The notes below the pieces were generated by a model, which was not told the origin of the DNA, did not search any database, and was given only the letters and a program-made list of their open reading frames with translations. 64,000 nt of DNA from Telmatactis stephensoni (taxonomy: Eukaryota; Cnidaria; Anthozoa; Actiniaria; Isophelliidae): the NCBI GenBank assembly GCA_029948255.1, contig JALIZF010001720.1:15001-79000 (forward strand). Reading direction: 5' to 3'. Positions 1 to 64,000 of this stretch are shown here, piece by piece (the first letter of the stretch is position 1; each line of letters begins with the position of its first letter). The position numbers and the translations under genes were made by a program.

Positions 1-1909
1 AGTAAATATTGACAATTAGGATCTTTAATGAAAATGAATATTCTCCATAAATGTCACAAAATATACAAGCAGACTAACGAAATCAAATTAGGAAATGTTC
101 TTAAGTAGGAAATAAATAATAGACCTTACTTGCTTGCCCCAGTGATTTCAATATGACATTTCTCTTAGGAAAAAGGTTTGTTTGAAATATTTGGTAAGAC
201 ATGAAAAAATGTTTGTATCAAACATAGGAGGAATGTACAGTGTACTGGGAAACCAATGAAACAAGCAAAGAAGTTCTAATGAATACACTTCATTCAGTTC
301 AATATAAAAATAGAAAAGCAAATCATTACAACACAAACAAACTTCAAAATTCTGAATAAAAAGAAAGCTCATAAGGTTATACAAAACTTTTAACAAACTA
401 TTTTGCAGTTCAATATAAGTACAGATCACTATAACAGGAAATTTATATTATTCAAGAGTTGTAGCATTTCAGTACTTAGTAAATTCATAGATTCATGGTG
501 ATCACACTAAAAGAACTTACTGCTTATATCACTAATAATAATCAAACTTGTAATGAACTTTCAGTAGCAGCTTCAATTCTTGGATATTCATGTCAACCTG
601 AAACAAAATAACAATCAATGTAAATACTCCATTCCCAAGTCTGCAATGTATTTCCGAAGTTCCGGACAAGTAAACAACAAGCAATCACATTCAATATATG
701 CTTACTTGAATCTATATATCATGAAGAAAACATTAGCTTAATTATTATCAGCTTTAGATTTCAATCCATAGTTCTGAGTGTTACTTCTTCTGCACGTAGT
801 TCTAAATATTCCACCGCAGAATTTACTGGTATTTAGACGCTGAAGTTTTCATGTTATTCATTTCATGAATTTTGCAAGGCACATTACTGGTCTGGCGTCT
901 GAACTAGGTTTTAGAACAGTTGTTTATAACAAAATACAACTTACCAATTTTGAAAATGAAACGGCCACAAATCGACGATCGAACCACACTGAACTCAAGT
1001 CGAAAATTTTCGTTGAGTAAGTCGGTATTCGCAATTATTCTCCCAAAACTGTATCATTCAATGTTACGAAGCTTTCCTGGATCTTCTTGGCTACAGTGAA
1101 CAACTATCAGAGCAATTCCTTTAGTACAAAAGAAGGAATTTTCGAGCAAACCCTCAGTAAACAACAAACTTCCAACCGTTCACAATGAAATGGCTTCCAG
1201 TCCGCCAACTTTCAAACTTGGTCACGTGGTAAAATGCTGTGCTGTCATTGGTTGGCAAAGTCTTGTTACTAGCTACCAGTTCTCCATCACACACAGGAAT
1301 CCAGAAATCACAAAGGAATCTTTTCGCAGTGGAAAGAATATGATCAAATATTGTATCGAATATTGAATCTAATAATTTGAAACTCAAGAGTAAGTTGAAA
1401 ACCGGGCTGAACATGTCTGTCCACGGTGCAGCTGTTTATGATCGTTTTCCTTTTAGTTTTTGTTTGTATTTATCTTAATATTTTTCGAAAGATTATATGA
1501 TTGGAGATGAAAATATTCTAAATTTATTCTAAAAGTGTAATGAAAGTGTAAAACACTTTTCTATAGAAAGGATTAGCCAAATTTTGACTAGAAAGAAATT
1601 GATAATCGTTTATATGCGGACGTAAAAGGAAGCCCCTCGATTCCACAAAATATCACCATCCTTCTCGACCAATCAGCGCGTGATTTAGCAATTTGCTATA
1701 CGATTCTCAATCAAATCAAAAACCATACCGACAAAATATCGTTACCTAAGGTGTTTGTTTTAGCCCCTTGAAACAACACGACTTATTAAGAACCTCACTT
1801 TTGTAACATGTGTAACTTTTTTTCAGAAACACATGTACCGATAACCCAAAGCATTAACAGTAATACCACTTATTCAGCTTTGGATATATTTTCAAACATT
1901 AAATCTTAC
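1..1909. other. Left end, no clear gene
   Basis: No exon of the receptor family was found. On the minus strand a fragment ending in a GTAAGT donor at 945 could join in phase 0 to a short exon at 532-597 that ends in a stop, but the protein is not recognised. This is a weak lead only. Confidence 0.3.
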
Positions 1910-2266
1910 CTTCAATAAGAATCATGCAGTATTCTGCATGAAATCCCGAGCTGTTGTGAGCCTGATTTGAACGAAACACGAACACCAAATCACTTGTTGA
2001 ATTAACCTGAAACGACTCCAGCATGTCCAGACTACCACGGTAAGCCTCCACTAGTTCCAAACTATTACTTGTTGATCTGTAATACTCCAGTACGTCAGTG
2101 TCGCTACCATTCTCAACGGCGAGTGAAAAACTTGTAAAGTTCACGTGAATGGTGTGATTGGCAGGAGCGTGAATCTTCCACGAACAAAGCTGTCCATTCG
2201 GGTAATTATCAGGAAATCGAGGAGACTGGAATTTACCATTCGGACCAACCAACGTCTTGTTACAAC
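1910..2266 (-). CDS. Gene A exon: CUB domain
   Basis: 357 bp, phase 1-1, from GCNKTL to the GTAAGA donor. CUB hallmarks are FQSPRFPDNYPNG, C-W-I at the second Cys, NFTSFSLAVENG and GFHAEY. It carries three residues (DML) not found in the other copies and several N-x-S/T sites. The other copies continue to a membrane exon within 420 bp; none is seen here. Confidence 0.88.
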
Positions 2267-5200
2267 CTAAGAACAATAAATTATTATGTTCGGTTATTGT
2301 AAGGGGGAGTGTGTTTCTTTCAAGGTGTGTAGGTTGATGCGCTCTCAAGAAACTCCCTCCAAAGTACTTCGTTCTAAAAGATACATTGGCCTAAATGAAG
2401 TAATTAGAGAAGTTGCATCCCCAAAATTTACAATTTGAATAGGTGTGTTGGACAATAAAGTAATCGAAATAAAACTCCAGTGCTGTGCTGGAAAGCTGCT
2501 ACAGCAAACAGCTAAAGTGGTGGTAAATCTGTTCTACTTAACACTGTATCAATGCTGCTCTATAATTTAGCCCATCTGCCCATTGAAAAGGGGTAAGAAA
2601 CAGGAAAAAACGCTGCAAACTTGCGCAATAGTTTAACCACTTTTATTCAAGCGACCATAATACTAAGAGGGCGAAACTGGTATTGATGCATGTCAGCGTG
2701 ATGTGCTTGGCGCTTAAGCTTGTTTTTGGCTTATAGCTAGAAGTTGACACTAGATCGCGCGCACAAACAATGAATTTCATTTCCGGCCGAAAAATGGTCC
2801 ACAGCGCGCGTAAAAAAGCTGCTACTCACTTTCATAATAACAATAAAACACAGTAAGACCCTTATGACTTTTAGAGCCAGCTTCAGTGTAAGGATCTGCC
2901 TCAGAATTCCACATAAGTTTCTTAACATTATTTGTGCCATATTTGATCCATTCACTAGTGGCTACCATCCACTTAACTTGTTGACACTCAGTAGAACCAT
3001 AAGGTAGTAGGTAGAAGGGATGTGTTATAGGAAGATCAATAGCTTGGCTTTTCACTCCAGTTGTTTTGCAGAAAACAGAAATATCAATATAAGTATCTGA
3101 TATTATAATCCCGTTTTTATGTTTTAAGCTACATGCTAAAATTCCATTTTCCCGCCCGTTGTTGTAATTCATCATAATCCAGCCATACTCCATACCAGTT
3201 GGTAATGGTTTTCTTTCTTGGTAGATACAGTACTGACCTGAAAAAACAACACTTTTCAATTACCCATTATGAATCTGATAGAAGACATCTTGAACAAGCT
3301 TACTATGCGAGAGAGTCCCCATTTATACGATTACCATTAGTAATGTCAGTGTAGCGAAAGTTTTAGATTTTACACGCACCGTCTGGCCATTGAATAGATG
3401 TCCTGTTTGTTTTCGTACAAAAAGACCTGACCACGTAAGTGTTCGTAACATACCCATCGATGTGTAGTACCGCTGACCGGGTGTTTTTCACATCATTAAC
3501 TGTATCTTGGATGAGCCATCCATTATCAACCCATTGTGAAGGACATCCTGAGGCAGGCTTGAGAAGGGAGTAGGTTCCTTCTGGCCAAGACCATATTTCC
3601 CCTGTGAAAACATAACGAAGAATTATAGTAGCAATAATACACGCGGAGATGTTGGTGGTCTGGTGGTCCACGCATGCACAGTAACTTGTGTCGCGTTGCA
3701 GGCGAAGCGAAATCAGTAATAAACTAAACGCACGGCTTTTTTCAGCAACAATGTTAATTGAATTAGCTATATATCACAAAAATATCAAAATTTTAACAAT
3801 TTGATCATATTAAAAGATCACATTATAAAAAAACATGTCAATATCTACAATTATTTTACTATAAACCATAATTCTTAAATAACAGTAATAATAATAGTAA
3901 AACTAGACTATAAGTGAACAAATTATTCTAAAAATTGCTTGAGTCTTGCTTTAAATATCTCAAGAGATTCAGCAGGTTTTATTTCTCCAGGGAGCGAATT
4001 CCACAGGTTTGCGCCGTGGTAAGATAATTTTCTCTTGCCCGCTTCAGTGCGGGGGAGTGGCAAGGCAAAATTATGTTGTACACTTCTTAGTCCATATTGA
4101 TGTATAGATGATGTTGTTTTCAACTTTTGAATTAAGTAATCTGGTGGCAAGTGAGACCGAACTTTATACATTAAAGTGGCCTCCTGCATAAAACAATTAT
4201 CTTTCTCGCAGCCAATAAGCTTGAGGGCCTCAGTTGATGATGAGTCATACCACCCTAGCTCATTAAAATTTTGGCTGCTTGATTTCTGATTTTGCGGGAT
4301 CTGAATTTTGCCTTGCAGTCCCGTTTACTTGTTTCCACCCAGGTGGAATATAATTGAGCCTGGCGTGGGATGCAGTGCACCAATCACATCATTAGATGTT
4401 GCAGACCTCTGAGGAAATGTGCTTTCTCAAATTCTTATCCGTTCTCTTATAGTCCATGAGCCAAGACGATTTTTGGTACCACCTGAGATGGCAAAGGCTA
4501 TTATACATCAAATTAAAGCTTATCTTGAGTACATTCCAAAAATATATGATAGCAATACCAGAATGGTAGCTGAAGGATGTCACGTGACCTCAAAGTTTGG
4601 GCAGTTATGTAAATTAGTGTAAATCTCATACATTTAAAAAAATTCGAAATATACTGGTTTTCTTGTATTTCCTAATGTAAATCTTTTAAACATGATCAAG
4701 GGTGTTCAATAAGTTCAATCTAGGTGATTATCTGTGCTTTAAGTTTACTAAAATCACGTGACTATGACGTCAAAATTGACGATTCCAATAAATCAGGTTG
4801 AATAAACAGTAAATATATATTTTTATCGGACATTTTCTTGGACTTTTTCTCTCTTCCACTATACAAGCGTCACTGACAAGACTGCTTGAGAAAGTTTCAA
4901 GCTTTTTTGGACTTAGAACTTTTTTCTCACATTTTGAATGTCCTGTATAAATTGAAAACCGGAAGTGTTTTTTGGTACTTCCGGTTAATTTTCAAAAAAA
5001 CAGTTAAACCTCCCGTAACACCCTCATGAAACCCAAAAAGTGTCCATAAGTAGAGATGTCCGCTTATAAGAAACATTCTACTTAGCGGACGTTTGCTGAA
5101 AATGGTTTCTGTGGCCACTAACGAGAACATTTGGTGTCAAAAATCATTGAATACATGTTAATCGAACGATTAATTGAAGCAAGAGCTATGGCAAGACCAT

Positions 5201-8200
5201 ATTTCATGCACTGCGATTGGAAGTCAATCTGCAAGCATAGAATTGCCTAAAAGGTAGAAATTTAGAGTCTGTTTATTAGGTGTCTGCATGCAGGAGCTTT
5301 TAAGACAACAGATGAAGCCAATGTTACTGGCTCTCAAAAGTGTCCATGTCCACTTATGCACTTACGAGAATGTCCGCTTATGTACGTGCTGGAGCGTGCA
5401 AATACAGTGCATGAAAAATGATTTTGCCAAAATCCGCAAATCCGCAAGAAGCATCGTTTGAAACCACAAATCCGTAATTTCGGTGATAAACGCACTTCAA
5501 AACTACTGTATTTTAAAGGATTGTTGCAACAAATGCTTATTTATACATTTGCATGTAATGGTTTGATTTCAAGTTTGTTCCGCAATGGAATATTGTTAAA
5601 GAAAGCGATTTCTCTGACAAAAAGTGTGTTACACATGTCCGTAAGTAGCATGACCATATAAATTATAGTTTTCATAGGATTATTTCTTCAAATCTGCGGC
5701 TTTGACCATTGTGGATGAATCCGCAAGTTCCATTCTTAAAAAATGTCATTATCCGCAAATTTGCGCATAAAAGAAGGCCCAATCTGCCGATCTGCAAACC
5801 CCCATGTCCCCCTCCACGGAGTGTCTGCCTGTAATTGAAGCTTCACCTGTATTTATTATTATATAGTTTCTGGACAAATTCCGTTTGCAGCCATGCAGCA
5901 GACACTATAGACCAATTATATAAATTAAGTCTTAGCAAGTATTTTTCTTTTGTTTTAAACAAAAGAATTTTCTTAGTCAAGGTTTAAACATCGTTTACAA
6001 AATCGGCCCTAAAAATCCAGCTGAAAAGATGACTTTATTCACGATTTGGGTGACAGAAATATAGAACTGTGATCGAACAGCTGTGGTGGTAGTTCAGTAG
6101 CACTGAGGCTCTACTAGCATGGGAACTGCATGGTACTACTTACTACTGGGATATAACTCAATCAGACATATCAAGCAATCTCAAGGACGTCTGCAGCATG
6201 ATGCAACATTATCAACATATGCATCACACGTAACAAAGAGCTGCGTCATGTGTCCATCCCAGAAGCACGTATATATTGTACACAATAGCCGTTACAGGCA
6301 CGAGTTGAGTGTTTTTACTTTTTGCCGCATTTCATTCAGCTGCCGCAGAGTTGGACACTGTTTGACACCTGCTCATTTTGTGCAACATTGCAAGATAAGG
6401 CTCATCGTATGTCTGGCCCTTAAGCAAAGCCACTCTAATTGTTCTATATTTCTGTCACCCAAATCGTGAATAAAGTCATCTTTTCAGCTGGATTTTTAGG
6501 GCCGATGAAAGCTTGCTAGAACCATTTAAAAAGAAACTTAAGTCATTTTTTTATAAAAGACTTACTATCGTTTTCAACCAAGACGACATTCGTTCTTACA
6601 AATTAGTTTGCCCTAAGTGTCGTCGCCTGAACATATTTACTAGTTGTACATGTTGAAACGTTTCATACGTTCCTACTGCTCTCTATCTTATTGAGCCTTA
6701 TTTCATATAATTTATTATTTATGTTGTTATTAAGTTGTCTTTTTGTAGCAAGGGGTGCTTGTAAGTGGGTGGGTTTATATCTTTTTTTCTTTTAGGGGTT
6801 GGGTTGGGTAATTTACCTTGTAGGGGACCTTGAGTCCTATTGTAAATTTACCCGCCTTTGGGCGAATACATTAAATAAATAAATAAATAAATAAATAATT
6901 GGGGCTGGTTGTCTAACAATAATTGAGGAGAAGGCATATAGCTTGAACTTGGCACTCTAGCCATCAGCTTCTGGTTTCAAAAATTCATAATCAAGCAACT
7001 ACAAGAATTCAAAAGTTTCTGTCAGTAACAAGCTAATAGTATATAGTTAAGAACCCAAGGTAGCAAAGGTCTTTTGGATAAAAAATGTACTCCATGGTGG
7101 AAGAAATGCATCATCAAATCACTGTACGTGTAAAGCGTTTTGCATTGCATTATTCTAACCAAACTGCATGGATTTGACATTCTTATGAGCAAATACAGCT
7201 AAATACGTCAAAGTCATTGTGTGCAACAAAGATGTACAAATACTATACCAGGGATGTATGCCTTTATCACAGCGAGGTATAGAGATGCTGAACTTTTCAA
7301 AATTTGTTCCGTATTTTTTTTTTTTTTTTTGAGCAACTTTAGACTGGCTTCCATGTGATCGCTGAAATGTGTTTTCTGTGACGATAGTGATATCGATCTT
7401 TCTCTATGATTGCAATCACTGTAACTGCTAGCAATGAGGTTTCAATATGATTGTAACACGATCGTAAATCAGCGGGAATACGACATTTTTTTCACTTTCA
7501 CAGGCAATGATTCATGAGTGACAAAGTCCGCTGTTGGGAAACTTCGACATTATATATCCCATAACATGTCTTTGTGATTTCTTCATATATATTGTTGCCT
7601 GTTCAAGGTTGGTTAGACGTGCGATTTTCACTGCACGTTGGTGATTTAAATAAATCAAATCGCCCATGTAAGGAAAAAATTGCTCATGTAGTCGCAACTT
7701 AATAGCGATTACATGAAAACAGGCTTTACAAATGATCGGTAATAGGCCATCTTGCAACAAGTCGAACTATCGCGCGATACCATGAGACCATAATACTAAG
7801 AGAGCGAAACTCAGTATTGATGTCTGTGCGATGTTCGCAGCGACTAAGGCTATTTTTAGTAACTTCGCCATCGCGCGCGCAAGGCCCTCGACCATGCAAT
7901 TGGCGATACCTTGTGCTATCGTCCGATAAATGCCATGAATATTTTTGTATGTGTATGGCCCTTATGAGTAACCGTAGTATCATCATCTTTTACGCTTTAA
8001 TAGTTTTCAAACGATATACAATTTATTTATATTCCATAAATTTTGACAACATTTTTTAGAGGTGACATCGTGTATCTGGACTGTAACTTTTCACTATCTT
8101 CCTGAATCAAAAGAATGAAAGGGCATCAAATCCTTTGTCTGTGATAATCATACAAACAGTCAAAACGAACAAACTATAAAGCACTGCTTTTGCATTTAAA

Positions 8201-9922
8201 ATTAACTAATTTATGTACTAGAACATTGATAAGAATTCGAAAAAAATTGTATTTGTTCGGAACCGGAAGTACCAAAAACACACTTCCAGTTTTCAAAATA
8301 CGACCAAAACGTGAGGAAAAACATTCCAAATTCCAAAAGGAGCTTGAAACTTTCTCAAGCAGTCTTGTTAGTGATGTTTGTACAGTGGAAGAGAGAAAAC
8401 GTCCAAGAAAATGTCCGATAAAAATATATATTTACTGTTTATTCAACCTGATTTATTGGAATCGTCAATTTTGACGTCATAGTCACGTGATTTTAGTAAA
8501 CTTAAAGCACAGATAATCACCTAGATTGAACTTATTGAACACCCTTGATCATGTTTAAAAGATTTACATTAGGAAATACAAGAAAACCAGTACATTTCGA
8601 ATTTTTTCAAATGTATGAGATTTACACTAATTTACATAACTTCCCAAACTTTGAGGTCACGTGATACCCTTCAGCTACCATTCTGGCATTGCTATCATAT
8701 ATTTTTGGAATGTACTCAAGATAAGCTTTAATTTGATGTATGATAGCCTTTGCCATCTCAGGTGGTACCAATCGGCCATTTTTTGGCACTTGGCTCATGG
8801 ACTATTATCTGTTGTTCGAAGGCCACAGAAAGATGAGCTTGGAATACCTGTGTTCTTATTAGTAATGCTGCCTGTACCACAGGCAGCCCAGGTTCTGCAG
8901 CTCCTGAACATTATTTATGGCTTCGCAATTGCATTCAAAATCAATGGTGAAATGGAAGGTCGTGGGTTTGAATCCCCAATGGATTCGCTCAACTTTTTTT
9001 ATCCACTATTTTTTAATACTGATTTCTTTGCACATATACATCTCTTTTATCAATAAATTTTGATTTTTAAAGTTGTATTTTAATTTCTTCTCCCTTAAAA
9101 ATAAAAACGTTGTGAGCTGAATCCATTGGAGATTTGGATCTGTAACCTTCCATTTCGAATGCAATCGCAAAGCAATTATGTTCAGGAGCTGAACCTAGGC
9201 TGCCAGCTGTGGGTTCTGATGCGAGATTTGCTACTTCGTCGACACAAAAAAGGTAACATGAACCCATGAAAGTCTATTACCTTGATTGAGACTTATGTGA
9301 AGCTGCTATAACACAATGACTGCATTTATTGTGCAGTTTAAGTTACTAAACATCCCTGACTCGTGAAATTAAATATGACATGTTTTGCTCAGAAAGCGCG
9401 AGATCGACTAATTATTTATTTTGTTACAAGAAACTTTTGCACGAGCTTGATATGTGGCCTTCAGCGACTAGTGGCCAAGCGTTCTTTCGATCCCTGCTAC
9501 TATGTAAAACAAACCTAACAACAAAGGAAACAATTAAATATGATATCTGCTACAAAAAGAACGTTTCTGCAGTTCTTCATTTTTCTAGATCTCAAATATC
9601 ATAAAACTTTGGATTGAACGAAATTTGGATTGAACAAAATAACCCGTGCCCAGTCTTGGGGTAACAACCTCCGTTGCACCGTTCTGTTGTTAGTTTAGTT
9701 TGACTTTTTTTATTAGCTATTGTGATGTCATTCACAGGTTCTTCTTACACCGAGGCTTCGCCCCGTCTTGATTACTGAAAACGAGGGAAAGTTCCACTGC
9801 AACTATTTGTATAATTGTACTTGAAGAATTTCAATTCTGCGCTTATACGTACCTGCATTACAGCTGGTTCTTGTAAGAACTACAATAAACAAGCACAAAA
9901 TACACTGACGTTTTATGAACAT
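1910..9922 (-). CDS. Gene A: ApeC-CUB protein of the tandem family, lacking the WSC-like exon (3' end not found)
   Basis: Minus-strand split gene with exons 9853-9922 (signal peptide), 3380-3601 (ApeC part 1), 2830-3237 (ApeC part 2) and 1910-2266 (CUB). All borders are GT/AG and all introns are phase 1, so joining signal peptide to ApeC keeps the frame. The WSC-like exon present in B, C and D is not seen anywhere in the 6.2 kb first intron, which is filled by inverted repeats and LINE fragments. The stalk/membrane exon lies 250-420 bp past CUB in the other copies, but none is visible in 1-1909. The product could be secreted, could continue beyond the window, or the locus could be a truncated gene. 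By family it should be a secreted or surface ApeC lectin-like recognition protein. Exons read cleanly with no stops. Confidence 0.72.
2830..3237 (-). CDS. Gene A exon: ApeC domain, part 2
   Basis: 408 bp, phase 1-1. It opens with GQYCIYQ, followed by a variable segment, then the conserved core FCKTTGVKSQAIDLPITHPF, then the YLLPYG and C-x-x-V-K-W motifs, and closes with FYCYYES. The paired YCIY/FCKT/FYCYY cysteine pattern matches the C-terminal half of ApeC domains. Confidence 0.85.
3380..3601 (-). CDS. Gene A exon: ApeC domain, part 1
   Basis: 222 bp, phase 1-1. It encodes the first half of the apextrin C-terminal domain: WSWPEGTYSLLKPASGCP, then a D-T-V-N-D-V-K-N-T run, a HIDG motif and FCTKT, ending in WPDG. 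The start WP.GTY.L.KP..GCP is the ApeC signature. The donor is GTGCGT. Confidence 0.82.
3920..4275 (-). mobile_element. LINE 3' fragment (reverse transcriptase C-terminus)
   Basis: Encodes YGLRSVQHNFALPLPRTEAG and YHGANLWNSLPGEIKPAESL, the tail typical of non-LTR retrotransposon reverse transcriptases (CR1/L2-like). Upstream residues NELGWYDSSSTEALKL extend it. Dead 5'-truncated copy in the intron of gene A. Confidence 0.7.
4449..4990. repeat. Left arm of a large inverted repeat in gene A intron
   Basis: Reverse-complement match to 8257-8815, from the sequence ATAGTCCATGAGCC through to a hairpin-like CCGGAAGTG...CACTTCCGG end. The arms differ by scattered substitutions and a small insertion. 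Confidence 0.85.
6002..6505. mobile_element. TIR element, about 500 bp
   Basis: About 65 bp near-perfect terminal inverted repeats, 6002-6068 and 6441-6505, starting ATCGGCCCTAAAAATCC. No transposase is visible, so this is a non-autonomous element. Confidence 0.75.
6505..6900 (+). mobile_element. LINE 3' end with AAAT tail
   Basis: Encodes LLEPFKKKLKSFFYKRLT and CPKCRRLNIFTSCTC then a stop, followed by a 3' UTR ending in an (AAAT)n tail. This is typical of a 5'-truncated non-LTR retrotransposon. Confidence 0.6.
8257..8815. repeat. Right arm of the large inverted repeat in gene A intron
   Basis: Inverted partner of 4449-4990. The 3.3 kb between the arms holds a TIR element, a LINE tail and unassigned DNA. 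Confidence 0.85.
8876..9215. repeat. Inverted pair of tRNA-like SINE fragments
   Basis: 8876-8992 and 9105-9215 are inverted copies sharing GGCAGCC..GGTTC, CTCCTGAACAT and CCAATGGATTC. The plus copy has a B-box-like GGTTTGAATCC. Confidence 0.55.
9853..9922 (-). CDS. Gene A exon 1: signal peptide
   Basis: ATG at 9922 followed by a basic stretch and a hydrophobic core (CILCLFIVVLT) over 23 codons, ending in a GTACGT donor, phase 1. It is nearly identical in sequence to the first exons of genes B and C but one codon shorter. The ATG was chosen because the paralogues share it. Confidence 0.75.
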
Positions 9923-10928
9923 TATCAGTGTTTAGTTGGAAAGAAATGTTGAGATCATCAAGTATGAAGATTTTCTGAGACTCCTGTATTGATCGCAATG
10001 TCTGATCTCCACTTGGGTGTTGAGTTGCAGCAGTCCAATATCACGTGACTCAGTAAAATAAATACCCTAATGAATGTGACATGTTGCAGCAGTCCAATAT
10101 CACGTGACTAAAATGAAATACCCTAATTATGCAGATGAAGTTCTTTTTCAATTCAAATTATTTGAACATTCTGATATTTATAAGGTGCTTCACTTGACAT
10201 CAATTAACATGATGACGGGTTACCTGTGTATTTAAGGTGCAGATACAATAGATTGCGCATGACTGTGAAAACGACACCGCACTGTCACGGCACGGTTACG
10301 GCAAGAATTTCGAATGTTTTTATAGAGATCACGGCACTGACACGGTAACGGCACGGCGCGGTCCGTTTCACACTCATACGAAATCGAAATCTGCTCCAAC
10401 CATTACATCTGATCATCACGACTTCACGTGCAAGCACATTTTATATTTCAATTCAGTTGTTCCGATAGATCATTTCATAGTCATGTCTTGCTCAACGGTA
10501 GCCTCGAATGCCTGTAATATATTCATTAGAGTTTTGGTAACAGCCCCAGGGAAGTGTGGATGAACAAATACTTGCGATTTCCACGGGTTATTGATCTAAG
10601 CGATGAGCGTTGGTTGCTATGATAACACTGATTTACTCAAAAGGAAGAGGGTTCTTATCAATGCTCGGTCAACGATTGCCTCGATGTGATGTAGCAGTTT
10701 GGAAAAGGTCTATTGTTATCCAATTTCTTCATTTAGCAATTCCAAGCCCGAAATTGATTCGAGTCAATATATCCATCTGCTTTGGCAAAAGAAAAGAAAA
10801 GAGGATAAATTCTAATAAAAATAAATATATAAATAGATAGATAAATAGATAGATAAATGAATAAATAAATATATACAAATTTATATAAAGTTAATGGTGG
10901 GACTCGTTAGATACAAATTTAAAAAATA

Positions 10929-10974
<46 letters not shown>

Positions 10975-10976
10975 CA

Positions 10977-11019
<43 letters not shown>

Positions 11020-11300
11020 GGAAGGAAGGAAGGAAGGAAGGAAGGAAGGAAGGAAGGAAGGAAGGAAGGAAGGAAGGAAGGAAGGAAGGAAGGAAGGAAG
11101 GAAGGAATGGATGGATGGATGGATGGATGGATGGATGGATGGAATGAAAACGTTATTTATTGACTGAATTTATAATAAAATTTACAAAGATGATTTATAA
11201 ATTTTGTTCTGCCTAGAAGCCATGCATGATATGATTAAAATATATAAAATCTATAATTTAATAATAAATTTATTGAATTATATACGAAATCAGGAAGAAA
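9923..11300. repeat. Upstream of gene A: short repeats and microsatellites
   Basis: Two direct copies of GCAGTCCAATATCACGTGAC (near 10030 and 10088). Compound tetranucleotide tracts run from about 10820 to 11142: (AACT)n, (AAAT)n, (AAGG)n, (ATGG)n. No gene seen. Confidence 0.8.
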
Positions 11301-11870
11301 AATTGGAAAATTAAACGAGACTTACCTGTAAGTTGAAGTTTGATTGAGATTCTATCACATGATATCGGAAGGAAGGTGATCACATGAGATAGCACAGCGC
11401 TTGCGCAAGTCATTCTTTAAAACAATGTTGCATCAGCATATGAATCCCCAGCATATGTAACGACTATTATTTGAATACTCAAGGGTGGGAGAGGAGGGCA
11501 TGTGATCACCTTCCTTCCGATGTCATGTGATAGAATCTCAATCAAACTTCAACTTACAGGTAAGTCTCGTTTAATTTTCCAATTCTATCACATGACCGGA
11601 GGCATGAGATCCCATGAGACTTCAAAGCAATGACACATCCACATTAATCAAAATAAATCACACATATAGAATTCTTCCATAGTGTTGCATTGTACTTTAT
11701 ATAAACAATGAATTTGATATAATCATAATAAATTTCCATATCTTGATCAATTAAAATAAATTTGATATAACCATCATAAATTTTCAAATCTGAATTAATA
11801 TAAAATATGCACTGTAAACAGCAGTGTCAATAAACATGAACTATAAAATGTCAGGTTTGATATGTAATGT

Positions 11871-13050
11871 TCAATCATGTGTCAACACAGCTTCAGTAAA
11901 CAAGGATTGCTTTTCTATAACAGGCTTGTTATAAAACTTGTGGAATGTTTCCGCAGAAGCCCAACCAATGGTATTCAAAATAACGTCAACAGGAACATCT
12001 TTCTCCTTTGCTTTTGATGCTGCAGCAGCTCTAGTGCTATGAGTTGTAAAATGCTGTGTATCAATTCCAGAGTTTTTCAACACCTCTTTTGCCCATCTAG
12101 AAATTGTATCTCTAGACACTGCGCGAAATGGCTTAACAAAGCTCACAAATTAAGAGCTTTTCCTCGTTGTTCCGTAAAGATTCTGTTCTATGTATATATT
12201 CCTTCAAGGTGTTAAATGGGCATATAGCTTGATAGCTTTGTTTGGTTTAAAAGCTGTCACTCTTATTGGTTCTGATTTCTTATTAGGTTTTCTAGTTTTT
12301 GTATGTTCATGTACATTAAAAATATATACGTCATGCCTTTGCTTGTAGGTCTGATAGTGTTAGTAAGTAGATAACTTGTCCCCTCTGTCCTGTTGCAAGT
12401 AAGAGCAGCATGACAGTCTTTAGTGTAAGTCCCTTCAATGATAGCTTGTTTAAAGGGTTTAAGCTTTGCAAATAATTGAGGACTTTGGAAGCATCCCAGA
12501 TAGAGGTATATTTAGGTTTTGGCTTACGAGATTCAAATATACCTTTCATGAACCTTGTTGTTAGTGGATGTGCACCAAAGTGATCGCAGTGGTCAATTTT
12601 AAGGATTGCTGATAGAGCTGATCTAGCCGTATATCTTGAATAGCTAAGTCCCTTAGTATAGAGTGACATAAGGAAATCCATTGCTTCATTTATTTTTGGG
12701 GAACTGTGATTGACTTTCCTTTTATCACAAAATTCCAGCCATTGGTTGATGTATGTTGTGTACTGTTTCTTAGTTCCGTCACGCCATGATGCCATGAGAA
12801 TTCTTGTAACGTCTTCTGAAATTTCATACTGTCGGAAGGATTGCCTGAGAGCGGACAGACCATTAAGTGGAGTTTCCTGTGCAGTGGATGTAATGTCTGG
12901 CAGTGGTGTTGAAGAAGTGTTGTTGACGGTTTGTATATCCAGGGCTGGTTGGAGAGCAGTTGCAGAACTAGGGGAAACCATGTTTGAGTGGGCCATACTG
13001 GCACTATCAGTAAACCTTTTGCTTTGTCCTGTATAATTTTCTGTAGACAA
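11871..13050 (-). pseudogene. DIRS tyrosine recombinase, frameshifted
   Basis: 12331-13050 carries SWRDGTKKQYTTYINQWLEF and the first catalytic Arg in LLATGQRG. 11871-12146 carries HSTRAAAASKA (HxxR) and IGWASAETFHKFYNK with the nucleophile Tyr. Between them the reading passes through three frames with stops near 12330, 12205 and 12150, although all catalytic residues survive. Confidence 0.8.
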
Positions 13051-13364
13051 TGGGGCACAAGGCTGAAAGGAGGAAATGCGTAAAAGTTAAATTTACTCCA
13101 ATCTATGGAGAAGGCATCTACATATGCACTGCCTGGGTCTGGTTTCCATGAGCAGTACTTATCTAATTGATTTGTTAATCTAGATGCAAATAAATCAATG
13201 TTGATTTGTGGGTATTGTCTGTTAATTTCTATGAATAAGTGTCTGTTCAGCATCCACTCATGCTTATCACTAAAGTGACGTGACTCACTGTCTGCATGGA
13301 TGTTCAGTTCCTTGCTATATGGATTGCTGAAATCCATATTTTTTGCCGAGTACACCATTCCCAC
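12690..13364 (-). CDS. DIRS methyltransferase-like region of the RT polyprotein
   Basis: Contains HADSESRHFSDKHEWMLN (end of RNase H) and then INIDLFASRLTNQLDKYCSW and DPGSAYVDAFSIDWSKFNFY, the conserved block after RNase H in DIRS and Ngaro elements, often called Dam-like. It overlaps the recombinase ORF in another frame, as is usual for DIRS. Confidence 0.65.
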   Translation of the reverse strand: MGMVYSAKNMDFSNPYSKELNIHADSESRHFSDKHEWMLNRHLFIEINRQYPQINIDLFASRLTNQLDKYCSWKPDPGSAYVDAFSIDWSKFNFYAFPPFSLVPHCLQKIIQDKAKGLLIVPVWPTQTWFPLVLQLLSNQPWIYKPSTTLLQHHCQTLHPLHRKLHLMVCPLSGNPSDSMKFQKTLQEFSWHHGVTELRNSTQHTSTNGWNFVIKGKSITVPQK

Positions 13365-14605
13365 ATGTCAATTGCTAGTTTGTTAGCTTTTTACATTTTG
13401 AATCCTCCCATATTATTTATATATGCAACAGCCTGTGTTATTGACAAGCTGAATCTGAATGTTTTTTGTTTTGGACATGTTTGCAAAATGATTTAAGTGC
13501 AAAAAGAGCCGCTTTCAGTTCTAGAATATTTATGTGATCTTTGGCTTCATCTACCCCCTATCTTCTGATCACCATATGCTGCCCCCCACCATTTGTTTGA
13601 AGCATCAGTTTGAAATGTAATATCTGGGTTGCTAATAAGTATGCTTCTATAAGCTGATGGCATGTTGTCAATCCACCATTCTAATTCTTTTATTGAATTG
13701 CCAGAAATTGTCATGTGTGCTTTATAATTGCCACGGCTACTGACTAAGGCTGTAGTCTTGTCCCTTTCTAAAGACCTATAATACAATGGTCCAAATTGAG
13801 TTCCTGGAAAGTTAGAAACAAGTATTCCGATAACTTCTGCAACCTCTGATATAAGGGGTTGAACTTTGTGCTTAAGCCTCTGGCATGCATTGATAGTTTT
13901 TGTTCGTTTTTCTAATGTAGGTGATACTGTCATATTTTCTGAATTAAGGATAAATCCTTTTTGTGGGGTGCAGCTGCAACCCTAGTTTATGAAATAAAGT
14001 AACTGTAGCCTCTACATTATTTGTACACTCCTCGTAAGTATCACCTTGCAGGTATGAGTCATCTATGTATCCTAGGCTTAAATACCCTAGGCTGTGTAGG
14101 AAGGCATAGACTGGTTTAAGCAGTTTTGTAAATAGCCGAGGCGCACTAGATAAGCCATTTGGTAAGCATGTATACTGATATAGCTTTCCATTAAATAAAA
14201 ATTTAAGGAACTTTTGGTGGTTTGCTGCTATAGGGACAGCATAATAGGCGTCCTTAAGGTCAATAGAGGCCTTAAAAACCCTGGTTTCATCATTTTAAGC
14301 GCAGACTCTAATGTGTCCATCTTAAAATGGTGGTACTCGATAAATTCATTCAGAGTTTTGAGATTAAGTATTGTTCTATATGACCCATCTGGCTTAGGTC
14401 TAAGGAAAATGGGCGAAATAAATTCCCCATTCTCGCCTGTGGATTGTTTAACAACTCCTTTGTTAACGAGCTTATCTATTTCCTCTAACACAATTGTGTG
14501 TTCCGTTTTATTAAAAACGCTTGGCCTTATTCCTGTTTGGCTAGGTGCCAGGCCTGATATGAATTCTATCTGAACCCCTTTTACACATTGAACTAGACGC
14601 CTAAT

Positions 14606-17085
14606 AGGCGTTCACTCGGGCTACACCTGGGTATAGTGCTTGGGGAGAAATGGAGAACAGAAGTTGATGGAAACCAGTTTGACTTGTCAGTGTCTTTTGA
14701 TTGCAAAAATGCATGACAAGTACTCCCAGAGTAGAACACAAATTATATTGGGGAGAAAGTACATAATTGTACCACATCATGGTGGTTATTAATATACTGC
14801 TGGTCTTTTTATCACACCAGACATATACAGTATACAGTCTGCTTTATTTTGTAAATGCCTACCAAATGATCCAATATGATCTATAGATAATACATTATAG
14901 CTCAGACAATTTAAATTTCTATTCTGTACTTTTTTACTTTGATTTATGGAAACAAAACTTACAAACTGTGGCAGACTGTTTTGATGTCCAAGTTAAAATG
15001 ATTTTGATATTGCTGTTGTCACATTGGCAGATTCTAGAAGTACCACAGTTACCTTTCTATGAAATCATTTCAGTTTCTTAACACAACTTTTCAATACATG
15101 TATTACCATGTTTTTAATATGGAGCAGATCAATAATTATAGCAGTAGTCAGTTGCTGATCCGGCTTTATTTGAAGAAGTGTAATGTCATACAATATATGC
15201 TCAGTACCGATACCATATATAGCTCCTCCATGCACATCAATCTGATATTACTACATACAGTAATATCTTCAATTCAATCCACTTTATCATGTTTCTGTGA
15301 ACATGGTTGCACAAAGCTTGTACAAATTTGTGGTTGAGTATCACTTTTCATTGATTGAAAATATCATTTTGACATTCTAAAATAATTCTTCAATTGTTGC
15401 TAATATAAGGTCTCATAAACATTAGGGAGCTTTCATTAATTATGCCTTGGGGGGGCTGGAGGAAAAGTAGGGGGGGCTTTGAAACATATTTGCACAAAGG
15501 AGGGGGGGCTCTTAAGCCATTGAGTGACATAAAGGGGGGGCTGAAACAGACATCAAGGATTTCAGGGGATAGATTTCAACAACAGTCTATAATCAGGATA
15601 ATGATAAGGACAAAAGGTAACTGATGGGCTTTATTTTAATATAATGATGATAAAAATCAACAAGCTATAATGTATTGATCTGGCATGGATGTTACTAACA
15701 TGACAATGCAAAAAGCTTTAAAAATATGTTGAATCAACAGTGTCAATCAATCATACAATTTTAGGCGATGGTCATGTCCCAGTAAAAATACATTAAGCAC
15801 TTAAAATTTGTACCATAAAACTATTAAAAAGAATTCAGTATTGTGTCTTGCTGATACACCATTGGACTTCTTTTGACAGTTTTTACAAATGTTTTGTACT
15901 TGAACTATCTTAACAGTAATATAAAAAGCAGTTTTAATAATATGCAATTAAGTATTTTCTATAAATTTCTATTAAAGTTCAGATTCAGGACAATCAAAAC
16001 TATCACCACCATCACTGCTATGTTCTTCATCATCCTCTCCTTCTTCATCCTCTCCTTCTTCATCCTCTCCTTCTTCATCCTCTCCTTCTTCATCATTGTT
16101 GTTGTTGACATTGTTTACTATCTTTTTTTTGGGGGGGGGGGGGCTATTTATCGTAATGATCACATTAAGGGGGGGTTAAAAAAATCATGAGATAAAATGT
16201 GGGGGGGGATGTTAGTTCTTGTACAATTTTTTCTAATTTTCCTCCAGCCCACCCCAAGGCATAATTAATGAAAACTCCCTTACTATCATTTCCATGATTA
16301 TCCATCACTATATTTTTATCTGCTAGCATTGAGCATGATTGACAATAAAGTGCATTCAATATAATCATGACATATTTGTACAAAATACAGATTGCACTAA
16401 AGTTAATAATACAAAATCATTTGTTTTCCATTGTTTATTTGGTGTAATTTTGCACCATTTACTAATTCCTGTTTCCTGGCTTAATTATTGAATACACGTT
16501 AGTCACCTTATTACGCAAAGGCAAGAATCTCCTAGGCTTTCTAGTTAAAATAAACATTGTAGTCATAAGCTTATTGTTAGTTTATTAGTTCGTTTTTAAC
16601 ACGGCTCTCAGGAAGAGCATGACTGTAGACACCGTGTAAGCAAATATTATGTGCAAGCAGTGGTGAAATATTATTAATTTATAAAACAAACTACTGATCT
16701 ATTAAAGACAATATCTCCGTGTCTTACATGTCTGTCCTCAAGTTCGCTGCCACAAATCGATCTGTCTCGTGTTCTTGGGCGATCAAGACATTATAAGTTG
16801 ATTACAACAGCTGGTAAGAAGGTCATCACTAAATTCGAGAATTCGATATTAACGATTAAAGCAAAGTATCTTGAGATTAAAAGCCAATAGTTCGAAAAAT
16901 TCCGATTGATAGCGTCCGCCATTTTGTTTTCAATCTCTCGCGACCACAGGAAGCCTCGTGGTCAACAGTGTACCCCAAAGGCTTCTGGGTAATTTGCCGA
17001 TTTGCGACGTTGATAGATAGATATATAGATAGATTGATAGACCGAAAAGGTAAACCTAGACTCGAGCTACCACAGGTAGCCCGAG
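14606..17085. mobile_element. 2.5 kb DNA transposon inserted in the DIRS RT
   Basis: Ends share CTCGGGCTAC inverted (left near 14614, right near 17080) and are flanked by TAAT. Removing it restores the RT frame. No transposase is visible, so it is non-autonomous. Confidence 0.7.
15425..16279. mobile_element. Foldback MITE inside the 2.5 kb insertion
   Basis: Inverted ends GGGAGCTTTCATTAATTATG / CATAATTAATGAAAACTCCC, flanked by TTA on both sides. It contains G-runs and a (TCTCCTTCTTCATCC)n tract at 16020-16095. Confidence 0.75.
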
Positions 17086-17238
17086 TAATTATCGTAGGGT
17101 CATTTGTAATCTCATACCAGCTTTGCAAAGCTGATGATATTTGACCTGCTCTAAAGGCAGTTTGATTTTCAATTATATTAATCACTCTAGTAATTGAATC
17201 ATTACATGTGGTGTCATTTACCTTGTCGTCAAGTGTGT

Positions 17239-18258
17239 TTAGTTCTTGCCTTGGCCCTCCTTCTTTACTTTCGATGGAGGGTTGCCTTTGTATAAAAAAT
17301 CACTGCGTGATTTGGAATACGGTGTAAAACGCCGGTTTCTTTGCCCGCTGTGGCTTGATTGGTAGTGGTTGTTGTTATTGTTGTAAGACCTTCTTCGACC
17401 TCGTGCGTTGCTTGCTGGCCGGACTCGCTTTGTAACTTTATTTGCTTCCGATATATCCTTGGTCAGCTTTGACAAGTCGCCAAATAAATATTCGGATCCC
17501 GCTTCTACTGCCGAGCCTGAGCAAAGCGCCGCGTAGTCTCGATGTAGGTCGTTCTTCATTGCCTGTCGTCGGATTGTGTTCACGTCGTGAAAAACATTCA
17601 TTGACAGTGCAATGGCGTCAGTAAGGCATGTAAGTAGCTCTTTGTTGTTCCCGCTACTTTCTTTTAGCATTTCGTTGGTCACTTTTGTGATGGCCGTAAT
17701 CGCAGCCACAATTGACTGTTGTGTCTTCTGGTATTTGGAATCTTGTGTTCTTAATTGGGCTGAAATCTGGTTCCAAATGAGCGGATTCAGCCTAGGTGAC
17801 CGGAGGCCCTCGACATTGTCGGGCCGTGGGTAGGCGTTAATCTTAGCCTGAGTTTTCTCAGCCGGCATTTTGTCCTTTAGCAGGCTTTTCACAATCTTGG
17901 ATAGCTCTTCATCAATAGAGCTCCCTGTTTTTTCGCTGACATCTAGCTCCTCAGCGATTTCTTTTAAGGTTTGGCTACTTTGAGTAGCTGTAGTTTCGGT
18001 GTTCGCCCTCGTGGTAAAGGTTTTAAGCCTTGTGTCAATAGACACCACTGAGCCCTCGTGGTCTGCATTCTGGTCCTCTTCTTCGTCTTCCAGCTCGCCA
18101 TCACTCAGTTCTACAGGTCCCATTGAGTCCATTTTTTCATTCATGGACTTAATTTGTTCTACTAGTGCTTGAAGCACCGTAGATATCCCTGGCGCTGGCG
18201 TTGTTTCTCCATCGGCTGGCCCCACGGGGACAGCTGGAGTTGATTCGCCATCGGACAT
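17239..18258 (-). CDS. DIRS gag-like protein, 339 aa
   Basis: First ORF of the element. Acidic N-terminus, a central helical part, and a basic Arg/Asn/Gly-rich C-terminus (RRRSYNNNNNHYQSSHSGQR) suited to nucleic-acid binding. No CCHC zinc knuckle is seen. Intact frame. The RT frame begins around its stop. Confidence 0.75.
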   Translation of the reverse strand: MSDGESTPAVPVGPADGETTPAPGISTVLQALVEQIKSMNEKMDSMGPVELSDGELEDEEEDQNADHEGSVVSIDTRLKTFTTRANTETTATQSSQTLKEIAEELDVSEKTGSSIDEELSKIVKSLLKDKMPAEKTQAKINAYPRPDNVEGLRSPRLNPLIWNQISAQLRTQDSKYQKTQQSIVAAITAITKVTNEMLKESSGNNKELLTCLTDAIALSMNVFHDVNTIRRQAMKNDLHRDYAALCSGSAVEAGSEYLFGDLSKLTKDISEANKVTKRVRPASNARGRRRSYNNNNNHYQSSHSGQRNRRFTPYSKSRSDFLYKGNPPSKVKKEGQGKN

Positions 18259-18509
18259 TGTGCCTTAACTGCGTTAAAGCTAACTGATTTTTTCACGTGT
18301 ATATCGAGACAACTACGTTGCTCACACGATGTACGTGGTTTAGTCTGATTTTGTTAGACTTAAACGCTTGGAATTTTGGCTTTTGTAGACTCGTATAAAG
18401 TATGTGACTCGCGATGTGGCGCGTGTTGTGCAATGACTATTGGCGCATGTGCTGTGCTATCTCATGGGATCTCATGCCTCCGGTCATGTGATAGAATTGG
18501 ATTATAACT

Positions 18510-18900
18510 GATATGAATTGATGTAAAGATCATATTTTTTTATTTTTGCTTTGAAACTTGAGAGCGATTTTTCTTCTTTTAGGGTCGAGGCTGGGAGAGA
18601 ATTCCATATCTTAGCTCCCGAAAAGGCAAAACTATTTCGATAATAGTCAGTTCTCGAGGAACCTGCAAATCACTTTCTGATTTGTTTCTCAGACTATAGT
18701 ATTGTGGTGCATAACTATTTGTAAATATGAAGGCGCTTTGTCTTATCTTATGTATCTGTTATTGTTTTATCTTGCAACCTCGTTTTATTTAGTGGCTGCC
18801 AGTTAAGCTTTGGAAGTACGTCTTTTGACCGGACAGTATAAGGGACGCCCGTAGTTAAACGAGTGGCTGTATTTTGGAGCTTCTAAAGCTTAGCTGAAGC
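18510..18900 (-). mobile_element. LINE reverse-transcriptase fragment abutting the DIRS element
   Basis: Pieces read KLQNTATRLTTGVPYTVRSK, then DVLPKLNWQP, then YYRNSFAFSGAKIWNSLPAS with a frameshift. This is the C-terminal part of a CR1/L2-like RT. Confidence 0.7.
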
Positions 18901-19015
18901 TGACAAGGATTGATCTATATTGTCTCAAACAATACATATAAATCTAAATCATTTTTAAAAGTAGCGTTACGCTGTCAGTGATCCAATATGCATATCCAAC
19001 AATGCTTGGTTTACA

Positions 19016-19252
19016 ATGGATGGACGGACGGACGGACGGACGGACGGACGGACGGACGGACGGACGGACGGACGGACGGACGGACGGACGGACGGACGGA
19101 CGGACGGACGGACGGACGGACGGACGGACGGACGGACGGACGGACGGACGGACGGACGGACGGACGGACGGACGGACGGACGGATGGATGGATGGATGGA
19201 TGGATGGATGGATGGATGGATGGATGGATGGATGGATGGTGGATGGATGGAT
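19016..19252. repeat. (GGAC)n-(GGAT)n microsatellite
   Basis: About 45 GGAC units followed by about 14 GGAT units. Open in every frame but not coding. Confidence 0.97.
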
Positions 19253-19418
19253 AAATACACAATTGCTGGTTTTCAATCATTCCCTTGAGAGTCAAAATAT
19301 AAAAGAGTGGCAGCCATGTTGGTTGAACGAACAAGAGATACTAATGAGCAATCTTAGTGAAGTTCAACCAAGATGGCCGCCGTGACGTCAATTGAAAGCC
19401 AGCAATACCAGCTCTATA

Positions 19419-19662
19419 ACAGCAAGTGATAACATGACGAGTATGCGCGAACCGCTGGACGGAAGTGGCCTAAATTACGGTTTTAACCTGGTTTAGTGCT
19501 ACCTCTCTCATAATGAGAGTTGTATATAGTCTCCCCAAAGTTTTTCGGAGCATTACAGTCGAGTGTAGAAGTGCGAACAGCTAGAAATTATCCTTGCAAA
19601 ATTATCCATTTGTCCAAGACAATAGAAGTTGGAGACATGCGCAGATGTTATCACTTGCTGCT
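19419..19662. mobile_element. MITE copy 1 with 10-bp target duplication
   Basis: Ends ACAGCAAGTGATAACAT / ATGTTATCACTTGCTGCT, flanked by CAGCTCTATA on both sides (19409-19418, 19663-19672). A related copy is at 31348-31602. Confidence 0.85.
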
Positions 19663-20173
19663 CAGCTCTATATATTGTGAAGGACCCCTGGCAACGTGAT
19701 TGGTCTCCATTTCACAAAGCGTGTGTAACCTACGAGTACTCGCAAAATCGTACGAAACAAACACCTTTATTAAATAAAATGTACTGGACAAAATAAGAAG
19801 AAATTTTACCGTTTACAGACTCTTTTTACGATACTACAGAACTTTTAATTAACGATATGCATGGAAAGTTCGCTGTGATTGGCCAGTCCTTGACAATAGC
19901 TCGTGCATAATGAAACTAATTAGTGGCTCGGCTCTGATTTTTTTGATGAGATTTTTGAATATAAAACATTGAGTCCGTAAAGTAGGATAGAAGAAATTGC
20001 ATACCAAGAAAAATAGGCTTTAATAGGCCCATATTCCCTTAATTCGCCCAAATATACTTGTAAAAACATAACATTCCTTGATTTACGAGTACTCATAAGT
20101 TCAAATGTACAAAGAGAACATCTTGTATTATACAAAATACTCTCTTAATTCGTACAAATTATTTGCCGGTTTC

Positions 20174-20483
20174 TTATCCCTTAATGGTCTGGTACATTTG
20201 GTCGTCATTCACTGGTTCACAATCAGGTCCCTCTAGGGTCTGGTAAACAGGACCATCATTTTGTGCACAGGACGTAGCTGTATCACGGTCAGTTTGATAC
20301 TCGGTTTTGATTGGCTGAGCTGATGATCTCTTAAGGGGTTCATATTGTTCTGAAATATCGTGCTTGGGCAGGATATTTCGGTTCAACCTTTGGTAGCCTT
20401 GGTCGTTCTCTCCATCTGTTTGACCAATATTTGTATTGACTATTGGTATGCTGTTGAAATTGGTCATTGGAATGGTCTCTGGT
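20174..20483 (-). CDS. Gene B exon 9: tyrosine-motif tail and stop
   Basis: 310 bp, enters in phase 2, stop TAA at 20174-20176. Tyrosine motifs in order: GYQRL, QYEPL, EYQTD, VYQTL and MYQTI. YQRL/YEPL and YQTL/YQTI are each separated by 13 residues, just beyond the canonical ITAM spacer. Confidence 0.82.
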
Positions 20484-23400
20484 CTAATGAACATGAAGAT
20501 TAATATTAATATATCAATTCATTAATACATGCTCTGATGATGACGATGGCGATGATGATGATGATGTGTATGCAACGATGACGAGGATCTGTTGGATACG
20601 TCAACAGTACAGTCGTCATAGTAACAGCATGACATCATATGGAATTCAGATAAAATTATGAGCAGCTGCATGCGCATACGAAGTGACAAATTACCAAATA
20701 AGAGAGAGAAATATGAAACTGAAACATGATGATGATGATGATGATGATGATGCTACTATGACGACTACGACGGGCTGATGAATTACAGATAAATAACGCA
20801 TCCTCAGTGACCCAGGGCATTTATGAGGAACAAGCAGATTTAATGATGACGACAATGTTGCCATGGTAACTTGATGATAAACTCAATGATGACGATGATG
20901 ATGGTGATGATGATAATGATGATGATGATAATGACGAATATGATCGTGGTGGTAATACGTTTGTCTTACCTTCCTAGGCCTCCGTATGTTGGATTATCAA
21001 CGGCTTGCTCGTTGTCTTCACGATTACTATACAGGTAAAACAGATAAAAAAAGGAAACGATAAAAATCAGGATATCACCAACAAATAGTCAACCAATAAT
21101 TGTTTAAAAGTTTAATTTTTAATACCTAGAATCATCTCTCTGACTCTTCAATTGAGAACTCAGTCTGTTGAAACATGGAAATCAAGAAATTAAAATTGAA
21201 CACATGCATAGGGAGTTCGGGGTATAATTTCAAAGAACCATGGCCAGTTTAAGCAAGGTATCGATACCTCTACATAGAAGACGTAGTAAAATTAGAGCGA
21301 ACGAGGCGTGGTCTTAAAAAGTGCAAGTGGGAAAAGGAAGGTCAGAAATAGGAAGAGATACACTCCAATATAAATCCTTACCCCACCCAACACACACCTC
21401 TGCCACTTGAGTGTTCGAGTTTCCTAAGAGTCGGAAGAACACTCAGCAGCACTTACAAAATGGTTAGTACGCACTGACCTGTAGCGATAAACAATGTCTA
21501 TGACAACAACCAAGACAAGTATAAAAAAGACCAGCGGTAATACTATCAGTAGAATAGTTCCAGTCCCTTCACGGTTGCATTTTAATGACCTATAATAGGA
21601 TTCGTTGGACTTGAACTCAGTAATATCATCATGATCAGTTGGACTCACGGTGGTGGCCTCTTCAGCTGAGCTCGATTTGAATCCAACTGTTTTTGGGTTG
21701 GTTGTTTCAGCAGCAGTAGTGGATGGGCTTCCTGTCGTGGGCTCTAATAGGGAAAAACGCCTGTATGTGCATTCAACAAATATCGTAAATTTCCGACAAA
21801 ATATTACACTATATTTATTGAGCACTGGATAATTTTTCAAAAATTGAATGTAATAACGCATTTTTTATTTTCCCCATCATCATTAGTCAATAGATTGATT
21901 GGTATACTCTGTTTCAAAAAGAAAGGAAAAGAAAGGAAAAGAAAAGAAAAGAAAAGAATTAAAAATAAATTGCTAATATTATTAAAAACAGAAGTCTCAC
22001 CTTTATCAAGAATAATTTGATACTCGGCGTGAAATCCCAAACTGTTGCGAACCTGATTCGAACGAAACACGAACACCAAATCACTTGTTGAATTAACCTT
22101 AAACGACTCCCGACTACCACGGTAAGCCTTCACTAGTTCCAAACTATCATTTGTTAATCTATAATACTCCAGTACGTCAGCGTCGTTACCATCCTCAACG
22201 GCGAGTGAAAAACTTGTAAAGTTCACGTGAATGATGTGATTGGCGGGAACCTGAATCTTCCACGAGCAAAGCTGTCCATCCGGGTACTTATTAGGAAAGC
22301 GAGGGGATTTGAATGATCCATTCAGGCCAGTCAATGTGTTGTTACAACCTAAAAAAAAAAAAGTAATGTCAGTGGCATGATCCGGGAACACTTTATTCAC
22401 TGACCCTTCATCAGTATTTCGTTGTACATACGGCTAATTAGTCCAGATCCGGCCTCTTTTTACCCCGCTTCGCTGGACTAAAACAGATACTTGCAATGTG
22501 TATGTGTTCGATTAACAGACGTAACCAGACAAACATGATAAAATAGGGTGTCTGCGAGGCTGCCAAGCTCTGTGATGGTTTTGTTATTATAGGCAACCAA
22601 GACTTCTTTGCAACGAAAGATGGTATCATAATCTGCTAAATACCTTCCGATCTCTAGGCGTATGTTCTTTGCACTGAGCTACTGAAAACTCGTATGAATA
22701 GCTAAGGTGGTCAACTGTGGGCTATCGATATCTGTGACGGACAAATGTAATGAGAAACTACAGTCCTCGTATGCGAATTAGGTGCACAAAGTGATAATGT
22801 GTGCTGTCGGGAAAGTAGAATGAGAATCATTTTTTCTGAGCCTCCAAGAAATGTTTGTGCCAAAGTCTATCTTGAATTCATTCTCACATGATCATGGTAA
22901 GTCTGTTCTAATTTTTCAAAGTACGTTTTGAAATCGATGGTCCAACTGAAAGGGTGAAAACCACACCAGTCAAATTTGTAACCAAACTTGCTTAATACTT
23001 TGGCAGTTCCACAAGAGCATTGCAAACCATTTAAATTAAATGGTCAAAAAGATTCATATGATAACATGATTACTGCCTGAGTTTAATAGGAAAGACAGGA
23101 AAATATTTGACTCAAGCTTGTTCATTCGGTATGGACCTCGCTGCGCTCTTTTTGTACTGTATGACCACGAGTCAAATATTTTCCCGTCTGCCGACCCTCC
23201 CATTCAGTCAATAGGTGCACATCATTGCACTGTTAATCCACTTTCATAATAACAATAATACATAGTGACACCAGGTTTACTCCTAGTGCCAGCTTTAATG
23301 TCGGTACGTATACTGAACTCTCCATGATGTTGATTTACTACAACAAACACTATAAAGTGGTGGTAAAACTGTTCTACTTAATTCACGTACTTTCATAAAA

Positions 23401-26400
23401 ACAGTAAAAGATAGTAATGCCCCTAGAATTACTTGAGCCGCCTTTAACATAAGGAATTTTTCCTTTTTTCCATTGGCCATGGTAGTTGCGTTTACTGTAT
23501 CGGATCCATTCACTTGTGGCTACCATCCACTTAACTTGTTGACACTCAGCAGAACCGTAAGGTAGTAGGTAGAAGGGATGTGTTATAGGAAGATCAATAG
23601 CTTGGCTTTTTACTCCACTTGTCTTACACCAAAAGTAGATCTTTATTGAATTATCTTCATATTTCAAATACATTCCTCTATGCCATGTTAGTCTCAAGGT
23701 GTCTTTATTTGAGGCAGACCGTTCGTTATACATTTTTATCCAACCACGTTTCATTTGTTGTGGATTTCTATTTCCTTCTTTGTAAATGCAGTATTTACCT
23801 GAAAGAAATTGTTGTTGATTTTTGTTCACTCATGCAACACGTTTATTTCAGAATTGCCAGCAGCAACCTCTGACTTCATAACAGCCCTCTATGAGGATAT
23901 GTTTATCAAATTTGTTGGTATCTCTTGCATAGTAAGTGTTTTCATACAAAATTTCGTTTTTTGAAAATTCGTATCTCCTTGATTTTTCAACTTATATCCT
24001 TCAAACTTCACAGTTTTACTGATTCTGATGTGTTCTTTCCAGCTATGGTAATTGTTTTTAAGTTTGGGAACTTTTGGAATTACATGAAAAAGCCGTTAGT
24101 ATATGAAATGCCGGACTGTAGCAATTCACATAAAAAGTCATTTACACGTATAAGATTGCAGAATACATCTTGGTAACACTAGTCATATTTGTATTCAGCA
24201 TGAAAAATCAGTTTAGAATAGTTATGTTACCAGCCTCTACCCCAAAATGCCTCCAGGTATCTGATTTTTTGAAAATGCGCCTTGTCTACGTATGCTATCC
24301 GATTGTTGACTTCTAATCGGCCTAACTTCGGGAAACCCGAATTCCACTCCCTCATACTACACGATGACAGTGGTTACAGCTTTTACAAGCCAGTAACCAC
24401 AAAAATTATTTTCTTGTTTTTGAGTCGAAATCACACATTGTCCTTCCTTCCTTCCTCCGATCCCTTTCTTTGTTGTCGTTGTCGTTGTTGATGTTGATCG
24501 ATGTTCAGTTGTCGTGTTTTGTTTTTTTTTGCCGGCCTCCCTCCCCTCCCGGACGAAAATCACGCAGCTTGAAGTTTTAGTAAACGACAAACGACAGTAT
24601 AATCAGCTGCCTACCGACATTTATCACAAAATTTATATATTACCAAAACCAAATTGATGTAGATTAACCAGCATTTTTAGAACTTGTATTACTGTTTGGA
24701 CAACCAGCTTTGGCTAGTTTACAATGGTTATTTAACAATTAGACCTCGAGGACGAATGGAATACGGGTCGATAGCCCATTCGGCCTTCGGCCTCATGGCC
24801 ATGGTCTATTGATTCGTAGTCCATTCTATTCGTCCTCGATCGCGAGGTCTAATTCAGTTTAGTATATAAACCTACTAGCTAATCGGTCAAAAAAAGGGAT
24901 GCCCCTCCACGATTTCCGCCATCCAGATAACGTATAAGCAAATGATCTAATTTACAGCACTATACATTGGCTTTACAGACTTTATAAATAACTTGCCCAT
25001 TTGTGAATTAGCAAAACTGAAAACATCGCTCAACCTTTTGGCCATTCAGGGGATGTCTTCTTTGTTTTCAGACAAAACGACCTGACCGCATAACTTTTAG
25101 TAACATTTCCATCGATGTGTAGCACCTTTGAGCGCTTGTTTTTAACTCTATCAACAGTATCTTGTAGGATCCATCCGTTATAGTTCCACTGTGCGGGACA
25201 ACCGGAGACAGGCTTGAGAAAGGAGTAGGTACCTTTTGGCCAAAGAATCTCGTCTTTACAAAATTCAAGAAAGATATATATATAATTATGCTTGCTAGTG
25301 CAGGGGTGGTGAAAAAGGTAGTAGGGCGGTGGTTATGGTAGTGGTAGTGGTAGAGGTGGTTGTAGTGGTAAAGGTGGTGGTTGTGGTAGCATTAGTACGT
25401 AGTAGTACTGGTGGTTGTGGCAGTGGTACGTAGAGGTGGTAGTAGTAGTTGAGTAGTGGTGGTGGTGGTGGTAGTGCTGTAGTTGGTGGTAGTAATGGTA
25501 GTGGTTGTAGTTGTGGTGGTGGTATTAGTAGTGGTGGTTGTGGTAGTGCATGGTAGACATGGTAGAGGTGATACTAGTGGTTGTGGTTGTGGTGCATGGT
25601 ATTAGTAGTAGTGGTTGTGGTAGTGATAGTGGTGGTAGTAGTGGTTGTAGCTGTGGTTGTGGTGGTATTAGTAGTAGTGGTGGTGGTTGTGGTAGTGCTG
25701 TGTAGTGTTGGTGGTATTTGGTAGTGATAGGCCTACTCTGGGGTCTAAACTCACGACGAGTTACAGCGAGTTTAGGCGAATAAGGCGAATGAAGGGAAAA
25801 TGGCCCGTCGTCATTTATTTTTATGAAAACCTATGGCGAATTTGTGCGAGTTAAGGCGCGTGAGTTAAGCAAAAAGTCCTCTTTTGGTACTGCGAATTAA
25901 CTAGACGCATAGCTGCGTGAACTCGGGATTCTCTTTGATGTGCAAATATGCAGTTATTGTAATAAAGTTGTTTAAAATAATCTTTTTTTCTTTCTTTCTT
26001 TCAATCTTTCTTTCTTTCAATCTTTCTTTCTTTCTTTCTTCCTTCCTTCCTTCCTTCCTTTCTTCCTTTCTTTCTTTCTTAATTCTTTCTTTCAATCTTT
26101 CTTTCTTTCTTTCCCTCTCTCTATCTCTCTTTCTTACTATCTTTCTTATTTTTTCTTTCTTTCTTTATTCCTTTATTCATCTTTGTTTCTTTCTTTACGT
26201 TTATTTAGGTCATTATATATGCATTCCAGTAAAGATTTGGGACCAGGATTTGTGACTGGGTCTTATAATGAGACATCGGTCTATTACAAGAAAGCGACGA
26301 AAAATAAAATAAATCCTTGTGTACCAATCCCCTTAAACTTAATTTTGAGGAAAATGCTTGCTTTTAATATTCACACAGTTAATATAAATATGTAGCTTAG

Positions 26401-29400
26401 AAGACCTGGCCGGGTATTTTCCTACTTTTAGTGTTTAAACGCTTTTGTACCCTAACCTAATAAAGTTACTACTATCGAACAAGTAAAACAAAGCATACTT
26501 CCTTGAAGTAAAAAAGATAAAAGAAGCAACATATTTACCATTATTATTATGAAAGAAGAGGTCATTTTGATGTAGAAGACTTTACGTTGTGAGTCGCACA
26601 CGCATGGTTTTATAGTCGATGTCGTATCTTCTTCGCTTAAAATGCTTGCAATCCTCGTTTTTGTATCTACTGCAGAATGCAGTAGATACTATGTCATCGT
26701 GTTGAAAATGGATATACTTCATTCTTCACTCAAATTATGAGATCACGGTATATTGGTATTCACCAGAACATGTGTGAGTTTCGACACGAAGTTCTATGCT
26801 TGTTAACAATAGAAAGTGTTAACAATAGAAAAGCCGGAATATTTTCGGAAAATACACGGGAACACGGACATGACGACTGTTGACAAGTTTGACAGGAATT
26901 CAAGTCAAAAATATTGGTAAGTGATGTTTTTAACAATGTTTTTATGTCCATTGATAAGGCTCAGCTTTAATAGAATGTGCCAGGTTTATTCTTATGGAGA
27001 ATTTTTAAATCCTTATTCAATTTTGAGGTCGTTTTTGAGCCGGTAAGTCAATACAATATTGAAGTGTTCATCTCGATCTCGTTTGAGCCTTTCGCAAATG
27101 TTCTATCTTTTAGCAACAGTAAACAACTTTACACCGATTGCATGTAAACTATCATCAAATAATTCACTTCATTATATAATATTTCAGCTCCTATTTAAAT
27201 AAAAAAATGTAATGGCCTACAGTATGTACGAAGACCACGTGGATCTTGATTGCAAGGCCAAACAAACACTAGCAATTCCTTTAATAAAACCTATGACACT
27301 GTCTATGAAAGCTCTCTCTATTGATGGTCGACGTAAAAACATTGTTAAGAATATCACTTACCAAGTTTTTCCGAACATTTAATTTTCGAAAGACAACAGT
27401 TGAGGTAATAACAAACTGCCCTGTCCAACTCCATAAAATTCTTCAACATTCTTCATGTTTTTCTTTTCAATGCATTTCCACTGTCAAAAATATTTCTATA
27501 ACACGTCTGCAGTAGATACATGCACCTTTCAGGTGCCTTTTATTTTTCTATACTAGAGCTTTCTTCACATTTTGTACTTGAGTTCTTTGTTGTTTTCAGA
27601 GTCTGTATCGTATCAATTTGCTTTTGAATAGATAAATAGCTTGTTTGGAGTATAGTTCTCGATAAGTTTTACGATATAAGTTTCTCGATAAGTTTCACGT
27701 TAAGTTCGCGGTATCTATCAAAATGCCCTTTACGAAAATGCTCGACATCTTTTAGTGTGGCTATACCGCAAATGGTGTTTGGATTTGTGAGGGATTTGAG
27801 CGTCTTTAAAGACACTGAATCCATATCTTACCATTGAACTGCAAACGCAACGTGAAGCGACTGCCGACTAAAGCACATGTCCATGTCTCGTGACTACTGA
27901 CGATCACCCAATTCGTTAGTTCGATTGACCACGTGACTGCGTTTTGTGGTAGACGAAGAAAAATAAAAATAACGAAGGCGAAACCTAACCTCGCGTTTCT
28001 ACGGAATCCCTCGTGATTAGTGCAATTGAAGGCGAGTTAAGGCAAGTTTAGACCCAAGAGTAAGCCTTAGCTATAATGGTAGTGGTGTATTAGATGCCGG
28101 ATTTTATTTACCCGTGATAAAATAGTACGCATAATAGTTAGTAGTAGACTCTAAACCCATTGTTTTTTACTGTTCATTAGCTACTAGTACTCAGTAGTTA
28201 GTGAACTCTCTTCCACGACTAGTGGTAGTTGGTAATGGAAGCGGTAGTGGTGGTGGCGGTAGTTGGTAGTGGTGGTATTATACTCCTACCTGTAAACTGA
28301 TAAACATCGTTGGCCCAACGTCCTCCACCTCCTTCTGGTCCACAGTCATTTGATTTTCCGTACCTCGAGTACGTTTGATCAGCTTTCAGACCACTGTAGC
28401 AACCATATCTATAGCCTGACGAGGTATGTCTACTGTACTGTATGCCAAAAATACGGTACCCCATGTTAGCAGCAGCAGCAGCGCATCTTTTAATAGCCTG
28501 GCCATATGTGAAGTTACCTAAATGTTTAGGTAGAGCTCTATTTGGTTGTTCCTTATAACATCCAATGTGTTTATATGACCGTTCTAAAAGAAAAAAGCTT
28601 GTTAAATTCATTTTATTTGTAAAGATTTATTGAATTCAGGATGGTCAAAATCACGAGAATTGGTACCGTTAAAGTTTGATTTGTTCTCATCTTCAAAGAT
28701 CAAAGAAGAAATGTATACTGAAAATAATATTTCTATTTTCTGTGGGAGGGGAAGGGGATTCGTTCGAACCTTCGAACCACCCCAAGCGACAGGCATGGGA
28801 CTAACCGTCAACCGTCACCGAATTTCTTACCGTCGACCGTCAAAAAGGCAAAATTTTAACCGTCAACAGTCAAAGCTATTTCCCCATTGAGACCTTCTTT
28901 CCTCCCTCCTTAAGTAGCTTTTTGATGATGTAGATTACGCCCGTAATCTACATCATCCTTGTCTAAAGCAAATAAGTGGCAGAAACCTCAAATCTGAGGC
29001 TTTTGATGCATTATTGAAGAATTGTTTCATTCATAAATCGGGCGATTTATGAATGAAACAATTCTTCGATGCATCAAAAGCCTCAGATTTGAGGTTTCTG
29101 CCACTTATTTGCTTTAGACAAGGACATTTACAAGGACATAGGGTTTGCTAACTAAAATATGTCCAATTTGTGGCTTTTGATGCATGGAATGAAATGTATG
29201 ATATGTATATTTCATAAATCGTAACAGTTCTTACGTCATCAAAAAGTTATTCTTAAAACTTCAAAAATTTCTTTCTTAAAACTGGTCGAAATTCCGAAGA
29301 AAAACTTCTACAATTTGATCACGAAGGTTTAGTGTATAGCAATTCTCTTATATCGAAAACATATGGCGTCACGATCCACTGATGCTACGTTTGGACTACC

Positions 29401-30969
29401 TGTAATCTGTAAAAACTAGATTTTTCTGGACAGATGAAAATATTAGTTGCCCCTGGCACAAGAAAAACAAAAACAACTAAATTCGTTTTAGTAGTGTACT
29501 CGATAAACACTTTCATTGGCATTTCATTGGCTAGAGTATAAGGCAATTTAATTTTTTAAGCGATTTTTGAGTGTTGGTTCTAAGTGAGACTCGCCGTTGA
29601 TTTTTTTGACGTTTATTAAAGTTATTCAGCTGTCTCTTCCCATGAGACATTGCGGCAATTGGCGATTTTTCTATGGATAAAATAGCTATACAATAGTTTC
29701 TTGTGGCATACTGTAGATATCCCACTCGTCACTTGTATTTTCTTTGTATATACACCCGCCTAAAGGCTCGTGGACCTCGTGTGCATACTAGAAATTACAA
29801 ATGACTCGTGGGATATTACAAGGTATTCCACTCGAAACCATGGTATAACTAGTGTATATCCATCAATCTGAAATGTCCATAACTCATGCAGATAGCTACA
29901 CAGATTATTGTGGATTCGCTGTCTATTAGAAACCCGATTCCCCCTGGATTTAATGAAAGGGCTAGTATAATATATGCTAGTTTTTTAAAAACGAGAGACA
30001 GTAGAGGAAGGTATTACAAATCTACTGAGTAGTGACATGGTCTTCAGTAAATAGTGGATCGAAGTGTTCTTTCGATTTGCGTGACATTTAAACTTTTGTA
30101 GCTAGTGGAAGTGTTCTTTCGATTTGCATGACATTTAAACTTTTGTAGCTAGTGGAAGTGTTCTTTCGATTTGAGTGACATTTAAACTTTTGTAGCTAGT
30201 GGAAGTGTTCTTTCGATTTGAGTGACATTCAAATTTTTGTAACTAGTGGAAGTGTTCTTTCGATTTGCGTGACATTTAAACTTTTGTAGCTAGTGGAAGT
30301 GTTCTTTCGATTTGAGTGACATTCAAATTTTTGTAACTAGTGGAAGTGTTCTTTCGATTTGCGTGACATTCAAATTTTTGTAACTAGTGGAAGTGTTCTT
30401 TCGATTTGAGTGACATTTTTTAAACCGAAAGAGCCAAGGAACTGCAGATTAAATACAAAATTTATAAGCCGCTTCAATTTCCTCTCGGAAAATGGTAGTT
30501 CCAGTTTAATTCTGATTTCAGTCATGTATAAAAATTAGATTAAAAAATAGAAAATGACTTTTAAACGTTCTATGTATTTTCCAACAAAGTTATATTACTC
30601 ATATAAGTCCCTAGCATGATGACGTTTTTGTTCTCTCTCTATACCAGAATCTATTTCAAGAGCCTTTCGAATTCATACTCAGTCAAGTCAGTCAAATTCT
30701 ATATTCCCTCGAGAATACAAACACAATAGTTTTAACTACCGAACAAGAGCTAATCGAAAAGTATTCTGGTATAGAGAGGGGACAAACGTCGTTATGCTTG
30801 GCGCATAGTGAACAAGCAATCCATCAATCCAAGGGACTTCTACTAGCTGAAACTATTTGTACGTCGTGCCTAAATAACAAATTGAGTTCTACTTACTTGC
30901 ACTATAGCTGGTAATTCTTGTAAGAACTACAATAAACAAGCACAAAATACGATGAAGTTTTATGGGCAT
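20174..30969 (-). CDS. Gene B: complete WSC-like/ApeC/CUB type I membrane receptor
   Basis: Nine exons on the minus strand: 30897-30969, 28290-28583, 25035-25253, 23391-23798, 22001-22348, 21479-21743, 21126-21164, 20970-21026 and 20174-20483. They sum to 2013 nt, giving 670 residues with no stop. Approximate layout: signal peptide 1-24, WSC-like 25-122, ApeC 123-331, CUB 332-447, Ser/Thr-rich stalk to about 507, membrane helix about 508-530, cytoplasmic tail to 670. The tail has NPTY plus YQRL, YEPL, YQTL and YQTI. ApeC and CUB point to an extracellular binding role, and the tail points to SH2/PTB docking or endocytosis. It is the middle member of the array. Function is inferred from domains only. 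Confidence 0.85.
20520..20940. repeat. Imperfect (GAT)n tracts in the gene B tail intron
   Basis: Several ATG/GAT trinucleotide runs between the last two exons. The same intron of C (43560-43610) and of D (59590-59770) also carries them. Confidence 0.85.
20970..21164 (-). CDS. Gene B exons 7 and 8: juxtamembrane tail with NPxY
   Basis: Exon 21126-21164 (39 bp, phase 2-2) encodes LSSQLKSQRDDS. Exon 20970-21026 (57 bp, phase 2-2) encodes NREDNEQAVDNPTYGGLG. NPTY is the classic site for PTB-domain adaptors and clathrin sorting. Both have GT/AG borders. Confidence 0.75.
21479..21743 (-). CDS. Gene B exon 6: stalk and transmembrane helix
   Basis: 265 bp, entering in phase 1 and leaving in phase 2. 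About 60 residues rich in Thr, Ser, Glu and Pro (a probable O-glycosylated stalk) lead to the helix TILLIVLPLVFFILVLVVV, followed by an Asp in VIDIVYRYR at the cytoplasmic edge. The stalk is much longer than in C. Confidence 0.83.
22001..22348 (-). CDS. Gene B exon 5: CUB domain
   Basis: 348 bp, phase 1-1. GCNNTLTGLNGSFKSPRFP, LCSWKI, VNFTSFSLAVEDG and LGFHAEYQIIL. Several N-x-S/T sites are present. Confidence 0.88.
23391..23798 (-). CDS. Gene B exon 4: ApeC domain, part 2
   Basis: 408 bp, phase 1-1. YCIYKEGNRNPQQMKRGW is followed by a divergent segment, then the family core SGVKSQAIDLPITHPFYLLP, C-x-x-V-K-W and FYCFYES. The core is almost identical at DNA level to the other three copies. 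Confidence 0.85.
24737..24854. repeat. Short foldback
   Basis: Inverted ends AATTAGACCTCGAGGACGAA with a central GGCCTTCGGCC hairpin. Confidence 0.8.
25035..25253 (-). CDS. Gene B exon 3: ApeC domain, part 1
   Basis: 219 bp, phase 1-1. It reads LWPKGTYSFLKPVSGCP, then NGWILQDTVDRVKN, LHIDGNVT and SFCLKT, ending WPK before a GTTGAG donor. A longer open frame overlaps it in another register; this frame is chosen by paralogy and splice phase. Confidence 0.8.
25310..25735. repeat. GTGGTA-rich simple repeat
   Basis: Degenerate GTGGTAGTGG repeats in the intron between the WSC-like and ApeC exons of gene B. Confidence 0.85.
25982..26195. repeat. (TTTC)n microsatellite
   Basis: Imperfect pyrimidine tract. 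The long open frames over it are artefacts. Confidence 0.92.
26665..27520. mobile_element. Diverged foldback element in gene B intron 2
   Basis: Ends contain CTGCAGTAGATAC. The arms 26740-26960 and 27310-27500 are diverged inverted copies whose opposing frames give DIKTLLKTSLTNIF and DVKTLLRISLTKFF. Confidence 0.6.
28290..28583 (-). CDS. Gene B exon 2: WSC-like Cys-rich domain
   Basis: 294 bp, phase 1-1. It starts SYKHIGCYKEQPNRALP, has a middle Cys in RCAAAA, then YGCYSGLKADQTYSRYGKS and a Gly-rich end with WANDVYQFTG. The N-terminal part resembles WSC domains. The C-terminal G-G-x-W-A-N-x-V-Y-Q motif fits a Cys-rich domain common in cnidarian secreted proteins, so the exact family name is uncertain. 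Confidence 0.78.
28925..29123. repeat. Two adjacent near-perfect hairpins
   Basis: A 34-bp hairpin (GATGATGTAGATTACG arms, 28925-28958) is followed directly by an approximately 165-bp one (28959-29123) with about 80-bp arms around GGGC. Confidence 0.85.
30053..30419. repeat. 47-bp minisatellite, about 8 copies
   Basis: The unit begins AAGTGTTCTTTCGATTTG and ends GTAGCTAGTGG. It lies in intron 1 of gene B, about 480 bp from the signal-peptide exon. Confidence 0.92.
30612..30800. mobile_element. Short TIR MITE in gene B intron 1
   Basis: Ends AGCATGATGACGTTTTTGTT and ACAAACGTCGTTATGCT. Inner part of the TIR is TCTATACCAGAAT. Confidence 0.7.
30897..30969 (-). CDS. Gene B exon 1: signal peptide
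   Basis: ATG at 30969, then a short basic stretch and the core ILCLFIVVLT over 24 codons, GTAAGT donor, phase 1. It aligns closely with exon 1 of A and C. Confidence 0.8.
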
Positions 30970-31347
30970 TATCAGTATTCAGTACGATATATAATAAGTA
31001 CTGAAACCTTCGATTTGACGCTGTCCTTTGTGACCGACCCAAATACCGGAATGGTTTCCCTCGCGAAAGTGATAGTTTTGCTATGTAGATTTAAATAATT
31101 ATATTCAAGGTGACATGTACTGCTTTTTGTCACCAAGAAAATTCTGCAGTTAATGTTGGGTGTGGTTTAGCCTTATAACGAAACTCAATTAATTAAGGAA
31201 TGACTGTGATCCTGATACTATATGTTTCATACGATTGATTGAAGGGAATTATAATATCACGAGACTAAAGTGACAACTCGACAAGAGAATGAAGTTTCCA
31301 ACTTTATGAATTCTCTTCAACTTCCCTGCAACATCTATACCCACGGA

Positions 31348-31602
31348 ACAGCAAGTGATATCATGACAAGTATGCGCGAACCGCTGGACGGAAGTGGCCT
31401 CAATTACGATTTTAACCTGGCTTAGGGCTACTTCTGTCATAAAGAGAATCGTATATACGTCTCCTCAAAGTTTTTCGGAGCATTACAGTCGAGTGCAGAA
31501 GTATGAACAGCTAGAAATTATCCTTTCAAAATTATCCTTTCAAAATTATTTGTTCAAGACAATAGAAGTTGAAGACATGCGTAGATGTTATCACTTGCTG
31601 CT
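31348..31602. mobile_element. MITE copy 2 with 10-bp target duplication
   Basis: Same ends as 19419-19662, flanked by TACCCACGGA on both sides (31338-31347, 31603-31612). The length of the duplication suggests a Mutator-like transposase. Confidence 0.85.
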
Positions 31603-31615
31603 TACCCACGGAGAA

Positions 31616-32300
31616 ACTCCATTGTAAAAGGATTGGGTATGCTCGTCGGAAATTTTTAAAAATACCCCTAAAAGATACTAGAAGTCTTTTAAAAAGGGCG
31701 TGGCTGGATAATTTTTAACCCCTAATTAAGAGATACCAGCGATAACAAGCTAATGAACATTATTAATTAGATTATGATGAACATGAAATTGAACGGTCGA
31801 CACGCTTTTGTTGGGCAGATGTCTTCCATTTGAGAACAAGATAATAAGCGATGGGCTCTTTTGATACATTAAGAGAGACCAGGAAATGCTAAAACTCTCA
31901 ATTTCAATTTTAACACCCTAAAAGATACTAAATCGCTGATTTTTACCCCTAAGAGATACGACGAACACACCCAATCCTTTTACAATGGAGTCCCCTCCCC
32001 CCCCCCCCCCCCCCCTCCAGGATCTATACACCCACAGCTGTCTCAAGAAAAGACAGTTGACCTCGTAACTCACTTAGTAGAGCTAAAAGATACCAAATCG
32101 CTGATTTTTACCCAAGAGATGCGACAAGCATACCCGATCCTTTTACAATGGAGTGCCCCCCCCCCCCCCCCCCTTCCAGGATCTATACACCCACAGCTGT
32201 CTCAAGAAAAGACAGTTGACCTCGTAACTCACTTAGTAGAGCACTGGAGTACAAATCCAGGGGTCGTGGATTCGACTGAATCCCACCGAGGTCAGACAAT
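31616..32300. repeat. Foldback, C-tracts, and partial tandem duplication with a tRNA-like sequence
   Basis: 31616-31990 folds back (CCATTGTAAAAGGATTGGGT and its inverse). Poly-C runs lie at about 31990-32015 and 32157-32173. A roughly 65-bp stretch starting CCAGGATCTATACACCCACA is present twice. 32219-32293 resembles a tRNA-derived SINE head (GTAGAGCACTGGAGT then GGTCGTGGATTCGA). No intact tRNA gene. Confidence 0.6.
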
Positions 32301-32760
32301 TTTTTTCTCTGGTTCGGTTGGGACAATAGACCGTAGGGGGTCATCTCTCGGAAACTTTCCTCGGTGGGATTTCTCTCCTAGCACTTCATCTTTCATTGAA
32401 ACTTCCACTTCATTCTATCTCAGTGCTATGCGGTCTTTCGTTCATTACAGAAATTTCCAACTGTTAACTTAGTTATTCTGTTTTGGGCTGAAAAGCGTGA
32501 CCCAAATTTAAGGTAGGAGCCGACTACCAGAACAAAAACGAAGTGATATGACCCGAATGGGAGCCCGAGTTCAGATGAGATCACGACCTACGCCCGACAA
32601 ATTAAGAGTCGGAACAGCCGGGGAATGCATTGGAGGACAAAACTTTCAATTTAAAATAAAGTGGTCAGTTGTTTTTAAGTGAGTTGAAACACCCACACAG
32701 CGCATGACATTTTTTTGACTTGAATCACGTGAGCCCACACAGCCCATCACGCATATTTAA

Positions 32761-32895
32761 GGGCCCGTTCACATGAGAGAGGGTGCACCTATGTAGTAGA
32801 GTACGTTAACCCTTTTGTTTTGTGTCCCCCAGGAAAAGAAAACAAAAGAGTTATCCCTACTACATAGGGGCACCCTCTCTCATGTGAACGGGCCC
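32761..32895. mobile_element. Foldback MITE (GGGCCCGTTCACATGAG ends)
   Basis: Near-palindromic, flanked by TTA. It belongs with the other TTA-flanked foldbacks in this window. Confidence 0.75.
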
Positions 32896-33144
32896 TTACT
32901 TGAATCACGTTTCTGATGCGGTATCAAACCCCGTCAGTTATCACGCAGTGTATTCACGATTCAAATCCATTTTATGATCAGACTCATGATAGATTAAACA
33001 AGCAGATTCAATGATGAGAAAATACACAGAATTTTCACGATTTAATAATCGGAAAATGTTTATGAACAATTATATGAAAAACAAACAAACACTTATTTAA
33101 AATTTGTTTTTACCTTTCTTCAAATCATCAGTTAAACCATTAAA

Positions 33145-33311
33145 CCTGGTTTTCACTTCGACGGAAGCAGAAGCGGTAGCAACATACGCAGACTCAGTAT
33201 CGCGTTTATCATCTAGGTGTGAGAAAAAACAAGCACTGCTAATGAGCATTACATTACTGAGTCACGCCGAATGTTGCTTCCGCTTCTGCTTCCGTCGAAG
33301 TGGAAACCAGG
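33145..33311. mobile_element. Foldback MITE (CCTGGTTTTCACTTCGACG ends)
   Basis: Inverted arms CCTGGTTTTCACTTCGACGG and GAAGCAGAAGCGG, flanked by TTA on each side. Confidence 0.75.
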
Positions 33312-33406
33312 CTTTAGAGCGCAAACAGCAATAACAAAGGTGCAAAATAGCACTAATTAAACAATGGAAAATTAAACAAAGGATTTTTTCAATTTAGTGC
33401 ATTTAA

Positions 33407-35286
33407 GGTGGCTCGACCCAATTTTCAAGTAGAGCTACCAGTCGTCTTTGAGTGAAAACTATTTGTTCATGAGCAGTCTAATAGTAAATTACATATTCCA
33501 TTCTTACCAGACAAAGATCAAAGTTTATGATGACGTATGTTATATGGAGATCGGCGCTATTATGGCGACGCCTTAAAAGAATTCCCCTTTTTACACATTC
33601 TCGAGTTTAATGAGTTCTAGGCTTATTCTTGAAAAATGCTCTTGTGATCTTGTAGTTAACATCATTGCCTTTAGCTCTAGCGAATTAAATCAAATTCTGA
33701 GAGAGCGTTTTCGAAATATCATCGATGAGAGATTTTAACTGCAAAAATCGAGCGTAAACAAAACAATTTTTTAAATCTCCTACAATTAAAAAGAAAGTAG
33801 CACATCTAAGTTAATTTTTCATCTCAAATTGTTTTAAAGATATCAAATTTGGCTGCTGAAAGAGACGAGAGAAATCACATTAATTGATATTGAGAAAAGT
33901 GAGCCGAACTCATGTATATGGACATGCTGAATTTGCTTCTGGTGCCCAAATTTCGCTCTATTGTTACATTAACTGCAATACTTAAAGATCCCTTCGATAA
34001 ATATTGTTTAAAAATTAGTATGGTTTAGTTTAGGTAATAGTTGATATGATATAGCGTTTTCAAATTCATTGAATCATTTTACGGCTGTAAAATATTAGCC
34101 TCAAATCAGTATATTTTTCAGCCGGATACAGTGGTCGACAGCTCATTAATGCATGATGTAGCTCTTTTGTTTTAGTTTGTCGTGTTTTCATGCATTCCAA
34201 CACTTGGTGCAAATTACGGAACGCTTCATTACCTTCCGAGCACTCTTCCGAAATATGGTAATTGCTAAAACTAAATATACATAAGAATGCCAAAAAGGAA
34301 AGAAACTTTTTGTCACACAACTGCAGATGGAAACTCGTCAAAAGCAGAATCATGGGGAGACAAAGTAAAAATAGAATGATGTGCTGACATGCTGCAAAGA
34401 AATGTACAGTTAAAAAGTTTCTTTCTAGCGATTACCATATCTCGGAAGAGTGATCGGAAAGTATTGAAACGTTCCGCAATTTGCATTAGGTGCTAGAATG
34501 CACGACAACATGACAAACTAAAACAAAGAAGCTACATCATGCATTAATGAGCTGTCGACCACTGTATCCGGCTGAAAAATATACTGATTTGAGGCTAATA
34601 TTTTACAGCCGTAAAATGATTCAATGAATTTGAAAACGCTATATCATATCAACTATTACCTAAACTAAACCATACTAATTTTTAAACAATATTTATCGAA
34701 GGGATCTTTAAGTATTGCAGTTTATGTAACAATAGAGCGAAATTTGGGCACCAGAAGCAAATTCAGCATGTCCATATACATGAGTTCGGCTCACTTTTCT
34801 CAATATCAATTAATGTGATTTCTCTCGTCTCTTTCAGCAGCCAAATTTGATATCTTTAAAACAATTTGAGATGAAAAATTAACTTAGATGTGCTACTTTC
34901 TTTTTAATTGTAGGAGATTTAAAAAATTGTTTTGTTTACGCTCGATTTTTGCAGTTAAAATCTCTCATCGATGATATTTCGAAAACGCTCTCTCAGAATT
35001 TGATTTAATTCGCTAGAGCTAAAGGCAATGATGTTAACTACAAGATCACAAGAGCATTTTTCAAGAATAAGCCTAGAACTCATTAAACTCGAGAATGTGT
35101 AAAAAGGGGAATTCTTTTAAGGCGTCGCCATAATAGCGCCGATCTCCATATAACATACGTCATCATAAACTTTGATCTTTGTCTGGTAAGAATGGAATAT
35201 GTAATTTACTATCAGACTGCTCATGAACAAATAGTTTTCACTCAAAGACGACTGGTAGCTCTACTTGAAAATTGGGTCGAGCCACC
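33407..35286. mobile_element. 1.9 kb palindrome P1
   Basis: Left arm 33407-34310 and right arm 34413-35286 are near-identical inverted copies around an approximately 100-bp loop, flanked by TTAA on both sides and ending GGTGGCTCGACCC. No transposase is recognised in either arm. Confidence 0.9.
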
Positions 35287-35289
35287 TTA

Positions 35290-35534
35290 AGGCACTGTTA
35301 CACTGTGCAATTTTCCCAGCAACTTGTCTCGCAACGGCGTTGCAAAACAAGTTGTAGAGAAAATTATGTCGCTGTTACACTGTGCAATTTTCCCCAGCAA
35401 ATGGCCAAAAATATAGCAAGTTGCTGCGGAAAACTGCACAGTGTAACAGCGCCATAATAATTTTCTCTGCAACTTGTTTTGCAATGCCGTTGCGAGACAA
35501 GTTGCTGGGAAAATTGCACAGTGTAACAGCGCCT
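35290..35534. mobile_element. Foldback MITE next to P1
   Basis: Ends AGGCACTGTTACACTGTGCA and inverse, with internal repeats of CTGTTACACTGTGCAATTTT. TTA flanks at 35287-35289 and 35535-35537, so it inserted in the flank of P1. Confidence 0.8.
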
Positions 35535-35785
35535 TTAGCTGCAGTTTTATGGATTTATAAATTAGTGTTTACGCTCTAAGGTATTTAAAAAGTCAATGTT
35601 ACACAATATTGCACGTTCACGTGACTAAGCTAAGGGAATTTCCTACAAATTTCTCTATAAATTTACGAGTGTGCAAACATTTGATCGTTACTGAGAAAAT
35701 ATAAGCTATAGCTACTTGGAATCGATTTACAGTTAAATGTTCTATGTATATACGCATGTATATCAGAAGGTGCCATTGCCGTTAA

Positions 35786-38700
35786 GGTGGCCCGTACCTA
35801 TTGATTTGTTTGTCAGACATAAATTTCAATCGCGTCTTTTTACATATCAAAACCTTGTCCGATTTCTGAGAAATTTGCAGCCATTTATCTTCAAGCCCTG
35901 AAATTTGCCTGAACTAATGATTTTTCTGCGAATTAGGGAAGGTTCATTTAATATGACGAGGGGGGGCATGAAGATTTGGAAATCTAACCCGGAAAATTTT
36001 CATAGTCCCCCATTTTGACCTTGTCGATTATTTTAGGCCCCCCTCTTATATGAATAAAAACGTGAGGCCACCCCCTTTCAGACCATCCCAAAAATTCAGA
36101 AGCCCCCCCTTAACATCTTTTGAAAATCAAAGGCCCCCCTTGAAATCTTCATGCCCCCCCTCGTCATATTAAATGAACCTTCCCTTAGATCTAATAATTT
36201 GAGATATCAGACGATTTTTAAAAGTAGCTTTATGAGAAAAATTGGTCATAATTCAAAAATCTAAGGTGAATTTTTTCCTATTTCATTAATCCAGTATAAA
36301 GGCATAGAGGATTACACACAACATGTATCGCGCCAATTTAATCCTTAGAAGTCGCGAAACAAAATTTGCGCTGCCTGTTACGACGCAAAATTATGTAGTC
36401 AAAACTACCACCAAAATCTCAACAAAATTTCAAAAAACAGCGAGAACCATATCTGCTATAAGAAAGACAAATACCTATTGTAACTTGTGAACTAAATATG
36501 GAGACATGAGAAGCTAAACGCCAATGTTATCCTTAACTGAGCAAACTTGGGGAGTAATTTTTGTGTCCACGAGGTGAATGTTGCAAATTTGTACTACCTC
36601 GACTTCTACAAATTCTGTCGAATTGTTTCGTGAAATTTTCTAGGTATGGAATAGAACAAGATGTTAACATACCTGTTGCCAAATGTCGTTGTATTTGCGG
36701 CACTAGGTATAATTCAGTAAGCTTCAAAAGTTAGCAATTACATCGAGTCGACGTTTGAGCTACCAAGGTAAAACCCTCATGGTTTGTTAATTTATTCAAA
36801 ACAACACCTTACTATCTGGTGCAAAATTCCACACGGGCTTTAGACTCAGAAGCAAATAGACCTTTTTGCGATAACAAACATTCTCGACATCTCGTGCAGA
36901 TAAAACAAAAGAACTTTTCATTAATCATGACATCTTGAATATTCATTGTTCAAGGCTCGTGGAATGTTTGTACCTAGTTGAGCGTTGAACATATAATTTT
37001 AAATGTAAGCACAAAATAAACTAAAAGGGATTTGTTTTCACTCCATGTTATATGTTATGCGTACTGCGTTTAGACATGTACTCACGGTTCTGACTATACC
37101 GAGTATTCGATATGCTAATTTAGGCCCCGTAAACACATAGGACTATTGAAGTCCACACGAAAACGATGACCGTTACACGAAAACGATGAACGTTTTCGAA
37201 TCCTTTTAGAGTCGTCAATACATATGCGGTTTCATTTGTTAACGTATACTTTTTAACTGTTTAGTTCCATTGATAATTAATCAATGTCAGCGCTCTCCAC
37301 ACGAAAACGGATCGAGTTTTCGAAAGTATCCACTTTGGAGAAGTTTTCGAAAATATTCCTTTACGGTGAGCGTTTCCATCGCTTTCGTGTCGAAGGCCTA
37401 AACGTAAATGTAAATATAAACAACTAAACAGCTCTTCGATTCATCTACACGATTGCTTTCACTTCGCCTTTGCCTGTATTCATCTCTACTAAAGGAGTCA
37501 GGAAGAGGGCGATGCAATCAACTGAACAATCGTGAAAGTGTTTCTGATGGAATGTCGATCCACGTTGCATATATTGTAATTAGTAAAAGATCACTTATTT
37601 CCCTTTTTGTTTAGTTATTCGAATCAATTTATGCTGTTGGCAAATTTTACCATAACTGGTCTGAAAGAAAGAAATCCACAGTGTTTTGCGAATCTCGACC
37701 ATAATTGCGATCGCAATAATGGCGGGAAAATTAAAGAGATCGTCGTACTTGTAGCCGGCGATCCTCAGAATATTTTGGTATGCTAAAGATAGAAGAAAGA
37801 GAAGAAGAGTTTGAAATGTGGTAAGACTGAAAAGGGAACAGTGCACCATTGAAGAACTGTTACTCGCGTGTCGTGAGTTTTCCACAGCTAGACAAAAACT
37901 ACTCTAAAAGCATGATCTTTAGTTACAATTTTATACACGTCCTCACAGGAGAAAAGACGATTTAGAGCAATTTTTGTAAGACTGTGAAAACGGCACGGTC
38001 ACGGCAAGGAACGCATCAAGGGACTTTAATACGATCATTGCATGGTGATCAAGGTCTCTTTTACATCATACAAATGCTGCTCTAAACAGAGTAAAAAAAT
38101 GATACCTTTGACTATTAGATCTTTGTTCTTAGACCTAATTTAGATTTTTTTTAGTTTCCGATCGAGTTTTTAGTTTTGGACCGAGTTTTTTGACATCGAC
38201 CGAGCTATTAGTCGTGGACTAAGTTTTTGTCTTGGACCAAGTTTTTGTCTTCGATCGAGTTTTTTCTGCCTTTTAACAAGTTTTTTTTTAGTCTTCGACT
38301 GGGTTTTTGGTCTTCAAACGATTTGTGTAGTCTTTGACCCAGTTTTTTGTGTTGAGAAGAGAAAACAATATCATCTAACGCGATGTAACGCAGTCAACCA
38401 ACATGTATCTGTTTAAACTTAGTGTCATAATTTTGGACGATTCCGCGCGCCGTATATACTCATATATTATTTAATGCTGTAATTACACTGACATTTATGA
38501 TCGATCCCCGAACCCCATGCAATATTATCATTTTACTTTTTCGAGGATTCGTTGTTCAAGATGGAATTTTCAATGTGTGAGATATCCCCTGATATGTATA
38601 CAGGTCTGTACACACACACACCAATATGAAGTGACCGCAAGTACTGGTTAGTATGCTAAACAGTGAGACGGGAGTGCCAAAGCTTATGTGAATTTATTGA

Positions 38701-40193
38701 AAGCAAAGGTATAAAGGGATTTCCTGGCAGCTATCTTTATGATCAAAATAATAGCGTTTTTCACTCAAGGGAAATCAAATCTTTTTTCATTAAACTTTTT
38801 TGCTATAACGAACTTTCTGGCCTCGCTCGTGCTCATAGAACAAAAATCCTGCGAATATTTTTACGTTTTCAACAAAAACAATAGAACCAAATAATTGTCA
38901 CTGTGAAACATCAGTGTGCCGGAGGGGTAACTGTTGAATTTTAAGGCTCCGTACACACGTATGCGTTTTCATAGTTCCAAAACATATACTTTTTTATGCG
39001 TTTAGGTCTTCCATCCACACGAAAGCGATGAAAACGCTCACTATAAAGGAACATTTTCGAAGGCGTTCTCTAAAGTGGATAATTTCGAAAACTCCGTTTT
39101 CGTGTGGAGAGCGCTGACGAATTATCAATGGAACATTCACAAAGCGTTCGCGTGTGGACGGAACTAAACAGTTAATTAAAAAGTATACGTTTACAAACGA
39201 AACCGCATATGTATTGACGACTCTAAAAGGATTCGAAAACGTTCATCGTTTTTGTGTAACGTTCATCGTTTTCGTGTGGACTTCAATAGTCCTATGTGTT
39301 TACGGGGCCTAAATTAGCATATCGAATACTCGGTATAGTCAGAACCGTGAGTACATGTCTAAACGCAATACGCATAACATATAACATGGAGTGAAAACAA
39401 ATCCCTTTTAGTTTATTTTGTGCTTACATTTAAAATTATATGTTCAACGCTCAACTAGGTACAAACATTCCACGAGCCTTGATCAATGCAATATTCAAGA
39501 TGTCATGATTAATGAAAAGTTCTTTTGTTTTATCTGCACGAGATGTCGAGAATGTTTGTTATCGCAAAAAGGTCTATTGGTCCAGAGAACTACTGTTTTT
39601 ATTTCCGAAGGTCTAGATCCCGTGTGGATTTTTTGCAACAACAACATCTACCTCGTGGTCATAACAATTACTCCGCAATTCAAGTTTGCTTGAGGATAAC
39701 ATTGGCGTTTAGTTTCTCATTCTCCATATTTTGTTCACAAGTTACAATAGGCATTTGTCCTTCTTATAGCAGATATGGTTCTCGCTGAAAATGAAATTTT
39801 GAAATTTTGTTGAGATTTTGGCGGTAGTTTTGACTACATAATTTTGCATCAGCGCAAATTTGTATCGCAACTTCTAAGGACTAAATTGGCGCGATACATA
39901 TGTTATATGTATAGTCTTCTATATGACTTTCTACTTGATTAACAAAAAATTCACCTTAAATTTTTGGATTTATGACCATTTTTTGTCATAAAGCCATTGC
40001 TGAAAATCGTCCGATATCTCGAGATATTTGATCTAATTCGCAAAAAAAAAAAATAATTAATTACCGATACAAAGTTCAAGGCTTGTAGATAAATGGCTGC
40101 AAATTTCTCAGAAATCGGACAATATTTTGATGTAAAAAGACGCGATTGAAATTCATGCCCAACAAACAAATCAATAGTAAGGTACGGGCCACC
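35786..40193. mobile_element. 4.4 kb inverted-repeat element P2
   Basis: Arms roughly 35786-37410 and 38940-40193, flanked by TTAA, ending GGTGGCCCGTACC. The 1.5 kb centre holds an unrecognised 96-codon minus frame (37595-37885) and T-rich repeats with GACCGAGTTTTT. No transposase identified. Confidence 0.85.
35936..36184. mobile_element. 249-bp foldback MITE inserted in P2's left arm
   Basis: Ends GGGAAGGTTCATTTAATATG and inverse, with TTA duplicated at 35933-35935 and 36185-36187. The right arm of P2 has the uninterrupted site GCGAATTAGATC (inverted, near 40030). Confidence 0.9.
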
Positions 40194-40196
40194 TTA

Positions 40197-40429
40197 AAGG
40201 CCGTGTTACACGAGACGATTTTTAACGACGATTTTCAGCGCAACGGCGTTGCGTTAAAAATCTTTCTCGTGTAACATGACACTTGGAACGATTTTCCTTG
40301 CAATTTTCGCTTCGGCAACGCGTTGCAAGTTTTTGAATCCAAGTCAGAAACTCGCAACGCAAAATATTGCAAGTTGTTGCAACGTTGCGCGGAAAATCGT
40401 CGTTAAAAATCGTCTCGTGTAACACCGCC
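40197..40429. mobile_element. Foldback MITE next to P2
   Basis: Ends AGGCCGTGTTACACGAGACG and inverse, TTA flanks. It inserted in the right flank of P2, mirroring the arrangement at P1. Confidence 0.78.
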
Positions 40430-42350
40430 TTAAAGGTATAACATTTTTTTTCGTGCAGCTTGTCTTGCGAAAAAAAAATATTCAAATTGATCACGTTACA
40501 GTTTCCATGCAACTTAAAGACACACACAGAAGTTATAAACTTTCTATAAAAACTTCAATGGCGTCGAGAATGAACAAAAAGCTGGCTCTTGCTATTCTTT
40601 GTTGGTTAAATAGTTTGATAAAAAACAGCTCGCTTTTGTTATTGGCTTATGAGTTTCAAATTTAATGAGAGAGAAGTTGCGCTACCAATGTTAGACTGTT
40701 TTCTTCACGCAACTTGACAAAATTTGTTGCAGAAAGTAGAAATTGTACTTCTCATGCAACTTTCACAAACAAACAATCAGTCGTGCGATGGGATGTTAGA
40801 CATAGAAATAGACATAGAAATAGTGTCAATTATCTCACTCCGAGTGTTGAAAAGAGCTTTAATTTATATTTTGTTGTTGTTATGTAATAATGAAAAATAA
40901 TTCGAATGATGTCGTCAGGGCAGGGGCCCCTATGAATACCAGCCTGTAGCTACTGAATGGACTATATAAAGTCTTATATAGAGCAGCAATTGCAAAAATT
41001 AGCTCCATGGCTTCATATCGGACCCACCTTGCCATTATTTTAGTTATCACCAGCCTGCAGCTGCTGAATGGACTATATAAAGTCTTATATAAAGACTATA
41101 TCTTATCTTTGTCAGCGAATTCATAAAAGCATTAATATTAAGCTTCAGTTACATTTTAAAGCAAGGGGAATTTAGTAAAAACTAAATTCTCCAAGTTTAG
41201 AACATAAAGCACAAATATAATAGCATGTTTTTTGGCCAACGTGATGATGAATTTTTTTGAAAATAGTCAAAACTGAATATTGCAAAAGTTGAAACGAATT
41301 CAATTCTTTAGTCTGGGATTCAGATGATCTGTCGGATTAGAGCGAGCGATGAAGGTTTGTCAGCCAAAACATTTGGAATGGAATTGGAATTTTTACCTTC
41401 ACGGCTCGGCCTCTTAGAGTGCTTTTTCTTTTTTCATTTTTCATTTTTCTTTTTCTTTTTTCTTTTTTTGGATTAGGTTTCTGATTTGAATCAAGCCATA
41501 CTCCATTTTGAAGTTCAAGGCTGTTTGACTTACTCCAAAATTGTCTAAAATACCGGCTCTTTCTACTTTGTCAACCACTTAATATTTCTTTATTCAGCTA
41601 AGCTTTAGCGTTTTCTGCTCTGAAATTATGAAAATTTTGTAATTTGTTAACCACGCGACTCAGAAGTGGCCTCAGTTAATTAGTACAGAAAGGTCAAACA
41701 TAGTTTGTAGCGTTCCGCATTGGAAGCCCAAGTAATTTTTTTCTAAAGTAAATTATAAATTATATGCAATGGTACCTCTGTTTTTTGGTCCGGAAAAATA
41801 TTTCTTGAAGCAAAGTTATGTCCGCCTTAATGAAGGTTCTTAGCAATAAAAAATCACCAAATATATAGGCTGGTGTTTTAGCGTCTGCACCTGCTAAAAG
41901 GCCAATTTACACGATACAATTTTTGCTTGCAACTTGTCGCATGCAGCAACCCTACAACTTGCTTCCAACTGTTGCAAGGTCTTAAAACATGTTTAAAAAT
42001 CCTACAACCTTTTGTTCTTGTTACACGCAACAGTTGTAAGCAAGTTGTAGGGTTGTTGCATGCGACAAGTTGTAAGCAAAAATTATATCGTGTAAATTGG
42101 CCTTAATAAAGATGTGTTTTAAATAGAGGCTCAATTTACATTAAATATGAGAAGAATATTAATTTTCGGACCTGAGCTGGTGTCCGCCGCTTAAAGCGGT
42201 CCGCCTAACAGAGGTACCACTGTAATAAACTGTTAAAGGCTGGTATGTTCTCTTACTAGCATTTGTTGTACACTCAACGTCACAGAACTATAAGCTAGAA
42301 TCTAATTGCTTATGCAACTTTGCTGATACTTTGCCGTACGATAAACCCCG
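40430..42350. other. Intergenic repeats downstream of gene C
   Basis: Contains a direct repeat of CTGAATGGACTATATAAAGT (near 40950 and 41060). A TIR element lies at about 41766-42223 (GGTACCTCTG / CAGAGGTACC ends), and a foldback MITE sits inside it (41895-42105, AAGGCCAATTTACACGA ends, TAA flanks). No gene recognised. Confidence 0.6.
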
Positions 42351-42639
42351 TCAGTTATCAGTTGTATGGTACTTTATATCGTCATCTACTGGCTGGTAAG
42401 TAGGCTCGGGTTCCTCTGGTGTTTGGTAAACAGGTTCATCATCTTGGTCATTTTGGCGCTGAGTTTTGATTGGCTGCGATGATCTATTTCGTTGGTCATA
42501 CTGTCCAGGTACATCGTGCTTGGGTAGGACATTACAACTCAACTTTTCGTAGCCTTGGTCGTTCTCTTCATTTGTTTCACCTGTTGCTGTGTTCAGCATC
42601 GTTGAGCTGCTGAAATGGGTCATTGGAATTGCTTCTGGA
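42351..42639 (-). CDS. Gene C exon 9: degraded tyrosine tail and stop
   Basis: 289 bp, enters in phase 2, stop at 42351. Motifs are GYEKL, QYDQR, VYQTP, TYQPV and KYHTT. The first YxxL and a YxxV remain, while the YEPL and terminal YxxI positions of B and D are lost. Confidence 0.8.
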
Positions 42640-45600
42640 CTAATGAACATGAGTGAGTTACATGTTAATCAATTATCTCCCTTGAAAATCATCGTTTTAC
42701 AAAACAAAACAAAACAAAAACAAACAAAAACAAAAACTCTGGACCCCCTAATATATATCGGGTGCATTATGAAACAAAACATGCGATTTTGAGACGGCAT
42801 TATCGGTTCATAATGACGGCTAGTTGGGAGAAAATGTATTCGGTATTGGCGGAGTCGCGCAATCTATAATACTGCCTTAATTGGACAATTGTCTTTTTTA
42901 ATGACTTAATTTAAAGCTCAATTAGCAAACCTTAATTAGCTATTTCTCATAACGCACCCGATATACATTACGGGGATTAATAGAGCTTTTGCGAATTGCT
43001 GTAATTGAAAGGAAATATTTATTGTTCAATTTTTATTTAGTCCACGTTTCCAACTAAAAATAGATAGCTATAGGTTAAACAAACGCGACGCTGATGCGGA
43101 AACGGGGCGTGCGATGACGAATACGTCACTTTTGCTCATTGCAGGACGCCATTTGAATGTTTGGCGGCGTCAACGATCATTAAAGCATCATTTATATATG
43201 ATCACACTATTACCCTAAGGACCACATGCTAATACGCACGGGCGTAATGCCACGTGCCAGCAAAATATTAAGTTTTGCTTGTCTTGTACCTCGATTCTCA
43301 TAAATTAGTTACATTTTCTAAAAGTAAATGCACATTTGTAACAATCAGAAGTAACAAGTCAAATCCTTCTATATGAGGAAATAATCGAAGAATTCTCCAA
43401 ATATAATGTTATTTGAATCAGACCCGGAAGTCATCTTTCGCACGGATGACGTCACACTTAAAAGCATGAATGTCGACACTCGCCTCTCACCTCTGCGCTA
43501 GAGCATATGTGAGTTCGGTTTGTTGGATGTGTTGTTCTCTGACTTGCACGAGGGTTTTAACGATGATGATGTTGATATATAGCGATGATGATGATGATGA
43601 TGATGATCATGCATAAAGTGATGATGGTAGTAATTGGGTAATCTTACCTTCTACCATATATTGGATTGACATGTACAACGGCTTGCTCATTGTCAGGGTC
43701 ATTCCTAGCGGTAAGAGTAAATCACAGTAAAAATCATAGCGATCAGAAAAAAGTTCGTAATTATCCTTCTACGGATTTAGATTAAATTACCTTGAGTGAT
43801 GTTCCTCAGTGTTCAAGCGAGAACTTAATCTGTGCAGAGAAACAATCGAAATAAAATGCATGATTGATACTAATTTTGAGAAGTTTTTACTAAGAGTAGG
43901 CTGAAGGTGCGTTTGCATAGGCGATTTCTGTCACGCGCTTAGCTTATCACCAACAAAGATTCTGAGACCGAGACGAAAAAACAAACATTATACCACACAA
44001 GTTTAAAGTTAATTTTATTGTCTCGTGCCATTCATGACTTGTTAAACTTATCGCAGTTTTGGCAGGACAAATGGGGCTGTTTAACTGCGGTTAGCTAAAA
44101 GCAATTGTTAAGTTAGCTCCGGTTTTCTCGACTGACCAGTCGAGCAATAGCAAGTCGCACCCACATACGATTTAATCTTGCGCTGTCCTCTTTTCACCCT
44201 CCTTCCTTTGCCACCGTCTTCGAGTAAAATGCAGCTCTTTTGTAGACTTATTGAGAAAACGATTTTTCCCACCGCCTTTCCCTCTCTCCGTCCTGTATTT
44301 CTTTGTGTATCTTGTACGTAAAAGTCCCTTTCACAGTTCCCTACGCCATCTTGAAAGGTAGCCGTGCCTTCGCATCAAAGAGAGACGAACCAGGTGAGCT
44401 TGCAATGATAGAGACCTGTAAAAAATTGTCCTAGGTGTCAAAGACTGTTAAAAAAAGTATCTATCATTGCAAGCTCACTGTTCGTCTCGCTTCAATGCAA
44501 AGGCACGGCTACCTTTCAAGATGTCGCAATGAACTCTGGAGGGGACTGTTGGTCCTCCTGGGGTGGCGGAATTCTTTACCCACCTTTGATGAAGAGATAG
44601 TATTAAAGTAGTTAAATAAACTCGTCACTTATACGTGACCAATTTTATTTCAAAATGGATCTACGTCAGTTTGTTTTATTTATAGTGTTGCGCATTTATA
44701 TACACATACACTAGCAGCCACCATACGACCCATCTCTGATCACGGAGCACAGCTTAGATCGAAACTAGTTTGTTTTTACTGATGGAGGAAAAACCGGAAT
44801 ACCCGGAGAAAAAACTCTCGAAGCAAGGGAGAGAACGAACAAGAAACTCAAAAGCACATGTGGTGCCCCGTCCGGAAATCGAACCCGGGACCACATACAG
44901 AGGTGACAGACCAGCGCTCTCACCGCTCAGCCACCCTTGATTCCTGAATAAAAGAGCTTCTCAATCATAGACGCGATCGACATTAAAGCGTGCGCTAGTC
45001 TGTGCAGGTATCGAGGGTGCAAAAAACCCCGACAACTGGAGACGTGTTTATCACGAGATGAGTTTACCATGATTTTTGGGTGAGACGTTTACGTTGCATG
45101 AAACGAAGACAGAACTCAATTGCTTCCGTTTCTTTCCATAACGACACAAAGCTATTTTTATCTCTTACTGATTCACTAGATACGAACATAGACAAGCGTC
45201 GGGAAGAGGCCAGGCACATTAATAGAATACTGTTCGTAATGAAAGCGCCCTTGTAAACCTTCAACTCGATCACGTTTGAGCTGCGCCCTTCGTAATTCAG
45301 CACTTGGCTACAAGGAATGGTGATGAGCTCTTCCCCCCCCCCCCCCCCCAAAAAAAAAAAGAAGCAACAACAACAACAACAATAACAACAACAAATTTCA
45401 GATTGCACTACTGGTACATAATGAATGAAGTGTTTTCCGTTAGTGAATTACGACAAGGCTATTACTTTAGCAATCGATGAAGACATCATATCTTTTTTGC
45501 TTACCTGTAGCGATAAATAATATCTATGACAACAACCAGGACAAGTATAAAGCAGACCAGCGGTATTACTATGAGTAGAGCGGTAGTCCCAGTCCCTTCA

Positions 45601-48600
45601 CAGTTGCTTTTTGGCGAGTCATGATCACGAGAAGACTTGACTGAAACAATTAATGATAAGGAATTTTATCAATAAATGCACAAAATAATTCGTACATTGC
45701 ATTTATAAAGGTTTCGTAGTTTTCAGTCAAATTTTGAATGCTTTTGTGATATTTTTCAAATATGAATTTATAAACTCTTCTCTACCAGATCTAAAGCCTA
45801 AAAACCTAGAGAAAGTAAGGGGACAGTCACACTTGTTCAAACTGATGCCTGAGAATATTGATTTTGTGTCAGTCGTAATTAATCTGCTATAACTATGCAC
45901 ATATTAATGCTTGGATCAGTATCAAACGCAAAATAGAAAAGAAAAGAAAAGAAACAGAAAGAAAAAAGTAGAATAATGACAAGAGGAAAAGAAAAGGAAA
46001 AGAAACTTAAGGAAAGGAAAGGGAAAGAAAAATAACAATCTTTGAAAACATTACGATCTCACCTTCACTAAGAACCATGCAGTACTCTGCGTGAAATCCC
46101 GAACTGTTGTGAGCCTGATTTGAACGAAACACGAACACCAAATCACTTGTTGAAATAACTTTAAACGACTCCCGACTACCACGGTAAGCCTTCACTAGTT
46201 CCAAACTATCATTTGTTGATCTGTAATACTCCAATACGTCAGTGTCGTTACCATTCTCAACGGCGAGAGAAAAACTTGTAAAGTTCACGTGAATGGTGTG
46301 ATTGGCTGGAACCTTAATCTTCCACGAGCAAAGCTGTCCATCCGGGTACTTATCAGGAAAGCGAGGAGACTGGAATTTACCATTCGGACCAGCTAACGTC
46401 TTGTTACAACCTAAGAACAGAAAAAAGCTAGGTTGACCTAAGTGTGTTCCTTTCACCGGTGTGGCATCAGATCACAGGGGGCCAACTTCTTAGGACGAGG
46501 TGGGGCCCCTGTGGCAGAGGGACTGAGGCAGGTAGATATTTGGGCTTCCTTTGAGTGTCATGAGTTGATATGCGTCCTCTAATTCCACCCACTCCCTCCA
46601 CCAGTACTCCGTTCTACGGTTATAAAATCTATAAGCCTAAGTTAAATTGATTATTCAGTGATTCACCAGCTATGTTGAACGGACGGAACCAATTGAAGGA
46701 AAATTTCAAAAATGGGCTGCAAAGTTGCTAAGACAAATTAACACTAAAGGTGCTTTCACACGGTGCAACTGTCTCTCGCCATGGCGCTACGAAACAAAGT
46801 GCACGAATCATTGCAAGATTTGTTACAACGCAATAACGAAAAAAAGAGGAATTAAGACAAAGCATAACAAATAAGGAAGGGGAAGGAAAGGAAAAAATTG
46901 CTGCAATTATATATTGCGAAAACTATAAACTGAGTTCTACTTTTCGCAACGATTGTAGCAACTCGTATCGCAATGATTTTAAGCGATGTGTACAGGGCAT
47001 TATGGCGAAATGTACGTACAAAAAACTGCATCGTGGAACAGCGTTTTCACTTAAGGTTACATTTAACACTTATTGACTGGGACCGAGGGAAACAGTATGG
47101 TTTTGTGGTCCCGAGACCGCCAATGTTTCCCGAGGCGGAGCCGAGGGAAACATTGGCGGTCGAGGGACCACAAAACATACTGCTTTCCCGAGGTCCCAGT
47201 CAATAAGTGTTTTGTTATATACCAATTGTCAAAGAACAAAATAAAAAGCAAAACATCGCTGCCTACAGTTAAAGTTTTTAATCAAAACTCACACAAAACT
47301 GACCGTTTTTCACACATAGTTTTTCGGAGAATTGTTGCAGCTCTTTTGGTGACATTCCTGGTTGCATTGGTTATCATCTTTTTCTCGGAATAAATGTTGT
47401 ATATTGGTCTTAAGAGTTTGGCAATAAACACGAGTTTTGCCTCATGCATGTCCAAATGAATGAATTTGTAAACGCGCGCTGCCAAAAACGCGCCTTCAAT
47501 AAAGCTCAATCAACTTCCGGTTTTGTTATTACCGGTCAATAAAACTCACTGTTGCCCGCTGAGAGTTGTTGCTGGGGAAACAGCAAAATTTGTTGACTTT
47601 CACGTGATGCGCTCTCTCCCAATCAGAGCACGGAAAAAATTGACTTTGACAGTTGGTATATAACAATGTAATGTATTTTTCTCTTAGTCTGTCTTCTTCC
47701 TCTTTTGCTAAATTGAAATAGTTTTAGACATAGATCCCCTCCATGAGCACTATGCTCTTCTTTAAATAAATGTTATATGTTTAATTAAATTAAAAAAAAC
47801 ATTTAGTGCTACCGTACAGTGCTACACGTACTTACTTTCATAATAACAGTAAAACATAGTAAGTCCCTTTTGACTTTGAGAGCCAACTTCAGTGTAAGGA
47901 ACTGTTCCACCTTTCTTCCCTCTTTGATCTTTGTAGTTGAGTGTACTGTATCGGATCCATTCACTTGTGGCTACCATCCACTTAACTTGTTGACACTCAG
48001 CAGAACCATAAGGTAGTAGGTAGAAGGGATGTGTTATAGGAAGATCAATAGCTTGGCTTTTCACTCCACTTGTCTTGCAGAAAAAGAAAATTATTAGGTC
48101 AACCTGAGGTTTTTTTATCCCGTTATTGTGTTTTAAGCTTAAACCTGTATTTCTAGTGTCTGGCCATTCGTCATCCATTATAATCCAGCCATCCTTCATA
48201 TCAGTTGGTGTAGTGCTTCCTTCTTTGTAGATACAGTATTGACCTGCCCAAAATAATTATTTGAACATAACCATTGAACAAAACTCAACTGATGATTAAT
48301 TACAATCCTGGATGTCATGTTTTATATATAATATATTGTTAATTTACGGCTGTATCCCTAACACATGTAAAAATTATAAAAAAATGTCGCTATGAATAAA
48401 ATAAATTACTCCATAAAAGAACTCTTGATAGCCACCAAACTTAAACTCAATACGCTTTTTTGATGCCGTTTTCCTAGCGAGACCGTAGCGGGCCGACTCA
48501 CGGCCAGTTTCGGCAGGCACAGTTCGTACTCAAATATATGATTTCGCGGTTTGCTTTTTATTTCACCATTTACTCTCGTGCTGATAGAGTACAAACACTA

Positions 48601-51600
48601 AAATGCTTGGATGGCTCGTTCATGTTGGACTTGCGACGATTTTTGTTGCTTGACGACAGCGACAAAGTACATTCAGAAAGGTTTTCATATCAGAGTATCG
48701 AACAGCTCAACGGAGATGCGATGAAAATTAGTAAAATTATTCCAAGCTGCATGAGGGAGCTGAGAGTAGTTCAATACAAAATGTGGCAAGGAATAAAAAG
48801 TTACACCATTCCTAGGCTCTGATAAGTGATTAGGATTTTTCTAAGGTCAAATCCTGGTAATGACATTTTTTCCTGTTGAAAGAGCCAGTTTGCCAGTTTT
48901 CAAAGGCAACATTGACTAACATGGCCATTTTGACGGCCATATTTATTCTCGATTGGAGTGTGGGAACGAGTTTACTGGAAAGTGAGTGAACATTTGCACA
49001 TTCGTCCCCCCACAATAACCCGTGGATTTGCAATCTACGAGTTAAAAAAGTTCGTTTTCACGCTAGATGGCAGTAATCTTGATCATGTTTGAGGCAGTGC
49101 CCCAATAATTTTCGAAAACGGAAAATCGAACAAAAGGCATCGGCCCGTCATTTACATCAAGTCATTGTCAGCATTGAAACGTTGAAGAAATTCTATCTTT
49201 TACACATAAAAATATAACCTCAAAAATGTACAAGAAAATTTAAGTGTCGTAAAAAGTTAGAGATATTTCGACACCAGTACATACATACCCTCTATTGGCT
49301 TTAAAACAACTTTCTACGTTAAGTATTCGAAAATATCTCGAAAGTGGAACCAAGATTTTTGTTAAAATTGAAATATCTGATACGTTACCATACTTTTGTG
49401 GATTTGATAATATAAAAACAATAGGTCACCGTGTTGGTTTTTGGGCTACAGCTCGCTAAAGTACGAATTTTGTCCTCAAATAGGCCTTGGTAGAGAGAGA
49501 AGTAGGGCGAGTTTAGACGAAAAAGTAAAGAAAAAGCCGACATCTTTTTCAGTTTTCTCAAAAGCTCTTACGTTCCTGTGTGAGCCAAAAAATTCGAATC
49601 CGAATGGGTCGAGAAGAACCAATGACCAAGCTCATGCCTTGGCCATTTAGAGCAGAAATGTTGTCTGCATGAGGCTGTGAGAAAAGAAAAAACAAGCGCC
49701 AAAGCGAGAATATGACCCTCCTTACGTTTTTTTTATTCATACTAGATCGTAGGCTTCTCTATGCAGGCTTCTTGCAATTAGGATGGCGATTATGAACCAG
49801 ACATGAGGGATTATTAACAACGGAGCGCAAGACCTGTACGTGAAAACATAAGACCGAGACCTTCCAGTTTCCGAGCAAGAGAGGTTAATAAATCGTTTGC
49901 CTATTTCAATTTGTCAGTTTTAGATAATTGATGAGTCACACGACATTATTAGGTATATTAAACGCAGCATTTGCTGTAGGTCGCAAACTGCTTTTAGCTC
50001 TGTCAAGGTATCATAATTGAAAAGGGGACCTTGATTATAATAATATTTGACGCACCTTCTGGCCATTGTAGAGATGTTGTCTTTGTTTTTGTACAAAACG
50101 ACCTGACCACGTCATTACTCCTAACATAACCATTGATGTGTAACACTGCTGACCGGTTGTTTTTTACATTATCAATTGTATCTTGGATGAGCCATCCATT
50201 ATCTTCCCATTGTGAAGGACATCCTGAAGAAGGCTTGAGAAGGGAGTAGGTTCCTTCTGGCCAAGACCAAACTTCTCCTGTAAAGTTAAATTATGAATAA
50301 TTATCATTGGATTGTTGGACGATGTTTGATGATGCCCGGATCAATGAAGTCAGCAAAGAAGCAAAGAGAGGCAAATAGGGAAGGAAGGCAGGAAGGAATG
50401 AAAGGGAGGAAGGAAGGAAGGAAGGACCGGAAGGCAGGAAGGAAGCAAGCAAGCAAGCAAATAATGAAAGAAGAAAGAATGCAGGAGCTGAAAGTTCTAT
50501 TAACTAGTTTTTACAATACGTAGATGTGGTTTTGGAAATTAAACTAGTCTACACCATCTGGCTCCGGTAACATGAAGGATGGATAGCGGTCTTATCTACT
50601 GGATAAACGATGACGGCGTTTTCCAGTAAATGTATCAACTAGAGAAGGTTTTCCCCAACGGATAGCGCTATTCAACCATCGTGCAACTGGAACCGAATTA
50701 ATAAAACAACTGTATCTTGGATGACCCATCCATTATCAACCAATTGTGAAGGACATCTTGAGACAGGCGTGAGAAGGGAGTAGGTTCCTTTTGGCCAAAG
50801 AATTCCGTCTTCAAAAAGATTAAGAATTTAGGTCGAGATTAAAAGTAATTGTACGTAGAGGTAGGAAGCGGTAGAGTGAATTTATTTAACCCGCAAAAAA
50901 TGCGATTGCTTAGTGAATACACTAGTCGTTAAAGCTCATATGACGCAATGGTTACCGCATTAGTGCCGTAGCAGTAGCAGCAACATAATTGGTGGTAGTA
51001 GAAGTGTACTGTGCAAATCAACAACAGCATCAATAATAATCAAATCCTTAACGTGATACTTTGATAGTTCAAAAGCTTTACCTTGTTTCTGACATTTAAT
51101 ATTTTGGCTTACCTGTAAACTGATAAACATTATTAGCCCCTAATCCTCCAACTCCATTTCTGCAGGCTGTAGATTTTCCATGTTTACCATACGTTTTGTC
51201 TGCAGTAGGACCACTCCAGCAGTTAATCCAATGTAGATCGTTCTCCCAATGTTGAACAGCAAAAGTGCTGTATCCTTCTCTTTCAGCTTTTTCAGCACAT
51301 TGCTCTACTTTGTGCATGACATCAAATACAAAACCTAGATTTTCAGGTAAAGCTCTATCCCCCTTTTTATCCTTGTAGCAACCAATATGCTTATATTGCT
51401 GTTCTAAAATACAAACAATAACGAACAATTTTACTTGTTTATTTATTTATTTTTTGTTTATTTATTTGTTTGTTTGTTCGTTCGTTTCATTTATAAATTT
51501 GAAAAAACTAACACATTTGTTGATAAACTAGTACTAAAAGCGTGGATATGCATGGTCACAATTCTTGGCGGATCAAATTCAATCGGTGAGTTAATTACGT

Positions 51601-53033
51601 TTCACTCGATTTGTAAGCTATTAAGGGTTACACCTGGATGTATTTGCTTGTAACTGTGAGTTAACGATCCTAGCTTGAATCAATGAGCTTTAAGAATACA
51701 AAATTAATATTGATGCTGAATATAAAATTGATAAACATTAAACCTTACTGTCACAAAATTACCAAAACGCTTACTTTTTGTTTGCAAGTTCAACTAGATT
51801 AAGAAGTGCTGATGTCAAATTATGTTGATATAATCATAAGTATAACTTGAAGGAGGATGCCCACCAACGACCTTCATAAATTTTCGACATTTGAAACAAG
51901 GTTATTTGGAACAGCCAAGGACTGCCTAATAGCTAACACAAGGGAAAAACAGTACGAAGGACTTTCTTTTGAACAGAATCAACAATTTCAGATAAAAAAT
52001 CAGGAAGAGAAGCCCAACTCGATCGAGAGGCAAACTAATTAAGGTAATGCGCTCGCGTATTCGTGCGCATAACGTTTGCGCATGTTTTATACGCGCGCAC
52101 TGATATGGAATTTGATTGGACTTCCTGTGTTCTAAAATATTTCAATATGGCGGACGCCACGAAGCAGTATTCAAAGCCTTAATTATAACTTAAAATCTAG
52201 CACCGCCAGCTATCCTAATTTTTTGCTTTTTCGGCGTATTTTGATCAAAACTAAAAAAAAAAGGTAAAAAAAAATTCGTCAATAGGTTTTTGAGAAAATC
52301 GCGAAAAACCGTCAAAATGAACGTCCGATTCGCGCGTAAGTGCAACGGATTTTCATCTTTCAATTGCGAATACTTAGTTTCACCTACAAATAAGTGGCAT
52401 ATATTACTTTTCATGATATTTTGTCTACTTGAGTATGTATGTCTGAAAGCCTTTAGTTTGCAAATTAGCAAACACTTATCGTACGCTAGAGGTCAGACTC
52501 TGAAATCTGTTGTTTTCGTTCGAAAAGGTGAGATTTCGCTCCTTTCGAGCTATCATAGCACCAAAACTAGCACCGTGACACCCCTCTCCATTTTCTTGAT
52601 TGATTTGATGTTCCCAACTCAAAAAAATAATCTACATAATGATTAAAGAATAGATCAGAATCTGAAATATGTGCAGTTTTAGGGCGTGCGGAGCTTGATG
52701 AGAATACGAGAGACTGATGGTATTCTGAAAAGAAATCCGTGAAGCGTTTTAACTGTTGCTAGTCTTCCTTTATCTTAGTATTATTATTAAGCTTTATTGT
52801 ATTTTTGTTTATAGTAGCTTAAAATGCAAATAACCCCTAGCTCGATCCAGGTTAACAGTATCCATTCCACAGTATTTGAATATATGACTGATGCAGTATT
52901 TCCTCAATTGATCTGTATGCTCGTTTGTTGTCGAGGATTTATGGTAATTAGGTGACATCATCTCAGGAATCATTTAATATACAAGAATTTTTACTTACGT
53001 TTATCCTAAAGGAAAAGAAGAAAGAAAGAAAGG

Positions 53034-53065
<32 letters not shown>

Positions 53066-55292
53066 AAGAAAGAAAGAAAGAAAGAAAGAAATACATGCAG
53101 TATGCGGAGTTTTAATTTCGGGGAAAGGGATTAAAAAGGCTCAAGTTCTATAACTTATGTACAAATTTTAGCAAATTAAAGATATTCCCAAATCGACGGA
53201 ATCTCGCGTTTAAAACTTGTCTTGACTAACGTTATCGTTTGAATTAAATTAGTGTCATACGAACGAGCGTGATTTGAATACACTACCAGCAAATAACAAC
53301 AACAACAAAAACAACAACAACAAGCCTTCATATATATTTCGCTCGCGGATTGTTTCTAGTTGTTGCTTGAAGTGCGACATTGTTTTTTGAAATAAGTCTA
53401 TTCACTAATACATGAAAGTTTCCATAGACTGGAAGTTATATTACGTATCTATACTAAGTATTATCAAACTCATTAATAATTAGTCGGGCGGCTAGCCCGA
53501 CTTTAGTTCTACCTTTTGGTCTTCTGTCACGTCGCGTTTAGTCCTCCCATGATGCTTTACGAACTCGACAACAGGGATCCCATTCATGTCTTACGATAGC
53601 CACATGTCGATCGAACTTCGAGAAGGGAGCGAAGGGAAGATATATGTTTACAAGACTTTTATAGAAGATGTCGAAGAAATTACTTGCTATAAAGACGCTC
53701 AAATCACATACAAATGCACACACCGTCCGCGATAGACCCACACTAAAAGATGTCTATGAGCGTACATTTCGACCCGGGTTGTTTCAAGGACTGTCTAACA
53801 TGTTGAACATGTCTACTTGTGTCTAATATGGAAAACAAGCTAAAACGAGTTCTCACTAGTTCACACCAGATCGATGATGATCATAGCAAAAATATTACAA
53901 ATGACAGTGACAAAAATGAAAGTCACAAAATGCTAAGTGATATTTTTTCGAGAGGGCAATGTTCTGTTACGGGTCATTTTGCGTGTTACTGTTCGAATCG
54001 AAGCTCGTCTACGGGCCCAATCAATTCAAGCCAAGATAATAAGTATAAAGTGAGGTCGCACTGAGAATCTCTGCAATATATTTGGTTACCCTATGAAAGA
54101 AAATTTTATACTTTGTATGTGATGGAATTGTATTTATCATTCGTTTCATCTAAAGCGTCAAATACAGTAGACAATGCGTTATCTTTGACCGTGATGCAAC
54201 TAGCTTTTTAAAATCAGTTAGTTTTATAATCATTGCCGCCAACGCTAGCCGTTTGTGATTGTTTGAAAAATTGCTTTTACTCAAAGTGCTAAATATTTTA
54301 AACAGTCATAGTGTGTGTCCGACACTGATCCTGGAGAATTATGTTTTGTAGTTCAACATTGAAGGTCAACTAGCAATGTTCGTCACACAACGCACAAGAG
54401 ATAGACAAGAAACATTTCATATATCAGAGAAAGCGGTGTACTTTCGTGAGTTTTAGGGGAACAGTTCTGCTAACGTGGATACACCAGCTGTTTTCTGCTC
54501 GCAGCACTTAACTTTCTATTAGAAATGAACCATAGCAGTTATCTCACGTCGCAAGTGTTTATCTTCGCGCTGCAAACACATACAATTTTACGCTCAAGTA
54601 GCCCGACTTCACGCTTCATTAGCGTCTAGTTCATTAGAAAACACAATGGAAATCACTACCGGAACGTAGATCTTTATATCGGATAAAGATTTTTGTGTAT
54701 TTGCATAAACTTTAACTTGGATTTTCTAAGTCAAAAGTAGTCAAACTTGGAAAATTCTGGTCCAATATGATAATTGACAACTAGACGTTTGATAAGTAAT
54801 ATAAAGAACTCGAGAGCGTGTTATATCGGGTCTAAAGATCCTCGCCTTCGGCTCGGATCTTTATCCACCGATATAACACGCTCTCTCGTTCTTTATACAT
54901 TACGTAACATGGCCTAAGCGACTAGTACAAGCGTTCTTTCAATTTCTGTTACACTTTTTTATCATGAAATTATGACAACCAAGGAAATAAATACAAAAAT
55001 GACAAACTGCTTCAACTTCTTCTAGAAAATGGCAGTTTCATCCTGTTTTCAGTCATGCGAAAAATACTTGAATTGAAAAAGATCACTAAGCTCTCAATAT
55101 AATTAATTACTGACGAAATAAAATTCCTCATACATTGGTTAGTCGACAGTCAATTATGGGGGAAGCTCCACTGCAGCTATTTGTACATTGCACGGGAATA
55201 ATAATTGAGTTCTACTTACCTGTATTACAGCTGGTAATTCTTGTAAGAACTACAATAAACAAGCACAAAATACAATGAAGTTTGGTGAACAT
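42351..55292 (-). CDS. Gene C: complete WSC-like/ApeC/CUB type I membrane receptor
   Basis: Nine exons on the minus strand: 55220-55292, 51113-51403, 50056-50277, 47836-48243, 46063-46410, 45505-45640, 43791-43829, 43648-43704 and 42351-42639. They sum to 1863 nt, giving 620 residues without stops. Layout: signal peptide 1-24, WSC-like 25-121, ApeC 122-331, CUB 332-447, short stalk and membrane helix 448-492, tail to 620. The tail keeps NPIY and GYEKL, but the later motifs have drifted (YDQR, YQTP, YQPV, YHTT). Intron 1 (3.8 kb) and the ApeC intron (1.8 kb) hold repeats and one relic ApeC exon. It is probably a surface recognition protein with altered signalling compared with B and D. Confidence 0.85.
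42751..42972. mobile_element. Short TIR element just upstream of gene C's last exon
   Basis: Ends ATATATCGGGTGCATTATGA / TCATAACGCACCCGATATAC. Confidence 0.65.
43648..43829 (-). CDS. Gene C exons 7 and 8: juxtamembrane tail with NPxY
   Basis: Exon 43791-43829 (39 bp) encodes LSSRLNTEEHHS. Exon 43648-43704 (57 bp) encodes NDPDNEQAVVHVNPIYGR. NPIY keeps the PTB/clathrin motif. Both exons are phase 2-2 with GT/AG borders. Confidence 0.74.
44342..44527. repeat. Inverted repeat in gene C intron
   Basis: Arms share CTTGAAAGGTAGCCGTGCCT and GTGAGCTTGCAATGATAGA in inverse orientation. Confidence 0.75.
44868..44939 (-). repeat. tRNA-derived SINE fragment
   Basis: On the minus strand GTGGCTGAGCGGTGAGAGCG (A-box region) is followed by CCCGGGTTCGATTTCCGG (B-box). 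It lacks a complete cloverleaf, so a SINE head is likelier than a tRNA gene. Confidence 0.55.
45505..45640 (-). CDS. Gene C exon 6: short stalk and transmembrane helix
   Basis: 136 bp, phase 1 to 2. The stalk is only about 20 residues, then TALLIVIPLVCFILVLVVV and IDIIYRYR. It lacks most of the Ser/Thr-rich stalk seen in B. Confidence 0.78.
46063..46410 (-). CDS. Gene C exon 5: CUB domain
   Basis: 348 bp, phase 1-1. GCNKTLAGPNGKFQSPRFP, LCSWKIKVP, NFTSFSLAVENG and SGFHAEY. Confidence 0.88.
46749..46990. repeat. Probable degenerate foldback MITE in the gene C intron
   Basis: Left end AAAGGTGCTTTCACACGG with later GCAACGATTGTAGCAACTCG. It resembles the TTACAC-type foldbacks elsewhere but the right boundary is unclear. 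Confidence 0.4.
47068..47210. repeat. Palindromic foldback in gene C intron
   Basis: Inverted arms CACTTATTGACTGGGACC and GGTTTTGTGGTC, centre CCGAGGCGGAGCCGAGG. Confidence 0.85.
47836..48243 (-). CDS. Gene C exon 4: ApeC domain, part 2
   Basis: 408 bp, phase 1-1. It contains QYCIYKEGS and DGWIIMDDEWPD, then the shared core SGVKSQAIDLPITHPFYLLP, C-x-x-V-K-W and FYCYYES. Confidence 0.85.
48260..50040. other. Long ApeC intron of gene C, no gene recognised
   Basis: A 94-codon plus-strand frame at 48538-48822 has no recognisable domain and no family counterpart. Confidence 0.4.
50056..50277 (-). CDS. Gene C exon 3: ApeC domain, part 1
   Basis: 222 bp, phase 1-1. EVWSWPEGTYSLLKPSSGCP, DNGWLIQDTIDNVKNNRS, HINGYV, SFCTKT and LQWPE, then a GTGCGT donor. 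The frame is set by paralogy. Confidence 0.8.
50707..50808 (-). pseudogene. Relic ApeC part 1 exon inside gene C
   Basis: Encodes LWPKGTYSLLTPVSRCP and then NGWVIQDTV, matching the first half of the ApeC part 1 exon, preceded by an intact-looking AG. The second half and the donor are missing. It lies in the intron 430 bp upstream of the real exon, so it is a truncated duplicate. Confidence 0.8.
51113..51403 (-). CDS. Gene C exon 2: WSC-like Cys-rich domain
   Basis: 291 bp, phase 1-1. QYKHIGCYKDKKGDRALP, FAVQHW, NCWSGPTADKTYGKHGKS, TACRNGVGG and ANNVYQFTG. The Trp before the final motif (WAN in B and D) is replaced (GAN). Confidence 0.8.
53020..53092. repeat. (GAAA)n microsatellite
   Basis: Purine tetranucleotide tract in intron 1 of gene C. 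Confidence 0.9.
54796..54903. repeat. Short foldback in gene C intron 1
   Basis: Inverted ends GTAATATAAAGAACTCGAGA with a GCCTTCGGC centre. Confidence 0.8.
55220..55292 (-). CDS. Gene C exon 1: signal peptide
   Basis: ATG at 55292, MFTKLHCILCLFIVVLT and a Cys near the end, GTAAGT donor, phase 1. It closely matches A and B. Confidence 0.8.
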
Positions 55293-57908
55293 GTTCAGTG
55301 TTCAGTTGGTAACGATATGTTATTTCTTAAGGTTGATTTCTCCTCGAGTCTCGTACTGATTCGGGTTGTTCTGACGACTACCGAAAGTGAAGGTATTATA
55401 CATTCCTTATTAACATTGTCCAGCTGAAAAAGACTACAGGAAATGTCATGTGTCTCATTGAATAATCTTTTCTCGTGTGAATATTGTTGTTGCTCGTGGA
55501 ATTCAAAGCTTCCGTGACAAAAAAAGTAAAACAACAACAAAGCTTCTTTGGGTACTTTTGCAGAGCGTCAGGGGGTGTGGGAAAGGTTTGTAAATGTACA
55601 AGACGCCATGGACCCGTGAGGATACGAAAAAATTGCCGAAAGACTGAATGTATACTAGAATGAATGAGACAGGTGATATCTCTAGTAGTATGAGAGTACA
55701 TGAGAGACCTCGTCTTGCGGACTGAGCTTGTCAAGGGTTGTGTTTCAGCGAATGAAGAGAAGACTTTCATGTCGTCTCGGATAGACTGAAACTGAAGACT
55801 CATATCAGAAACGTAAATGAATAGTTTTCTGGGTCTTCAACATTCATGTAGTCACGTGACCGTCTCACTGGCAAGGACGAAATCTTCCAAGTCGACACAC
55901 CCTAGATGTCTTTCTATCTCGACGACGTTAATGACATTGGCTGTATTCGTCCAATTGTTGGGGGGAATGCGTCTAAAGTAATGCGAAAGTAAGTCTTCAA
56001 GTACAAGATCGCGATCTGTTGATTTTCCGTAATCTCGAGACCTATCTATAAAGCTGTAGCACCACTATATATTGGCACTTAAAGTGCTGTTAAGTAACCT
56101 TCCAGTACATTTTTTTCCATATGATATTGAATATAGAATAATTGCCTAGATTTTTAGGCATGGTTATGTGGCCCTCATTTTCGTGATAACAACCATTATG
56201 TTTATATTCAGTTACAGCTGACTACCAAAATCATTATCATAATTCATCGAGCGCAAAACCGGGTAAGAAAGGATTTAGAGTAAAGTTGAGTCTCCCATGC
56301 CACGATTTCTGTTCGAAATGGCACGAGTTTTATTCTGAAAATAACAACAACAAAAACGTAAAAAAGTAACTGAATAAATTAAACATCTTTTTGCAAATAT
56401 GAGGATAGGAAATTTGGTTTCTACTCGAGGAAAAAGAAGAGCTGATCAATATAGTATGACCTCCTGAAATAGCAAACCTATTTTTAGGTTTAGGCCAGAC
56501 AGACAGAAGAAACAACCATAATCTGTTAATTAAATGTAACGCATTTTATTATACACAAATAAACTACAAAAAATATCAAAAGTATGAAATTGAAATTATA
56601 GTGTCGCGTAACACTAATTAAATAAAAAATATATATGTCTAAAAACAAATGGAAAATAAACCTTCCATGTTAAAACTAAGAATTGTTATTCTGATATATA
56701 TTTATGTATAAGTATTGACACGTACAAGAAAGGTTTGATCCCAAGGCATGCTGAAGGGTCATTTTCACAACCAGAACACACGAGGGAGGAATTTCTTTTT
56801 TATTTATTTATTTATTTATTTTGCAATTTGCTTCCACGTAAAGATTATAACAATGAAATCGTTGATACACACCAGAGCTTTTCCCCAGGAAAAGTAACCC
56901 TTCGAGCAAGGACCTTTAGAAACATGAATGTTATTTCTACTTCTAATGTTATAACAGCAGAATATAATCAGACTAAGACTGAGACTCCGCGCGCGCCCTT
57001 ATAAAAAACTTCAGCAGCCGAATTTGATTTTGCCGAATTTGCGCGCTCTGATTGGTCGAGATTCGTGTGAGATTACAGTACACATGCACAATGCGTAATA
57101 GAATTCGAATCTTACGCGCGCTCTTACCGATTTGTTGAAATGTTTCGGTGAATATTATATTTAACAATTAGATTCCATTTTTTTCCATTTTTTTAATTGA
57201 TGTACAGAAGAAGTCAAAATGTGGTGAAAACAACGGTCAAACCACTCGAATTCGTTTCATGGCACACTTTTTGTTCTCACCACATTGTGACGAGTACGTA
57301 CATCTATTAGAGTACAGACCATGCATTTATATATAGCTACACCCTAATTATTATCGTGTGAAGTTTCGTAAAAATTCCATGTTTGGTTTTATTATATTTC
57401 TACGGAATTACCTTAATTTCATATTGATTATCATCAGGTGTGAGGTTTTAGCTATTTTCTCATTGCCTTCCATGCCTTCCATGCATATTATTTGTAGGTT
57501 AGTTTATTCAGTCTCATTTATACATCAATTCGTTTTTGTTTTATAGTATATCTTTATTGTTGTTCTATATTTATCCCAATCCATTCTTTCGGTTTTTCGT
57601 TATAATTTTTCAAGCGACTGATTTTGAATATTGTCATTACCGTACAGCTCCATGTATATTATTTATATTAGTCTATTTAGTCGTATTTGTACATCAATTC
57701 ACTTTCAATTTGTGTATATAGTTATACAAATAAATATCTTTATCTTTATCTATATCTAAAAAATTATCTTAATACATTCGTTTCATAATTCCACTTGGCA
57801 AGTTCATCGCATTTTGCCCTGTAAAGTTCACGTTTTTTCTCTGTCTCAAGACCTTATTACTGAGCCTGAAAAAAAATTCAAAAGAAAATATATGTGATTA
57901 AACTTTAA
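55293..57908. other. Intergenic, upstream of gene C
   Basis: Should contain the promoter of gene C, but no convincing TATA or other element was fixed. The relic WSC-like exon lies here. Otherwise AT-rich DNA without a recognised gene. Confidence 0.5.
56005..56213 (-). pseudogene. Relic WSC-like exon between genes C and D
   Basis: Minus-strand pieces read EYKHNGCYHENEGHITMPKN (56141-56213) and, after an unalignable gap and a frame change, YSFIDRSRDYGKSTD (about 56013-56062). They line up with YKHIGCYK...RALPENLG and CYSGLKADQTYSRYGKS of the intact copies. It lies upstream of gene C's first exon and is probably debris of a lost family member. Confidence 0.68.
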
Positions 57909-58509
<601 letters not shown>

Positions 58510-59024
58510 TTAAACTGATGTTCTATGCATACATGCGGTTACTATACAAAAAGTTTCTTTTGCTAAAAAATAAAATGAAACATCCCTCCTGAATAATCAA
58601 TGCGTTTGAGAAGTCGTTCCCAAGCCGACAACAGAGCGATTTAACAAAAGCAACGCGAAGTTAAAGAGGACGCCGCGCGCGCTGACGAATTTTGTTCGAA
58701 ATGACCGTTGACGTCACCGACGTCAAGAAAAGGACGTAATAACAAGCGAAATGGCGTCTTGAACGTGGCTTCGTGACGTTGTCACGTTAGTCAGGCAAGG
58801 AACGAATGTGATAAATTCGTCATCTAACGTCCTGTTTTCGCTTCGCGTCGCGTTTGCTAAATCACTCTAATCAAGACCGGATTTCAGTCCGTCTTCCAAT
58901 TAGTTCCTGTTCTTGCCTACGCCTCGGACTGCCGCTAATTCCTCAGAAACCCCGTCAAGACGTCCTCGCTTTAAGACATTAGATATCGATCCATACCTAC
59001 CTTTTGTACCAACTATTAGGTGTC

Positions 59025-59325
59025 TTATCCCAGAATTGTGAGGTACATTTGGTCGTCATTCATTGGTTCATAATCAAGTCTTTCTGGTGTCTGGTCAACA
59101 GGTTCTTCATATTGTAGGGACACCCTTTCATGGTCAGTTTGATGCTCAGTTTTGATTGGCCGAGATGATCTATTCAGAGGCTCATACTGTGTTGATGAGA
59201 GATTTCGGTTTAACTCTTGATAGCCTTGGTTAACGTTATTTTCTTCACGTCTTTCACTAATATTTGTACTTGTATTCACTACTACCGCTGCGCTGTCTAA
59301 ATGAGTTGTAGGAATTTCCACTGAT
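59025..59325 (-). CDS. Gene D last exon: ITAM-like tyrosine tail and stop
   Basis: 301 bp, enters in phase 2, TAA at 59025-59027. Motifs: GYQEL, QYEPL (8 residues after YQEL), QYEEP, DYEPM and MYLTI. YEPM is a PI3K-type YxxM motif. Confidence 0.82.
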
Positions 59326-62300
59326 CTAAAGAATGCAAAAAGGAATTATAAATAGTAACGACAGATTTATTAGTTATCGTTCAATTTATAGGTAAATTAT
59401 ATTAATTGCATCCACAGAGAGTAACTGAAAAGCAGATGTATATATATATATATATATGTTCTGATATTCGATGATAATGATGATGTACCAATAACGAAAA
59501 AGCATATAGGATATAAACATTATAGTATCCATAGACATGTAGCTACAGATAAAAGTTAGTAACATGCGCAGTAACGAAAATACCAAAAAAGAGAATAAAT
59601 TTGATGATAATGATGATGACGGTGATGATCCTGATTATGATACTATGCTGGTGGTGATAACAGTAAACATCCCGATGACCACAACTGAACAAGCCGACAA
59701 CGGTATTTCAAAAGTGACGAGAATGTTACCATGGTTACTTGATGATGATGATGATGATGATGATGATAACATGCGTGCTTACCTGTCACCGTCAGTTGGA
59801 ACAGTAACGGCGTGCTCATTATCACTTCGATTACAATACAGGTAAAAACAAATTAATAACAACGAAGTAAAAATCACCAGCAAGTAGTGGTATGTTTTGT
59901 TAGAAGTTTAATTTTTAATACCTTGGATCATCTCTCTGACTCTTCAATCGAGAATTCAGTCTGTTGAAACATCAAAATCAACAAAAATGGCAAATGAAGC
60001 TAGTTTGAATTTGAGGGACTAGTTATACAAATCGAGTGTAAAGGTGGTAGGAGTAACCGGGACTACCATAACAAGCTGATTAATCACATTGTATTACAAA
60101 TCGACCTAAATGTCTTGCTGTAGTTTGACTGTTTCTAATCAGATTTGACAGTCGACGTTTTTTGGAAAATGATCGTCAGTCTGGTGTAATCTGATTTGTC
60201 AATTTTGCGTAGGTGGTCCCCCTTACCTATATGCGCACTGTAATCGGACAAAGTGAGAGTTGTCATACGATGTCAAGGACGCTTGTCAAGGTGTAGAATA
60301 TAGAATGTAGTGAGTAGTGTGGAGGGCGTACAATTAATACTGTGCAAGAACGGATCCAGGATTTTCTTCAGGGAGAGGTGCACCCGGATTATTTTTCAGG
60401 GGGGTGCAGTGTTATAGAAATTGGAAACCATCCATAGGGTATTTTGGAAAAATATACAGAAAACAGGGCCCAAAGTCGTCTTAGGAGGGGGTGCGCACCC
60501 CCTGCACCCCTCCCCTAAATCTGCTCCTGCTGTATACTTGACGGTAGAATGGAGCGAACAAGGCATGTATGTAAAGTATGTATAGAGTTTGTAATTAGAA
60601 GGGAAGTATTCTCAGCCCACGTTGACAATATGTTTAGTCTTACTGACCTGCAGCGATAAATAATGTCGATGATAACGACCACTACAAGTATAAAACAGAC
60701 CAGCGGTATTGCTATGAGTAAAATAGTTGTTGAATTGGTTGATTGATGGGGTGTTGCTTGTGTTTCAACATCATCAGCATTCAGTGTTGGGTTCTCTGTG
60801 GTGGGCTCTAGATCTGATTGAGAAGAAAAGTACTGAACATATTATCAATCTGTAAATATAAATTGAACTCTTAACGGTAATGACTTTAATTATTGGACGT
60901 AGGGACTTTTAGTTGTATTGTTGAGATGTGTTTTTTCCAACCTATTGATTTCATTCTGTCAAGGACCCTCAGTCAAAGCAAAACTTATACCGGAAAATCG
61001 GTCCAAAGGTATTCAGTTTAACCCCCTGAGTTTGAAAATCTACGATTTAGGACATTAGTTTTGTAACCTTTCATCAGACTTATAACATGGAATTATATAA
61101 ATCGAAAAACATAAAGAAACAACAAATATCGTTGTACATGCCAAAAGACAAACAAACAAACAACCAATCAATCAAACAAACAAACAGCAATGTACCAAAC
61201 GAGCATTGGCTATAATATTTTAATCTCACCTTTATTAAGAATAATTTGATACTCTGCGTGAAATCCCAAACTGTTGTGAACGTGATTCGAACGAAACACG
61301 AACACCAAATCACTTGTTGAAATAACCTGAAACGACTCCAGACTACCACGGTAAGCCTTCACTAGTTCCAAACTATCATTTGTTGATCTGTAATACTCCA
61401 GTACGTCAGTTTCGTTACCATTCTCAACGGCGAGTGAAAAACTTGTAAAGTTCACGTGAATGGTGTGATTGGCAGGAACCTGAATCTTCCACGAGCAAAG
61501 CTGTCCATCCGGGTACTTATCAGGAAAGCGAGGGGACTGGAATTTACCATTCGGACCAACCATGGCCAACGTCTTGTTACAACCTAAGAACAATAACTTT
61601 TAAAGTTAAAGTTCGGCGAAAGTTAAGGTGAAGTGTGTTTGTTTCGGAGTGTGGATTGAGCGTCCTTATCCACTCCCTCCACCGGTACTCCGTTCTACGG
61701 TAATTAAAGTTTACTTAGACGTAATCAACGTAGTAGATGAGGTGGAAAAGGCTACTCCCTTAACAGCCTAATTTCATTCAAAAGCTTTGATCATAAGTGT
61801 ATTGGTTGATGAAGTAATCGAAATAAAACTCCAATCAGTTAGCGGTGCTACAAAGTTGCTACACCACAGCAAACACTATTAATAGTGATGTTTCTACTTA
61901 GTTTGCAGTACTTACTTTCATAATAACAGTAAAACATAGTAAGTCCCTTTTGACTTTTAGAGCCAACTTCAGTGTAAGGAACTGTTCCACCTTTCGTCCA
62001 TCTTTGATCTTTGTGGTTGAGTGTACTGTATTGGATCCATTCACTTGTGGCTACCATCCACTTAACTTGTTGACACTCAGCAGAACCATAAGGTAGTAGG
62101 TAGAAGGGATGTGTTATAGGAAGATCAATAGTTTGGCTTTTTACTCCAGTTGTTTTGCAAAAAAAGGAAATTTTAAGGTCGTACGCGTCATGACCAGATT
62201 TTTGTATCCCGTTTTTATGTTTTAACCTTAAAACTGGATATCCATTTCGCCAGCTGTTATCCATTTTAATCCAGCCATCCTTCATATCAGTTGGTGTAGT

Positions 62301-63986
62301 GCTTCCTTCTTTGTAGATACAGTATTGACCTTTATAAAATATTTGAGATATAACGCGCGCGCTGATTGGTTGGCTACCATGTTTATATCAGAGGACAGAG
62401 ACATGGCTCGCTCAAAAAACGTCGAAAATATTTCATAAAAGCAATATAAAACGATCGCTTATGTCTCTGTACTGTGATATAAACACTCTGGAAGATGTAA
62501 GTAGAGCACTCGAAAAGCAAGAAAAACACTCGGCTATACGCCTCGTGTTCCCTAAGCTTGCTTTTCTCTTGCACTACATCTTCCATCGTGTTTATATCAC
62601 AGTACAGAGACATGCGCGCGCGTTTTACATTCCTTAAGAAACAACATTGTTGATTTACAACTAGCTTGTTATCAATTGAAGAGAAATCAGTCTTCATTTA
62701 ATGTCGTTCCCATCAGTAACCAGTAAAAGTTAACTTGTCACGTACCTTTTGGCCAATGAAGAGATGTCTTCTTTGTTTTTGTACAAAATGACCTGAGAAC
62801 GTAACTTCTTGTGACGTACCCATCGATGTGTAGCACCGCTGACCGGTTATTTTTAACATTAGCAACTGTATGTTGGACGACCCATCCATTATCGACCCAC
62901 TGTGAAGGGCATCCTGAGGTAGGCTTGAGAAGGGAGTAGGTTCCTTCAGGCCAAGACCAGATTTCTCCTATGGAATGTGAAGAATAAAAGCAATAGCACT
63001 CGCAGAGGTGTGTATATATGATCTTATGCAGGTTATCACTTACTTACGGTACGTCGTAGAGTATACTGGCGGTCAGTATATTTGGGTATCATGGTAGTAA
63101 TTGGTGGCCATATATGTTGTGCAGATATGGTGTTTTTTAATTTGGTAGCAACATCATCAAAAGCATAGATGCATGCACGCAGCAGCAGCAACAGCAGTGG
63201 GAGCTGCAGCAGCAGCAGTGGCGATGGTGTTAGTAAAGTGCAGTGCAAACCAGCAAGGGAATGAAAGCCGAATTCGTAACGTGAATGTTTATCCTACAGT
63301 AGTTCAAAGTTTAAGGTTGTTGCTCAGATTTGATATTATATAATAGACCCTTGCAGGAACTGGTCACGTGACACGTCATCAAAATATCAACAGTATCGTA
63401 ATGACAAAATGGTTGACATATTAAGAAGGAGCATCCTTAAATTGGTACTTTTACCAAGTTTGAGCCTTCTTCGATATATTGGAAAAGATTTATATTTTTT
63501 GAAATTGCAATATTTTTACAAAGGCTACATGACTGACGGCATGCCAAGGTTTTCAAAAACTTCTTTCCTTGAATCATTACAATCAAAAACACGTACACAT
63601 GAAAAAACCTAGGGTGCTTTTTCTAATGCTGCTGTCCATTTTGTCATCAGAGCTGATATCTCTGTGTCTTGTGTCACGTGACCAGATCCTGCAAAGGGCC
63701 TATTAGCCTACCCTACCTATAAATTGATAAACATCATTAGCCCAAGGTCCTCCAACTCCATTTCTACAGGCTGTAAATTTTCCATGTTTACCATATGTTT
63801 TGTATGCAGTAGGACCACTCCAGCATTCATTCGAATTTTGAACAGCAAAAGTGTTGTATCCTTTTTGGTCAGCTTTGGATGCACATTCTTCAATAGGATT
63901 ACCCCTCTTGACCAAGCCAAGACGAGTCGACATGGCCCTATAGTTCCCATTATCTTTGTAACAGCCAATGTGTTTGTATTGCAGTG
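59025..63986 (-). CDS. Gene D: WSC-like/ApeC/CUB type I membrane receptor with ITAM-like tail (5' partial)
   Basis: Exons on the minus strand: 63717-63986, 62746-62967, 61916-62329, 61230-61583, 60648-60807, 59922-59960, 59783-59824 and 59025-59325. The signal-peptide exon should lie beyond 64000. The modules match B and C. The tail holds YQEL-x8-YEPL, which fits the canonical ITAM spacing, and a distal YEPM...YLTI pair. The NPxY of B and C is gone, and the acceptor of that small exon is altered; an in-frame substitute AG was used here. By domains it should recognise extracellular, possibly microbial, ligands and could recruit SH2-domain kinases; this is inference. Confidence 0.82.
59783..59960 (-). 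CDS. Gene D exons: juxtamembrane tail, NPxY lost
   Basis: Exon 59922-59960 (39 bp) encodes LNSRLKSQRDDP. Exon 59783-59824 encodes DNEHAVTVPTDGD. At the acceptor used by B (ATAG), D has ATTG. The nearest downstream AG restores frame after losing 9 bp. Whether this exon is spliced in is uncertain. Confidence 0.55.
60648..60807 (-). CDS. Gene D exon: stalk and transmembrane helix
   Basis: 160 bp, phase 1 to 2. A Thr-rich stalk of about 28 residues (EPTTENPTLNADD start), then ILLIAIPLVCFILVVVVII and DIIYRCR. Confidence 0.78.
61230..61583 (-). CDS. Gene D exon: CUB domain
   Basis: 354 bp, phase 1-1. GCNKTLAMVGPNGKFQSPRF, LCSWKIQVP, NFTSFSLAVENG and LGFHAEYQIIL. Confidence 0.88.
61916..62329 (-). 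CDS. Gene D exon: ApeC domain, part 2
   Basis: 414 bp, phase 1-1, two codons longer than in the others because of its variable segment. YCIYKEGS, DGWIKMDNSWRNG, the core TGVKSQTIDLPITHPFYLLP and FYCYYES. Confidence 0.85.
62378..62620. repeat. Foldback cluster in gene D ApeC intron
   Basis: Three copies, one inverted, of a GTTTATATCACAGTACAGAG-like sequence flanked by GCGCGCG. Inner arms share GAAGATGTA and AAAGCAAG. Confidence 0.7.
62746..62967 (-). CDS. Gene D exon: ApeC domain, part 1
   Basis: 222 bp, phase 1-1, GTACGT donor. It opens with EIWSWPEGTYSLLKPTSGCP, followed by DNGWVVQHTV, LHIDGYV, SFCTKTKKTS and HWPK. The frame is set by paralogy. Confidence 0.78.
63342..63705. mobile_element. 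TIR MITE beside the gene D WSC-like exon
   Basis: Ends AATAGACCCTTGCAGGAACT and inverse, with GGTCACGTGACAC inside. Its right end is 11 bp from the splice donor at 63716. It contains a 67-codon plus-strand frame of no known family. Confidence 0.75.
63717..63986 (-). CDS. Gene D exon: WSC-like Cys-rich domain
   Basis: 270 bp, phase 1-1, shorter than in B and C. QYKHIGCYKD, MSTRLGLVKRGNP, NTFAVQNSNECWSGPTAYKT, TACRNGVGG and WANDVYQF. A MITE ends 11 bp beyond its donor. Confidence 0.77.
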   Translation of the reverse strand, partial: HCNTNTLAVTKIMGTIGPCRLVLAWSRGVILLKNVHPKLTKKDTTLLLFKIRMNAGVVLLHTKHMVNMENLQPVEMELEDLGLMMFINL

Positions 63987-64000
63987 CTAAAAATCAATTG

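Follow-up and report, generated by a model that had tools for sequence, protein, structure and literature searches.

A tandem array of candidate WSC-ApeC-CUB membrane receptors with tyrosine-motif tails in an anthozoan

The stretch of DNA analysed here, in its full length of 64,000 nucleotides (hereafter the window), carries a tandem array of four paralogues, A to D, all on the minus strand within 1910-63986 and with exon order and intron phases common to all. Judged by its predicted domain architecture, this array may best be read as coding for single-pass type I engulfment receptors of an anthozoan that bind microbes or corpses, a reading to which we give about an even chance. An earlier note had described a tandem array of four receptor genes of common exon order and phases, and the gene models largely bear this out. 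The observation is mostly real but needs correcting on three points, namely the incompleteness of A, the loss of parts of the tail motif set in C and D, and the claim of diversification, which is unsupported.

The units were located by an exon-peptide search of the window, followed by assignment of splice borders, and profiles of the exon types in six frames found all exons of A to D plus three relic exons. This minus-strand family comprises the only host genes recognised in the window, which has a eukaryotic type of gene structure and a GC content of 33-42%. Signal-peptide exons were searched as hydrophobic starts ending in a phase-1 donor, with paralogy not being a criterion; nevertheless, the top scorer among the 2, 2 and 1 matches upstream of A, B and C was paralogous each time (ILCLFIVVLTR). 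The exons are as follows.

9853..9922, minus strand: A, signal-peptide exon, MFIKRQCILCLFIVVLTRTSCNA (hydrophobic-start search and exon profiles)
3380..3601, minus strand: A, ApeC exon 1 (splice borders, Pfam)
2830..3237, minus strand: A, ApeC exon 2 (splice borders, Pfam)
1910..2266, minus strand: A, CUB exon (Pfam); 1-1909 yielded neither a helix nor a tail exon
30897..30969, minus strand: B, signal-peptide exon (hydrophobic-start search, exon profiles)
28290..28583, minus strand: B, WSC exon (16.2 bits, under the Pfam cut-off; exon profiles)
25035..25253, minus strand: B, ApeC exon 1 (Pfam)
23391..23798, minus strand: B, ApeC exon 2 (Pfam)
22001..22348, minus strand: B, CUB exon (Pfam)
21479..21743, minus strand: B, Thr/Ser-rich stalk and membrane helix exon
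21126..21164, minus strand: B, cytoplasmic mini-exon X1, 39 nt (exon profiles)
20970..21026, minus strand: B, cytoplasmic mini-exon X2, NPTYGGL (exon profiles)
20174..20483, minus strand: B, tail exon with YQRL, YEPL, YQTL, YQTI and stop
55220..55292, minus strand: C, signal-peptide exon (hydrophobic-start search, exon profiles)
51113..51403, minus strand: C, WSC exon (18.6 bits, under the cut-off; predicted fold)
50056..50277, minus strand: C, ApeC exon 1 (Pfam)
47836..48243, minus strand: C, ApeC exon 2 (Pfam)
46063..46410, minus strand: C, CUB exon (Pfam)
45505..45640, minus strand: C, stalk and membrane helix exon
43791..43829, minus strand: C, mini-exon X1 (exon profiles)
43648..43704, minus strand: C, mini-exon X2, NPIY (exon profiles)
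42351..42639, minus strand: C, tail exon with five tyrosines and a single YxxL (YEKL)
63717..63986, minus strand: D, WSC exon (29.6 bits, over the cut-off of 27.8)
62746..62967, minus strand: D, ApeC exon 1 (Pfam)
61916..62329, minus strand: D, ApeC exon 2 (Pfam)
61230..61583, minus strand: D, CUB exon (Pfam; PDB sequence match)
60648..60813, minus strand: D, stalk and membrane helix exon
59922..59960, minus strand: D, mini-exon X1 (exon profiles)
59783..59824, minus strand: D, mini-exon X2, shorter, VPTD, no NPxY (exon profiles)
59025..59325, minus strand: D, tail exon with YQEL-x8-YEPL and YLTI
56138..56206, minus strand: relic WSC exon, first 23 residues (exon profiles)
50708..50797, minus strand: relic ApeC exon 1, 30 residues, 93% DNA identity to A (exon profiles)
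23243..23299, minus strand: relic ApeC exon 2, its end only (exon profiles)

B (670 aa) and C (620 aa) are complete nine-exon genes in the order signal peptide, WSC, two ApeC exons, CUB, stalk plus membrane helix, X1, X2 and tyrosine-rich tail exon. D amounts to 601 aa without its signal peptide, the exon of which would fall past the window end, and A (352 aa within the window) consists of signal-peptide, ApeC and CUB exons only. As exon profiles over the window found no WSC exon between signal peptide and ApeC exon 1 of A, nor a helix or tail exon of this gene, the array consists of three like genes and one partial gene, so that the four receptors of the earlier note hold for B, C and D but not for A. 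The signal peptide and single membrane helix given in that note were recovered, the former as paralogous exons in A, B and C and the latter once each in B, C and D. All modelled introns have gt/ag ends, with phase 1 in the extracellular part and phase 2 from the helix exon to the tail, and in-frame stops are absent from all four final models. A conserved block in the helix-tail intron of B, C and D represents the two further exons X1 and X2, both multiples of three and in phase 2, with X1 measuring 39 nt in all three genes and X2 57, 57 and 42 nt in B, C and D, respectively. Models without X1 and X2 were used in the Pfam scan, three homology searches, some alignments and the first dN/dS run, while the per-exon comparison of synonymous divergence used models including them. 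The relic WSC, ApeC1 and ApeC2 exons indicate that exons of the array have been duplicated and lost.

Several repeats and mobile elements accompany the genes. Between the signal-peptide exon of A and gene B, a DIRS-like retroelement occupies 11871-18353 on the minus strand, with pieces matching PF00078 (reverse transcriptase, E 8e-12) and PF00589 (tyrosine recombinase, E 3e-7) spread over several broken frames. An 868-base inverted repeat at 33403-35290 (arms 33403-34270 and 34423-35290, 97.7% identical) is perhaps a recent fold-back or mobile element. Further inverted pairs are found at 36855-37404/38999-39578 (about 580 bases, 90% identical) and at 4473-4986/8261-8771 (about 515 bases, 94% identical), the latter in the long intron of A where the WSC exon would be expected. 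Additionally, a long simple tandem repeat at 18944-19385 leaves several frames open (RTDG and PSVR repeats).

In the ectodomain, ApeC (PF16977) was detected in all four paralogues with E values of 3e-43 to 2e-49 (148-169 bits at a cut-off of 26.5), and CUB likewise in all four with 7e-20 to 1e-21; hence, the two-exon ApeC and the CUB domain announced by the earlier note are backed by strong Pfam matches. Its label WSC-like stands for D by Pfam (PF01822, 29.6 bits at a cut-off of 27.8 bits) and for C by predicted fold, the best structural matches of which are solved WSC-bearing proteins with Kremen among the matches, but C (18.6 bits) and B (16.2 bits) stay under the cut-off and A has no WSC exon. 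Among solved structures, cubilin is nearest by sequence to the CUB domain of D (E 2.9e-30). The WSC exon of D, compared with PDB sequences up to E 1, gave only an unrelated peptidase (0.58), and for WSC plus ApeC of C nothing better than a staphylococcal inhibitor (E of 0.5 or more) was obtained, so that ApeC has no solved relative by sequence. EMI, EGF-like, kringle and IgSF matches are absent from A to D in Pfam up to E 1.

The three homology searches yielded 14 different proteins (11 from 3800 candidates, 3 from 413 including one repeat, and 12 from 4645 including 11 repeats), 13 of which contain ApeC and 11 ApeC together with CUB. WSC occurs only in P0013 from Paramuricea clavata, which has no ApeC; this protein looks secreted and displays three WSC-like repeats related to the WSC of the window. 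No WSC match was obtained in the ten ApeC-CUB relatives scanned; for the eleventh, the precomputed domain list contains no WSC either. The WSC-ApeC combination was not seen among the 3 matches from 413 word-sharing candidates, which is weak evidence. A membrane helix can be recognised by eye in 9 of the 13 ApeC relatives and is not visible in P0001, P0002, P0004 and P0014, P0002 and P0004 being labelled partial. The search for the same architecture proposed by the earlier note thus succeeded, though without WSC: proteins combining ApeC, CUB, helix and tyrosine tail are also present in Actinia, Nematostella and Desmophyllum and as P0005, P0006 and P0010, which argues against a local artefact. 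The whole frames of P0005 (593 aa) and P0006 (584 aa) lie on sequences of at most 2051 and 1919 bases, respectively. As the genes of the present array contain introns, both sequences were taken to be transcripts. The AlphaFold model of P0005 (mean pLDDT 44, ApeC region about 24-44) is too low in confidence for a statement on the ApeC fold. As side observations, P0001 from Porites evermanni carries repeated ApeC-CUB units in one predicted protein with no helix visible, and P0012 has ApeC and a helix, no CUB, and an NPNY on the N-terminal side of the helix.

In a midpoint-rooted ApeC-CUB tree of 18 rows, A to D form one clade (100/99), which together with five Actinia rows is separate from all others (100/99). 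P0005, P0006 and P0010 cluster with Desmophyllum (97/98) and are therefore called coral-type. B splits off first, though support for a group of A, C and D is moderate and misses the tool's star (87/92). On this branching order, the gain of WSC would predate the separation of B, and A would have lost it again. From the tree, the source would be an anthozoan, probably close to the sea anemones. Two Actinia tenebrosa proteins, P0004 and P0014, share a same-sized longest contig (143445) and close LOC numbers, which suggests an array in Actinia too.

Published accounts of the ApeC domain name eight conserved cysteines as well as DXED motifs, three in number (PMC8361754, PMC9585378). In an alignment of 15 domains (A to D, four Actinia rows, five coral-type rows, Nematostella and P0012), six cysteine columns are kept in every row reaching them. 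Two further columns contain no cysteine in A to D and the four Actinia rows (8/8), while they are filled in all seven others (P0005, P0006, P0011, P0008, P0001, Nematostella and P0012), the eight columns being equated with the published eight by their count. The loose acidic pattern D/E-x-D/E-D/E is likewise missing in all four paralogues and in three of four Actinia rows, with one match in P0004; each coral-type row, of which there are five, has it at one to three separate sites, while P0012 has it twice and Nematostella not at all. By sequence, ApeC of A to D appears to be a divergent subclass and not the canonical eight-cysteine ApeC. Binding of Lys-type peptidoglycan is reported for the ApeC proteins tested from molluscs and amphioxus, and ApeC of the snail protein BgACP1 binds peptidoglycan even with all three DXED motifs mutated (PMC9585378), so that DXED is not a strict requirement. 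Still, transfer of cell-wall or peptidoglycan binding to A-D is weakened by the missing cysteine pair and DXED-like motifs.

The cytoplasmic tails of B, C and D comprise 127-135 residues. Repeated YxxL/I motifs, claimed for all tails by the earlier note, apply to B and D but not to C: B has five, a number reached in 0 of 5000 shuffles, D has three (p 0.009 in shuffles), and C has only one, not above chance (p 0.35). The five motifs of B lie 34 to 136 residues beyond the membrane helix and include two pairs 13 apart, while D contains the pair YQEL-x8-YEPL; canonical ITAM spacing is 6-8. NPxY resides in the separate small exon X2 and was rightly noted for B (NPTY) and C (NPIY), but has been lost in D (VPTD). 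In terms of a tail code, C and D have lost opposite halves. Seven of the nine relatives with a helix had their tails tested, P0009 and P0012 being left out. NPxY is present in six of these seven in up to four copies, above nearly all shuffles. Enrichment of YxxL/I is confined to Actinia P0003 among the seven (5 motifs, p 0.002); the tail of Acropora P0008 is 25 residues long and has no tyrosine.

Overall dN/dS ranges from 0.44 to 0.52 in all six paralogue pairs, pointing to coding constraint and leaving positive selection unsupported. The only value above 1, for the signal peptide of B versus C, stems from 24 codons with one synonymous change and is not meaningful. Hence, the wording "diversifying like immune genes" of the earlier note is not supported, while its membrane recognition receptor family remains the best reading, with an architecture that recurs in other anthozoan proteins. 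Synonymous divergence of the CUB exon is 0.11-0.21 versus 0.30-0.47 for the other exons and lower in 6 of 6 pairs (signal peptide left out; codon shuffling p 0.0005-0.0055). The most diverged exon is WSC in B-C and B-D, and in C-D the tail exon exceeds WSC and ApeC exon 2 is as low in divergence as CUB. From this pattern we infer that the CUB exon has been homogenised between paralogues by gene conversion, with selection on synonymous sites as the alternative.

Since NPxY and YxxL/ITAM motif types are joined in these tails, they would suit a receptor for engulfment or activation, one whose ectodomain is unusual. WSC and ApeC would bind glycan on microbes or damaged cells, and receptor clustering would cause Src-type kinases to phosphorylate the YxxL tyrosines, which in turn could recruit SH2 proteins of the Syk or Shark type. 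NPxY may recruit a PTB adaptor of the GULP/CED-6 type, with the particle being engulfed or a signal being sent as the outcome. Work might be split among paralogues: B carries the two motif types together, C has NPxY but only a single YxxL, and D has the ITAM-spaced pair but no NPxY. Expression would be expected in phagocytes. Several points speak against engulfment: ApeC of A-D lacks two cysteines and DXED-like motifs, C has one YxxL and D no NPxY, A is without helix and tail in the window, the Acropora P0008 tail is tyrosine-free, signs of positive selection are absent, and YxxL and NPxY are short motifs serving plain endocytosis too.

The last point leads to the strongest rival, which we consider a good deal less probable, though serious: NPxY and YxxPhi are clathrin-adaptor signals, so the proteins could be endocytic or scavenger receptors whose CUB and ApeC domains serve the uptake of ligands, soluble or particulate, with no immune signal being sent. 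The presence of NPxY in B and C, its up to four copies in coral-type relatives and the nearness of the D CUB domain to cubilin agree with uptake, but five YxxL/I in B and the x8-spaced pair in D exceed its needs. Developmental or adhesion receptors of the ectoderm, comparable to the role suggested for apextrin in coral metamorphosis or to the CUB receptors Kremen and neuropilin, are unlikely. Acropora apextrin is found in ectoderm before and during metamorphosis (PMC1896004) and the predicted WSC model matches Kremen, but a kringle match is absent up to E 1 and CUB is not nearest to Kremen. Moreover, the tandem arrangement, the relic exons and a WSC that comes and goes among the paralogues better suit a recognition family. 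Self/non-self receptors of a polymorphic, allorecognition-type cluster would also be a tandem family with tyrosine tails, and Hydractinia allorecognition proteins carry ITAM-like motifs. WSC as most diverged exon in two of three pairs (B-C, B-D), with CUB lower in divergence than the rest in all six, fits as well; nevertheless, the lack of an IgSF match up to E 1 and overall dN/dS below 1 in all pairs make this explanation very improbable. Finally, mis-joined exons, with ectodomain and tail from different genes, or decaying pseudogene copies could be suspected from the incomplete A and the relic exons nearby, but are highly improbable given fully open frames and matching phases in B, C and D, dN/dS of 0.44-0.52 and an exon order equal to that of single proteins in other anthozoans.

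Within the favoured engulfment reading, a more specific scenario is offered only tentatively: A-D could be germ-line-encoded anthozoan phagocyte receptors with a derived ApeC, whose loss of a cysteine pair and of acidic motifs might mean a new ligand, a diverging WSC tip, a gene-converted CUB and switching tails, acting in effect as paired receptors that feed the ancient Syk pathway of cnidarians. Receptors with ITAMs that act upstream of Syk have been inferred to be anciently conserved, and Syk/Zap70 homologues are reported only in invertebrates with CARD-CC/Bcl10, cnidarians being among the Bcl10 holders (PMC5978004). The family would provide concrete candidates for such receptors in anthozoans, combining tails that differ between neighbours with a type of domain that binds bacterial cell walls in those members tested so far. 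Microbe recognition by coral and anemone phagocytes, including which microbes or symbionts enter, thereby becomes directly testable. As far as can be told from sequence, A-D may well represent a type of immune receptor that has received little study.

Among known systems, the anthozoan ApeC-CUB proteins are closest, i.e. Actinia tenebrosa LOC116288153 (P0003), Desmophyllum P0011, Nematostella P0007, P0005, P0006 and P0010, all uncharacterised. As in the present array, ApeC and CUB are followed by a stalk, a single helix and a tail in which NPxY, YxxL or both occur, and those that look complete N-terminally start like a signal peptide (by eye). In contrast, coral-type relatives have tandem NPxY tails rather than YxxL, and the cysteine pair is retained in ApeC of the coral-type proteins and of Nematostella. 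No literature on ApeC-CUB membrane receptors with tyrosine tails was found, as judged from titles and beginnings of abstracts, and ApeC does not appear in the main text of PMC6447388; the key survey of the architectures in which ApeC occurs, by Li et al. (2021, Mol Phylogenet Evol), may include them. A stony-coral atlas lists ApeC proteins of an immune cell type among secreted proteins (PMC8162421). Secreted ApeC proteins such as amphioxus ACP1/2/3/5, oyster CgACP1 and snail BgACP1 share the PF16977 domain, but have eight cysteines and no helix or tail in the descriptions cited. Amphioxus ACP5 possesses CUB besides ApeC (PMC8361754) and a lancelet clade combines fucolectin, C-type lectin, CUB and ApeC (PMC12373286), with CUB preceding ApeC in both, unlike here. 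Membership in the Kremen family, with its Kringle-WSC-CUB ectodomain, was rejected, as no kringle match is obtained up to E 1, ApeC lies between WSC and CUB, and CUB scores far better with cubilin.

The tails resemble those of the single-pass receptors CED-1, Draper and MEGF10, which carry NPxY plus YxxL/ITAM (here NPxY in B and C, YxxL in B, C and D). In CED-1, NPXY serves the PTB adaptor CED-6 and YXXL serves Src phosphorylation and an SH2 adaptor; mutants of the NPXY or YXXL tyrosine did not rescue engulfment, and both motifs are cited as partly redundant (PMC9388098). Draper and MEGF10 have NPxY and ITAM, and bacterial lipoteichoic acid is among the ligands of Draper; the ectodomain of CED-1/Draper, however, is composed of EMI and EGF-like domains (PMC8092387) instead of WSC-ApeC-CUB. 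On this comparison, the best reading is that A-D would work like CED-1/Draper/MEGF10 but belong to another family. The combination of ApeC, CUB, helix and tyrosine tail already exists in unnamed proteins of other anthozoans; the novelty of the present array lies in its WSC at the tip, in an ApeC of reduced form and in tails that vary from one neighbouring gene to the next.
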